A stretch of DNA of 36,920 bases, taken from positions 1 through 36,920 of IMG/VR virus record IMGVR_UViG_3300027770_000131, one strand, 5' to 3'. The position numbers and the translations under genes are program-made. The DNA comes from a virus. Below are positions 1 to 36,920 of the stretch, in pieces (the first letter of the stretch is position 1; every line of letters starts with the position of its first letter). The notes below the pieces were generated by a model that saw only the letters and a list, made by a program, of their open reading frames with translations, searched no databases and had not been told where the DNA came from.

Positions 1-398
1 CTATACGTGGTAGGTCTTTTACAAATTGTATTATATTAATTGATGAATTTCAGAACATTAACCACGATAATGCAAAAACATTCCTAACTAGATTTTCAGA
101 CGATACTAAGGTTATTGTTTTAGGTGATACGGGACAAATTGATTTAAAAAATAAAAAAGATAGTTCATTAGAAAGGCTAATTGAAAGAGTAAAATCAACA
201 CCAATTGACGGTGTTGGGGTTATTGAATTTAACGAATCTGAAACAGTTAGGCATAGACTTACTAGCTACTTTATTAATGTATTTAAAGAACCAGAACAAC
301 CCAAACCGCAACCACAACAAAATAAAAAAAATACAAAAAAATCTATTTTTAAAAGTTTTATCGATTTATTTAAAAATAACTTGACTTTATTCTTATAA
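1..398 (+). CDS. phoH: PhoH-like ATPase, C-terminal part (5' truncated)
   Basis: The reading frame is open from base 3 to TAA at 396-398, and its beginning lies outside the window. The translation starts IRGRSFTNCIILIDEFQN, which is the Walker B region (ILIDEFQN) of PhoH-type ATPases. It continues with LTRFSDDTKVIVLGDTGQID, the usual PhoH motif after Walker B. PhoH proteins are P-loop NTPases related to the helicase domain of RecD-like enzymes and are very common in tailed phages; their precise role in infection is not settled. After the conserved core the protein ends in a Pro/Gln-rich linker (PEQPKPQPQQNKK) and a short basic hydrophobic tail. The next gene starts 17 bases downstream on the same strand. 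The Walker A part cannot be seen. Confidence 0.85.
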   Translation, partial: IRGRSFTNCIILIDEFQNINHDNAKTFLTRFSDDTKVIVLGDTGQIDLKNKKDSSLERLIERVKSTPIDGVGVIEFNESETVRHRLTSYFINVFKEPEQPKPQPQQNKKNTKKSIFKSFIDLFKNNLTLFL

Positions 399-414
399 TT
401 GCTATTATTCTACC

Positions 415-1017
415 ATGAATATAGGTATATCAATAAATGAAGTTTTAAGAGATTTTTTAGGTCAGTTATTATACACATATGACAAGTATATTGAAAAAAC
501 TGATATTAAAGAAACAGAAATTACTAGTCTAAACTTAACAGAATTTTTAAAATTCGAAAACGTAGACGAATGTAATAAGTTTCTATATTTAGAAGCACCC
601 CTAGAAATCTTTGGCCATGCAGATTTAAAATTTGATGGCGTAATGGCTCACTTTAATAATCTTTTAATGGATATTAAAGACGAGGAAGAACACCAAATTA
701 TTTTGGTTAGTAAAGAAATAAATAAAAGTATTCCATCAACATTTTTCTTTTTATCTAAAACTGGATGCAGGGCCGAAAAAATAAATTTTGTTCAAAATGC
801 AATGAACGAATGGGACAATGTTGATTTACTAATTACCGCCAACCCAGATGCGCTTAAAAATAAACCAAACGGAAAAATCAGTGTAAAGGTTAAAGCGCCA
901 TACAACGAAAATGTATCTGCCGATTACGAAATCGATTCTATTTTAGATTTTATTAAAGACCAAGAATTAAGAGATAAAATCATAAATTCAAAAATAACAA
1001 CTTACGAAGAAATTTAA
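415..1017 (+). CDS. Conserved hypothetical phage protein, possibly a degenerate HAD-like nucleotidase
   Basis: This is a soluble acidic protein of 200 residues starting at the first ATG after the PhoH-like gene. No signal peptide or membrane helix is visible. Three segments have a HAD-phosphatase look: the N-terminal strand-turn MNIGISINEVLRD (where D-x-D/N-G-V would be expected), a middle strand IILVSKE (motif II/III position) and a late VDLLITANP strand-turn. The nucleophilic Asp of a HAD enzyme is missing (Ser in ISINEV), so if the fold is right the protein is probably not a normal phosphatase. This fold suggestion is inference from residue patterns only. It is three bases from the following gene and likely cotranscribed with it. 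Confidence 0.7.
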   Translation: MNIGISINEVLRDFLGQLLYTYDKYIEKTDIKETEITSLNLTEFLKFENVDECNKFLYLEAPLEIFGHADLKFDGVMAHFNNLLMDIKDEEEHQIILVSKEINKSIPSTFFFLSKTGCRAEKINFVQNAMNEWDNVDLLITANPDALKNKPNGKISVKVKAPYNENVSADYEIDSILDFIKDQELRDKIINSKITTYEEI

Positions 1018-1020
1018 ACT

Positions 1021-1380
1021 ATGTTAGAATTTGGAGACTCAGTCTTTTATATAGACTTAAAAGCTTTTGATAAAGCCATTACAATTATTGACGGCAAAAA
1101 CCCAGAAGACTTAAATGTTGAAACAGAAACAAAAACAACACTAAATGAAAAAGGTGAGGTTTTAATGAGCGAAATATTTCAACGAACAAGTCAAAGAGGT
1201 AAAGAAATTGATGCAACAAAATATGATTTACTTAAAACATTCATTGAGTATATTATAGATTACGAAGACGAAAGCGACGATACACTAGGTGCCGATAGAG
1301 CTTTATCTCAATCACCTCTAGGATATAAAATAGTATTTAATACCTTATTAAAGGAAAACATATTAAAAGAAAAACCATAA
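1021..1380 (+). CDS. Small hypothetical phage protein
   Basis: This 119-residue soluble protein begins with ATG three bases after the stop of the preceding gene, so translational coupling is likely. The first part reads as a beta strand pair (LEFGDSVFYIDLKAFDKAI). The C-terminal half (DATKYDLLKTFIEYIIDYEDESDD and following) is helical and acidic and ends LLKENILKEKP. I do not recognise a family with a known function. The tight spacing with the genes on both sides suggests it works with the possible nucleotidase-like protein or the glycosyltransferases, but nothing in the sequence proves it. Confidence 0.7.
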   Translation: MLEFGDSVFYIDLKAFDKAITIIDGKNPEDLNVETETKTTLNEKGEVLMSEIFQRTSQRGKEIDATKYDLLKTFIEYIIDYEDESDDTLGADRALSQSPLGYKIVFNTLLKENILKEKP

Positions 1381-1404
1381 TAAAAAATAAAAATAAAAAA
1401 ACAA

Positions 1405-2526
1405 ATGGTAGACGAAAAAACAAAACAAGTTAATGAAATTATTGAGAAATTAGACAAAAAAGATTTTAGTCTATATTTTTTCACACTTGACACAAAGGGT
1501 AACCCAACTGCAGGTATTGCAAACATTTACGAACACGTTAAAGTATTAAACGAATTGGGTTACAATGCAAAAATTTTGCATGAGAAAAATGATTATAAAT
1601 TAAAAGGTGATGAATCTGGCATGGGTATTGCCGATTGGTTAGGTGAAGAATACGCTGCGTTACCACACGCATCTATTGAAAACCAAAATTTAAATGTTTC
1701 ACCAGCTGATTTTATTGTAATTCCAGAAATATTCCCAACACTAATGGACCAAATTAAAGGGTTTCCGTGTAGAAAAATTGTATTGTCTCAGTGTTATGAT
1801 TATTTATTGGACCTTTTACCAATCGGTAAAAGATGGGAAACCGATTATGGTTTTGGGCATGTAATTACAACTAGTGATAAACAAGCTAATTACCTAAAAA
1901 GTCTTTTCCCAGCAATTAAAACACACACAGTACCTGTATCAATCCCTAGTTATTTTAAACAAAATGAAAAACCAAAAATTCCTGTAATCGCAATCTTAAC
2001 AAGAAACCAAGGCGATGCAGCTAAGCTGGCTAAATCATTTTATTTGCAATACCCTATCTACAAATGGGTTAGCTTTAAAGAATTAAGAGGCCTATCTAGA
2101 CAACAATTTGCGGATGAATTATCTAAATGTTGTTTAGCTGTTTGGGTTGATGACAATTCTGGATTTGGAACATTCCCAATTGAATCAATGGAATGTGGTA
2201 CGCCAGTTATTGGTAAAATACCAAACATGGTTCCAGAATGGATGGAAACAATTGACGAAACTGGAAACCAAATTATTAATAATAATGGGGTTTGGACAAA
2301 TACAACAATTAATATCCCTGAATTGATTGCAACATATATGAAAGTTTGGTTTGAGGACTCAGTACCATCAGAACTAATGGAATCAATAAAAAAATCTACA
2401 GGGTTATATACACCTGAAAAACAAAGACAAGCAATTGAAAGTGTATACGCTAAATTGACTGCGGAAAGAAAAGAAGAATTTAATAACATTTTAAAAGCTC
2501 AAGAAGCTGTAACAGAAAACAAATAA
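1405..2526 (+). CDS. GT-B fold glycosyltransferase (GT4-like)
   Basis: This protein of 373 residues has the two-domain layout of GT-B glycosyltransferases. The N-terminal half contains GIANIYEHVKVLNELGYNAKILHEKND, the Rossmann strand-helix-strand of the acceptor domain. The C-terminal half carries the donor-binding signature around residues 246-281: WVDDNSGFGTFPIESMECG then TPVIGKIP, matching the E-x7-E type motif (GFG-P-E-M-x-C-G-TPV) of family GT4. It should transfer a nucleotide-activated sugar; the acceptor (DNA base, virion protein or host surface glycan) cannot be told. A second, unrelated-fold glycosyltransferase follows ten bases downstream, so the two probably act in one pathway. No membrane segment is seen. 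Confidence 0.85.
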   Translation: MVDEKTKQVNEIIEKLDKKDFSLYFFTLDTKGNPTAGIANIYEHVKVLNELGYNAKILHEKNDYKLKGDESGMGIADWLGEEYAALPHASIENQNLNVSPADFIVIPEIFPTLMDQIKGFPCRKIVLSQCYDYLLDLLPIGKRWETDYGFGHVITTSDKQANYLKSLFPAIKTHTVPVSIPSYFKQNEKPKIPVIAILTRNQGDAAKLAKSFYLQYPIYKWVSFKELRGLSRQQFADELSKCCLAVWVDDNSGFGTFPIESMECGTPVIGKIPNMVPEWMETIDETGNQIINNNGVWTNTTINIPELIATYMKVWFEDSVPSELMESIKKSTGLYTPEKQRQAIESVYAKLTAERKEEFNNILKAQEAVTENK

Positions 2527-2535
2527 TTTAAAAAT

Positions 2536-3339
2536 ATGGAAAAAAATAAATCAAAGATTTCAGTAATTCTACCAGTACACGAATTAACAGAAGAAACAAA
2601 ACCAATGTTTTTAAACGCCGTAAAAAGCGTTGAACAACAAACAGTAACACCTGACGAATTGCTTATTGTAATTCCAAAGGGAAGTGATGTTGCTAAGTAT
2701 CTTAAAACAGTAGATTTTGGTGAAATAAAAAGTATTGTATCTATCCATGAAAATGACGGAGAAACTGATTTTGCTAGCCAAGTAAATTTTGGTGCATCTA
2801 AAGCAAAATCTGAATGGATTTCACTTTTAGAATTGGATGACGAATATTCTAGCATTTGGTTTAAAAATGTTGTTGAGTACAGAAAGACTCATCCAAATGT
2901 TGAACTTTTCATGCCACTTGTTGTTGACGTTGATTCAAATGGTTCTTTTATTGGTTTTACTAATGAAGCTGTTTGGGCCACAGGTTTTTCAGATGAGTTA
3001 GGTGTATTAGATTTGAATGCTTTATTAATGTACCAGAATTTTAATATTGATGGTATCGTTGTTAAAAAATCTACATTTGAAACTTATGGTGGATTTAAAC
3101 CTAGTATTAAATTAACATTTATTTATGAGTTCTTATTAAGAATGACATTTAAAGATGTTAAAGTTATGACAATCCCTAGATTCGGATACAAACACGTAAA
3201 TCAAAGACCTGGTTCTTTATTTGATAGCTATAAAAATACAATTGACCCAGCCGAAGCAAGATGGTGGTTAAGTCAAGCAAAAAAAGAATATTATTTTGAA
3301 AAAGACAGGAAAATAACATATGAAACACAAAAAGTGTAA
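2536..3339 (+). CDS. GT-A fold family 2 glycosyltransferase
   Basis: The N-terminus KISVILPVHELTEETKPMFL followed by SVEQQTVTPDELLIVI is the classic start of a GT2 glycosyltransferase (nucleotide-binding strand and helix). The metal-binding DxD-type motif is at about residues 97-104 (LLELDDEYS). The C-terminal part shows FETYGGFKPSIKLTFIYEFLLRM, which resembles the catalytic GGF..D/E segment of this family. The length, 267 residues, is typical of a single-domain GT2. The stop codon abuts the ATG of the sigma-factor gene. The substrate is unknown; the pair of glycosyltransferases beside each other suggests sequential sugar additions. Confidence 0.85.
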   Translation: MEKNKSKISVILPVHELTEETKPMFLNAVKSVEQQTVTPDELLIVIPKGSDVAKYLKTVDFGEIKSIVSIHENDGETDFASQVNFGASKAKSEWISLLELDDEYSSIWFKNVVEYRKTHPNVELFMPLVVDVDSNGSFIGFTNEAVWATGFSDELGVLDLNALLMYQNFNIDGIVVKKSTFETYGGFKPSIKLTFIYEFLLRMTFKDVKVMTIPRFGYKHVNQRPGSLFDSYKNTIDPAEARWWLSQAKKEYYFEKDRKITYETQKV

Positions 3340-4068
3340 ATGGTTAACAAAAGAGGACGCAAAAGAAAAAACGAAATGTATTTTGGTCCAGATGAAGAAA
3401 GAGCCGTTAACGAATATTTAGCATCTACTGATGACACAGAAAGAAACTTAATTTACAATCAATGGTTAAAAGAACCATTAGATAAAATGATAGAATCTAT
3501 TATTAGAAAGTATAAATTATATAGAAAGGGTGAAACGTTTGAGGATTTACATAGCGACACCCTTTCTTTTCTAATGACAAAAGCTCATAAGTTTGAAAAT
3601 GCTAGAGGTAAAAAAGCTTATTCTTACTATGGGACAATATGCAAACATTACATATTGGGGTTATTAATCAAGGATGAAAAACATACCAAACAAACAGCAT
3701 CCTATGAAGATATATCTTCCGACATAGAACAACGTAAAGACCTAAGCTATGTTATTGATGAAGATGATTTTTCAATGGATGAGTTTTTTAAAAAACTTAC
3801 GAATGGTATTAAAGATGAATTAAATGATGAAAATTTACCACCCAAGAAAAAGCTAACCGATAATGAAAAAAAAGTTGGCCAGTCATTAATCGAAATATTA
3901 CAACATTGGGAAACATCATTTGATGCTATGAGCGGTGGTTCAAAATATAATAAAAACTCCGTACTAGAGACCATGAGAAATTATACCAATTTATCAACAA
4001 AAGATATACGATTGGCTATGAGAAGATTTAAAGATTTATATGAATTTTTAAAATACCAAAATCCGTAA
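3340..4068 (+). CDS. 55: Late-transcription sigma factor, T4 gp55-like
   Basis: This 242-residue basic protein has a sigma region 2-like helical core at about residues 36-112: RNLIYNQWLKEPLDKMIESI, then KGETFEDLHSDTLSFLMTKA, HKFENARGKKAYSYYGTICK and HYILGLLIK. The order 'E-D-L-x-x-D...F-L...K..KF....G.KAYSY.GTI.K.Y' is the signature of T4 gp55 and its relatives, the small sigma factors that direct host RNA polymerase to phage late promoters. A long acidic insert follows, then a C-terminal helical segment ending FKDLYEFLKYQNP. In T4 the C-terminus of gp55 contacts the sliding clamp; whether this tail does is untested. It starts directly at the stop codon of the glycosyltransferase gene. It is the likely reader of the repeated ATATTTATTA elements in this window. 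Confidence 0.85.
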   Translation: MVNKRGRKRKNEMYFGPDEERAVNEYLASTDDTERNLIYNQWLKEPLDKMIESIIRKYKLYRKGETFEDLHSDTLSFLMTKAHKFENARGKKAYSYYGTICKHYILGLLIKDEKHTKQTASYEDISSDIEQRKDLSYVIDEDDFSMDEFFKKLTNGIKDELNDENLPPKKKLTDNEKKVGQSLIEILQHWETSFDAMSGGSKYNKNSVLETMRNYTNLSTKDIRLAMRRFKDLYEFLKYQNP

Positions 4069-4095
4069 GTTTAGTAAAAAAAGTCTTTTGTTAGG

Positions 4096-4104
4096 TATTT
4101 ATAT
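4096..4104 (+). promoter_or_regulatory. Candidate phage late promoter box
   Basis: TATTTATAT occurs 21 bases before the ATG at 4117, in the short gap after the sigma-factor gene. It is a variant of the ATATTTATTA element found upstream of many genes here and is followed by an A-rich stretch. Promoter function is inferred from recurrence and position. Confidence 0.45.
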
Positions 4105-4116
4105 AAAAATATAACT

Positions 4117-4500
4117 ATGCCAAGAAAGAAAAAACAAGACGTAAAAGTAAATGACGTCGAAAGCCTAGAAGGTTTAATGCAAGAAACTTACAATGATGCA
4201 TGCCTACAAATAAATGATGCTCAACGCGGTATAAACGAATTAGCATCAAGCGCAGTACCTCAAGACGTAGATGATTTAACAAAAATAGCCAAAGAAAAAG
4301 GTGGTTTATTAAAGGTTAAAGACTCTGCAATTAGAATTAAACTAGAATTAGCAAAATTACAAAGCGATATACTTAAAAATAGAGGTGATGCCGAAACCGC
4401 AATTCAAGAAAGAACTGACGGTAAAGCATCTCTAAATGATTTTAAATCAATTAGAGAAATGCTTAAAAACGATAAAGATATTGAAAATCAACAAGATTAA
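4117..4500 (+). CDS. Possible terminase small subunit (gp16-like) or other helical phage protein
   Basis: This protein of 127 residues has a very basic start (MPRKKKQDVK) and is otherwise almost wholly helical, with ETYNDACLQINDAQRGINEL and a second helix around DSAIRIKLELAKLQSDILKN. The size, basic N-terminus, coiled-coil centre and the segment KEKGGLLKVKDSAIRIKLEL resemble small terminase subunits of T4-like phages, which form rings that recognise DNA for packaging. The large subunit lies far away at 20164-21945 on the other strand, whereas in T4 the two genes are neighbours, so this assignment is tentative. A candidate late promoter box precedes it, and the downstream gene begins two bases after its stop. 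Confidence 0.5.
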   Translation: MPRKKKQDVKVNDVESLEGLMQETYNDACLQINDAQRGINELASSAVPQDVDDLTKIAKEKGGLLKVKDSAIRIKLELAKLQSDILKNRGDAETAIQERTDGKASLNDFKSIREMLKNDKDIENQQD

Positions 4501-4502
4501 TT

Positions 4503-6017
4503 ATGTCTGTTTTAGTTAAAAAGAAGCAAATTTTTGGGAACATAGCGGCAGACAGGACGATTACGGAGGGTATGCCAAAATTAAAGCTAAGTTCTTCAAT
4601 GCCATCTATTAATAATGGTGGTAACGTTGTTGCTTTTTTAACAGATTTAATTAAATCATTAGAAGGTTACGAATCACTTGTTGATACCGTAATCGAAACG
4701 CTTACAAAATATCTTGGTAAGCTTGAAACTGAGATTAAAAATGCGTTGCAACTAGAATTAAAAGCTATTGTAAGTTGCGGGGTAAATCCAAGCTTACCTG
4801 ATTATATTAAATCAACAGGTACTGGTATAAAATTTACTGTTGATAAAATAGATTTTACACACATATTAAAAGTTGACCCAAATTCAGAAACTGGTCAATT
4901 TATTTACACCGACTTAACACCAAACTTAATTAATAGTAAAGATTTTAATACTTTCCTATACCAAGTAATACAAAATGACGGTTCTGTTCATGGATGGGGT
5001 AATCAAACATCTGGTGCTGATATTTTAACCTTTCAATTTAAATCTGTTGACGTTAGCGGTGTTGACCCAAATAATACATTAACAATTAAAGCTGACCCAG
5101 CGTATGATAATAAATCATTAAGCGATTTAAATAATAATTTTATTAATAGTATTACACTATTCGATTCGGCAAAATTGTTGACTAATCTTGTTGATAATAT
5201 ATTTGGTACTGTATCTAATATAGCAAAAACATCTAAAAACTTTTTAGAGAGCAAATCAAAAACAAATTTTATTATAAATAAAATTACAAACACCGAAGGC
5301 AACGATATACTTTCAGATAAATTTTTTGATTTCACAAATAAAGAAAAAAAACTTTTTGAAGAAGAAGCAAATTTATTGAAACAAGGTAAAGCAATATATA
5401 AAACTGGTGGTGAATTTTATGCAAATATATCATCCGTGTCGCTAAAAAACATGACCAATTCTGTATCTGGTGCAACAACAGAAGTACAGAAAAAAGAAGC
5501 GATTAAAACCTCATTAAATAATTTAAGTAGTCAAATATCAAGCGCATCAAATAACGCTAATAACTTAATTAATAATCGTAATAATCAGTTAAAAAAATTA
5601 AGTAATAAACTTGACTCTTTTACTAATATTAGGGTTGACCACAAAGCATTAAGTTTAAATTTTATACAACAAATCATAAATGATTTTGTTAAAGTTATTG
5701 TTAATGTTTTATTATCGCCAAAAATTGTAACAATTTTTCTTTTAAATTTTAAAATCATATATGGCCCAAATGAAACATTTTCAGACCCTGTTGATTTTAT
5801 AAAAAAGAATAGAAATTTAGTTAAAAATGTTATTAAAAGAGTGAGTGGTATAATAATAAAAATATTATTAGAAAAGGCTATAAAAAGAATAACACAGTTA
5901 ATTGCAGAATCACAATTAAAAAAACAAATTGATAAAAACAAATCAAATGTAACACAATTGCTAAGTTTAGTTGGCGTTCCGCAAGATGTACTTAGACAAA
6001 TAAAAGGACTTATATGA
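4503..6017 (+). CDS. Putative tail/baseplate structural protein
   Basis: This 504-residue protein has no hydrophobic signal. The first 130 residues contain a long amphipathic helical region (VVAFLTDLIKSLEGYESLVD onward), then a stretch of beta structure with VSCGVNPSLP and a WGNQTSGADILTF segment. The centre and C-terminus are Asn/Ser/Lys-rich and strongly helical, ending in a basic helix. Placement between a possible packaging gene and an OB-fold baseplate hub gene, and overlap with the next gene by an ATGA-type junction, support a virion or assembly role, most likely baseplate or tail. I do not recognise a specific T4 counterpart. Confidence 0.65.
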   Translation: MSVLVKKKQIFGNIAADRTITEGMPKLKLSSSMPSINNGGNVVAFLTDLIKSLEGYESLVDTVIETLTKYLGKLETEIKNALQLELKAIVSCGVNPSLPDYIKSTGTGIKFTVDKIDFTHILKVDPNSETGQFIYTDLTPNLINSKDFNTFLYQVIQNDGSVHGWGNQTSGADILTFQFKSVDVSGVDPNNTLTIKADPAYDNKSLSDLNNNFINSITLFDSAKLLTNLVDNIFGTVSNIAKTSKNFLESKSKTNFIINKITNTEGNDILSDKFFDFTNKEKKLFEEEANLLKQGKAIYKTGGEFYANISSVSLKNMTNSVSGATTEVQKKEAIKTSLNNLSSQISSASNNANNLINNRNNQLKKLSNKLDSFTNIRVDHKALSLNFIQQIINDFVKVIVNVLLSPKIVTIFLLNFKIIYGPNETFSDPVDFIKKNRNLVKNVIKRVSGIIIKILLEKAIKRITQLIAESQLKKQIDKNKSNVTQLLSLVGVPQDVLRQIKGLI

Positions 6018-6463
6018 GCGACGTTAATACAGGTAAAAAATCAGAATTTACTACAGATAACTTGAATTTCAATTCAATTAATAGTGTTTTAAATTTAATA
6101 TTGGCAGCATTTAAAATACCTAAACCACCAGTTACACCATTACCACCACCATTATTATTAAGTGGTGGTCAATTACGCCCAGGCGTAACCTCAACCGAAA
6201 TTGCATCTAGAATAATATCTAGACAATCTGAATCTGGTGCTGTTGTTGGTGATGTTTTTGCTGACGGTAACAATATTGCGGAAGCAATGGAATTAATTAG
6301 AATTGAAGAAATAATGAACGCGCTACTAACCGAAGGCAAAATAGAAATTGTGATACCTCCTGGGATACCAGTTGTAACAACGGGAATTGGAAACCTAGGT
6401 GCACCTGTTGTTTCATTTGGCATTACAACATCTTTTGCATCTGGATGGGGTGTTTTACGTTAA
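6014..6463 (+). CDS. Small virion-associated protein with proline-rich segment
   Basis: The ATG overlaps the TGA of the previous gene by three bases (ATGA), which indicates translational coupling. The 149-residue product has a helix (SINSVLNLILAAFKI), then a proline-rich linker (PKPPVTPLPPPLLL), a central part, and a Gly/Val-rich beta C-terminus (VIPPGIPVVTTGIGNLGAP then VVSFGITTSFASGWGVLR). It contains ALLTEGKI, an L-T-E/G sequence similar to the prohead protease sites of head proteins here, though this may be coincidental. The function is unknown; context points to tail or baseplate. Confidence 0.6.
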   Translation: MSDVNTGKKSEFTTDNLNFNSINSVLNLILAAFKIPKPPVTPLPPPLLLSGGQLRPGVTSTEIASRIISRQSESGAVVGDVFADGNNIAEAMELIRIEEIMNALLTEGKIEIVIPPGIPVVTTGIGNLGAPVVSFGITTSFASGWGVLR

Positions 6464-6473
6464 AAAATTTTTT

Positions 6474-6677
6474 ATGAATATAAATGAAAAAAAATCTTTT
6501 TTTGATGAATTAGATGAGAAATCTAATAATGAAATTCTATTTGAAATTAAACAAATGGAAGCTGACCATGAAGCATTAAAATTAAAGATGATAAAAGACT
6601 ACGATAAATTAGTCGAAATAGAAAAAAAATTTGAAAAAGCAAATTTAATTTTACTTAAAAGATTAAAAGGAGAATAA
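6474..6677 (+). CDS. Small coiled-coil protein
   Basis: I chose the ATG at 6474 (MNINEKKSFFDELDEKSNNE) because the longer in-frame start at 6399 would lie inside the previous gene and adds residues (MHLLFHLALQ...) with no protein-like pattern. The resulting 67-residue protein is one charged helix with heptad-like spacing (EIKQMEADHEALKLKMIKDY, then DKLVEIEKKFEKANLILLKRL). It ends one base before the baseplate hub gene. It could be a tail assembly chaperone or small structural partner; no family is recognised. Confidence 0.65.
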   Translation: MNINEKKSFFDELDEKSNNEILFEIKQMEADHEALKLKMIKDYDKLVEIEKKFEKANLILLKRLKGE

Positions 6678-6678
6678 T

Positions 6679-7644
6679 ATGGGTGCTGAAAATAAATATA
6701 TCACCAATAAACTTAGCACATCTAAAGAAGTAGATAAGGTAAAAACGGTACAACTAGGTCTTGTTGTAAGTGTTGATGACCCTTATGGTTTAGGTAGAAT
6801 TAAAGTTAGAATTCCAGGTAATGCAAACGTTGGTGGTGACTCAGATGCTACCGTAGATGAATTACCATGGTCATATCCAATGGTTTCTAAATTTTTTACT
6901 GGTCAACCAAAAGTAAATGAAGGTGTTTTTATATTGACTTTTACTAATCAAAAATCACATAGTGATAGATTATATTTTGGTCCTATAATATCACAATTAG
7001 ATAAATTAAATTTTGACGCTTTAAATGTAAGTGCGCTAAATGCCTTTACATTTGCGAATGTAAATCCAAGTGTTGATATGAATAGAATCCCAGCATTAAA
7101 TGGGGTTTTTCCAAAACTAGATGACATAGCGATACAAGGTAGAGATAATACAGATATAATATTAAGAAAGAACGAAATATTAATAAGAGCTGGTAAATTT
7201 GTTGAATCAAAACCTAATGAAAATAACCCATATAAATTTCAATTCAATAACACAACACAGGGATTCATACAAATTAAAAACAATGTTAATCTAGTTAGAG
7301 ATGGCCAAGATTTGGGTAGCGTAACCAATATTGTTGGTAATAAAATTAACTTAATAACACATAAAGATGGTGCGCCTAGATTTAATGTAATGAATCAAGA
7401 AACACAAATTAGTGATGAAGAAATTCTAAATATTCTTGAACAAGCACATCCGTTACCTTTTGGTGACTTACTTGTTCAATATTTAATACTTCTAAAAAAT
7501 GCCTTCTTAAACCACGTACACAATTATAATGGTATTCCACCAACCGATTTAACAGTTGGAACAACACTTCCAGTTAAAGAATTTAACGATAAAGCTGAAG
7601 ACTTAGAAAACAGAATGTTATCCAAAAACATCCGTATAAATTAA
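6679..7644 (+). CDS. Baseplate hub / spike protein with gp5-like OB-fold
   Basis: Residues about 20-110 form the OB-fold of T4 gp5/VgrG-type proteins: VQLGLVVSVDDPYGLGRIKV then RIPG, followed by LPWSYPMVSKFFTGQPKVNE and GVFILTFTNQ. In T4, gp5 sits at the centre of the baseplate and carries the cell-puncturing needle. This protein is 321 residues and lacks a visible lysozyme domain and the repetitive beta-helix, so it is a shortened relative. The C-terminus, PLPFGDLLVQYLILLKNAFL then NHVHNYNGIPP, is a conserved tail in such phage hub proteins. An AGGAG lies seven bases before the ATG, but it is also the end of the previous coding sequence (KGE) and may be chance. Confidence 0.75.
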   Translation: MGAENKYITNKLSTSKEVDKVKTVQLGLVVSVDDPYGLGRIKVRIPGNANVGGDSDATVDELPWSYPMVSKFFTGQPKVNEGVFILTFTNQKSHSDRLYFGPIISQLDKLNFDALNVSALNAFTFANVNPSVDMNRIPALNGVFPKLDDIAIQGRDNTDIILRKNEILIRAGKFVESKPNENNPYKFQFNNTTQGFIQIKNNVNLVRDGQDLGSVTNIVGNKINLITHKDGAPRFNVMNQETQISDEEILNILEQAHPLPFGDLLVQYLILLKNAFLNHVHNYNGIPPTDLTVGTTLPVKEFNDKAEDLENRMLSKNIRIN

Positions 7645-7654
7645 TATTACCAGA

Positions 7655-7663
7655 TATTTATTA
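7655..7663 (+). promoter_or_regulatory. Candidate phage late promoter box
   Basis: GATATTTATTAATAAAAAG lies in the 29-base gap before the ATG at 7674, with TATTTATTA starting 19 bases upstream of the start codon. It is a full match to the recurrent element of this window. Confidence 0.55.
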
Positions 7664-7673
7664 ATAAAAAGAA

Positions 7674-9080
7674 ATGGTAATTAGAACATTTTTCGACAAA
7701 AATAATACCATAGTTAGAAATGAAGTTGTTAATACAGCCAGAAATCCTGTAACTGAGTTGTTTTACGGTGGACCTTCTGGTGAAAACAAATATAGCCGTT
7801 ATTTATTTCATTTTGATGAAACTAGATTGGTCAACATGTATGATAATGGTACATTTACTGATTTAACCAAACTAAAACACACATTAAAACTAACTAATAC
7901 AGCATCATTTGATGAAGGCCTTTTAAACGGCTCATACCAATCAAAAGATAGGGCATGTTCATTTGATTTAATTGTTTTTAGAGTTAATCAAGAATGGGAT
8001 GAAGGTGTTGGTTATGATTATCTATCTTGTAATCTATTAACTGGCGATTGTGCAATATCAACAAAACCATCAACTTGGGTTAATCCACAAACTGGTATCT
8101 TCTGGACTGGTGGTTCTGGCGTTTACTCAGGTACACCTAGTGGTATAACAATAGCAACTCAGCATTTTGATTTGGGTAATGAAAACATGGAAGTAGATAT
8201 TACGAATTATGTTAATGGTGTTATAACTGGTAATACAAATAATGGATTGGGTATAGCGTATGCACTACCATATGAATTAACAAGTACACAAAATCTACAA
8301 TACGTTGGGTTTTTTACCAAATATACCCAAACATTTTACGAACCATATATTGAAACGGTATATAGCAATCACATAACTGACGATAGAAACAATTTCTTCC
8401 TAGATAAACCAAATAAACTTTATCTATATGTTAATTTAGCTGGAAACCCAACAAATTTGGATACATTACCAGCCGTAACAATATTTGACGAAAACGGTTC
8501 AATATATAGTGTTTATAATTCATCTGAAGTTGAACATGTAACTAAAGGCGTTTATTCAATAGACATAAATATTCCAACAGGTGATGGCGAAATAGGTACT
8601 CTATTCAATGATGTTTGGGAAGACTTAGTGATTAATGGTATTTCTAGACCAGACGCTAGTCTTTATTTCGAATTAAAAGATAGCTTTGGTTACTATAACC
8701 TCGGGGATAGCGATTCATTACCACAAAAAGTTGCTGTATCGATATCTGGCGTTAGAAACCAAGAAAAAATAAAAAGGGGTGACATTAGAAAAGTGATTGT
8801 ATCTACCAGAATACCATATACAGTAGAACAAACACAAAACATATCAAATATACAATATAGATTATATGTAACTGAAGGTAAAAATGAACTAACTGTAGTT
8901 GATTTTCAACCTGTTGAACTAGCATCTAATTATAATTATTTTTTATTAGACACCCTAAGTCTAATTCCAAATGTATATTATTTAGACATACTAGTTGAAT
9001 CTAATTTAGAAGTAACAACGTTAAAAAATATTTTAAATTTTACTGTTGTTAGCGAATCAAACCTAAGACAATCACAATAA
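7674..9080 (+). CDS. Tail/baseplate protein with DNRLRE-like beta-sandwich domain
   Basis: This 468-residue protein is almost entirely beta. The N-terminal ~220 residues (SRYLFHFDETRLVNMY; HTLKLTNTASFDEG; FDLIVFRVNQEWDEGVGYDY; MEVDITNYVNGVITG) follow the pattern of DNRLRE-type jelly-roll domains, which are common in surface and adhesive proteins of Bacteroidota. About 200 further residues contain Ig-like strands (KLYLYVNLAGNPTN; VYSIDINIPTGDGEIGTLFN; YYLDILVESNLEV). Position after the baseplate hub gene and its own candidate late promoter suggest a structural or receptor-contacting tail component. The stop overlaps the next ATG by one base. No enzymatic motif was found. Confidence 0.7.
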   Translation: MVIRTFFDKNNTIVRNEVVNTARNPVTELFYGGPSGENKYSRYLFHFDETRLVNMYDNGTFTDLTKLKHTLKLTNTASFDEGLLNGSYQSKDRACSFDLIVFRVNQEWDEGVGYDYLSCNLLTGDCAISTKPSTWVNPQTGIFWTGGSGVYSGTPSGITIATQHFDLGNENMEVDITNYVNGVITGNTNNGLGIAYALPYELTSTQNLQYVGFFTKYTQTFYEPYIETVYSNHITDDRNNFFLDKPNKLYLYVNLAGNPTNLDTLPAVTIFDENGSIYSVYNSSEVEHVTKGVYSIDINIPTGDGEIGTLFNDVWEDLVINGISRPDASLYFELKDSFGYYNLGDSDSLPQKVAVSISGVRNQEKIKRGDIRKVIVSTRIPYTVEQTQNISNIQYRLYVTEGKNELTVVDFQPVELASNYNYFLLDTLSLIPNVYYLDILVESNLEVTTLKNILNFTVVSESNLRQSQ

Positions 9081-9412
9081 TGAAACAATTTATAAAAGAA
9101 AACCTAAGACTTAATACCGTTATAACTGAAGAAGTTATTGATGGGCAAGAAATGAATGCTGGAACACAATCTTTATGTAATACAATGAGTGTAAAGAGCT
9201 ATCATGAAGTTTTGGGTAGAATCATTGCAGCTATTGGACACCCAGAAGAAAACCATGAATTATGGGCTAAGATAAAAAAACCCCTAGATATGCTTGAAAA
9301 AGCTAGTAAAAATTTAAATAAAGAAAAAAAAGAAATTGGTATGACAGGTGATTCAGAAGTAGACGAAGCAAATACTTGGTGGGCTGCAATACAATCAACA
9401 ATTTGTAAATAA
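9080..9412 (+). CDS. Small protein with capsid-targeting-like N-terminus
   Basis: This 110-residue protein starts at an ATG overlapping the previous stop by one base. The first 17 residues, MKQFIKENLRLNTVITE, match the module seen at other start points in this window (MK-x-[F/L]-I-[K/R]-x-x-L-R) and end in I-T-E before E18, a possible prohead-protease site. The rest is helical with two cysteines and a conserved-looking NTWWAAIQSTIC end. I infer, without proof, that it may be packaged in the head and processed. The region around it is tail/lysis, so another role is possible. Confidence 0.6.
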   Translation: MKQFIKENLRLNTVITEEVIDGQEMNAGTQSLCNTMSVKSYHEVLGRIIAAIGHPEENHELWAKIKKPLDMLEKASKNLNKEKKEIGMTGDSEVDEANTWWAAIQSTICK

Positions 9413-9417
9413 ATTAT

Positions 9418-9801
9418 ATGAAAAAATTTTTAAGCATATTATTATCCGATAGTAACAAATACTCAACAAAGAGATTTATTGGTTTATTATGCCTACTTAT
9501 GTTTATTGCTTATGGTATAGTTGGATTATGTAGACCATTTAATGTTAATTTCTGGATTTTTTATGTTTCACTTTGTAACATTACTATGTGGATAGCATTT
9601 AGATTTATGTCAGCTGATAAATTATTAAAATACGATGTAATTAGTAAATTAACTAAGTTTGCACCCCTACAACAAGCCGTCGATGGTTTCATACAAACAG
9701 AAACAATGCTAGATGGTCAAATACAGCCAATCCCAGACCCATTATCTGAGGAAATAACAGAACAATTACCAGAAGACGCAGAGGCTGAAAAAAAGCCTTA
9801 A
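9418..9801 (+). CDS. Putative holin (two transmembrane helices)
   Basis: The 127-residue product has a short N-terminal segment with SDSNKYSTKRFIGLL, then two hydrophobic helices: about residues 22-39 (FIGLLCLLMFIAYGIVGL) and about 47-65 (FWIFYVSLCNITMWIAFRF). A polar tail ending in acidic residues (EEITEQLPEDAEAEKKP) follows. Two-helix membrane proteins with a charged tail at the end of a tail-gene operon are typical of phage holins, which open the inner membrane at lysis. Membrane topology is seen in the sequence; the holin role is inference. It is the last gene before the promoter at 9819. Confidence 0.65.
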   Translation: MKKFLSILLSDSNKYSTKRFIGLLCLLMFIAYGIVGLCRPFNVNFWIFYVSLCNITMWIAFRFMSADKLLKYDVISKLTKFAPLQQAVDGFIQTETMLDGQIQPIPDPLSEEITEQLPEDAEAEKKP

Positions 9802-9818
9802 AACAGCTAATAATTAAC

Positions 9819-9848
9819 TTGACATTTTTTTCTTTTTTATTATATTTA
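9819..9848 (+). promoter_or_regulatory. Bacteroidota-type promoter of the zinc-ribbon gene
   Basis: TTGACA (9819-9824) is followed, 19 bases after its TTG, by TATATTTA (9841-9848), close to TAnnTTTG. This is the -33/-7 arrangement of Bacteroidota primary-sigma promoters. The same region also contains TATTTATTT (9843-9851), a variant of the candidate late box, so the unit may be read by both polymerase forms. Transcription would begin around 9855, giving a leader of about 95 bases. Confidence 0.6.
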
Positions 9849-9863
9849 TTTATACGTTAACTC
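9849..9863 (+). repeat. Left arm of a 15-bp perfect inverted repeat
   Basis: TTTATACGTTAACTC here is the exact reverse complement of GAGTTAACGTATAAA at 10747-10761. The pair flanks the zinc-ribbon gene. The arm overlaps the expected transcription start of that gene. Confidence 0.8.
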
Positions 9864-9952
9864 ACGTATTAGTATCGAGCTGAAATAAGCTTTAGAGTTG
9901 TCTAGGCAACAAAGATATTAGTACATAATAACAAAAATTAAAAGTTAAAAAA
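9864..9952 (+). other. Long leader of the zinc-ribbon gene
   Basis: These bases lie between the promoter and the ATG at 9953. They contain two short potential hairpins: AGCT...AGCT with a six-base loop, and TTTAGA-GTTG-TCTAGG with two G-U pairs. TATTAGTA also occurs twice. The last 30 bases before the ATG are A-rich and probably unstructured, favouring translation. No known riboswitch is recognised. Most other genes here have leaders of at most about 15 bases, so this one stands out. Confidence 0.35.
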
Positions 9953-10735
9953 ATGAAAGTATTAATCAACACGGGTACCGCTGTACCCCAAGCACAGATT
10001 TGTATAAACAAATCTAGACTTAAAGTCTACAACAAAGAAACCTCACCAACTTATTATTTAGAAAAAGGCCAAGAGTTTCAAATCGAATTATTTAATCCAA
10101 CAAAAAACACAGTTCTAGCCAAGATTCAATTAAATGGAAATGTTATATCACAAGGTGGTTTAGTGTTAAAACCTGGCCAACGTGTGTTTCTAGAACGCTA
10201 TTTAGATGTCGCTAAAAAATTCATGTTTGATACATACGAAGTATCAAATACTGAAGAAGTTAAAAAAGCAATCGAAGACAACGGTGATTTTAAAGTTGAA
10301 TTTTATAGGGAATCAACATCTTTTTTTGGTTTAGGGATAAACACAACCTACATAACCCAACCATCAACACTAACAATTCACGGTACACCAAATTATAATT
10401 CGTATGTTAATTTACCAATTGCTGGTTCATTAACTACAAGCAATAGCGCTACATATAGTTTGAGTAACAGCGCAGTATTATATAATACAAACAATGTTTC
10501 TAAAAGCATTGAAACTGGCCGAGTTGAAGCTGGAAGCGACTCAAACCAAACATTTCAAACAGTTAATAAATCATTTGATTATTATGCTTTCCATACCGTA
10601 GAATGTAAACTTTTACCAGTATCACAAAAAATAAACACCACAGAAGATATCAATGTAAAAAGATATTGTACAAATTGTGGAACAAAACAAAAACCAGAAT
10701 TTAAATTCTGCCCTAGCTGCGGAAAAAAATGCTAA
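9953..10735 (+). CDS. Beta-rich protein with C-terminal zinc ribbon
   Basis: This 260-residue protein has two parts. The first ~120 residues are beta-rich (FQIELFNPTKNTVLAKIQLN; GLVLKPGQRVFLERYLDVAK; KFMFDTYEV), a pattern I have seen only in uncharacterised viral proteins. A Ser/Thr/Asn-rich middle region follows (GSLTTSNSATYSLSNSAVL). The C-terminus is a classical zinc ribbon, YCTNCGTKQKPEFKFCPSCG, with two C-x2-C knuckles separated by ten residues. The gene is a complete single transcription unit: promoter at 9819, long leader, terminator at 10761, and a 15-bp inverted repeat around the transcribed region. It converges with the next gene. High-level, separately controlled expression of a nucleic-acid-binding or virion protein would fit; the actual function is unknown. 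Confidence 0.8.
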   Translation: MKVLINTGTAVPQAQICINKSRLKVYNKETSPTYYLEKGQEFQIELFNPTKNTVLAKIQLNGNVISQGGLVLKPGQRVFLERYLDVAKKFMFDTYEVSNTEEVKKAIEDNGDFKVEFYRESTSFFGLGINTTYITQPSTLTIHGTPNYNSYVNLPIAGSLTTSNSATYSLSNSAVLYNTNNVSKSIETGRVEAGSDSNQTFQTVNKSFDYYAFHTVECKLLPVSQKINTTEDINVKRYCTNCGTKQKPEFKFCPSCGKKC

Positions 10736-10746
10736 AATAATAACTA

Positions 10747-10761
10747 GAGTTAACGTATAAA
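10747..10761 (-). repeat. Right arm of a 15-bp perfect inverted repeat
   Basis: GAGTTAACGTATAAA pairs perfectly with TTTATACGTTAACTC at 9849-9863. It lies 11 bases after the stop codon and runs directly into the terminator stem. In RNA the two arms could bring the 5' and 3' ends of the zinc-ribbon transcript together. Confidence 0.8.
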
Positions 10762-10786
10762 AAATGGGGCTTATTGGCCCCATTTT
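10761..10786 (+). terminator. Bidirectional intrinsic terminator
   Basis: The ten-base stem AAAATGGGGC (10761-10770) / GCCCCATTTT (10777-10786) has a six-base loop. T-runs follow in the + direction and, through the A-run, in the - direction. It lies between the converging genes ending at 10735 (+) and 10789 (-) and can serve both. Confidence 0.9.
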
Positions 10787-10788
10787 TA

Positions 10789-11553
10789 TTAATTTTTCAT
10801 ATTTTTACCTAGTAGACCTTCTCTGTACATTCTAAGCTTTAATTCTTTACGCCATTTAGCTTTTGTTTCACCAGTAAATTTATTATTAACACTCATTAAC
10901 GATGGTGACAAATCTAACATGTCTTGAAATGTCATTTCATTCCACTTATCTTTATATTTGTTATATACTTGTTTTACATTATGAATTTGAGCTTGAATTT
11001 CCATTTTTGTTGCGTCCACTGGTATACCACCTAAACTAGTTGTATTACGCTCCCTTGCCTTATCAACTCTAGCTTCAATATGTTTATTATTTAATGTGTC
11101 ATCAATCCAATGTGCTAACTCATGGTGAATACTACCTTTAATTCTAGCTTCAGTAAATTCTTTAATCATAGTTTTTTGTTGCCTCTCATCATTTAAATGC
11201 TTCAATGCTGTTTCTATATTACCATTGGCATTATTTATAACAAAATCATAAGCATTTTTAGAATAACCAATACCAATTATTTTATTTTTTGGGTTATAGA
11301 AATTAAGACCTGGGTTTATTTTTATAACGCATGGGTTTAATTCATGACATTTAATTGAATCTGGGGATGTTAAAATTGATGTGTCAATTTCAAGTTTTGG
11401 GAACATAGCAGTTGTTACAAACCCAGTTCTTTCAATAGCGTCAACATCATCTTTAAAATATCTATCATACAACAAATCAACATCTGTATCAACATCTGTT
11501 AATTTTTCAGATAAAATACCTTCACGCAATAATTTTCTAATCAGTAATTTCAT
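10789..11553 (-). CDS. HExxH putative zinc metallopeptidase, possible internal head protein
   Basis: This 254-residue protein has a zinc-peptidase core at residues 139-150 (KGSIHHELAHWI), with H144, E145 and H148 as predicted zinc/catalytic residues. E185 (ATKMEIQAQI) is a candidate third ligand, as in gluzincin-type enzymes. The start MKLLIRKLLREGILSEKL resembles a capsid-targeting module and contains L-R-E/G at 9-12 and L-S-E/K at 14-17, possible prohead-protease cuts. The ATG is only three bases from the candidate late box (11556-11564), so if that box is a promoter the leader is extremely short. It is transcribed after the capsid gene and its terminator. It could be an anti-restriction or host-modifying peptidase, or a structural protein with a vestigial site. 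Substrate unknown. Confidence 0.75.
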   Translation of the reverse strand: MKLLIRKLLREGILSEKLTDVDTDVDLLYDRYFKDDVDAIERTGFVTTAMFPKLEIDTSILTSPDSIKCHELNPCVIKINPGLNFYNPKNKIIGIGYSKNAYDFVINNANGNIETALKHLNDERQQKTMIKEFTEARIKGSIHHELAHWIDDTLNNKHIEARVDKARERNTTSLGGIPVDATKMEIQAQIHNVKQVYNKYKDKWNEMTFQDMLDLSPSLMSVNNKFTGETKAKWRKELKLRMYREGLLGKNMKN

Positions 11554-11555
11554 AT

Positions 11556-11564
11556 TAATAAATA
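11556..11564 (-). promoter_or_regulatory. Candidate phage late promoter box
   Basis: On the - strand AGATATTTATTAATATG places TATTTATTA two bases before the ATG of the HExxH gene. It sits exactly between the capsid-gene terminator and this gene, which supports promoter function, but the spacing is shorter than at most other sites. Confidence 0.5.
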
Positions 11565-11579
11565 TCTAATTACAACAAA

Positions 11580-11605
11580 AAACCCCAGCTAAAAAGCTAG
11601 GGTTT
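11580..11605 (-). terminator. Intrinsic terminator after the major capsid gene
   Basis: In - strand RNA, AAACCCTAGCT pairs with AGCTGGGGTTT around a four-base loop and a U-run follows. The one imperfect position (11586/11599) is a C-A mismatch on the + strand but a G-U pair in the - transcript, so the element is built for the - direction. The capsid gene ends at 11627. Confidence 0.85.
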
Positions 11606-11626
11606 AATGTTTTATATAAGATTAGA

Positions 11627-13495
11627 TTATCTTAATTCTGCTACGTTAAATGTAGGAATACCATCAACTCTTACGTGACCGTAGAATCTGTTATTCACTG
11701 ACTTCTTAGCGTAACGAGTCATGATACCTTTAACTGGAGCAAAGTTAAATGGATTGTACATGGTTGGGGTTAATTGCAACGGCACGTATGGTGCGTAGAT
11801 ATAACCTGTATCCAACAATGACTTACCTTTATGTCCAATAACTACAGAGTATGCTGGAGAATACGGGTCACGATAAACTTGATATCTACCGCCTAATGTA
11901 CCGATTCTTTCAATACCCATGTTATATTGGTCTTGCTCAGGATTAGCATCACTTACGTGGAAATATTCTAAATCATCGAATACTGCAGATACTTCTGAAG
12001 ATACAACGATAAAGTTAGCACCACCACGAAGAGTTGACTTGTGGATTTGAGCAGAAATTTGGTTAACTTTAGTAATTAAAGTTTGGTTCCAATCTTTCTG
12101 TGTGTAAGGACTAGCAGCGTTAGCAGAAGCTTTTCTCCAACCGTTATAATCCCAACGTAATTGCCATGCAGCAACTTTACGCAAATCTCTCAAGATTTCT
12201 CTATCGATTTCCGCAGCAACTTGCTCAGATAACATTGCTGTTAATTCAGCTTCAGCATCGATGTTGTGGAATGCACTAACGTCTTGCGCCAATTCTGGAG
12301 ACCAAGTAGCTCTTAATTTTCTTTCTTCTACAGAAACTACAACGTCAGTTAAAGTGAAAGAAACTTCACCCATTTCAGTTTCAAGTTCCAATGTAGAGTA
12401 TTCAGCCCATGCAGCAGTAAATGCAGAGAATGATGCTAATGTAGTTGCAGACGCACCGATGTAACCATCAAATGTAGCCGTACCAGCAAAAGCAGAACCA
12501 GATGCAGTTGTACCAATTGGGTGAGTTAAATCAAGACCCAAGAAGATATAACCAACGTTATTAGTTAAATCAGTTGTAGTATTATATTGTACGATACCTT
12601 GACCATATACCTGTGTAATAACACGGAAAGGAATAGCTCTATTAGCAGCAACAATAACGTTACCTGCGCTATCTAAGATATTATTAGGTGTAGTAACTTG
12701 CAAAGACGCTAAGAAAGATTCTGTATCCATTGGGTTACCATCAGGACCAGTTAAAATAGCTTTGTTAGAATTACCACCTGTGAAACCAGATACAGCAACA
12801 ACTAATTGTCTTAATGAACCGTCAGCAGCAACTGGACCTACAGTAGATGCAGTACTAGTAGCCACACGTGTGTATGAACCATCACCATTACCAGAAAAAA
12901 CTGGAACGTTAGGCATAGTACGAATAGTTAATGTACCTTTTGAGTTATCAAACAAACCATCATCATAGAATAAATCATAAAGATTTTTAGCTAAGAATGG
13001 AGTTACAGCGCAAGTACCAGCAGCTGGTAATACGCAACTAGGAATACCAGAAGATGCAAAGCTAGTTTGAGCTGAGTAAATTGGTGGATTTAAATACACA
13101 TCAGAACCAGGTTGGTTAGCTGTATAGTTATTACCAGGATTTCCAGCAGCATCTACACGGCTAGATGTTTGAGGTACAAAATAGAACAATTTACCAATTG
13201 GCATGTTCATAGCTTGTACAGACACGATGTCGTTAGCTAATAATTTAGAGAATACTCTTCTCACGATAGGGAATACAACAGTTTCGAATGAACCTGAAGA
13301 GTATGAAGTTGTTGATTCAGTTAATAATGAAGAAGCTTGGTTCTCATATAATTGAGCGATGTTTTCTTTTACGTGTCCTTTAAGACCTTCAAGAAAACCT
13401 AAGCTTTCCCATTTTGCTTGGGTTTCTTTACGGATAGCCTTCATGTGGTTTAATCCGATGTTCCCAACTTGTCCAGATGTTAATAAATGTGACAT
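11627..13495 (-). CDS. 23: Major capsid protein precursor, T4 gp23-like
   Basis: This 622-residue protein is about 100 longer than T4 gp23 (521). Conserved HK97-fold T4-family segments are visible: VFPIVRRVFSKLLANDIVSV then QAMNMPIGKLFYFVP (residues about 73-108), corresponding to the gp23 VRR..P.L...D..GVQPM..P.G stretch. AELTAMLSEQVAAEIDREIL lies in the C-terminal half, and a SSEVSAVFDDLEYF region follows. Residues 1-60 are a helical propeptide ending SSLLTE before S61, which closely matches the gp21 cleavage site of gp23 (FLTE/A). The extra length lies in a Gly/Ala/Ser/Thr-rich beta region (about 110-390), perhaps a surface-exposed insertion domain. A terminator follows, and the scaffold gene lies 22 bases upstream. 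Confidence 0.95.
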   Translation of the reverse strand: MSHLLTSGQVGNIGLNHMKAIRKETQAKWESLGFLEGLKGHVKENIAQLYENQASSLLTESTTSYSSGSFETVVFPIVRRVFSKLLANDIVSVQAMNMPIGKLFYFVPQTSSRVDAAGNPGNNYTANQPGSDVYLNPPIYSAQTSFASSGIPSCVLPAAGTCAVTPFLAKNLYDLFYDDGLFDNSKGTLTIRTMPNVPVFSGNGDGSYTRVATSTASTVGPVAADGSLRQLVVAVSGFTGGNSNKAILTGPDGNPMDTESFLASLQVTTPNNILDSAGNVIVAANRAIPFRVITQVYGQGIVQYNTTTDLTNNVGYIFLGLDLTHPIGTTASGSAFAGTATFDGYIGASATTLASFSAFTAAWAEYSTLELETEMGEVSFTLTDVVVSVEERKLRATWSPELAQDVSAFHNIDAEAELTAMLSEQVAAEIDREILRDLRKVAAWQLRWDYNGWRKASANAASPYTQKDWNQTLITKVNQISAQIHKSTLRGGANFIVVSSEVSAVFDDLEYFHVSDANPEQDQYNMGIERIGTLGGRYQVYRDPYSPAYSVVIGHKGKSLLDTGYIYAPYVPLQLTPTMYNPFNFAPVKGIMTRYAKKSVNNRFYGHVRVDGIPTFNVAELR

Positions 13496-13517
13496 AATTT
13501 TTTTAGGTTTTTATTTT

Positions 13518-14819
13518 TTAATATTTATCTTTATTTTCAACTCTATTAATCAAATCTTTAATTCTTTGAGTTGAAGGGTCAACATACGCAGTAGCTTCGT
13601 TTAATTGTTTTGAGCTACTTGTTGCAACCTCTTTGATTATTTTACTACCGATTGATTCGTTAACTGGCTTTCTGCTAGATAATTCGTTAATGATAGTTTT
13701 GTATAACTTTTTAGATTCTTTAAGGTTAGTTACTTCCTCATCAAATCTTTGAATTATTTTTTTCTTTTCTTCTTTAGTAGTAGAATGTTCCATGAATAAC
13801 TTAGTTACGTAACTTAAATTTGAATTGAAAACTACAGTTTCTACTAACATGCCTCTGAATTTCTTAAGAGCTTTTCTAAAGTCTTCATTTTCGGCTTTTA
13901 ATTGTGTTGCTTCGTTTAACAATTTCTTGTACTTAACCTCAGCTTCGATGATAACATTTTTAGAAGATACAGATTCAGATTGAACACCTTGAAATTTAGC
14001 ACCTTGTTTAGCGCCAGGACCTTTAATTTTAGTTAAATTACCACCAGCTAAATTTTGTTGAACTCTATTTTTAGCTTCGAATTCTTCTAGGTTAGCACTT
14101 TCTTCAGCATCTTCGTCTTCTTCTTTCACGATTTCTTCATCATCTTCTTCTTTTTCTTCATCTTCCATCACTGTTGAATCTTTATCCATAGCTATTTCAT
14201 AAGTTAATCCTTCTTCTTCATAGCCTTCTTCCATACTATCCCATCCTTCTTCCATATACTCTTCATTTGTTTCATCCATAGATTCGTACATAGATTCGTC
14301 CATTCCAAGTGCACCTTTTTTAACGATGTACTCTCCTGGTTCTGAGATATTAAGGTGGATTTCATCACCAACAATTTCGATTTCATCATCACCACTCAAT
14401 TTCTTGTAAATAGCGATAACGTCATCATCCGATGCGTCAGTCATATCCAAATCATCTCCTGCTAGTGCGTCATCTGCACCCATTCCCATTTCTTGGTCGT
14501 CTTCTGGACCAACTTCTGGAGATTCTTCGTCTTCTTCATCAGATTCGTCGCCTCCGATTTCAATATCAGTCTCATCACCTTCGATATCCCCTTCCTCACC
14601 TTCAGGTGATTCAGTTTCATCTCCAGATTCAGGACCTTCAATTTCATCTTCAACGGCTTCTTCTTCGTAACCACCTTCTTCAAGTGATTCTTTCACCAGA
14701 CCATCAATTTCTTCTCTCGCAACGGAGCGAAGTATTTCTTTGGTATTGGCATTTAAAGCTTCTTGGATAACTTTGATATCCAAAAGAGCTCCTTCATAAA
14801 TTGATTTTTTTTCAGCCAT
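13518..14819 (-). CDS. 22: Prohead core scaffold protein, gp22-like
   Basis: This protein of 433 residues lies between the protease and capsid genes exactly where T4 has gene 22. The N-terminal 60 residues are helical. Residues about 50-240 are extremely acidic (runs such as EGEEGDIEGDETDIEIGGDE), and the C-terminal 150 residues are a long coiled coil (EVKYKKLLNEATQLKAENED and following). Likely prohead-protease sites are LNE303/A, LNE408/A and IIE/A, in line with gp22 being chopped into peptides at maturation. It is longer than T4 gp22 (269 residues), mostly through the acidic region. The gene has a long leader and a palindromic promoter-like region upstream (14886-14908). Confidence 0.85.
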   Translation of the reverse strand: MAEKKSIYEGALLDIKVIQEALNANTKEILRSVAREEIDGLVKESLEEGGYEEEAVEDEIEGPESGDETESPEGEEGDIEGDETDIEIGGDESDEEDEESPEVGPEDDQEMGMGADDALAGDDLDMTDASDDDVIAIYKKLSGDDEIEIVGDEIHLNISEPGEYIVKKGALGMDESMYESMDETNEEYMEEGWDSMEEGYEEEGLTYEIAMDKDSTVMEDEEKEEDDEEIVKEEDEDAEESANLEEFEAKNRVQQNLAGGNLTKIKGPGAKQGAKFQGVQSESVSSKNVIIEAEVKYKKLLNEATQLKAENEDFRKALKKFRGMLVETVVFNSNLSYVTKLFMEHSTTKEEKKKIIQRFDEEVTNLKESKKLYKTIINELSSRKPVNESIGSKIIKEVATSSSKQLNEATAYVDPSTQRIKDLINRVENKDKY

Positions 14820-14885
14820 TTGTATTTTTTTTTGTTATTTTAAATTATTATTAAAGAATAATATAGTGAGTACAACCCACTTACA

Positions 14886-14908
14886 TAATAAATATGTACA
14901 TATTTATA
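14886..14908 (-). promoter_or_regulatory. Palindromic double late-promoter-like element before the scaffold gene
   Basis: ATAAATATGTACATATTTAT (14888-14907) is a perfect 20-bp palindrome. On the - strand it contains TATAAATA (14908-14901), identical to the T4 late box, and TATTTATTA (14894-14886), the box used elsewhere in this window. The scaffold ATG is about 70 bases further on, so this gene has a long leader, with a small potential hairpin (GTGGG-TTGTA-CTCAC). Confidence 0.55.
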
Positions 14909-14943
14909 AAAATTCAATTTTAACTAAAAATTTTAGGATTATT

Positions 14944-15633
14944 TTAATCGATTAAGAATTTATCTAAGCCCTCATTAAGATTTGGCTTTTTAATAATTCT
15001 GTTCTCAACATATGGTTTTGCTTCTTCTTTGTTTTTAAACATCCAAGAACCTGGAGTACTAGGTGCGGTAACAACGTCCCAACATATTAATTCAAAGTCG
15101 TCTTGAACAATAAAATCACCCTTGATTTCTTTTAAAGAACCAACACCCCTAGACGATACACCAATCATGATATTGTTTCTTAATAAATTTGCAACTTCAT
15201 CACCCTTTGTTGATACGATACCGTAGTTTATATAACCCTTGGTCATTAAGATTTCCATCTTACCCATCAAGGTTTTTCCTTCCCACCATGTTTGTATAAT
15301 ATTATGAGATACTCTATCACCAGCAATAACACTAGATTCAGGATGGTCTAATTCACCAATCGCTCTTCTTTCTCTAATTGCTTGTTGATAAATTTCGTTT
15401 TGTGTTTTAAGTATTTCTTCAGGATATATTCTTCCGTTTCTATTTTTTACACCGTACTTTTGAAGTACAACATAAACAACTAGGCTATCTGGACTATCTT
15501 GACCTAAATCTAGTTTTTTAAACTCCCTAATTAAGGATTGATTTTTAGGGTCGCTAGGGGATATAAATCCAGCATCATGCTCAATTAAATAACCAAATCC
15601 AGCTTGCCCAGCTTTTACTAATGTTAAATCCAT
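14944..15633 (-). CDS. 21: Prohead maturation serine protease, gp21-like (family S77)
   Basis: This 229-residue protein is close in length to T4 gp21 (212). The catalytic pattern of the herpes/T4 prohead protease group is visible: His97 in RAIGELDHPESSVIAG, the serine in IMIGVSSRGVGS (S160/S161), and an acidic residue in CWDVVTAPS (about D186). It should cleave scaffold, capsid propeptide and internal proteins after [L/I]-x-E during head maturation. Its own C-terminus has NLNE221/G222, a likely self-cleavage site. It has its own candidate promoter (15649-15657) after the terminator of the upstream unit and lies directly before the scaffold and capsid genes, the classic T4 order 21-22-23. Confidence 0.93.
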   Translation of the reverse strand: MDLTLVKAGQAGFGYLIEHDAGFISPSDPKNQSLIREFKKLDLGQDSPDSLVVYVVLQKYGVKNRNGRIYPEEILKTQNEIYQQAIRERRAIGELDHPESSVIAGDRVSHNIIQTWWEGKTLMGKMEILMTKGYINYGIVSTKGDEVANLLRNNIMIGVSSRGVGSLKEIKGDFIVQDDFELICWDVVTAPSTPGSWMFKNKEEAKPYVENRIIKKPNLNEGLDKFLID

Positions 15634-15648
15634 ATCTATCGTTTATTA

Positions 15649-15657
15649 CAATAAATA
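15649..15657 (-). promoter_or_regulatory. Candidate phage late promoter box
   Basis: On the - strand ACATATTTATTGTAATAAA lies between a terminator (15673-15698) and the protease ATG, with the box starting 24 bases before the start codon. The arrangement terminator - box - gene supports a promoter. Confidence 0.6.
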
Positions 15658-15672
15658 TGTTAGAACAATAAA

Positions 15673-15698
15673 AAAACCCCGAACTATCTCGGGGTTTT
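15673..15698 (-). terminator. Intrinsic terminator
   Basis: AAAACCCCGA (15673-15682) and TCGGGGTTTT (15689-15698) form a perfect ten-base stem with a six-base loop and flanking A/T runs. It follows the small gene ending at 15702 and precedes the protease unit. Confidence 0.9.
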
Positions 15699-15701
15699 AA
15701 T

Positions 15702-15860
15702 TTATCTTTTATTTTTATCGTTTTTATGGAAAGAATCAATCAACTCATTAATTGATATTAACTTATCTTCTGTACTAAGTAACGAATTCTGTAATATTTC
15801 ACTTATTGGTAAAATGTAATTATAATACATTTCAGTTCTTGTATACGTAAAATAGTTCAT
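15702..15860 (-). CDS. Small hypothetical protein
   Basis: I take the ATG at 15860 (MNYFTYTRTEMYYNYILPIS), giving 52 residues, because it falls one base after the stop of the upstream gene. The longer in-frame start at 15929 would overlap that gene by 68 bases. The protein is helical, Tyr-rich at the N-terminus and basic at the end (FHKNDKNKR). No family is recognised. It is the last gene before the terminator. Confidence 0.55.
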   Translation of the reverse strand: MNYFTYTRTEMYYNYILPISEILQNSLLSTEDKLISINELIDSFHKNDKNKR

Positions 15861-15861
15861 A

Positions 15862-16305
15862 TTATTTTTTTGTTTTATAAAACTTAAAAAATTCGTTATT
15901 TTCAAATACTGAGTTAATCGAATCTTCAATTAAATTATATATTGTTGGTTTTAAACTATCTGAATTAACTGGGATTTCATTCTTCATGTAAAGAGTCATT
16001 TCACAATTTGTAAAACTTCTTTTTCCGTATTTTACACCTGACTGCCTAATATCAAAGTCTACGATTGTTTTATCTTTAAAAAATGGGATAATATTATTTG
16101 AATCAATAGAGTTATAGATTGTTTGTCTTATACTTTTATCTGTATCTCGTATTATTCTATTGTAATTTACTAAACCATCAATTTTTGGTTCAGCCCAAGC
16201 CGAAATATTAATATAAATTGCTTTTGGGTTTTTATTATTTACACTACCGTAAACAACATTATAGTTTTTAAATTGATTGACTTTTAATTCTTTTCCTTTT
16301 TTCAT
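15862..16305 (-). CDS. Hypothetical phage protein
   Basis: This protein of 147 residues has alternating strands and helices: a basic start MKKGKELKVNQFKNYNVVYG, then NPKAIYINISAWAEPKI, a helix IRDTDKSIRQTIYNSID, and RSFTNCEMTLYMKNEIPVNS. No catalytic signature or membrane helix is visible. It is the first gene of a short unit driven by the Bacteroidota-type promoter at 16323-16353 and ended by the terminator at 15673-15698. A separate host-type promoter suggests timing different from the late structural genes around it. Confidence 0.65.
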   Translation of the reverse strand: MKKGKELKVNQFKNYNVVYGSVNNKNPKAIYINISAWAEPKIDGLVNYNRIIRDTDKSIRQTIYNSIDSNNIIPFFKDKTIVDFDIRQSGVKYGKRSFTNCEMTLYMKNEIPVNSDSLKPTIYNLIEDSINSVFENNEFFKFYKTKK

Positions 16306-16322
16306 ACCTGGTGTTTTTTATC

Positions 16323-16353
16323 CAAGTATAGTAAAAAATAATTAATGTGTCAA
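16323..16353 (-). promoter_or_regulatory. Bacteroidota-type promoter
   Basis: On the - strand TTGACA begins at 16353. Its TTG is followed after 20 bases by TATACTTG (16330-16323), one base off TAnnTTTG. The spacing is identical to that of the two promoters near 32560. It drives the gene starting at 16305. Confidence 0.65.
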
Positions 16354-16364
16354 TACCCTATGGC

Positions 16365-16697
16365 TTATTTTTTAATAAAAAATATAACGAATCCTAACAC
16401 AATTTGCAAAAATGTGACAATAGCAACAGTGGCAACCCATTTATTCTTCTGACTGTAAATTTCATCTTTGGCTTCCTTCATTTGCTGTGGTGACCAAACG
16501 TCATTAACCTTCTCAATCCAAGTCTTGTGGTCTGAAACTAATCTTTCAGTATTTTTAAAATCGGATAACGTATTTTGCATTTCTTGAAAGCGAGAATCAA
16601 TATCTTGTCTCATTCTTTCGTAGTTGTCATTTAATCTTTCTAATTCTTTAAGGACTAACTTACTGTAGTCACCCCAAGTTTCATTTTGTGGATTCAT
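16365..16697 (-). CDS. Tail-anchored coiled-coil membrane protein, XhlA-like
   Basis: This 110-residue protein has a long charged helix with coiled-coil spacing (residues about 10-60, LVLKELERLNDNYERMRQDI and following) and a single C-terminal transmembrane helix (about 89-107, WVATVAIVTFLQIVLGFVIF) ending in KK. This layout is that of the XhlA type of holin-associated proteins, or of a spanin-like component. Lysis function is inference from topology. It lies four bases after the gene at 16701-16952 in transcription order. Confidence 0.6.
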   Translation of the reverse strand: MNPQNETWGDYSKLVLKELERLNDNYERMRQDIDSRFQEMQNTLSDFKNTERLVSDHKTWIEKVNDVWSPQQMKEAKDEIYSQKNKWVATVAIVTFLQIVLGFVIFFIKK

Positions 16698-16700
16698 TTT

Positions 16701-16952
16701 TTAACAAAATTTAAATTGACTTACCATTATTTTTAAATTTTGAAACATTTCTTTATAACACTTTAACTTCTCGTCTTTATCTTTTTGATTCTCAATTTCA
16801 GACGCTTCAAATTCCATTATTTTATTAATTTCTGATACAATAACTTTGTTATTATTATCATCAACCTCTACCTCAAAACTATCTAAACAAAGCTTATCAC
16901 TTAGTTCCTTAAGTTTTATCAAATTTTCGTTGGTTTCAATAGAACTATGCAT
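16701..16952 (-). CDS. Small hypothetical acidic protein
   Basis: The 83-residue protein has a helical N-terminus (NENLIKLKELSDKLCLDSFE), a short beta turn with DDNNNK, and a helical C-terminus that ends KIMVSQFKFC with a terminal cysteine. It is closely spaced with the coiled-coil membrane gene that follows, so they are probably cotranscribed. No family is recognised. Confidence 0.55.
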   Translation of the reverse strand: MHSSIETNENLIKLKELSDKLCLDSFEVEVDDNNNKVIVSEINKIMEFEASEIENQKDKDEKLKCYKEMFQNLKIMVSQFKFC

Positions 16953-16974
16953 TTTAATTGTAAATTAAGTTATC

Positions 16975-17754
16975 TTAATTATCTATTAAGTTATTTTTTA
17001 ATTCCATGAGTTTAGAAATCTTCTCTAGAAATATTTCATTATCAATTTCTTGCTCTTCTAATAGTTTACCCTTAACTTTTAATAATTTTTCTTTTGATTC
17101 ACCTGTCTCCTCGCTAATTAATTTATCCACAATTTTAATACATTCATTAACTTCTGTTTGATAAAACTCTTTTTTTGCGTCAAGACTTGGGCTCATTAAA
17201 ACTTTAATCACTTTTTTATCCGAATCAGTCAAAGTAGCATATTTTTCATTGTATTTTTCAACCATTAATTTTGAAATCATACTTAATGGTAAATCAAAAC
17301 TCTCATTGACTTCTTTTGGTTTGTTTGCTAAAATATAATCAGTTATTTTTTTTACTTCTGTCGTTACTGTTTCAATATTCTGGGGTGTTTTATTGATAAA
17401 TGTCAATTTTGTAATTGATTCATGCAGGTTCAATAAATCATAGCTATCACTAATATTAAAATTGACTTTTTTTAACATTGAAGTTAATTTTGTGTTTTCT
17501 TTTAATATGTCTTTCTGACTATATTTCTCTAATAATCTTAAGTTTTCTGAAACAAAAGAAAAAACAGATAACGAATCGTCGCTTATTTTGTTTTCTATAT
17601 TACTATAAATTAAAAATTGCGTTCTTAATATTTCACTTTCTTTAATTGCTTTAATATATTGTTTAAACAATTTTTTAGTCTTTTCGTCTTTTTTTGCAAT
17701 CGCTTCAACTAGTAAATTATTGAACGTATTTTTAATTTTACCAAAATTTTGCAT
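16975..17754 (-). CDS. Helical protein, candidate prohead core protein
   Basis: The 259 residues are almost all helical and rich in Lys/Glu/Leu, without membrane segments. The N-terminus, MQNFGKIKNTFNNLLVEAIA, has L-V-E17/A18, a possible prohead-protease site, and resembles the targeting modules of other head proteins here. It is transcribed immediately after the portal gene, where T4 has the small core genes 67 and 68 between 20 and 21. A prohead core or internal protein is therefore a reasonable inference, although there is no clear sequence similarity that I can point to. Confidence 0.6.
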   Translation of the reverse strand: MQNFGKIKNTFNNLLVEAIAKKDEKTKKLFKQYIKAIKESEILRTQFLIYSNIENKISDDSLSVFSFVSENLRLLEKYSQKDILKENTKLTSMLKKVNFNISDSYDLLNLHESITKLTFINKTPQNIETVTTEVKKITDYILANKPKEVNESFDLPLSMISKLMVEKYNEKYATLTDSDKKVIKVLMSPSLDAKKEFYQTEVNECIKIVDKLISEETGESKEKLLKVKGKLLEEQEIDNEIFLEKISKLMELKNNLIDN

Positions 17755-17769
17755 TAGTACTATTTTACT

Positions 17770-17778
17770 TTATAAATA
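17770..17778 (-). promoter_or_regulatory. Candidate phage late promoter box
   Basis: On the - strand GATATTTATAAAGTAAAAT lies in the gap between portal and core-protein genes. The box starts 24 bases before the ATG at 17754. Confidence 0.5.
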
Positions 17779-17806
17779 TCATTATTTTTTCAAAAATCTT
17801 AAATTA

Positions 17807-19861
17807 TTATTTCAACATATCATCAATATCATTAATCATAGTGTTAATACCTTCATTTATTTTTATATTTTTATTATAAATTTTAGTATTTTCTATTGGT
17901 TTTGGTTCGTTATCAACCATATCAATTAATTTGTTAATAAATAATCCTTTATATTTTTCGGACCTTTCGTTTAATTTATTTTGAATTTTTTTCTTCTCTT
18001 CAACTAATAAATTATCAATTTTTTTAATTTCTTCGGCTGTTGTTTCAGCAGCTGTTTCTTCCGCACCAGCAACTTCACCAGCAGCCGCTGCCTCACCACC
18101 TGCTTCAGTAGCTGCTGCTGATTCTTCACCTTCAGCACCAGCTTCAGCACCACCCTCACCACCACTAAAATCTAAATCGGTTTCAGTTGTACCACCACCA
18201 CCAAATCCACCACCTAATCCAGACGTGCTACCACCACCGCCGCCTCCACCTGCAGGGGCTGCACCACCATCAGCTGCCGCGCCACCGCCACCTTCCATTG
18301 CAGCATCAATATCACCGTAAATTCTATCAACAGTATCAAACATACCTGTATGTTTAATAACTTGTGCTGTGTTTGCAATTTCAGCAGCTGCCGCTTTTTC
18401 CATTCTTTGTTCAAGAAGGTCTTGTTTAATATCATCATCAGACCATCCAAGAATTTCTCTTTTAGCTCTTGTCATTGACATAGCACCAAAACCATTACCA
18501 GCATCAGATACTGCATCTTTGTACAACGTAACTTTTAATTGTGTGTGTTCAACTTTAAGCATTTCAGCTTGTGTTGATGGATTATTTAATGTTAATGTAA
18601 AGTTATCTAAATCATCTTCAAAACCTAATACATACAAATGAATAATTACAATTTTATTTAATTCCTGTAACATTGCTTGTTGTATTCTGTTAACAGTTCT
18701 AGAAAATCTAATATCTTGAAGTGCAAGATTTTTACCATCGCCAGTTGTTTCATCAAAACCTAAAAATGGTTTTGGAACTCTTAACGCAGTAAATAATTTT
18801 TTCTGTAAGTATTCAATATCCGCAATCTGGTCTAGATTTGCAGCACCTGGTAATGTATCGATTGGATTAGGTGCGTCTTCACTTCTTACAGGAATAAAAT
18901 AATCTTGGTCGTTTGACAATTGATTATATCTCAAATCAATCTGACCTGTTGCTGGGTCAACAATTGGTGCTCTTTTAAATCTATTGGCTATTTCATTTAC
19001 GTATGCTTCAACATCTTTATCATCAATATTACCAACATAGATTTTATATATTCTTCTTTCTGGTGCTCTGGTAACACGATAAACCAACATAGCATCTTCA
19101 GAAAGAATTAATTGTTTCCAAATTCTTCTAGCCTTTTCTAAAACAGATGTACCGTATGGTAATCTTCTATCATCGCCTAATAATCTAAAGTGAGCCATTT
19201 GCCAAGAATTAAACTCAACATCACGGCCTCTCCAATAAAATTTAACCTTATCTGTTATATAATTTTCGTCTGTTTTTTGAGTTAACATATCGAACAAACC
19301 ACCATCACGTCTTTCCATTTCATAGTTTGGCATTTGTTTAACACTAACAACACCATTCTTATCATCGATATTAAGGTAGACAAAATTATCACCGTACTTA
19401 CAAGTATTTCTTGTCCACATGGGTAAAGATGTATGTATATCTAATCTGTTAAACAACAAATCTTCAACAATGGTTTTAACTCTTTTGCTTTCAGAATAAA
19501 CATTAATCATTCTACCATTAGAATTTAATGTTGTTGATTCTTCCATCATAATATCTAAAGCGGCCGCTATTTCTGGATAAAATTCCATAGCTTCAAAATC
19601 TGAATACGAACCAATTCTAGTTGTTTCATAATTTACAGCTTGTTGAAATAAGCCTGTCTCAACTTTTTTCCATACTTGACCTAAGTATCTATTTTGTTGT
19701 GCTTGTAATTTTGCAATCTCAAATTCCTGCTTATCAGTTGTTTTTAATAAAACATCTTTATTGATATTAAATCTTTGAGGTGCGGGTTCATTAACTTTAA
19801 ACCCATCAGGCCCTAATATTTTGCCTAATTTCTGAAATATGGTTAAATTATTTTTTGCCAT
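17807..19861 (-). CDS. 20: Portal vertex protein, gp20-like, with Gly/Ala-rich C-terminal extension
   Basis: Residues 1 to about 520 follow T4 gp20 (524 residues): YSDFEAMEFYPEIAAALDIM, then NTCKYGDNFVYLNID, LPYGTSVLEKARRIWKQLIL, YRVTRAPERRIYKIYVGNID and EDDLDNFTLTLNNPS. It forms the dodecameric DNA channel at the head vertex. After the normal end comes a tract at about residues 522-610 made of Gly, Ala, Glu and Thr, including a run of seven glycines, then about 75 residues of helix with INE670/G671 close to the C-terminus, a possible prohead-protease site. The local GC-richness of this tract contrasts with the AT-rich surroundings. The terminase lies just upstream and the core-protein candidate downstream. 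Confidence 0.93.
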   Translation of the reverse strand: MAKNNLTIFQKLGKILGPDGFKVNEPAPQRFNINKDVLLKTTDKQEFEIAKLQAQQNRYLGQVWKKVETGLFQQAVNYETTRIGSYSDFEAMEFYPEIAAALDIMMEESTTLNSNGRMINVYSESKRVKTIVEDLLFNRLDIHTSLPMWTRNTCKYGDNFVYLNIDDKNGVVSVKQMPNYEMERRDGGLFDMLTQKTDENYITDKVKFYWRGRDVEFNSWQMAHFRLLGDDRRLPYGTSVLEKARRIWKQLILSEDAMLVYRVTRAPERRIYKIYVGNIDDKDVEAYVNEIANRFKRAPIVDPATGQIDLRYNQLSNDQDYFIPVRSEDAPNPIDTLPGAANLDQIADIEYLQKKLFTALRVPKPFLGFDETTGDGKNLALQDIRFSRTVNRIQQAMLQELNKIVIIHLYVLGFEDDLDNFTLTLNNPSTQAEMLKVEHTQLKVTLYKDAVSDAGNGFGAMSMTRAKREILGWSDDDIKQDLLEQRMEKAAAAEIANTAQVIKHTGMFDTVDRIYGDIDAAMEGGGGAAADGGAAPAGGGGGGGSTSGLGGGFGGGGTTETDLDFSGGEGGAEAGAEGEESAAATEAGGEAAAAGEVAGAEETAAETTAEEIKKIDNLLVEEKKKIQNKLNERSEKYKGLFINKLIDMVDNEPKPIENTKIYNKNIKINEGINTMINDIDDMLK

Positions 19862-19903
19862 TTTTTTTATTTAATTATAACGATTTTTTAATTTAAATCA
19901 AGT

Positions 19904-20152
19904 TTATTTGACATAATCACATTCTACGTATGCTAATCTTTCTTGCACACCATTTAATACTGATATGTCATAAACATAAGTACAAATCCAATCTTGACCC
20001 TGTGTCCCAGGCAAAGCATTACAATAAGAATTTTTATCACCCCTATTTCGTATTTTGTTATTATATGTTGGCGCTTCGGGGGTCCAAGTATATAAAAAAT
20101 TACCGTAAGTTTTTAGAGCGTATTTGCCTCTAGATTGTGGTTGAACTGCCAT
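19904..20152 (-). CDS. Small hypothetical protein between terminase and portal
   Basis: This 82-residue protein starts MAVQPQSRGKYALKTYGNFL and is rich in Tyr, Asn and Cys (three cysteines: SYCNALPG, WICTYVY, VECDYVK). The pattern suggests a small beta-fold, perhaps with disulphides or metal binding. It is transcribed 11 bases after the large terminase stop. A virion role such as a head-tail connector or decoration protein is possible from context only. Confidence 0.6.
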   Translation of the reverse strand: MAVQPQSRGKYALKTYGNFLYTWTPEAPTYNNKIRNRGDKNSYCNALPGTQGQDWICTYVYDISVLNGVQERLAYVECDYVK

Positions 20153-20163
20153 TTTATATTTTT

Positions 20164-21945
20164 TTATTTTGAGCCGCTAAATAACCACATATACTGACCT
20201 TTTGGGTCTTGCATATTTCTAGCCACAGTTGGGCTAAAATTTGGTTTTGGTGCGGCAGCTTTATGTCTATTTTCTTTTGAAACAAAACCAGTACCCCTTT
20301 GTGCCTCAGTATCAGTTTGAACTGTACTTGCAACCCAACTATTTAACATAGCTTTAGTTTGCTTTTCTAATCTTTCAAGGTTTTTAAATGAATGTTCTAA
20401 AACCCACAAACACATTCCCATTGCCATCAACAAATCATCATGATAACCATCCATATGGTCAGCACGACCATTTTTATAAACAAATGTTTTCATTTCAGAT
20501 ATCATTCTGGCAGACCTTATCTTAACAATATTATTTCTAATTTTTTCTTCTAAATTAGCAACTAATTGTGCTCTAAGTGAACTTACTTGAAGGCCTGGGA
20601 CTTTATTATCTTTTTTATATGCCTCCATTTGTTTTTGTTTAGTTGATAATATTTTACCGTTTGGTGTATCATAGTGTAACCTTTTGTAATCAAATTCTAA
20701 TAACTTTAAAACTGTTGCTACACCCATACCACCTGTAATATCGACAACGGTATATGCTTTGTATAATTCACCATACTCCTCAACAATTTGGGCCAATAAA
20801 TCTGGTTGAATCTTACCTTGATATTCCATTACCTGTTCCATTGTTGTAAAATCTAACATAACAATAGTAGATGAATCCTCACTATCACCTCTAGAAACGT
20901 CAACACCCATAATATATTGGTGACCTTCTTCAGGTTGTTTCCAAATCCAAATTTCATTTTCAGAACCACTAATAAATTCTGGCTCTTTAACATTTAATCT
21001 ATCCTGTTCTTCAATAATTTCTTCGTTAATTACGTTACCACCAGAACCAATAAATGATACATCCAATTCCTGTGCTATCATTCTAGAATCATTATTCATA
21101 CCTCTACACATTTCCTCATACCAAGATGAAGTTGGTTTATAACCGCCGTCAATCATTCTAGCGTATGAATCAAAACAAAATTCAATTTCATCAAATATTT
21201 CATCTCCTTTAACCCATTTAAGGTCTTTATTGTACCTTAAATCTTCATACCATTTCATTTCAATTATATTGAAATTATTCTTTTTTGCTTTTGATTGTGC
21301 GTATGTTTCATAATAAAGCTTATCCATACCATTTGGTGTTGATATAAGTGTTGCCTTACCACCAGTACCAAGTGCCGTTAAAGCAGCACCAAATACAATA
21401 GCACCATTATCAATATACGCTGCCTCATCCATAACAAGATATGTCGGCGTAAAACCTCTAAGAGCATCCTTTGATGTTGCTACGGCTTTAACACGACTAC
21501 CATTTGGTAGCTTTATCTCTTTTTTTGAATCTGTTATGAAAATACTTTTTGATTCGTTTTTATGTGAACCATAATACTCTGGACCCCAAACCCATCTAGG
21601 TAACTGTGAAACAAAATCTTTAATTTTTGCTAAAAATTCAAATGCCAATTCTTGCTTATTTGCAATAATTAGAACCGCTTCTGGATTCTCTTCATCGGCA
21701 AAACCTACCTTAATTGATAGATAAGCGGCTGTTGTTGTAGATACACCAGCCTGTCTAGGTTTAGTTATTAAATTAAACCTATGGTGCTCATACGCGTGGC
21801 AAATTTCTTTTTGTCTTGGGAATAATTTGAATTGGACAAATCCTTCTTGAGTTTTGTCAAATGTTTCTAAGTAAGTCTCAATTGCATAAATTGGACTAGA
21901 TAGACACTTGGCGTACTCTTTTATTATTTCTTGTCTTGTCAACAT
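20164..21945 (-). CDS. 17: Large terminase subunit, gp17-like
   Basis: The 593 residues are similar in length to T4 gp17 (610). The ATPase domain shows the Q-motif-like FPRQKEICHAYE, Walker A at 61-70 (TKPRQAGVST), Walker B with catalytic Glu at 169-175 (YLVMDEA) and the coupling motif ISTPNG (201-206). The RNase H-like nuclease domain shows GVDVSRGDSEDSS (D349), the central VVDITGGMG and the C-terminal DHMDGYHDDLLMAMGM acidic residues. Walker A is the deviant form usual for terminases. It powers DNA packaging and cuts the concatemer. A candidate late box precedes it. Confidence 0.96.
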   Translation of the reverse strand: MLTRQEIIKEYAKCLSSPIYAIETYLETFDKTQEGFVQFKLFPRQKEICHAYEHHRFNLITKPRQAGVSTTTAAYLSIKVGFADEENPEAVLIIANKQELAFEFLAKIKDFVSQLPRWVWGPEYYGSHKNESKSIFITDSKKEIKLPNGSRVKAVATSKDALRGFTPTYLVMDEAAYIDNGAIVFGAALTALGTGGKATLISTPNGMDKLYYETYAQSKAKKNNFNIIEMKWYEDLRYNKDLKWVKGDEIFDEIEFCFDSYARMIDGGYKPTSSWYEEMCRGMNNDSRMIAQELDVSFIGSGGNVINEEIIEEQDRLNVKEPEFISGSENEIWIWKQPEEGHQYIMGVDVSRGDSEDSSTIVMLDFTTMEQVMEYQGKIQPDLLAQIVEEYGELYKAYTVVDITGGMGVATVLKLLEFDYKRLHYDTPNGKILSTKQKQMEAYKKDNKVPGLQVSSLRAQLVANLEEKIRNNIVKIRSARMISEMKTFVYKNGRADHMDGYHDDLLMAMGMCLWVLEHSFKNLERLEKQTKAMLNSWVASTVQTDTEAQRGTGFVSKENRHKAAAPKPNFSPTVARNMQDPKGQYMWLFSGSK

Positions 21946-21956
21946 ATTCTTTTATT

Positions 21957-21965
21957 TAATAAATA
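21957..21965 (-). promoter_or_regulatory. Candidate phage late promoter box
   Basis: On the - strand GCATATTTATTAAATAAAAG precedes the terminase ATG (21945), with the box starting 20 bases upstream. It is one of the best matches to the consensus. Confidence 0.6.
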
Positions 21966-21991
21966 TGCTAGTAGACGATTAAAACCGTATT

Positions 21992-23017
21992 TTAATGTTT
22001 TTTGAAATATTTAACCCATGTGCTTCTTGCAAATTCACTTGTCTTAATAAGTCCTAATTTATTTAATTTCTGTATATTAAGTTTTCTAAATTTATAAGCA
22101 AATTTAATTTTCTTTACAATATCGTCACTTGATGTTTGGCTAGCTTTATAAAAACAGCTTAACCAACTAATTTCATTAGAGCCAATGATTGGTATATCAT
22201 TAGAAACAAAATCAGCAGCAACAATATTAAATGTTTCGTTTAGTGACACTTGTAAACCAATGTCCATTTTACGTATAATATCATTAAAATCTTTGTGACT
22301 ATACCATGGGTGCTCAATTAATGTATGAATCTCTTGGTTTTCAAATAATGCTCTAATATTTATTAGTGCGCTATCACCTTTTTCTATTCTTTCGCTGTTT
22401 ATATGAAAATGAATTGGTTTTGTAATTTTATTCCCAAAATCAATTGCAGCGACTGCTTGTATTAATTGATTTTTCATTGGTCTTATAGCACCAAAGCAAC
22501 CAATATCAACATGTTTTTTATCTTTAAAAATAATCTTTTCTCCATTCATAACTGGATAATAATTTGGTAAAAAAATTAAATTATTCACCCCAGATTTTTT
22601 CAAATCGCTGTACATTTTTTCAGTATTTGGTGCAATTTGAACTTTATTTTTTTTACCCATTTTATCGTATAAAAAAATCCATTCCATAGCCATACCTTCA
22701 TTTGCAATAAATGGCATTTCAGAATGTAGTCTAATAATCCAATTAACCCTTGGATGTAATTTATGTAACGTGTCAAATTTTTCTGGGATAACCCAAAGAG
22801 CTTCAACAATTACATGTGTTGGTTTATACTTTGAAACTTCTCTATCTATACAATTATTATCATCGACCTGAACTAAGTTAGATTCAATGCCGTTTCTGTT
22901 AAGCATGTCATTAACAAATGTTGCACTGTTAAATAATCCAGAATGCAACGTTTTTGCTGTTGGCATGTTGTACAATCTTCTCTTTTTTAATACAAATAAA
23001 ATTTTTGGGGTTGTCAT
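21992..23017 (-). CDS. GT-B glycosyltransferase-like protein
   Basis: The start is set at the ATG at 23017 (MTTPKILFVLKKRRLYNMPT). The longer in-frame start at 23098 would lie inside the terminator of the upstream gene and upstream of the candidate promoter box. The product has 341 residues. A Rossmann-type opening (KILFVLKK, FVNDMLNRNGIESNLVQVDD) and a C-terminal donor-domain pattern (MDIGLQVSLNETFNIVAADF, then SNDIPIIGSNEISWL, matching E-T-F..V..D....G.PII.S) place it among GT-B/GT4 enzymes. It is a third glycosyltransferase, isolated within the head gene block and with its own promoter box, so it may modify a virion protein. The acceptor is not known. Confidence 0.8.
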   Translation of the reverse strand: MTTPKILFVLKKRRLYNMPTAKTLHSGLFNSATFVNDMLNRNGIESNLVQVDDNNCIDREVSKYKPTHVIVEALWVIPEKFDTLHKLHPRVNWIIRLHSEMPFIANEGMAMEWIFLYDKMGKKNKVQIAPNTEKMYSDLKKSGVNNLIFLPNYYPVMNGEKIIFKDKKHVDIGCFGAIRPMKNQLIQAVAAIDFGNKITKPIHFHINSERIEKGDSALINIRALFENQEIHTLIEHPWYSHKDFNDIIRKMDIGLQVSLNETFNIVAADFVSNDIPIIGSNEISWLSCFYKASQTSSDDIVKKIKFAYKFRKLNIQKLNKLGLIKTSEFARSTWVKYFKKH

Positions 23018-23029
23018 GTGAGGCTTTTT

Positions 23030-23038
23030 TAATAAATA
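23030..23038 (-). promoter_or_regulatory. Candidate phage late promoter box
   Basis: On the - strand TTATATTTATTAAAAAAG lies between the terminator at 23088-23111 and the glycosyltransferase ATG (23017), 21 bases from box start to ATG. Confidence 0.6.
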
Positions 23039-23087
23039 TAACTTACACTTGCATTTTATAAATAAATCTTTATAAAAATTTACAAAA

Positions 23088-23111
23088 AAAACACTCAATA
23101 ATGAGTGTTTT
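23088..23111 (-). terminator. Intrinsic terminator
   Basis: AAAACACTCA (23088-23097) and TGAGTGTTTT (23102-23111) form a perfect ten-base stem with a four-base loop, followed in the - direction by a T-run. It ends the unit of putative head genes whose last gene stops at 23117. Confidence 0.88.
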
Positions 23112-23116
23112 AATTT

Positions 23117-24325
23117 TTATAAAAATTCGTCAAAATTATCTCCGTTTTCTTCCCAATCATCCCCCATGTTTAATTCGTTTATTGCCTGATTAAACTCATC
23201 TTCTTGTAACCCTCGCTTAACACCATGTAATATTTCATCAATAACTTTTTGCCCTCTTTTAGTACCTGCCATAATCTCCCTCATTTGATTATGAAATTCT
23301 TTTGCTGGTAATGAAGCTAATTCAGAATATATATGATGTTTTAAACCAAAATCATCGGCAGGTATTTTGTCAGTAAATTTACCCCAAACAGCTGGACCTA
23401 ATCTCATATCCCATGGCTCTGCTGCTAAGAAATCTGCTTTATTAACAACATAGTTTGCCATATTTTTATCTTTTGGTAAACCATGTGCTGATAACAATTC
23501 CATAACACCCTTAACAATTTCATGAATTAATACAGGGAATACCATAGCTTGTGCATGTATTTTAGCTTTAGGGTTTTGTTCAGTTGGAAATTCAACCCTA
23601 ACAACACCACCGTTAACTTGATTATCCATTTTAGGGATAACATAATACATATAATCAGCAGCTGACATCATCTTGTTATACTTATTCGGTAATCTAGGGT
23701 CCATATCAGTTAATTCATCATCAACCATATGAAACATGTGATTACATTTTTTAGCAGCACCTTGTCCCATAGCATTTAAAAACCTTCTCTTATAAACTTC
23801 ATCAGTTGCATTGACCATGTCATCGTGTGACTCAAATTCCATACCCTCAACAGGCATTGGTTTTGGGTTTTTCTTAGTACCTTCTATATTAATATTAGGC
23901 GTCAACTCGGCAACAATTTCAACAGCGTCTTCACCCATATTATACTCTTCTCTAATCATTTTAATTGCCAATTCTTCAAGGGCTTTTTTGTGCTTAGATT
24001 CTAACCCAATAGTTTCATAAACAATTGGCATCATTTCTGTCATAACCTTTTGGTTATCTATGTTTTCAACGTCAAATGCTCTTTTATAACGCTTACAAAC
24101 TTCATTAAAACGCTCACCTAAAGCCTTTTCCTCAAAAGACGATTCATCCCCTTCTGGAAATGCTGGATGTTTACCTAAAGAGTGTCTTTGATTAACTAAA
24201 TCATCTTCTAAAGTTGGGTGCATCCTTTCAGTTAGTCCCTCTGGATACATTACACCTTCATTTAATACTTTTTTTTGCGTTGATTTAGCCAATGCTTTTT
24301 CTGCTAATTTTTTAAATTCGCTCAT
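23117..24325 (-). CDS. Putative internal head/structural protein
   Basis: This protein of 402 residues has no recognised domain. It starts MSEFKKLAEKALAKSTQKKV followed by LNE23/G24, fitting a removable N-terminal targeting peptide cut by the prohead protease. The middle is helical with many Met residues. It contains MVFPVLIHEIVKGVMELLSA, which looks like a metallopeptidase helix but lacks the second zinc His (HEIVK rather than HExxH). The C-terminus is acidic (MGDDWEENGDNFDEFL). It is last in a tight operon with four other large unusual proteins. I infer a packaged or scaffolding-associated protein. Confidence 0.65.
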   Translation of the reverse strand: MSEFKKLAEKALAKSTQKKVLNEGVMYPEGLTERMHPTLEDDLVNQRHSLGKHPAFPEGDESSFEEKALGERFNEVCKRYKRAFDVENIDNQKVMTEMMPIVYETIGLESKHKKALEELAIKMIREEYNMGEDAVEIVAELTPNINIEGTKKNPKPMPVEGMEFESHDDMVNATDEVYKRRFLNAMGQGAAKKCNHMFHMVDDELTDMDPRLPNKYNKMMSAADYMYYVIPKMDNQVNGGVVRVEFPTEQNPKAKIHAQAMVFPVLIHEIVKGVMELLSAHGLPKDKNMANYVVNKADFLAAEPWDMRLGPAVWGKFTDKIPADDFGLKHHIYSELASLPAKEFHNQMREIMAGTKRGQKVIDEILHGVKRGLQEDEFNQAINELNMGDDWEENGDNFDEFL

Positions 24326-24329
24326 ATTT

Positions 24330-25388
24330 TTATTTTATATCTTTTACTTTAATTATTCTTTTTTCTGTTACAGCAGCAGCAGCAGGTTGTTCACCAGAAG
24401 TTGCTTGTTTTTGTTGGTTAGCCTTTGCAATATCTTTAATACCAGTAAGTAACTGAGATAATCCGTTTCTAGGTACGCCTATCAATTCAGCAAAAGCCGC
24501 AATAACTTCTCTTTGTGCTACTTTATTTGTTTTAATTGTATCAATCACTGTTGATGGTACTCTCTTACCTATCATCTTCATTAATTTCTGAGCTTTAGCG
24601 TTCATTTCTACATCAGACTCGTTCCCAGTAACATCATCAACTTCAGTCATAGAATGTCTTTTGCTAGCGCCAAATAAAGCCTCGTCAACAAACTTTTTGA
24701 ATTCTCTAATACCCATATATTTTTCATCCTCACCCATTTGAGCCTTAGCTAATTCTTCAATAGATTTAAATTTCCTAGCTTTACCAGTCTTTTGGTTAAC
24801 AATAAAATGTTTATGCCCTTCAAAACTTGGATTTTCTTTTTTTTCTTCTAACCCCATTAATGTTGCCGCCTCAGGCCCATCAGGTTCTACAACACCAGTT
24901 TCTTTAATAAATTTATTTGCTATGTTTTCTTCAAAGTACTTAACATCATGTATGATATTATTACCCTCGCTATCAACTTCATCCATGCAATACACACCCA
25001 TAACTTTTTGTCTGTCAGGTGTCATTGCCCTAACCATTTGATATTTTTTATCTGCTATTGTGAATGGTTTAGATACATCACCAGTTTCAGAATCTTTAAT
25101 TTCGGATAGATATTCTAATTTCATAGGTGTATTCATTTCAGATTCATTAACTATTTTAACGTCCATCTTATCTTGTTTTGCTTTTTCTATCGCTTTTTTT
25201 ACTTTAGTTTTATTCATCTCAGTTCCTTTAACATAAATAGTACCCTCAGGACTTGGTTTTGCTGAAATTGATTTGCTAGGTGAACTAGTATCAGTTGTTG
25301 CACTAGTATCAGTTTTTGATGGTATATCTCCAGTTCCGTCACTTCCTTTGGTTACATCATCTTCTTTTATTTTATTTTTGTTTCTCAT
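24330..25388 (-). CDS. Putative internal head/structural protein
   Basis: The first in-frame ATG is at 25388 (MRNKNKIKEDDV), giving 352 residues; a TTG nine bases upstream is less likely. The start overlaps the previous gene by 17 bases. I-K-E/D at residues 7-10 is a possible prohead-protease site after a short basic leader. A Ser/Thr/Pro-rich linker (STDTSATTDTSSPSK-like) follows, then a mixed domain with FTIADKKYQMVRAMTPDRQK and VMGVYCMDEVDSEGNNIIHD, and a helical C-terminus containing VPRNGLSQLLTGIKDIAKAN and an Ala/Gln-rich stretch. No enzymatic signature is visible. The gap to the next gene is four bases. Confidence 0.6.
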   Translation of the reverse strand: MRNKNKIKEDDVTKGSDGTGDIPSKTDTSATTDTSSPSKSISAKPSPEGTIYVKGTEMNKTKVKKAIEKAKQDKMDVKIVNESEMNTPMKLEYLSEIKDSETGDVSKPFTIADKKYQMVRAMTPDRQKVMGVYCMDEVDSEGNNIIHDVKYFEENIANKFIKETGVVEPDGPEAATLMGLEEKKENPSFEGHKHFIVNQKTGKARKFKSIEELAKAQMGEDEKYMGIREFKKFVDEALFGASKRHSMTEVDDVTGNESDVEMNAKAQKLMKMIGKRVPSTVIDTIKTNKVAQREVIAAFAELIGVPRNGLSQLLTGIKDIAKANQQKQATSGEQPAAAAVTEKRIIKVKDIK

Positions 25389-25782
25389 ATTTTTCAAAAT
25401 TTACCAATATTAAATCTTTTTCATAAAGCTTATCTTCAACTTCTTTTACTGATTCACCAAACTTAAAACACAATCTGTGTTCTGGATATGAATCATAGGC
25501 GTTTACATTTTCCCAAGCCAAAGCAATTACCCCGTCAACCGCATCCCAAACAGCAAATGTATCACTATTTTGAACAACATCCAATTTTAAATTGGAATCT
25601 AATTTACCAACGTATTTTATAAATATTTCATGTGGTGGTTCTGGTCGTCCAGATGCAGGAAATGTATCCCAATCTTCACCATCAATACCACTTGTTGTAT
25701 CGGAAAAAAGGAACTCATAAATATGGCTCCCTTTATAGTTTTTCCCTACATGATTTACATATATTAAATACAAATCTTTCAT
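25372..25782 (-). CDS. Conserved hypothetical phage protein
   Basis: This 136-residue protein has alternating strands: MKDLYLIYVNHVGKNYKGSH, YEFLFSDTTSGIDGEDWDTF and LDVVQNSDTFAVWDAVDGVI, then ALAWENVNAYDSYPEHRLCF. The acidic/aromatic pattern is strongly protein-like and compact. It sits between two large putative head proteins, overlapping the stop of the upstream one by one base (25782) and the start of the downstream one by 17, so it is translationally coupled to both. Function is unknown. Confidence 0.65.
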   Translation of the reverse strand: MKDLYLIYVNHVGKNYKGSHIYEFLFSDTTSGIDGEDWDTFPASGRPEPPHEIFIKYVGKLDSNLKLDVVQNSDTFAVWDAVDGVIALAWENVNAYDSYPEHRLCFKFGESVKEVEDKLYEKDLILVNFEKYEKQK

Positions 25783-27998
25783 TACCCTACATACATGTTT
25801 AATTCATATGTACCCCCATCCATTCTATAGATTTGAGCATGTAAATATTTATTTCTTTTAGGTATGCCACCTATACTTAATTGTTTTTCAATTCTTCTTG
25901 TTGTACCATAAGCAACATGCTCAATTTCAGGCATATCAAACTCAATTGGGTCATACCCTCTTGCTTCAACATGCTTTCTTATTGCTTCTAATGTAGAGGC
26001 TAATGTCTTATGATACGTTTCAAAATCAGGAAATTTACCTTCTGTTATAGCTTTAGGGTCTGTTTTGATTCCTGGGGCAACTTCTGGTAAAAATGGTTTA
26101 TTTTTTCTACTTGGTTGAGCAGGCTTGTTTGGTTCTGTTGTTCTTGGTTTTGTTTCAGGTACCAATGGTTTTGTTGTTGGTTGTGTCATATTTTCATTTT
26201 TAACAAAGATACGACTATTTTCATCAAAACCAAAATTTTCCCCAACTATTTTAGAAACTGGTTTTTTAGACCACATTCTACAAGACCAATATTTAGGACT
26301 TGTTCTATCTTTAGCTTGAGAACATTTGTGTCTAGCCCTAAATGATTTTCTTCTTTTTGGGTTATCACGCTTGATTTCCATCTTCTTATCACCAAAGTTA
26401 ACTTTTACAACATTACCCTTGGCATTTTTAACATAAACTTTAAATTTCTTAACATCACCATGCGTTGGTTTACCCAGCGTTACTTTTTTACCTTTGTATT
26501 TGGCTTCATTCATCATAGGCATACCATCTTCAACGCTACCATGCTCATCTTCATAACCAACTTGGGTATCACCATCATAAGAATCTGGCTCATGCTCACC
26601 TAAATTAGCATTTAAAAAATGATATACTTCTTCAATATCATCTGCTGATGTTGCTAAATGGTCTGTAGCCCAGTTATGACCATCAGATAATAATTGGTCA
26701 ACAGCTTGTGGGTCCATTTGAAGCATTTCGTCAATTGCGTCTTTGATTGTTTTTAAGTTATTAAAGAACATATAGTTTTGGAATTCACCATGTCCTTCTT
26801 CTACAATTTCGTGTAATTTTTGTTTGATTAAGTTTTTCATACTTTTTTCGTTTAAATTGTCTGTTTTAAATTTAATTAAATCTTCTTTATCTAATATTTT
26901 GGCTGGTATTTTATCCAATCCCAAATTCAAAGCTTTTTCTAATCTATGTGTACCATCTAACATAGCAAATATTTTATTATTTTCATTTTTAACAACTATA
27001 ATAGGGTACGATAAATCAGCATTCATAACTCTTTTATTAGTTTCAAGAGGGTCTTCTTGTCTGCCGCTAAAATCATAATTAATTTCACTAGGTCTTAACT
27101 CTCTTACTGGCTTATCTTTAGCTAAATCAATAATATCACTAACTTTAAATTTTATTTTAAATTCAGTACCATCAGAAAATTTTTCATTTGTATCCCAAAC
27201 ACCAGCAATTTTATCTATCGATTCTTTAACAACATTTTCATTATGACTTTTTTTACCCCATTTTTTACCTTTGCCTCTTGTACCGCAAGAAGCTGGCGTA
27301 GGTCTACAAGCTGGATATTTTCTTTTTTCTCCATCTTGTCTACCACATGGTTTACATTTTTTTCTACCTGTTTCTGGGTCTTTTCTACATGTGTTACAAT
27401 CTACCCAACCGCTACTGCCACCACCACCTCTTCTAGCAAACCAACCATGTAACCCTTGTGATTTTTCTCTTGAATAATCAGTTTTTTTAGCTTCGTCTAA
27501 ATCTGCGGTAAATAACCCACCAGTACTTTCTAAATATTTTACAATCCACGCACCTAATTCTTGTGCATCTGGTGCATATTCCTTACCTTTTATTCTAGTA
27601 ATATTTTGATGCGCCATATTAACCATTTTTTTTGAAAACGCATCCAAATCAACAACCCAAACTGTTGGGTCAATTCCATAGTATATTAACCCAGACAAAC
27701 GGGTATTACCACCAAGCAAATCATAATCATTATCAGCAAACTTTACAACAATTGGTAACTCTACTTTACCTGAAGTATAAGCTTTCCAAAACCTATCTTG
27801 TTTATCTGTGTTTAAGTTATCAAAATCCAAATCAACATTACCCAATACATCTTTAATTTTTGAATACTTAGTAGTATAACCTTGCCCAGCAACGTCATAC
27901 CAATTTTTTATCCCCATTTGCTTAAATTCAGGATAACGAATAGCTTCTTCCCATTCGTCTTGAAAATTAGGTTTAGTATATATTATTTCTTTACTCAT
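25782..27998 (-). CDS. Large modular protein: two ParB-like domains, DUF5872-like Cys module, and internal head-protein modules
   Basis: In order across 738 residues: a ParB/sulfiredoxin-like fold around 80-125 with DLLGGNTRLSGLIYYGID; a Cys/basic module (181-250) with GWVDCNTCRKD, KCKPCGRQDGEKRKYPACRP and TPASCGT, resembling DUF5872 of giant viruses and phages; a second ParB-like domain (about 300-372) with MLDGTHRLEKALNLGLDKIP; then LNE384/K followed by Met387, MKNLIKQKLHEIVEEGH, a targeting-like module normally found at N-termini; MNE498/A; a second basic Cys/Trp module at 504-576 (KKFKVYVKNAKGNVVKVNF; KSFRARHKCSQ; PKYWSCRMW); a Pro-rich linker; ITE/G; and an alpha/beta C-terminal domain. 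The spaced [L/M]-N-E sites suggest a polyprotein cut during head maturation. DNA binding is likely for the Cys modules but unproven. Confidence 0.7.
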   Translation of the reverse strand: MSKEIIYTKPNFQDEWEEAIRYPEFKQMGIKNWYDVAGQGYTTKYSKIKDVLGNVDLDFDNLNTDKQDRFWKAYTSGKVELPIVVKFADNDYDLLGGNTRLSGLIYYGIDPTVWVVDLDAFSKKMVNMAHQNITRIKGKEYAPDAQELGAWIVKYLESTGGLFTADLDEAKKTDYSREKSQGLHGWFARRGGGGSSGWVDCNTCRKDPETGRKKCKPCGRQDGEKRKYPACRPTPASCGTRGKGKKWGKKSHNENVVKESIDKIAGVWDTNEKFSDGTEFKIKFKVSDIIDLAKDKPVRELRPSEINYDFSGRQEDPLETNKRVMNADLSYPIIVVKNENNKIFAMLDGTHRLEKALNLGLDKIPAKILDKEDLIKFKTDNLNEKSMKNLIKQKLHEIVEEGHGEFQNYMFFNNLKTIKDAIDEMLQMDPQAVDQLLSDGHNWATDHLATSADDIEEVYHFLNANLGEHEPDSYDGDTQVGYEDEHGSVEDGMPMMNEAKYKGKKVTLGKPTHGDVKKFKVYVKNAKGNVVKVNFGDKKMEIKRDNPKRRKSFRARHKCSQAKDRTSPKYWSCRMWSKKPVSKIVGENFGFDENSRIFVKNENMTQPTTKPLVPETKPRTTEPNKPAQPSRKNKPFLPEVAPGIKTDPKAITEGKFPDFETYHKTLASTLEAIRKHVEARGYDPIEFDMPEIEHVAYGTTRRIEKQLSIGGIPKRNKYLHAQIYRMDGGTYELNMYVG

Positions 27999-29322
27999 GT
28001 TTTTTCTTACCTTGACAATGCGCCTTTTGGCTAAACCCTTTTGGGTTATTACAATCTATGCTTTTTTTATACTTTTCTGACCACTTTTCTTCCAAACCAT
28101 CTAATTCTTCCAAATAGTTTTCATCTACGCTTTTCCAGATTTTACCTTGTCTACATTTAACAACGGCACCTGATGCATATGCTGAAGGCCAAACATCATA
28201 TTTACGTTTAGCAATTCTTGTACATCTATCATCTTTCTCATCTAGGACATCATTTGAGCCTGGTTGGAACATGTTATTTTTTTTAGGGTTTTGCAATATC
28301 ATTGCATTTTCAAATGTTTCATCGATATCTTTCATTGTGCTATTCAATAACCCCATTTCTTTTAATCTAGAAAATATATAGTTAATTTCTTCTTTATCAA
28401 TATCTTCGTATAAATCTTTTAAAAATGTTTCTCTGTCTGGATTGACAACCGAAACTGTTGTACTTTTACCCCATGCAACTGTAACATAATCTTGTTTATT
28501 TGGATATAAAACATTTATATAAATTTTACCTGAAGGTACTCTAGCACCACTATATGGTTTGGCAACAATTTCAGCACCACTAGACAATACATCACCTTTT
28601 GATAAGTCTAGTACTCTTTTCTTGATTAAATTATCGTTACCACAAACCAACTTGAATATAATAGCTTGAGTTTTGTTATCACCATTGTCAAATATGTTTA
28701 TTAGTTCTTTAGCCATATGGTTATTAAGTGACATTTCATCTAACATCTCTGCTTCAAACATATTTTCTGAATCGTCAGTTTCTTCAGTATCTGTAGTTTC
28801 GGTATCAGTCGTTTCACCATCATCAGTGGTTTCGGTATCCGTAGTTTCTGTGTCTGTTGTTTCGGTATCGGTGTCATCTGTTTCGGTATCATCTGTTGAT
28901 TCTTCATCACCATCACCCTTTCCAGAACTTTTCACTTTCTTTATGATATCTTTTTGGTCTTTGGCGTCCATTTCACCTGTATGAGTTGCTGATAATAAAG
29001 AATTTACAGCAAATTTTTCTAATTCAAAATCTGGTTCACCTTGGTCTTCATTATATTTTCTAAGAGATTGTCCTAGTTTACCTGTAAGTTGTTCTATGAA
29101 TTTTTTAGGGTCTGATTCTTCGTCAGCTTCTACACCAGCGTCAAATGGTTCATCATCAAATGGTTTATCACCTGAACCAGAATCTTGTGCTGTATCATCA
29201 GTTGGGGGTTCTGTACCTGCATCATCTGTGCTAAAATCTAAATCATCGGTAGGTTCTTCAGCGGGTGCTGAATCGGTTGGAGGTTCAGCTGGAGCTGGGG
29301 CCGCTTTAGCCCCTAGCTTCAA
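27991..29322 (-). CDS. Acidic repeat-rich protein with no ATG start, possibly fused to the upstream gene by -1 frameshift
   Basis: The open frame runs from 29376 to 27991 but has no ATG before about residue 118. The only near-start codon is TTG at 29322, used for these coordinates (443 residues). Upstream in the same frame the codons read NLIESFEAPLEEVKYK and continue back into the A10 tract where the preceding gene ends, so a -1 shift there would produce a single fused protein. Contents: Ala/Pro/Asp/Thr-rich acidic region, tandem ETTDT repeats around residues 150-190, then a folded domain (ELINIFDNGDNKTQAIIFKL) and a C-terminus with basic Cys motifs (DRCTRIAKRKYDVWPSAYAS; CNNPKGFSQKAHCQGKKKH). 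The stop overlaps the next ATG by eight bases. Confidence 0.65.
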   Translation of the reverse strand: MKLGAKAAPAPAEPPTDSAPAEEPTDDLDFSTDDAGTEPPTDDTAQDSGSGDKPFDDEPFDAGVEADEESDPKKFIEQLTGKLGQSLRKYNEDQGEPDFELEKFAVNSLLSATHTGEMDAKDQKDIIKKVKSSGKGDGDEESTDDTETDDTDTETTDTETTDTETTDDGETTDTETTDTEETDDSENMFEAEMLDEMSLNNHMAKELINIFDNGDNKTQAIIFKLVCGNDNLIKKRVLDLSKGDVLSSGAEIVAKPYSGARVPSGKIYINVLYPNKQDYVTVAWGKSTTVSVVNPDRETFLKDLYEDIDKEEINYIFSRLKEMGLLNSTMKDIDETFENAMILQNPKKNNMFQPGSNDVLDEKDDRCTRIAKRKYDVWPSAYASGAVVKCRQGKIWKSVDENYLEELDGLEEKWSEKYKKSIDCNNPKGFSQKAHCQGKKKHE

Positions 29323-29363
29323 CTTATATTTTACTTCTTCTAATGGAGCTTCAAACGACTCAA

Positions 29364-30599
29364 TTAGATTTTTTTTTTACTTCTAGACTCTTGTAACTCA
29401 TCAATCATCTCGTCCATCATTGACATTGCTCTTTCAATTGATAATTTACCTTCTTTTTTAGTTGCACCTGCGATTTTATCCGCATAAGTAATTTCATCTT
29501 TTGGTTCAGCTAAAGCAGCAAATTGCTTTTCTTTATCTGTCATTTCATCCTCTACTTCCATCATCCCGTTAATAGTAGCCATTTCTGGCATTAAATCTTC
29601 ACCTTCGTATTGATATTTACCCTCAGCCCTATCTGCGCACGCATCACATTGATAACCCAAATGAACATCGGCAGCAGTTAAGGCATTTGGTCTATTACAA
29701 GTAGGACATGGATATTCTCTATTTCCAGCTCTAAGTGCACTATTACCTCCTGGGTCAGCAAATTCTATTTCATCCTCATCATAATAGTCATCATCATATT
29801 CCATCATTCCATGAACAGCAGCCATTTCTGGCATTAAATCTTCACTTTCATTGTCTAATTTTACACCTCTACCCTTTAAAATATCAGCGTATGTAACTTT
29901 ACCGTCACCATTTAAATCTGGAAATTCTTTTTCATCCATCATACCCATACCTTCATTTTTCTCAAATGTTTCTGGGTCACGGTCTTGTTTATTAGCTGTA
30001 GCGTAATAAACTTTTTCACCTTTTTCAGGGCCATATTGTTTTTTCATGCTAGCCATAGTTGATTTGTCATACTCTTCCATTCCGCCACCATATGCTGGTC
30101 CACCACATTCTAGGCACATACCTTCCATAACTTGTCCACCGCAACATTCGCTCATCATATGTCCTTCCATATTACCTTCTGGTTTAAACCCAGAACCCAT
30201 GCTTTCAAAAGCGGCATAGTCTTCAGTTAAAAGTTTATCATCTAAGAAAACATTAACTTGTCCAGATTTACCATAAGCCTCATTAAGGCTATGGAACTTA
30301 AGATTTAAATGCTTAATAGCTTTAGCATAAGAAGGATATACTTCTTGTTTCTTATTTTGAAGCCCACCCATGTATTGGAAATCTTCAACAACAAGATTGT
30401 TTTGCTTTTTTGTAATCTTAATATAATATTCGTGATTTTCTCTTACGATACCGTAAACATTACCATCTGGTCCTTTTTTTGTTAATTCAACAACCGATGT
30501 TTTTTTGTTTTCATTAATGGTTTTAATCCCCATTAACTCTTTCATGCGCTCGGTTACTTGATAACCTTTAAGCCCAACTGGATTTATTTTTTCGTTCAT
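29364..30599 (-). CDS. Putative internal head protein with zinc knuckles and EF-hand loop
   Basis: This protein of 411 residues is first in the operon. It contains possible prohead-protease sites INE30/N, LNE107/A and LTE126/D. Two cysteine clusters could bind zinc: ECCGGQVMEGMCLECGG (C152, C153, C162, C165) and YPCPTCNRP...YQCDACA (C298, C301, C318, C321), the latter a C-x2-C-x16-C-x2-C ribbon. Between them is DLNGDGKVTYADI (228-240), a dockerin/EF-hand-type calcium loop. A 15-residue phrase, EDLMPEMAAVHGMME, is nearly repeated at 334-348. The C-terminus RSKKKI ends in an A10 slippery tract. It is preceded by a good candidate late box. No enzyme signature is seen. Confidence 0.7.
   Translation of the reverse strand: MNEKINPVGLKGYQVTERMKELMGIKTINENKKTSVVELTKKGPDGNVYGIVRENHEYYIKITKKQNNLVVEDFQYMGGLQNKKQEVYPSYAKAIKHLNLKFHSLNEAYGKSGQVNVFLDDKLLTEDYAAFESMGSGFKPEGNMEGHMMSECCGGQVMEGMCLECGGPAYGGGMEEYDKSTMASMKKQYGPEKGEKVYYATANKQDRDPETFEKNEGMGMMDEKEFPDLNGDGKVTYADILKGRGVKLDNESEDLMPEMAAVHGMMEYDDDYYDEDEIEFADPGGNSALRAGNREYPCPTCNRPNALTAADVHLGYQCDACADRAEGKYQYEGEDLMPEMATINGMMEVEDEMTDKEKQFAALAEPKDEITYADKIAGATKKEGKLSIERAMSMMDEMIDELQESRSKKKI
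29369..29378 (-). other. A10 homopolymer / candidate -1 frameshift site
   Basis: On the - strand ten A residues read AGT AAA AAA AAA ATC TAA in the upstream frame. Slipping back one base on A AAA AAA enters the open frame of the next ORF, which has no ATG. It could be programmed frameshifting, a real indel, or a homopolymer sequencing error. Confidence 0.5.
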
Positions 30600-30612
30600 A
30601 ATTTTATTTATT

Positions 30613-30621
30613 TAATAAATA
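30613..30621 (-). promoter_or_regulatory. Candidate phage late promoter box
   Basis: On the - strand AAGATATTTATTAAATAAA precedes the ATG at 30599, with the box starting 22 bases upstream. It would drive the whole operon down to 23117. Confidence 0.6.
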
Positions 30622-30629
30622 TCTTAATT

Positions 30630-30884
30630 TTATGCAAAATAGCCACCTAAATAAGGTGAACCAAGTACGGTATTTATATTCTCACCTAATAGGTAAGTAT
30701 TTGCTCCGTTAGAAATACTTCTAACAACAATTTTTATTGATGTCCCAGCAACCATTGTAACAGAAACCCCGTTAATAACTGGCGCTGCCGACGCCGAAGC
30801 ATATACTTCGGTATAACTATGTGCTGAAAAATTAGGACTTCCACCTGAAACTATAATACTATGTATATCATTTAATAATGGCAT
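30630..30884 (-). CDS. Small beta-rich putative virion protein
   Basis: The 84-residue protein is Ser/Ala/Gly/Val-rich and almost all beta (SIIVSGGSPNFSAHSYTEVY; PVINGVSVTMVAGTSIKIVV; NTYLLGENINTVLGSPYLGG). Such compact beta proteins are often head decoration or tail proteins in phages. It forms its own short unit with a candidate late box upstream and another immediately downstream for the next gene. No specific family is claimed. Confidence 0.65.
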   Translation of the reverse strand: MPLLNDIHSIIVSGGSPNFSAHSYTEVYASASAAPVINGVSVTMVAGTSIKIVVRSISNGANTYLLGENINTVLGSPYLGGYFA

Positions 30885-30895
30885 AATGTTTTTTA

Positions 30896-30904
30896 TTATA
30901 AATA
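30896..30904 (-). promoter_or_regulatory. Candidate phage late promoter box
   Basis: On the - strand AATATTTATAATAAAAAAC lies between the terminator at 30920-30944 and the ATG at 30884, with 20 bases from box start to ATG. Confidence 0.55.
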
Positions 30905-30919
30905 TTAGTAAAAAATAAA

Positions 30920-30944
30920 AAAAGCACTAACTTATAGCGCTTTT
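30920..30944 (-). terminator. Intrinsic terminator
   Basis: A ten-base stem (30920-30929 / 30935-30944) has a five-base loop. The single A-C mismatch on the + strand becomes G-U in - strand RNA, so it is built for the - direction. It directly follows the stop of the gene at 30945. Confidence 0.8.
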
Positions 30945-31154
30945 CTATTTTAATTTCTTGATTTTATCTATTTTACCATCTTTCCAATGATAAACCATCC
31001 AACCATCATCATCCATATAGACCATAGGTAAATCATTACCCCAAGTATCTTCCTCAACCTGTTTTCTAAAAGCTTCTTTAAATTCTTTAGATTCAAAGGC
31101 TTCCTTTACTCGATTATTATCCTCAATCTCATCTAAACTTATTTTTTTATTCAT
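30945..31154 (-). CDS. Small charged hypothetical protein
   Basis: This 69-residue protein is helical for the first 35 residues (SLDEIEDNNRVKEAFESKEF), followed by a short beta hairpin rich in Asp and Trp (LPMVYMDDDGWMVYHWKDGK) and a basic end. No known family is recognised. It is transcribed nine bases after the NlpC/P60 gene and ends in a terminator, so the two form one unit. Confidence 0.6.
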   Translation of the reverse strand: MNKKISLDEIEDNNRVKEAFESKEFKEAFRKQVEEDTWGNDLPMVYMDDDGWMVYHWKDGKIDKIKKLK

Positions 31155-31163
31155 ATAAATTTT

Positions 31164-31775
31164 TTAAAGTCTACCACCATTTAAGTATATTCTTTTATAA
31201 AACGAATCATTCAAATTACTTATCATTACATTTCTACCTTTACCTGATGCATGTACAAACCTATCATTACCTAAAAAAACACCAACATGCCAACCAGAAC
31301 CACTACCTTTAGTTCTAAAAAATATTAAATCACCTAACTCTAAACATTCTTTTTTTATTTTTTTTACTATTTGGTATTGATAAATACAAGTTCTAGGTAA
31401 TGAAATACCGTATACTGATTTGTATAATCTACGAGAAAAAGCTGAACAGTCAATACCTTTTCTACTATCACCACCAAAAACATACTTAACACCTAACCAA
31501 CCATCTATAAATTTTTTTATTTTATCTTCAGTGTTAACAACTTCTTTTTTTGGCATGTTTTTTTCTTCAACAATTACTTTTGGTATATTTTCTTCTTTAA
31601 CAACTACTGTTTGTGTTATTTCCACTGTTTTAATCTCAGGTACAGGTTTTTTTTTAGGTTTTACCTCAGAAACAATTTTTGGTTTTGGTCGATTCCAGTT
31701 TATTCTTATTTTATACTGTGAATAACTTTTATTAAGTAAAAAAACAGATATAAAAAACAGTGTTAATTTTTTCAT
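31164..31775 (-). CDS. Secreted NlpC/P60 peptidoglycan endopeptidase
   Basis: The 203-residue protein begins with a Sec signal peptide (MKKLTLFFISVFLLNKSYSQ, likely cleaved after residue 18-20; no lipobox Cys). A Lys/Pro/Val/Glu-rich linker runs to about residue 80. The rest is an NlpC/P60 domain: GWLGVKYVFGGDSRKGIDCS with catalytic Cys110, LELGDLIFF, GWHVGVFLG with His163, and RFVHASGKG with His175 as likely third residue. Such enzymes cut peptide bonds in cell-wall peptides. A signal peptide means export to the periplasm by the host Sec system without a holin, which is unusual for a phage endolysin. It may act in lysis or in entry exclusion. A candidate late box precedes it. Confidence 0.88.
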   Translation of the reverse strand: MKKLTLFFISVFLLNKSYSQYKIRINWNRPKPKIVSEVKPKKKPVPEIKTVEITQTVVVKEENIPKVIVEEKNMPKKEVVNTEDKIKKFIDGWLGVKYVFGGDSRKGIDCSAFSRRLYKSVYGISLPRTCIYQYQIVKKIKKECLELGDLIFFRTKGSGSGWHVGVFLGNDRFVHASGKGRNVMISNLNDSFYKRIYLNGGRL

Positions 31776-31788
31776 AGATATCTTTTAA

Positions 31789-31797
31789 AAATAAATA
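31789..31797 (-). promoter_or_regulatory. Candidate phage late promoter box
   Basis: On the - strand GAATATTTATTTTTAAAAG precedes the ATG at 31775, with 22 bases from box start to ATG. It is a weaker match after the core ATATTTATT. Confidence 0.45.
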
Positions 31798-31805
31798 TTC
31801 AAAAA

Positions 31806-32282
31806 TTAAGCCGAACTAGAGTCATTATTTAATACTTTAAAAAATTCATCTATACTTGTTTTAAGTATATTCAAGTTTTCTAAAAATAACGCATCCGACT
31901 CCTTACTTTTTTGTTTAGTATCATCGATATGTGCCAAATAATTAATTCTATTAACTACTTCTAATTTTTTTGCCTCGATAAGCGCTGCATTTTCTTGATT
32001 TTTTAAATCATCTGCCTCAAGTGAAATTTTTGAAACGTCAACATTATCCAACTTCACATATGAATACTTTTTAATATGGCTACTAAAAACTTTACCTTGA
32101 CTTTCAGCTATTTCAAATCTCATGTAGTCTGATTTAGAAACACCATTATATTTGTATTGGGTTCCAGCTTTGAAAATTAAAGTCAAATCACCAGTATTTG
32201 AATCATACGTTGACCCTAATATATTGGATGAGTCATAAAGTGCTTTAATTTTGTTTTCTTTTTCTTTTCTTTTTAATATCAT
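31806..32282 (-). CDS. KTSC-domain protein
   Basis: Residues about 16-75 form a KTSC domain: SSNILGSTYDSNTGDLTLIF, then KAGTQYKYNGVSKSDYMRF and ESQGKVFSSHIKKY, matching the strand pattern 'S..I...YD...G.L.I.F..G..Y.Y..V....Y......S.G..F...I...Y' of that small family, which occurs in phage and bacterial proteins of unclear function. The rest is a helical charged tail ending in NNDSSSA. It lies 11 bases after the gene starting at 32530 in the same - strand unit, so both probably belong to the host-type promoter at 32546-32576 and may be expressed early. Confidence 0.8.
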   Translation of the reverse strand: MILKRKEKENKIKALYDSSNILGSTYDSNTGDLTLIFKAGTQYKYNGVSKSDYMRFEIAESQGKVFSSHIKKYSYVKLDNVDVSKISLEADDLKNQENAALIEAKKLEVVNRINYLAHIDDTKQKSKESDALFLENLNILKTSIDEFFKVLNNDSSSA

Positions 32283-32293
32283 AAATTTAAATT

Positions 32294-32530
32294 TTAAACG
32301 GCGTGTGTTTTATATGCGATAACATTGTCAAGATGAAAAATCTTGCCAGTGCTAGTTAATGTGTTATTTATTTCATCTTTTTCATCAATTACTACGATGA
32401 TATGGTTACCTGTTATCATTAATCCAGAATCAAAAAATTCAATCCTTTCTGAAGGTTGAATATCTTTATCGCTGGTTTTAGGTTGCTTTAATAATAACTC
32501 TATTTTTCCAAATTTTGGTGCTCTATTCAT
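32294..32530 (-). CDS. Small hypothetical protein
   Basis: This 78-residue protein is mainly beta: FGKIELLLKQPKTSDKDIQP, ERIEFFDSGLMITGNHIIVV and STGKIFHLDNVIAYKTHAV. It is the first gene of the leftward unit and shares a compact divergent promoter region with the Clp gene. No family is recognised. Confidence 0.6.
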   Translation of the reverse strand: MNRAPKFGKIELLLKQPKTSDKDIQPSERIEFFDSGLMITGNHIIVVIDEKDEINNTLTSTGKIFHLDNVIAYKTHAV

Positions 32531-32545
32531 TATTTACATTTTATC

Positions 32546-32576
32546 CAAATATACAAATATTTATCTTAAGAGTCAA
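32546..32576 (-). promoter_or_regulatory. Bacteroidota-type promoter, leftward
   Basis: On the - strand TTG (32576-32574) is followed after 20 bases by TATATTTG (32553-32546), an exact TAnnTTTG. It drives the gene starting at 32530. Its TTG is half of the palindrome GTCAA-G-TTGAC shared with the rightward promoter. Confidence 0.75.
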
Positions 32577-32577
32577 G

Positions 32578-32608
32578 TTGACAAGTTTCAAAATAAAATG
32601 TATATTTG
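32578..32608 (+). promoter_or_regulatory. Bacteroidota-type promoter, rightward
   Basis: TTGACA (32578-32583) is followed, 20 bases after its TTG, by TATATTTG (32601-32608), an exact TAnnTTTG. The Clp ATG is 16 bases further, so the leader is very short. Confidence 0.8.
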
Positions 32609-32623
32609 CTAAAAGTTTGCATA

Positions 32624-35143
32624 ATGAATAGAGAGATATATCCAAAAGTTAAACTAATAATGAGGGAGGCTATAAAAGAAGCAAAATCTTTTGATGATAT
32701 AAAGGTCAGGCCAGAACATATTGTTTTATCTATAATAAATGACAATGATAATGAATGTATTACAATTTTTAATAAATTAAAAATCGATACGACTGACTTA
32801 CATGATAAAATAAGCGATTACCTTAGAAAAAATGACCTTAATCCAAGAATAACACAAACTAGTAGAAGTAAATTACCGTTATCTGACGAATCAAAATTAG
32901 TGTTTAAAAATGTTGATGCTGAATCGGAAAAATTAAATGATAATAAGATAGACACAACTCATGTTATGTTATCTATTCTAGCAAATAAAACACCAACAAC
33001 AAAGATTGTATCTGAAATGGGTGTTAATTATAAAAGTTTTAAAAAAATAGCAATGGACATTAGAAACAACACGAAGAACATGGGCGGTCTAGACGAAGAA
33101 CAATTCAATGATGACTTCTCTGAACAAGACCGCTTTAAGAAAAACAAAAAAAAGAATGATTCATCAAAAACTCCTGTTTTAGATAACTTTTGTAGAGATA
33201 TCAGTAAGGCGGTTGAAAAAAATGAGATTGACCCTGTCGTTGGTAGAACAAATGAAATTAAAAGAATTTCACAAATCCTTTCTAGGAGAAAGAAAAACAA
33301 TCCAATCCTTATCGGTGAACCAGGCGTAGGTAAAACATCAATCGTTGAAGGGTTAACACAATTAATTAAAGATGGTAATGCACCAAGAACAATTGCAAAT
33401 AAAAAAATATATAGCTTAGACTTAGCATCAATTGTCGCTGGTACAAAATATCGTGGACAATTTGAAGAAAGAATGAAAGCTATCTTGGAAGAGTGTAAAG
33501 CTAATCCTGATATCATTCTTTTTATCGATGAGCTACATACAATCATTGGTGCTGGTAATGCATCTGGCTCCCTTGATGCGTCAAACATATTTAAACCAGC
33601 ATTGGCACGTGGTGAAATACAAATCATTGGTGCAACCACATTAGACGAATATCGTGAGCATATTGAAAAAGACGGTGCTTTAACTAGAAGATTCCAACAA
33701 ATCCTTGTTGAAGAACCAACATTGGATGAAACTAAAATTATCCTAACTAATATCAAAGAAAAATACGAAAAGCACCATAAAGTTCAATATACCGATGAAG
33801 CTATTGATGAATGTGTAAAACTATCACATAGATATATCATGGATAGGTCAATGCCAGACAAAGCTATTGACGTATTGGATGAAGCAGGTGCTGCAACAAA
33901 TGTAACTATTGAGAAACCACAAAATATTAAAGATTTGGAGGTTAAAAGAAATCAAATCTTAGATAGAAAAAAAGATGTTGTTAGCAAACAAAAATATGAA
34001 GAAGCAGCTAAGCTTCGTGATGAAGAAAGAAAAATTGAAGAGCAATTAGCAAATGCCCTAACTGATTGGTCAAACAAATTAGAAAAGAAAATAACAACTG
34101 TTGGCGTTGAACAAATCTCAGAAGTTGTTTCTATGATGACTGGGATACCACTAACAAAAATTTCAACTCAAGAAAGCAAACGCTTAATGAATCTTGATAA
34201 AGAATTAATGGGTAGGGTAATTGGTCAAGACCCAGCTGTTACAAAAGTTGTTAAAGCGATTAAAAGAAATCGTATTGGGATTAAAGATAAGAATAAACCA
34301 ATCGGTTCATTTATATTCTTAGGCCCAACAGGAGTTGGTAAAACATATCTTGCTAAATTACTTGCTGAACATGTATTTGGTGATGAAGAAGCTCTTGTAA
34401 GAGTTGATATGAGTGAATATATGGAAAAACACTCTGTGTCAAGATTAATTGGTCCGCCACCTGGATATGTGGGTTATGACCAAGGTGGTCAATTGACTGA
34501 AAAAGTTAGAAGAAAACCACATTGCGTTATTCTTTTTGATGAAATAGAAAAAGCACATGATGATGTCTTTAACTTATTACTTCAACTATTAGATGAAGGT
34601 CAATTAACTGATGGTCTAGGTAGAAAAGTTAATTTTAAAAATTCTTTAATCATTATGACATCAAACATTGGTGTTAAAGAATTAAGTTCTTTCGGTAAAT
34701 CAATGGGCTTTGATACTGGCTCTTCAATCGCTACCGAAGATGCTAGAGCACGTGCCATTATCGAAAAAGCACTTAAGAAAAAATTTAAACCAGAATTCTT
34801 GAATCGTATTGATGAATCAATTGTATTTAACGGCCTTAAACCAGAAGATATCCATAAAATTATTTATATGGAGATTGAAAAGCTAGAATCTAGGTTATCT
34901 GAAGTTGGTTATAAATTAAAGATTAATAAAACGGCAATTGAATTCTTAGCAAAAGAGGGTTATGATGAAGCATATGGCGCTAGACCACTCGCTAGAACAA
35001 TCCAACATTTTATTGAAGACCCAGTTGCCGATGAAATTTTAAGTGGTAACGTTAAAGAGGGTGATACAATTAAAATCATACTAGACAAAACATCCAACCA
35101 AATTGTTTTAAAATCCGATAAAACAGTTAAAATCGAAGAATAA
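32624..35143 (+). CDS. clpC: ClpC-like double AAA+ unfoldase (Hsp100)
   Basis: I chose the ATG at 32624 (MNREIYPKVKLIMREAIKEA). The longer in-frame start at 32606 is a TTG inside the promoter's -7 box. The product has 839 residues. Domain order: Clp N-domain repeats (1-150), AAA1 with Walker A GEPGVGKT (231-238) and Walker B ILFIDELHTIIG (about 295-306), a short UVR-type middle domain (KQKYEEAAKLRDEERKIEEQ, about 455-475) as in ClpC rather than the long ClpB coil, and AAA2 with GPTGVGKT (567-574) and VILFDEIEKA (about 635-644). MGF at 694-696 sits where ClpA/ClpC have the ClpP-binding [ILVM]-G-[FL] loop. It should unfold proteins and could feed host ClpP. A full-length ClpC is unusual in a phage. 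A terminator follows. Confidence 0.93.
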   Translation: MNREIYPKVKLIMREAIKEAKSFDDIKVRPEHIVLSIINDNDNECITIFNKLKIDTTDLHDKISDYLRKNDLNPRITQTSRSKLPLSDESKLVFKNVDAESEKLNDNKIDTTHVMLSILANKTPTTKIVSEMGVNYKSFKKIAMDIRNNTKNMGGLDEEQFNDDFSEQDRFKKNKKKNDSSKTPVLDNFCRDISKAVEKNEIDPVVGRTNEIKRISQILSRRKKNNPILIGEPGVGKTSIVEGLTQLIKDGNAPRTIANKKIYSLDLASIVAGTKYRGQFEERMKAILEECKANPDIILFIDELHTIIGAGNASGSLDASNIFKPALARGEIQIIGATTLDEYREHIEKDGALTRRFQQILVEEPTLDETKIILTNIKEKYEKHHKVQYTDEAIDECVKLSHRYIMDRSMPDKAIDVLDEAGAATNVTIEKPQNIKDLEVKRNQILDRKKDVVSKQKYEEAAKLRDEERKIEEQLANALTDWSNKLEKKITTVGVEQISEVVSMMTGIPLTKISTQESKRLMNLDKELMGRVIGQDPAVTKVVKAIKRNRIGIKDKNKPIGSFIFLGPTGVGKTYLAKLLAEHVFGDEEALVRVDMSEYMEKHSVSRLIGPPPGYVGYDQGGQLTEKVRRKPHCVILFDEIEKAHDDVFNLLLQLLDEGQLTDGLGRKVNFKNSLIIMTSNIGVKELSSFGKSMGFDTGSSIATEDARARAIIEKALKKKFKPEFLNRIDESIVFNGLKPEDIHKIIYMEIEKLESRLSEVGYKLKINKTAIEFLAKEGYDEAYGARPLARTIQHFIEDPVADEILSGNVKEGDTIKIILDKTSNQIVLKSDKTVKIEE

Positions 35144-35150
35144 TAATTAG

Positions 35151-35170
35151 AACCCACATTTTTGTGGGTT
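35151..35170 (+). terminator. Intrinsic terminator after the Clp gene
   Basis: AACCCACA (35151-35158) / TGTGGGTT (35163-35170) forms an eight-base stem with a TTTT loop, then TTATT. The next gene's candidate promoter follows at once. Confidence 0.85.
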
Positions 35171-35176
35171 TTATTA

Positions 35177-35185
35177 TATTTATTT
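35177..35185 (+). promoter_or_regulatory. Candidate phage late promoter box
   Basis: TTATATTTATTTGATATG places TATTTATTT only three bases before the ATG at 35189, after the Clp terminator. The short spacing resembles that of the HExxH gene at 11553. Confidence 0.45.
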
Positions 35186-35188
35186 GAT

Positions 35189-35581
35189 ATGAAAAAGTCA
35201 TTACTAAAAGAACATTTATTTGACAAAAATTCTGAACCACAACTAAAGCTGTTAAAATTATTCCTTAATTTTACTTGTAAGTTTTTAGGTATTAAATGCC
35301 CAAAAATACATTTAAAGTTTAATAGGGATGGATTAGTAACAACAGCAAGTTACAGCAAAGATGCTGTCGCTATATATGCCAAAGAAAGAGCACTGGTTGA
35401 TATAATGAGGTCAATAGCTCATGAATTAGTACACTTAAAACAAGATACCGAAGGTAGACTAGAACAAAGTGAACACGATAAAAACAATGAAGCTGGCTCC
35501 CCAATTGAAAATGAGGCAAATTCAGTTGCTGGACAAATAATAAGAAAATTTGGTGAAGAACACCCAGAAATATATAAATAA
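35189..35581 (+). CDS. Small HExxH putative metallopeptidase
   Basis: The ATG at 35189 (MKKSLLKEHLFDKNSE) is preferred over the in-frame start at 35162, which lies inside the terminator stem. The product has 130 residues. The zinc motif is SIAHELVHLKQD (H78, E79, H82), and E109 in IENEANSVAGQII is the likely third ligand, the usual arrangement of small phage gluzincin-like proteins. The N-terminus has L-K-E/H (6-9), a possible but weak prohead-protease site. The stop overlaps the ATG of the SprT-like gene by one base, so the two HExxH proteins are coupled. The catalytic core is small and the substrate unknown. Confidence 0.78.
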   Translation: MKKSLLKEHLFDKNSEPQLKLLKLFLNFTCKFLGIKCPKIHLKFNRDGLVTTASYSKDAVAIYAKERALVDIMRSIAHELVHLKQDTEGRLEQSEHDKNNEAGSPIENEANSVAGQIIRKFGEEHPEIYK

Positions 35582-36750
35582 TGAATAGAGAAGAACTTAT
35601 AGCAAAAGCTAGGGATATTGTTAATCAAGATGTTGTTAAAGGATTTACAGCAGATTTTTTAAAAATGGCAGCTAACGATACCGTTAATCCAACAAGATTT
35701 GAAACATATTTAAAAAATATCTCTGAACAAGCTTGGGACCCAGGCACCGAAGAAAATACTATCTTTACATATAGTCAAGAATTGGTTGATATCGTAAAAG
35801 AATTATTCCCAAAAAATCCCGATTATCCATATCTGCAAGAAAGCAGATTAAATAATGTCAAAAAAGGAAATACAAAAATTAAAAAAAAAATCGAAAAAGG
35901 TCCTAATGAAATGAAAACATTCATTAAAAGCTTACTACGCGAATCTACAATAAACGAAGGTAGAGAACACACCGATGACGAAATTGTAGATTTTAATGAG
36001 ATTGACCTTCAACAAGAATACAATAAGTTAAATCAGCTACTATTTAAGGGTAATCTTCAACCTGTAACAATGTTATGGAATAAAAGAAAAGGAGCACATG
36101 GTATTGTTAAGGGTACTAGAAGTAGAAGTACAGGTAAAATAACCCTCAAATCTCTTAGCATGTCCCAATTCCTTAAAGTACCATATAGGTTCTTTAAAGA
36201 TGTCTTGGCACATGAAATGATTCACGTATTCTGGATGCAACAAGATGTCAATGCTAAACATGGTCCTTTGTTTGTTCAACAAATGAATAGAATTAATTCC
36301 ATGGGTCTAGGGTTTAACGTCAGCGTAAAATCCGACTCATCTGAAACTTCTAAATTTGAAATGTCTTCAGATGTTGTAAAACAAGGAATGGAATTAGTAT
36401 TTGTTCTTTTACAAACTGATAGAGAGAAAAATATGTTATCAGTAATGAAATACGATACATATAAATTACAAGGTTATAGAGTTGCTGATATATATAATCA
36501 CTTAGTTAATAAAACCCCAAAATACAGAACAGCAAGCGGAGAATTTTACTTATCAACAAACCCAAAACTACAAGCACAAAAAATACAAAGAGCATTTGGT
36601 GGCGGTGGTATTAGCTATATTAGAATAAATGATGAAATAGCTAATTCATTAAAACAAGATGCTAAATTCTTAAGTAGTTTTGATATCGAATCCAATGGTC
36701 CTAACTGGGAAGGACCTGATAAACCTAGAATTCCACTTATAGACATTTGA
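35581..36750 (+). CDS. SprT-like zinc metallopeptidase with internal capsid-targeting-like module
   Basis: The 389 residues fall into three parts. Residues 1-110 are a helical domain ending in a Lys-rich stretch encoded by an A10 tract. Residues 111-127 (MKTFIKSLLRESTINEG) are a copy of the targeting module, with INE126/G127 as likely prohead-protease site. Residues 135 onward are an SprT-like domain: DLQQEYNKLNQLLFKGNLQP, the zinc motif LAHEMIHVFW (H211, E212, H215) and NAKHGPLF (H227), typical for SprT/Spartan proteins, which act on DNA-bound or other proteins. The C-terminal 150 residues are alpha/beta, without a recognised zinc ribbon. Translation may also start at Met111 (35911). A change of one base in the A10 tract would split this into two genes. 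Confidence 0.8.
   Translation: MNREELIAKARDIVNQDVVKGFTADFLKMAANDTVNPTRFETYLKNISEQAWDPGTEENTIFTYSQELVDIVKELFPKNPDYPYLQESRLNNVKKGNTKIKKKIEKGPNEMKTFIKSLLRESTINEGREHTDDEIVDFNEIDLQQEYNKLNQLLFKGNLQPVTMLWNKRKGAHGIVKGTRSRSTGKITLKSLSMSQFLKVPYRFFKDVLAHEMIHVFWMQQDVNAKHGPLFVQQMNRINSMGLGFNVSVKSDSSETSKFEMSSDVVKQGMELVFVLLQTDREKNMLSVMKYDTYKLQGYRVADIYNHLVNKTPKYRTASGEFYLSTNPKLQAQKIQRAFGGGGISYIRINDEIANSLKQDAKFLSSFDIESNGPNWEGPDKPRIPLIDI
35881..35890 (+). other. A10 homopolymer at a domain joint
   Basis: Ten A residues fall between the N-terminal domain and the targeting-like module of the SprT-like gene. With nine A the upstream frame would stop at a TGA overlapping the ATG at 35911 (ATGA junction); with eleven it would stop at a nearby TAA. 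Confidence 0.5.
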
Positions 36751-36762
36751 TTTTAATAAAAA

Positions 36763-36920
36763 TCACAAAATCCCAACAAATTCATGACTAAAACAAATTC
36801 TTTTATTGTCAAAATAACTGATGTAACTACCGTTTTGCTTTCCATTTAGATAGGTTTCCTCATAACTTTTAACATTATTTTCTTTATTGTAGACCCAAAC
36901 ACCAGTTTTTTTTCCATTCA
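36763..36920 (-). CDS. MORN-repeat-like protein, C-terminal part (5' truncated)
   Basis: The frame is open from the right edge (first full codon at 36918) to TGA at 36765-36763. The 51 visible residues read NGKKTGVWVYNKENNVKSYE, then ETYLNGKQNGSYISYFDNKR and ICFSHEFVGIL. The spacing of NG-K-x-G-x-W/Y-x-x-Y/F is that of MORN_2-type repeats, found in many Bacteroidota and some phage proteins, where they mediate protein or membrane contacts. It converges with the SprT-like gene, with a 12-base gap. The full length and start are outside the window. Confidence 0.65.
   Translation of the reverse strand, partial: NGKKTGVWVYNKENNVKSYEETYLNGKQNGSYISYFDNKRICFSHEFVGIL

Follow-up and report, generated by a model that had tools for sequence, protein, structure and literature searches.

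We analysed IMGVR_UViG_3300027770_000131, positions 1 to 36,920 (hereafter the window), in which 41 genes were called. It is a contig of a T4-like phage that carries genes for gp23, an S77 protease, a portal and a terminase, together with a scaffold-like gene (Table 1). The portals of named phages that were the best listed belonged to Microcystis phage Mel-JY01 (40%) and Flavobacterium phage immuto (37%), and the head-region DNA had no match among named phages. The presumed protease matched the Peptidase_S77 family with 80.4 bits (cut-off 27). The protein at 13518-14819 was named scaffold-like from its position before gp23 and had no Pfam or PHROG match. A preliminary description of this DNA had listed eight cut-like sites and four short modules, all of which occur in translated ORFs at the residues that it named.

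Table 1. Head genes, cut-type sites and tags in the window
Feature	Position	Strand	Remark
S77 prohead protease (T4 gp21 relative), presumed cutter	14944..15633	-	Pfam Peptidase_S77 1.7e-22
Protease C-terminal site LNE221/G	14971-14973	-	
Scaffold-like acidic protein (gp22 position), presumed dock	13518..14819	-	Sites E303, E368, E408
Major capsid protein gp23	11627..13495	-	Pfam Gp23 4e-72
gp23 propeptide site LLTE60/S	13316-13318	-	
259-aa protein between portal and protease (gp67/68 position; 16975 gene)	16975..17754	-	
16975 gene site LVE17/A	17704-17706	-	Absent from the preliminary list
402-aa protein (24325 gene)	23117..24325	-	Clade-conserved
24325 gene site LNE23/G	24257-24259	-	After a length-variable linker
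411-aa protein (30599 gene)	29364..30599	-	Site LNE107/A at 30279-30281
Portal protein	17807..19861	-	Portal_T4 1.7e-75
Tag MKLLIRKLLRE, N-terminal, HExxH protein 10789-11553	11521..11553	-	Second site ILSE16 follows
Tag variant MKQFIKENLRL, N-terminal, 110-aa protein 9080-9412	9080..9112	+	L-R-E ending lost
Internal tag MKTFIKSLLRE, residues 111-121, SprT-like gene 35581-36750	35911..35943	+	Then INE126/G
Internal tag MKNLIKQKLHE, residues 387-397, gene 25782-27998	26808..26840	-	DNLNEKS precedes
Degenerate tag-like MKKSLLKEHLF, HExxH gene 35162-35581	35189..35221	+	From ATG

Cut-type sites in head and associated proteins

Conservation of each site was counted over alignment rows from which identical ones had been removed. 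The gp23 site E60 was [LI]xE in 46/46 rows, with A/G/S at P1' in 78%, and the scaffold-like sites were kept in 39/41 (E303), 38/39 (E368) and 37/38 rows (E408). The same was found for the 24325 gene (E23, 72/72 rows; S/G/A at P1' in 94%), the 30599 gene (E107, 45/46 rows; A/G/S in 96%) and the 16975 gene (E17, 70/79 rows; A/G/S in 97%). Thus, the capsid, scaffold E303 and E408, 24325 and 30599 sites in the preliminary description are indeed conserved in relatives. The 24325 protein itself had no family match below 0.01, its AlphaFold model (mean pLDDT 60.9) was too poor for use, and a host search of its family against genome contigs confirmed no relative.

For the protease, the exact column of LNE221, which had been proposed as a cut site, was kept in only 11/43 rows, but a site of the form [LI]xE[AGSN] lay within the last 20 residues in 38/45 homologues compared with 3.5 after shuffling; what is conserved is a site in the tail. 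The proposed portal site INE670/G was rejected as a conserved cut site (34/78 rows, with K at P1 in 27). LKE169 of the protease is conserved with A/G/S at P1' and was left out because it falls within the S77-matched residues 50-199, and [LI]xE at residues 20, 48 and 292 of the scaffold-like protein was not counted since it is not conserved. In these proteins, [LI]xE is also conserved in many columns where P1' is not A/G/S, and the motif alone is therefore not diagnostic.

The six substrate-candidate ORFs of the window contained 5 [LI]NE[AGS] sites compared with 0.34 expected (1000 shuffles), and all 41 called genes contained 7 compared with 1.5 (500 shuffles). The preliminary description had suggested comparing such motifs in the head set with those in the rest, and in five related records the comparison favoured its claim: 31 homologous head genes held 15 sites against 1.9 in shuffled sequences, whereas 1678 other genes held 42 against 41.4. 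For 25 portal/TerL/tail genes, the values were 3 and 1.7. With the looser [LI]xE[AGS], the head set again exceeded expectation (90 versus 33), but other genes were also slightly over (728 versus 617); the strong signal is therefore limited to the head set.

A recurring tag on unlike proteins

The modules that the preliminary description regarded as alike represent a single tag that recurs, with the consensus MKx[LIF]IKKLLRE (11 residues, basic), which ends in the [LI]xE motif and is carried by proteins otherwise unlike each other. Those in 25782-27998 (residue 387) and the SprT-like gene (residue 111) are internal. N-terminal matches to MK.[FL]I[KR]..L, a pattern derived from the example modules of the preliminary description, numbered 6 in G002, 2 in G001, 1 in G003 and 0 in both G004 and G007, with a shuffled expectation of <0.02 for each of these five records. 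The tag pattern had 62 matches in 25/30 kin records, and the reversed pattern had none in 41 records; the 5/30 kin records without a match count against the capsid-targeting role considered below. A 306-kb record had the most matches (8), which agrees with the earlier expectation of more internal proteins than in T4, but several kin records, with 0 to 2, do not follow it. A census of the pattern in viral_contigs gave at least 120 stretches. The T4-like phages concerned are known from environmental DNA only and appear to place this label on dozens of proteins that otherwise differ; the lineage includes contigs up to 368 kb. The preliminary description overlooked that L-R-E of the tag is itself a cut motif.

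After 7/148 tagged ORFs were dropped, the 141 kept from the loci examined (60 to 726 aa, a few of them fusions) fell into 56 body clusters (BLAST 1e-3). When residues 10 and 11 were unconstrained in loci not selected by the tag, 39/43 matches lay at ORF starts, and E11 was present in 31/39 of these. Two further features lie beyond the search pattern, namely a hydrophobic position 13 in 50/56 clusters and an additional [LI]xE in 20/56 compared with 11.3 in shuffled sequences (p 0.0015). After the tag, P1' is frequently N, E or Q, whereas the core sites have A/G/S there, which argues against targeting coupled to cleavage.

Conceivably, the likeness of the starts reflects an element of the DNA rather than a peptide, such as a recombination site or a translation signal around the start codon, and the A-rich bases just upstream are somewhat conserved, up to a maximum of 0.84 bit at one position. 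We consider this highly improbable, because the fixed residues are encoded by varying codons (for L8, TTA 35, CTA 8, TTG 7, CTT 2 and CTC 1; for R10, AGA 29, AGG 15 and CGN 7), and codon positions one and two are much more fixed than position three.

Among the tagged genes of the window, the 10789 gene has 7 homologues in which L9, E11 and E16 do not vary. A direct IMG/VR scan with this gene had given no relatives, which were later found in the loci examined. In the model of this protein (mean pLDDT 79.5), residues 1-18 have pLDDT below 50; neither PDB nor viral models contained a match to it at E <= 0.001, and the zinc peptidase label consequently comes from the HExxH letters only. A homologue in a Vibrio Straboviridae phage, which also encodes S77, starts with MITFNEHLVE/A, a T4-style leader, but the homologue in Mel-JY01 has no clear leader, contrary to a targeting role. 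Relatives of the 9080 protein in kin loci begin with MKNFIKRLLRE, MKSFIKKLLRE and similar peptides; the loss of L-R-E in the window's copy was likewise counted against that role. In the SprT-like gene (match 3.1e-11), the upstream 110-aa part also precedes a tag in G001, L154. Its INE126/G, listed previously, is present, with its conservation judged from an alignment of 3 rows only. LKE within the degenerate tag-like start of 35162-35581 was kept in 12/12 rows; the body of this protein, as judged by eye, resembles kin proteins starting with MKPIIKQLLRE.

These observations bear on the possibility that the tag is an uncut amphipathic helix that places proteins at the membrane, the replication compartment or the ejection machinery, with L-R-E as part of the helix. 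A basic peptide that is hydrophobic at 4, 5, 8, 9 and 13 would also suit membrane binding, and the tagged genes are dispersed across genomes. However, E11 when left free is fixed to the same degree as the residues of the helix, members of the 10789 family with the tag retain both E11 and E16, and a homologue of putative cargo, from a phage that has S77, carries a T4-style leader with [LI]xE at its end. We therefore regard the helix as unlikely.

Proposed capsid targeting and processing

We propose, with a probability of about 0.7 for the full mechanism as read from the sequences, that the modules serve as a capsid-targeting sequence (CTS) specific to this lineage and are cut by the S77 protease that the phage itself encodes. 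The apparently amphipathic 11-residue N-terminal peptide would dock the attached protein on the prohead core, most likely on the scaffold-like protein. After shell closure, the protease would cut after L-R-E and, in some tagged proteins, a second time at an [LI]xE that follows within a few residues. The same protease would trim gp23 at E60, cut the scaffold, trim its own tail and clip the 16975, 24325 and 30599 proteins. Once released, the cargo would remain in the head and probably enter the host along with the DNA. We infer docking, cleavage, packaging and injection from the conserved sites, the tag on unlike bodies, the co-encoded protease and the low-confidence tag in one model. The packaging and processing interpretation of the preliminary description agrees with S77, the conserved sites and the shared tag, but not with the portal site.

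S77 was detected in 6/6 kin records searched, in addition to the window. In records chosen by the tag, S77 was found in 9/24 and Gp23 in 11/24, 3 of these 11 having short gp23-fragment ORFs only, and these counts weigh against the CTS. Several of the tag-chosen records missing S77 or Gp23 are contigs of 120-194 kb. The lack of S77 in 15/24 would fit a situation in which the core sites, the best supported part, are real protease substrates and the tag is separate (e.g. a degron or regulatory leader) and alike by chance. Such a separation seems improbable, even more so than the uncut helix, because the tag terminates in the cut motif of the core sites, this motif occurs again close by in some tagged proteins, and contigs without S77 may be incomplete. 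Moreover, 2/3 T4 IP genes, those of IPII and IPIII, start with MKTYQEFIAE/A, and the IP genes, too, are located outside the head operon.

The CTS reading resembles T4 in the S77 protease, the T4-like head genes and, as far as the relevant passages of PMC9026906, PMC5694885 and PMC3012670 describe, a short N-terminal L/I-x-E leader common to unlike proteins. According to passages of PMC9026906, the T4 protease cuts after L/I-x-E and the first 10 residues of IPIII target the protein, with targeting carried by hydrophobic residues 4 and 7; such leaders are described for IPI, IPII, IPIII and Alt in a part of PMC5694885. In the tag, residue 4 is hydrophobic (partly imposed by the pattern), residue 7 is mostly K, and 8 and 9 are L. 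The T4 leader (10 residues) differs from the basic 11-residue tag, whose pattern had 0 matches in T4, and this dissimilarity of letters and length weighs against the CTS; the putative tag cargo is far more varied (56 body clusters over many records), and some tags here are internal.

In phage P1, the N-terminal part of the defence protein DarB sends itself and a reporter to the capsid, as a portion of PMC9024508 reports. That portion differs from our case in that 30 residues were shown to be sufficient and no tag common to dozens of proteins is described there. The large phages phiKZ and SPN3US, in sections of PMC9026906 and PMC5694885, contain much internal protein, and numerous proteins of their heads are cleaved behind a short motif whose last residue is E; according to these sections, however, the phiKZ motif is S/A-x-E and propeptides are mostly longer, exceeding 100 residues in several SPN3US proteins.

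Domains of the putative cargo and their possible use

The 25 of 32 Pfam families listed for the tagged set included ADP-ribosyltransferase (ART), acetyltransferase, SprT and NUDIX domains. For 112 untagged control genes, no ART family was among 25 of 73 families listed, although GNAT and GP88 matches were found there too. An ART-like regular expression, composed after the sequences were seen, marked 6/56 tagged clusters compared with 5/1596 untagged genes, and 1/14 tagged genes in the same five records; this excess is only suggestive. T4 Alt is an injected ADP-ribosyltransferase, as stated in part of PMC10468400.

A broader possibility, to which we give slightly less than even odds, is an open address-label system in which any gene acquiring the tag would become virion cargo, so that the head would be armed with dozens of early-acting effectors (ADP-ribosyltransferases, acetyltransferases, HExxH proteins, NUDIX proteins and others). 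Some would be polyproteins, in which an upstream domain ending in (L)NE precedes an internal tag and the protease frees two products. The set of proteins that a phage injects usually has to be worked out virion by virion; if the tag can be read, candidate injected effectors, many without a named function, could be listed from sequence for a large, mostly uncultured T4-like group. If true, the tag would also provide a second capsid-targeting peptide, with letters unlike those of T4, for loading chosen proteins into heads.

The putative cargo overlaps with polyvalent proteins in ART, GNAT, zincin-like peptidase and ParB-like domains; polyvalent proteins are multidomain in the passages of PMC5512222 concerned, whereas tagged ORFs here are often short with one tag. 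When four cargo queries were compared with named phages, three had no match and the fourth matched two records of Tenacibaculum phage pT24.

Occurrence of an 11-residue tag

In the gene calls of four related records, N-termini such as MKNLIKQLLRENLLSE, MKKFIKKLLREELIDG and MKNIIKTLLRESLLDEG occurred on mutually unlike proteins. This tag, MKx[LIF]IKKLLRE, itself ends in [LI]xE and is best read as a capsid-targeting sequence (CTS) cut by the S77 protease. We searched a degenerate DNA pattern, partly shaped on records G001, G002, G003 and G007, against 41 records, comprising 30 related through the portal or the 24325 gene (ORFs are named by window coordinate), 7 from an earlier pattern scan and 4 named phages. 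There were 62 matches in 25 of the 30 kin records, which include the near-identical-looking pairs G004/G005 and G002/G012; for example, G002 (306 kb) had eight and G009 (109 kb) seven. At least 120 stretches in IMG/VR matched. No match was found in kin records G006, G018, G026, G028 and G029, or in T4, immuto, Mel-JY01, PVA8 and pT24, and the reversed pattern had none across all 41 records. The tag is not described among the matches listed from the open-access literature on capsid targeting and internal head proteins, in the portions available.

As a check on circularity, loci not chosen by the tag were scanned with MK.[LIFVMY]I[KRQN]..[LIVM], which leaves residues 10 and 11 free. Of 43 matches, 4 were internal and 39 lay at ORF starts, several of the latter being one family of about 112 aa; R10 was present in 32 of the 39 and E11 in 31. 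In five records, K.[FLI]I[KR]..L began at residues 2–3 in 18 cases, whereas its frequency elsewhere in the proteome would predict 0.15. Of 56 cluster representatives of tagged proteins, 50 have L, I, F, V or M at residue 13, which lies outside the pattern, and 20 have an additional [LI]xE up to residue 22, compared with 11.3 in shuffled sequences (P = 0.0015). Because the codons of the fixed tag residues vary, selection on the tag acts at the peptide level.

Tagged proteins and their leaders

We found 148 tag ORFs, of which 141 were clustered by BLAST of the bodies, that is, the proteins minus the tag (1e-3), into 56 clusters; this is an upper bound for families, because remote relatives may be split. 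When one member per cluster was compared with Pfam, the best 25 of 32 families included ART-PolyVal and GNAT (three each), SprT, NUDIX, sulfotransferase, Pterin_4a, GP88, AAA_33 and DUF3990 (one each) and a weak protein kinase match in one member. According to PMC5512222, proteins that are presumably packaged or transferred repeatedly contain phage ARTs, GNATs, zincin-like peptidases or ParB domains, and T4 Alt is described as an injected ART (PMC10468400).

In the AlphaFold model of the tagged 10789 protein, residues 1–18 have pLDDT <50 and the body is confident from about residue 20, as would be expected for a removable leader ending at E11 or E16; a structure search found no fold match for this model. 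In nine tag ORFs, 30 or more in-frame residues come before the tag; two of these (35 and 37 aa upstream) look like spurious extensions. In four of the other seven, a common GNAT-like domain (by eye) precedes MKPxIKxLLRE and directly abuts it with ..PKLNEN or ..PKLNET (three) or ..PSMKEN (one). The upstream part ends in ..KGPNE in the window SprT gene and its G001 relative, and ..DNLNEKS lies ahead of the tag in the window 27998 gene. These arrangements suggest polyproteins cleaved on either side; re-initiation inside the ORF would explain them equally well.

The T4 internal proteins IPII and IPIII begin MKTYQEFIAE/A (slash, cut-like site). The T4 protease is described as cutting after L/I-x-E, and the first 10 residues of IPIII as enough for head entry (PMC9026906). 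The 10789 protein, with N-terminus MKLLIRKLLRE/G, has a homologue of 27% identity in Vibrio phage PVA8 (Schizotequatrovirus) that begins MITFNEHLVE/A instead. Seven more named-phage N-termini were hand-picked, reached via tagged cargo or adjoining it. Those that fit are MIKLKSLLQE, MIKLKSLLKE and MIKLMSLVTE, on three genes that look ART-like by eye and neighbour the Mel-JY01 homologue of 10789, and, in Tenacibaculum phage pT24, MLGLERYIIE/S on an ART-like gene and MNITEYLENITE/T on the annotated SprT gene; those that do not are MQLNERLYT on the Mel-JY01 homologue itself and MKENLVEKITT on a second pT24 ART-like gene. All of these named phages have S77, which was present in 7/7 records searched; T4 and two clade members were among the seven. 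Similar cargo thus bears different leaders by lineage, most with an [LI]xE end at residues 10–12, and of all arguments for a leader that targets the capsid this one, resting on few examples, is the strongest.

Other short [LI]xE-ending leaders occur on several proteins of Flavobacterium phage immuto (for example, MKKSQLRQIIKEA, MKKLIRIVEAG and MIKLIDLLTES; loci L313–L315 and L312) and are perhaps the CTS of that lineage.

Among tag-chosen records, S77 was found in 9/24, Gp23 in 11/24 (three only as short gp23-fragment ORFs) and a portal of the window's kind in 9/30, one by a very weak match. Because the contigs may be incomplete, these counts do not settle the link, and phages built differently may also carry tags.

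Cut-like sites in the head cluster

At 36,920 bases, the window is a virus record from IMG/VR. Its head genes follow T4's 20-67-68-21-22-23, with the portal first, then core gene(s), protease, scaffold and gp23. Large genes upstream of TerL, including 24325, 27998 and 30599, have no assigned function.

T4-like head cluster of the window
Feature	Strand	Family match	Remark
TerL	minus
Portal	minus	Portal_T4, 1.7e-75
16975 gene	minus		between portal and S77 protease
S77 protease	minus	1.7e-22
Scaffold-like acidic protein	minus	none	scaffold name from position only
gp23	minus	4e-72

A ClpA/ClpB-type ATPase lies beside two genes, 35162 and 35581, that bear a tag and have the letters HExxH (region 32606–36750); counting 10789, the window has three tag-bearing HExxH proteins.

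Every cut-like site listed in the preliminary description is present in the window ORFs. The homologues that we aligned came from 80 loci with a related portal, 80 with a related 24325 gene, and related records; identical rows were removed, and those left are still kin to one another. [LI]xE was retained at gp23 E60 (46/46 rows), at E303, E368 and E408 of the scaffold-like protein (39/41, 38/39 and 37/38), at 24325 E23 (72/72), at 30599 E107 (45/46) and at 16975 E17 (70/79). The 24325 site is the most telling: the residues ahead of it differ in kind and number, L/I-x-E is fixed, and 94% have S, G or A at P1', the residue right after the site. The proposed portal site, INE670, was retained in only 34/78 rows. 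For the protease, the exact column of LNE221 did not hold (11/43 rows) but a tail site did; because [LI]xE[AGSN] falls within the last 20 residues of 38/45 homologues, compared with 3.5 in shuffled sequences, the site seems to shift position and not to be lost. Portal and TerL have seven conserved [LI]xE columns in which A, G or S at P1' never exceeds 1%, but the substrate candidates, too, contain some conserved [LI]xE columns that lack A, G or S there.

The motif comparison with the rest of the proteome that the preliminary description proposed favours its reading in five related records: [LI]NE[AGS] occurred 15 times in 31 homologues of six substrate candidates (1.9 in shuffled sequences), although these candidates were picked for their sites in the window, so their relatives are only partly independent. 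The corresponding values were 3 (1.7) in 25 portal, TerL and tail genes and 42 (41.4) in 1678 other genes. For the looser [LI]xE[AGS], the ratios to shuffled sequences were 2.7, 0.9 and 1.2, respectively.

Unusual forms of head genes

Small ORFs in which an N-terminal domain of about 70–90 aa is fused to a gp23 fragment of roughly 40–60 residues were observed at G002:226610, G002:278534, G003:133357, G003:190314, G004:260505 and G004:344956, and short gp23-fragment matches also occur in G031, G032, G036, G042, G051 and G054. The fragments derive from just past the propeptide or from profile positions of about 139–206, and one that was tested has 45–57% identity to capsids of RM378, immuto, Mel-JY01 and others; we would guess that these ORFs are capsid decoys or sensors.

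Oversized ORFs were observed for the portal (G053:52516–55950, 1156 aa; G046:8323–10638, 1088 aa as reported) and the S77 protease (G040:50212–51849 and G046:940–1857; 628 and 360 aa). They match their own families in separate pieces, without stops, and appear to carry in-frame inserts, which are perhaps inteins.
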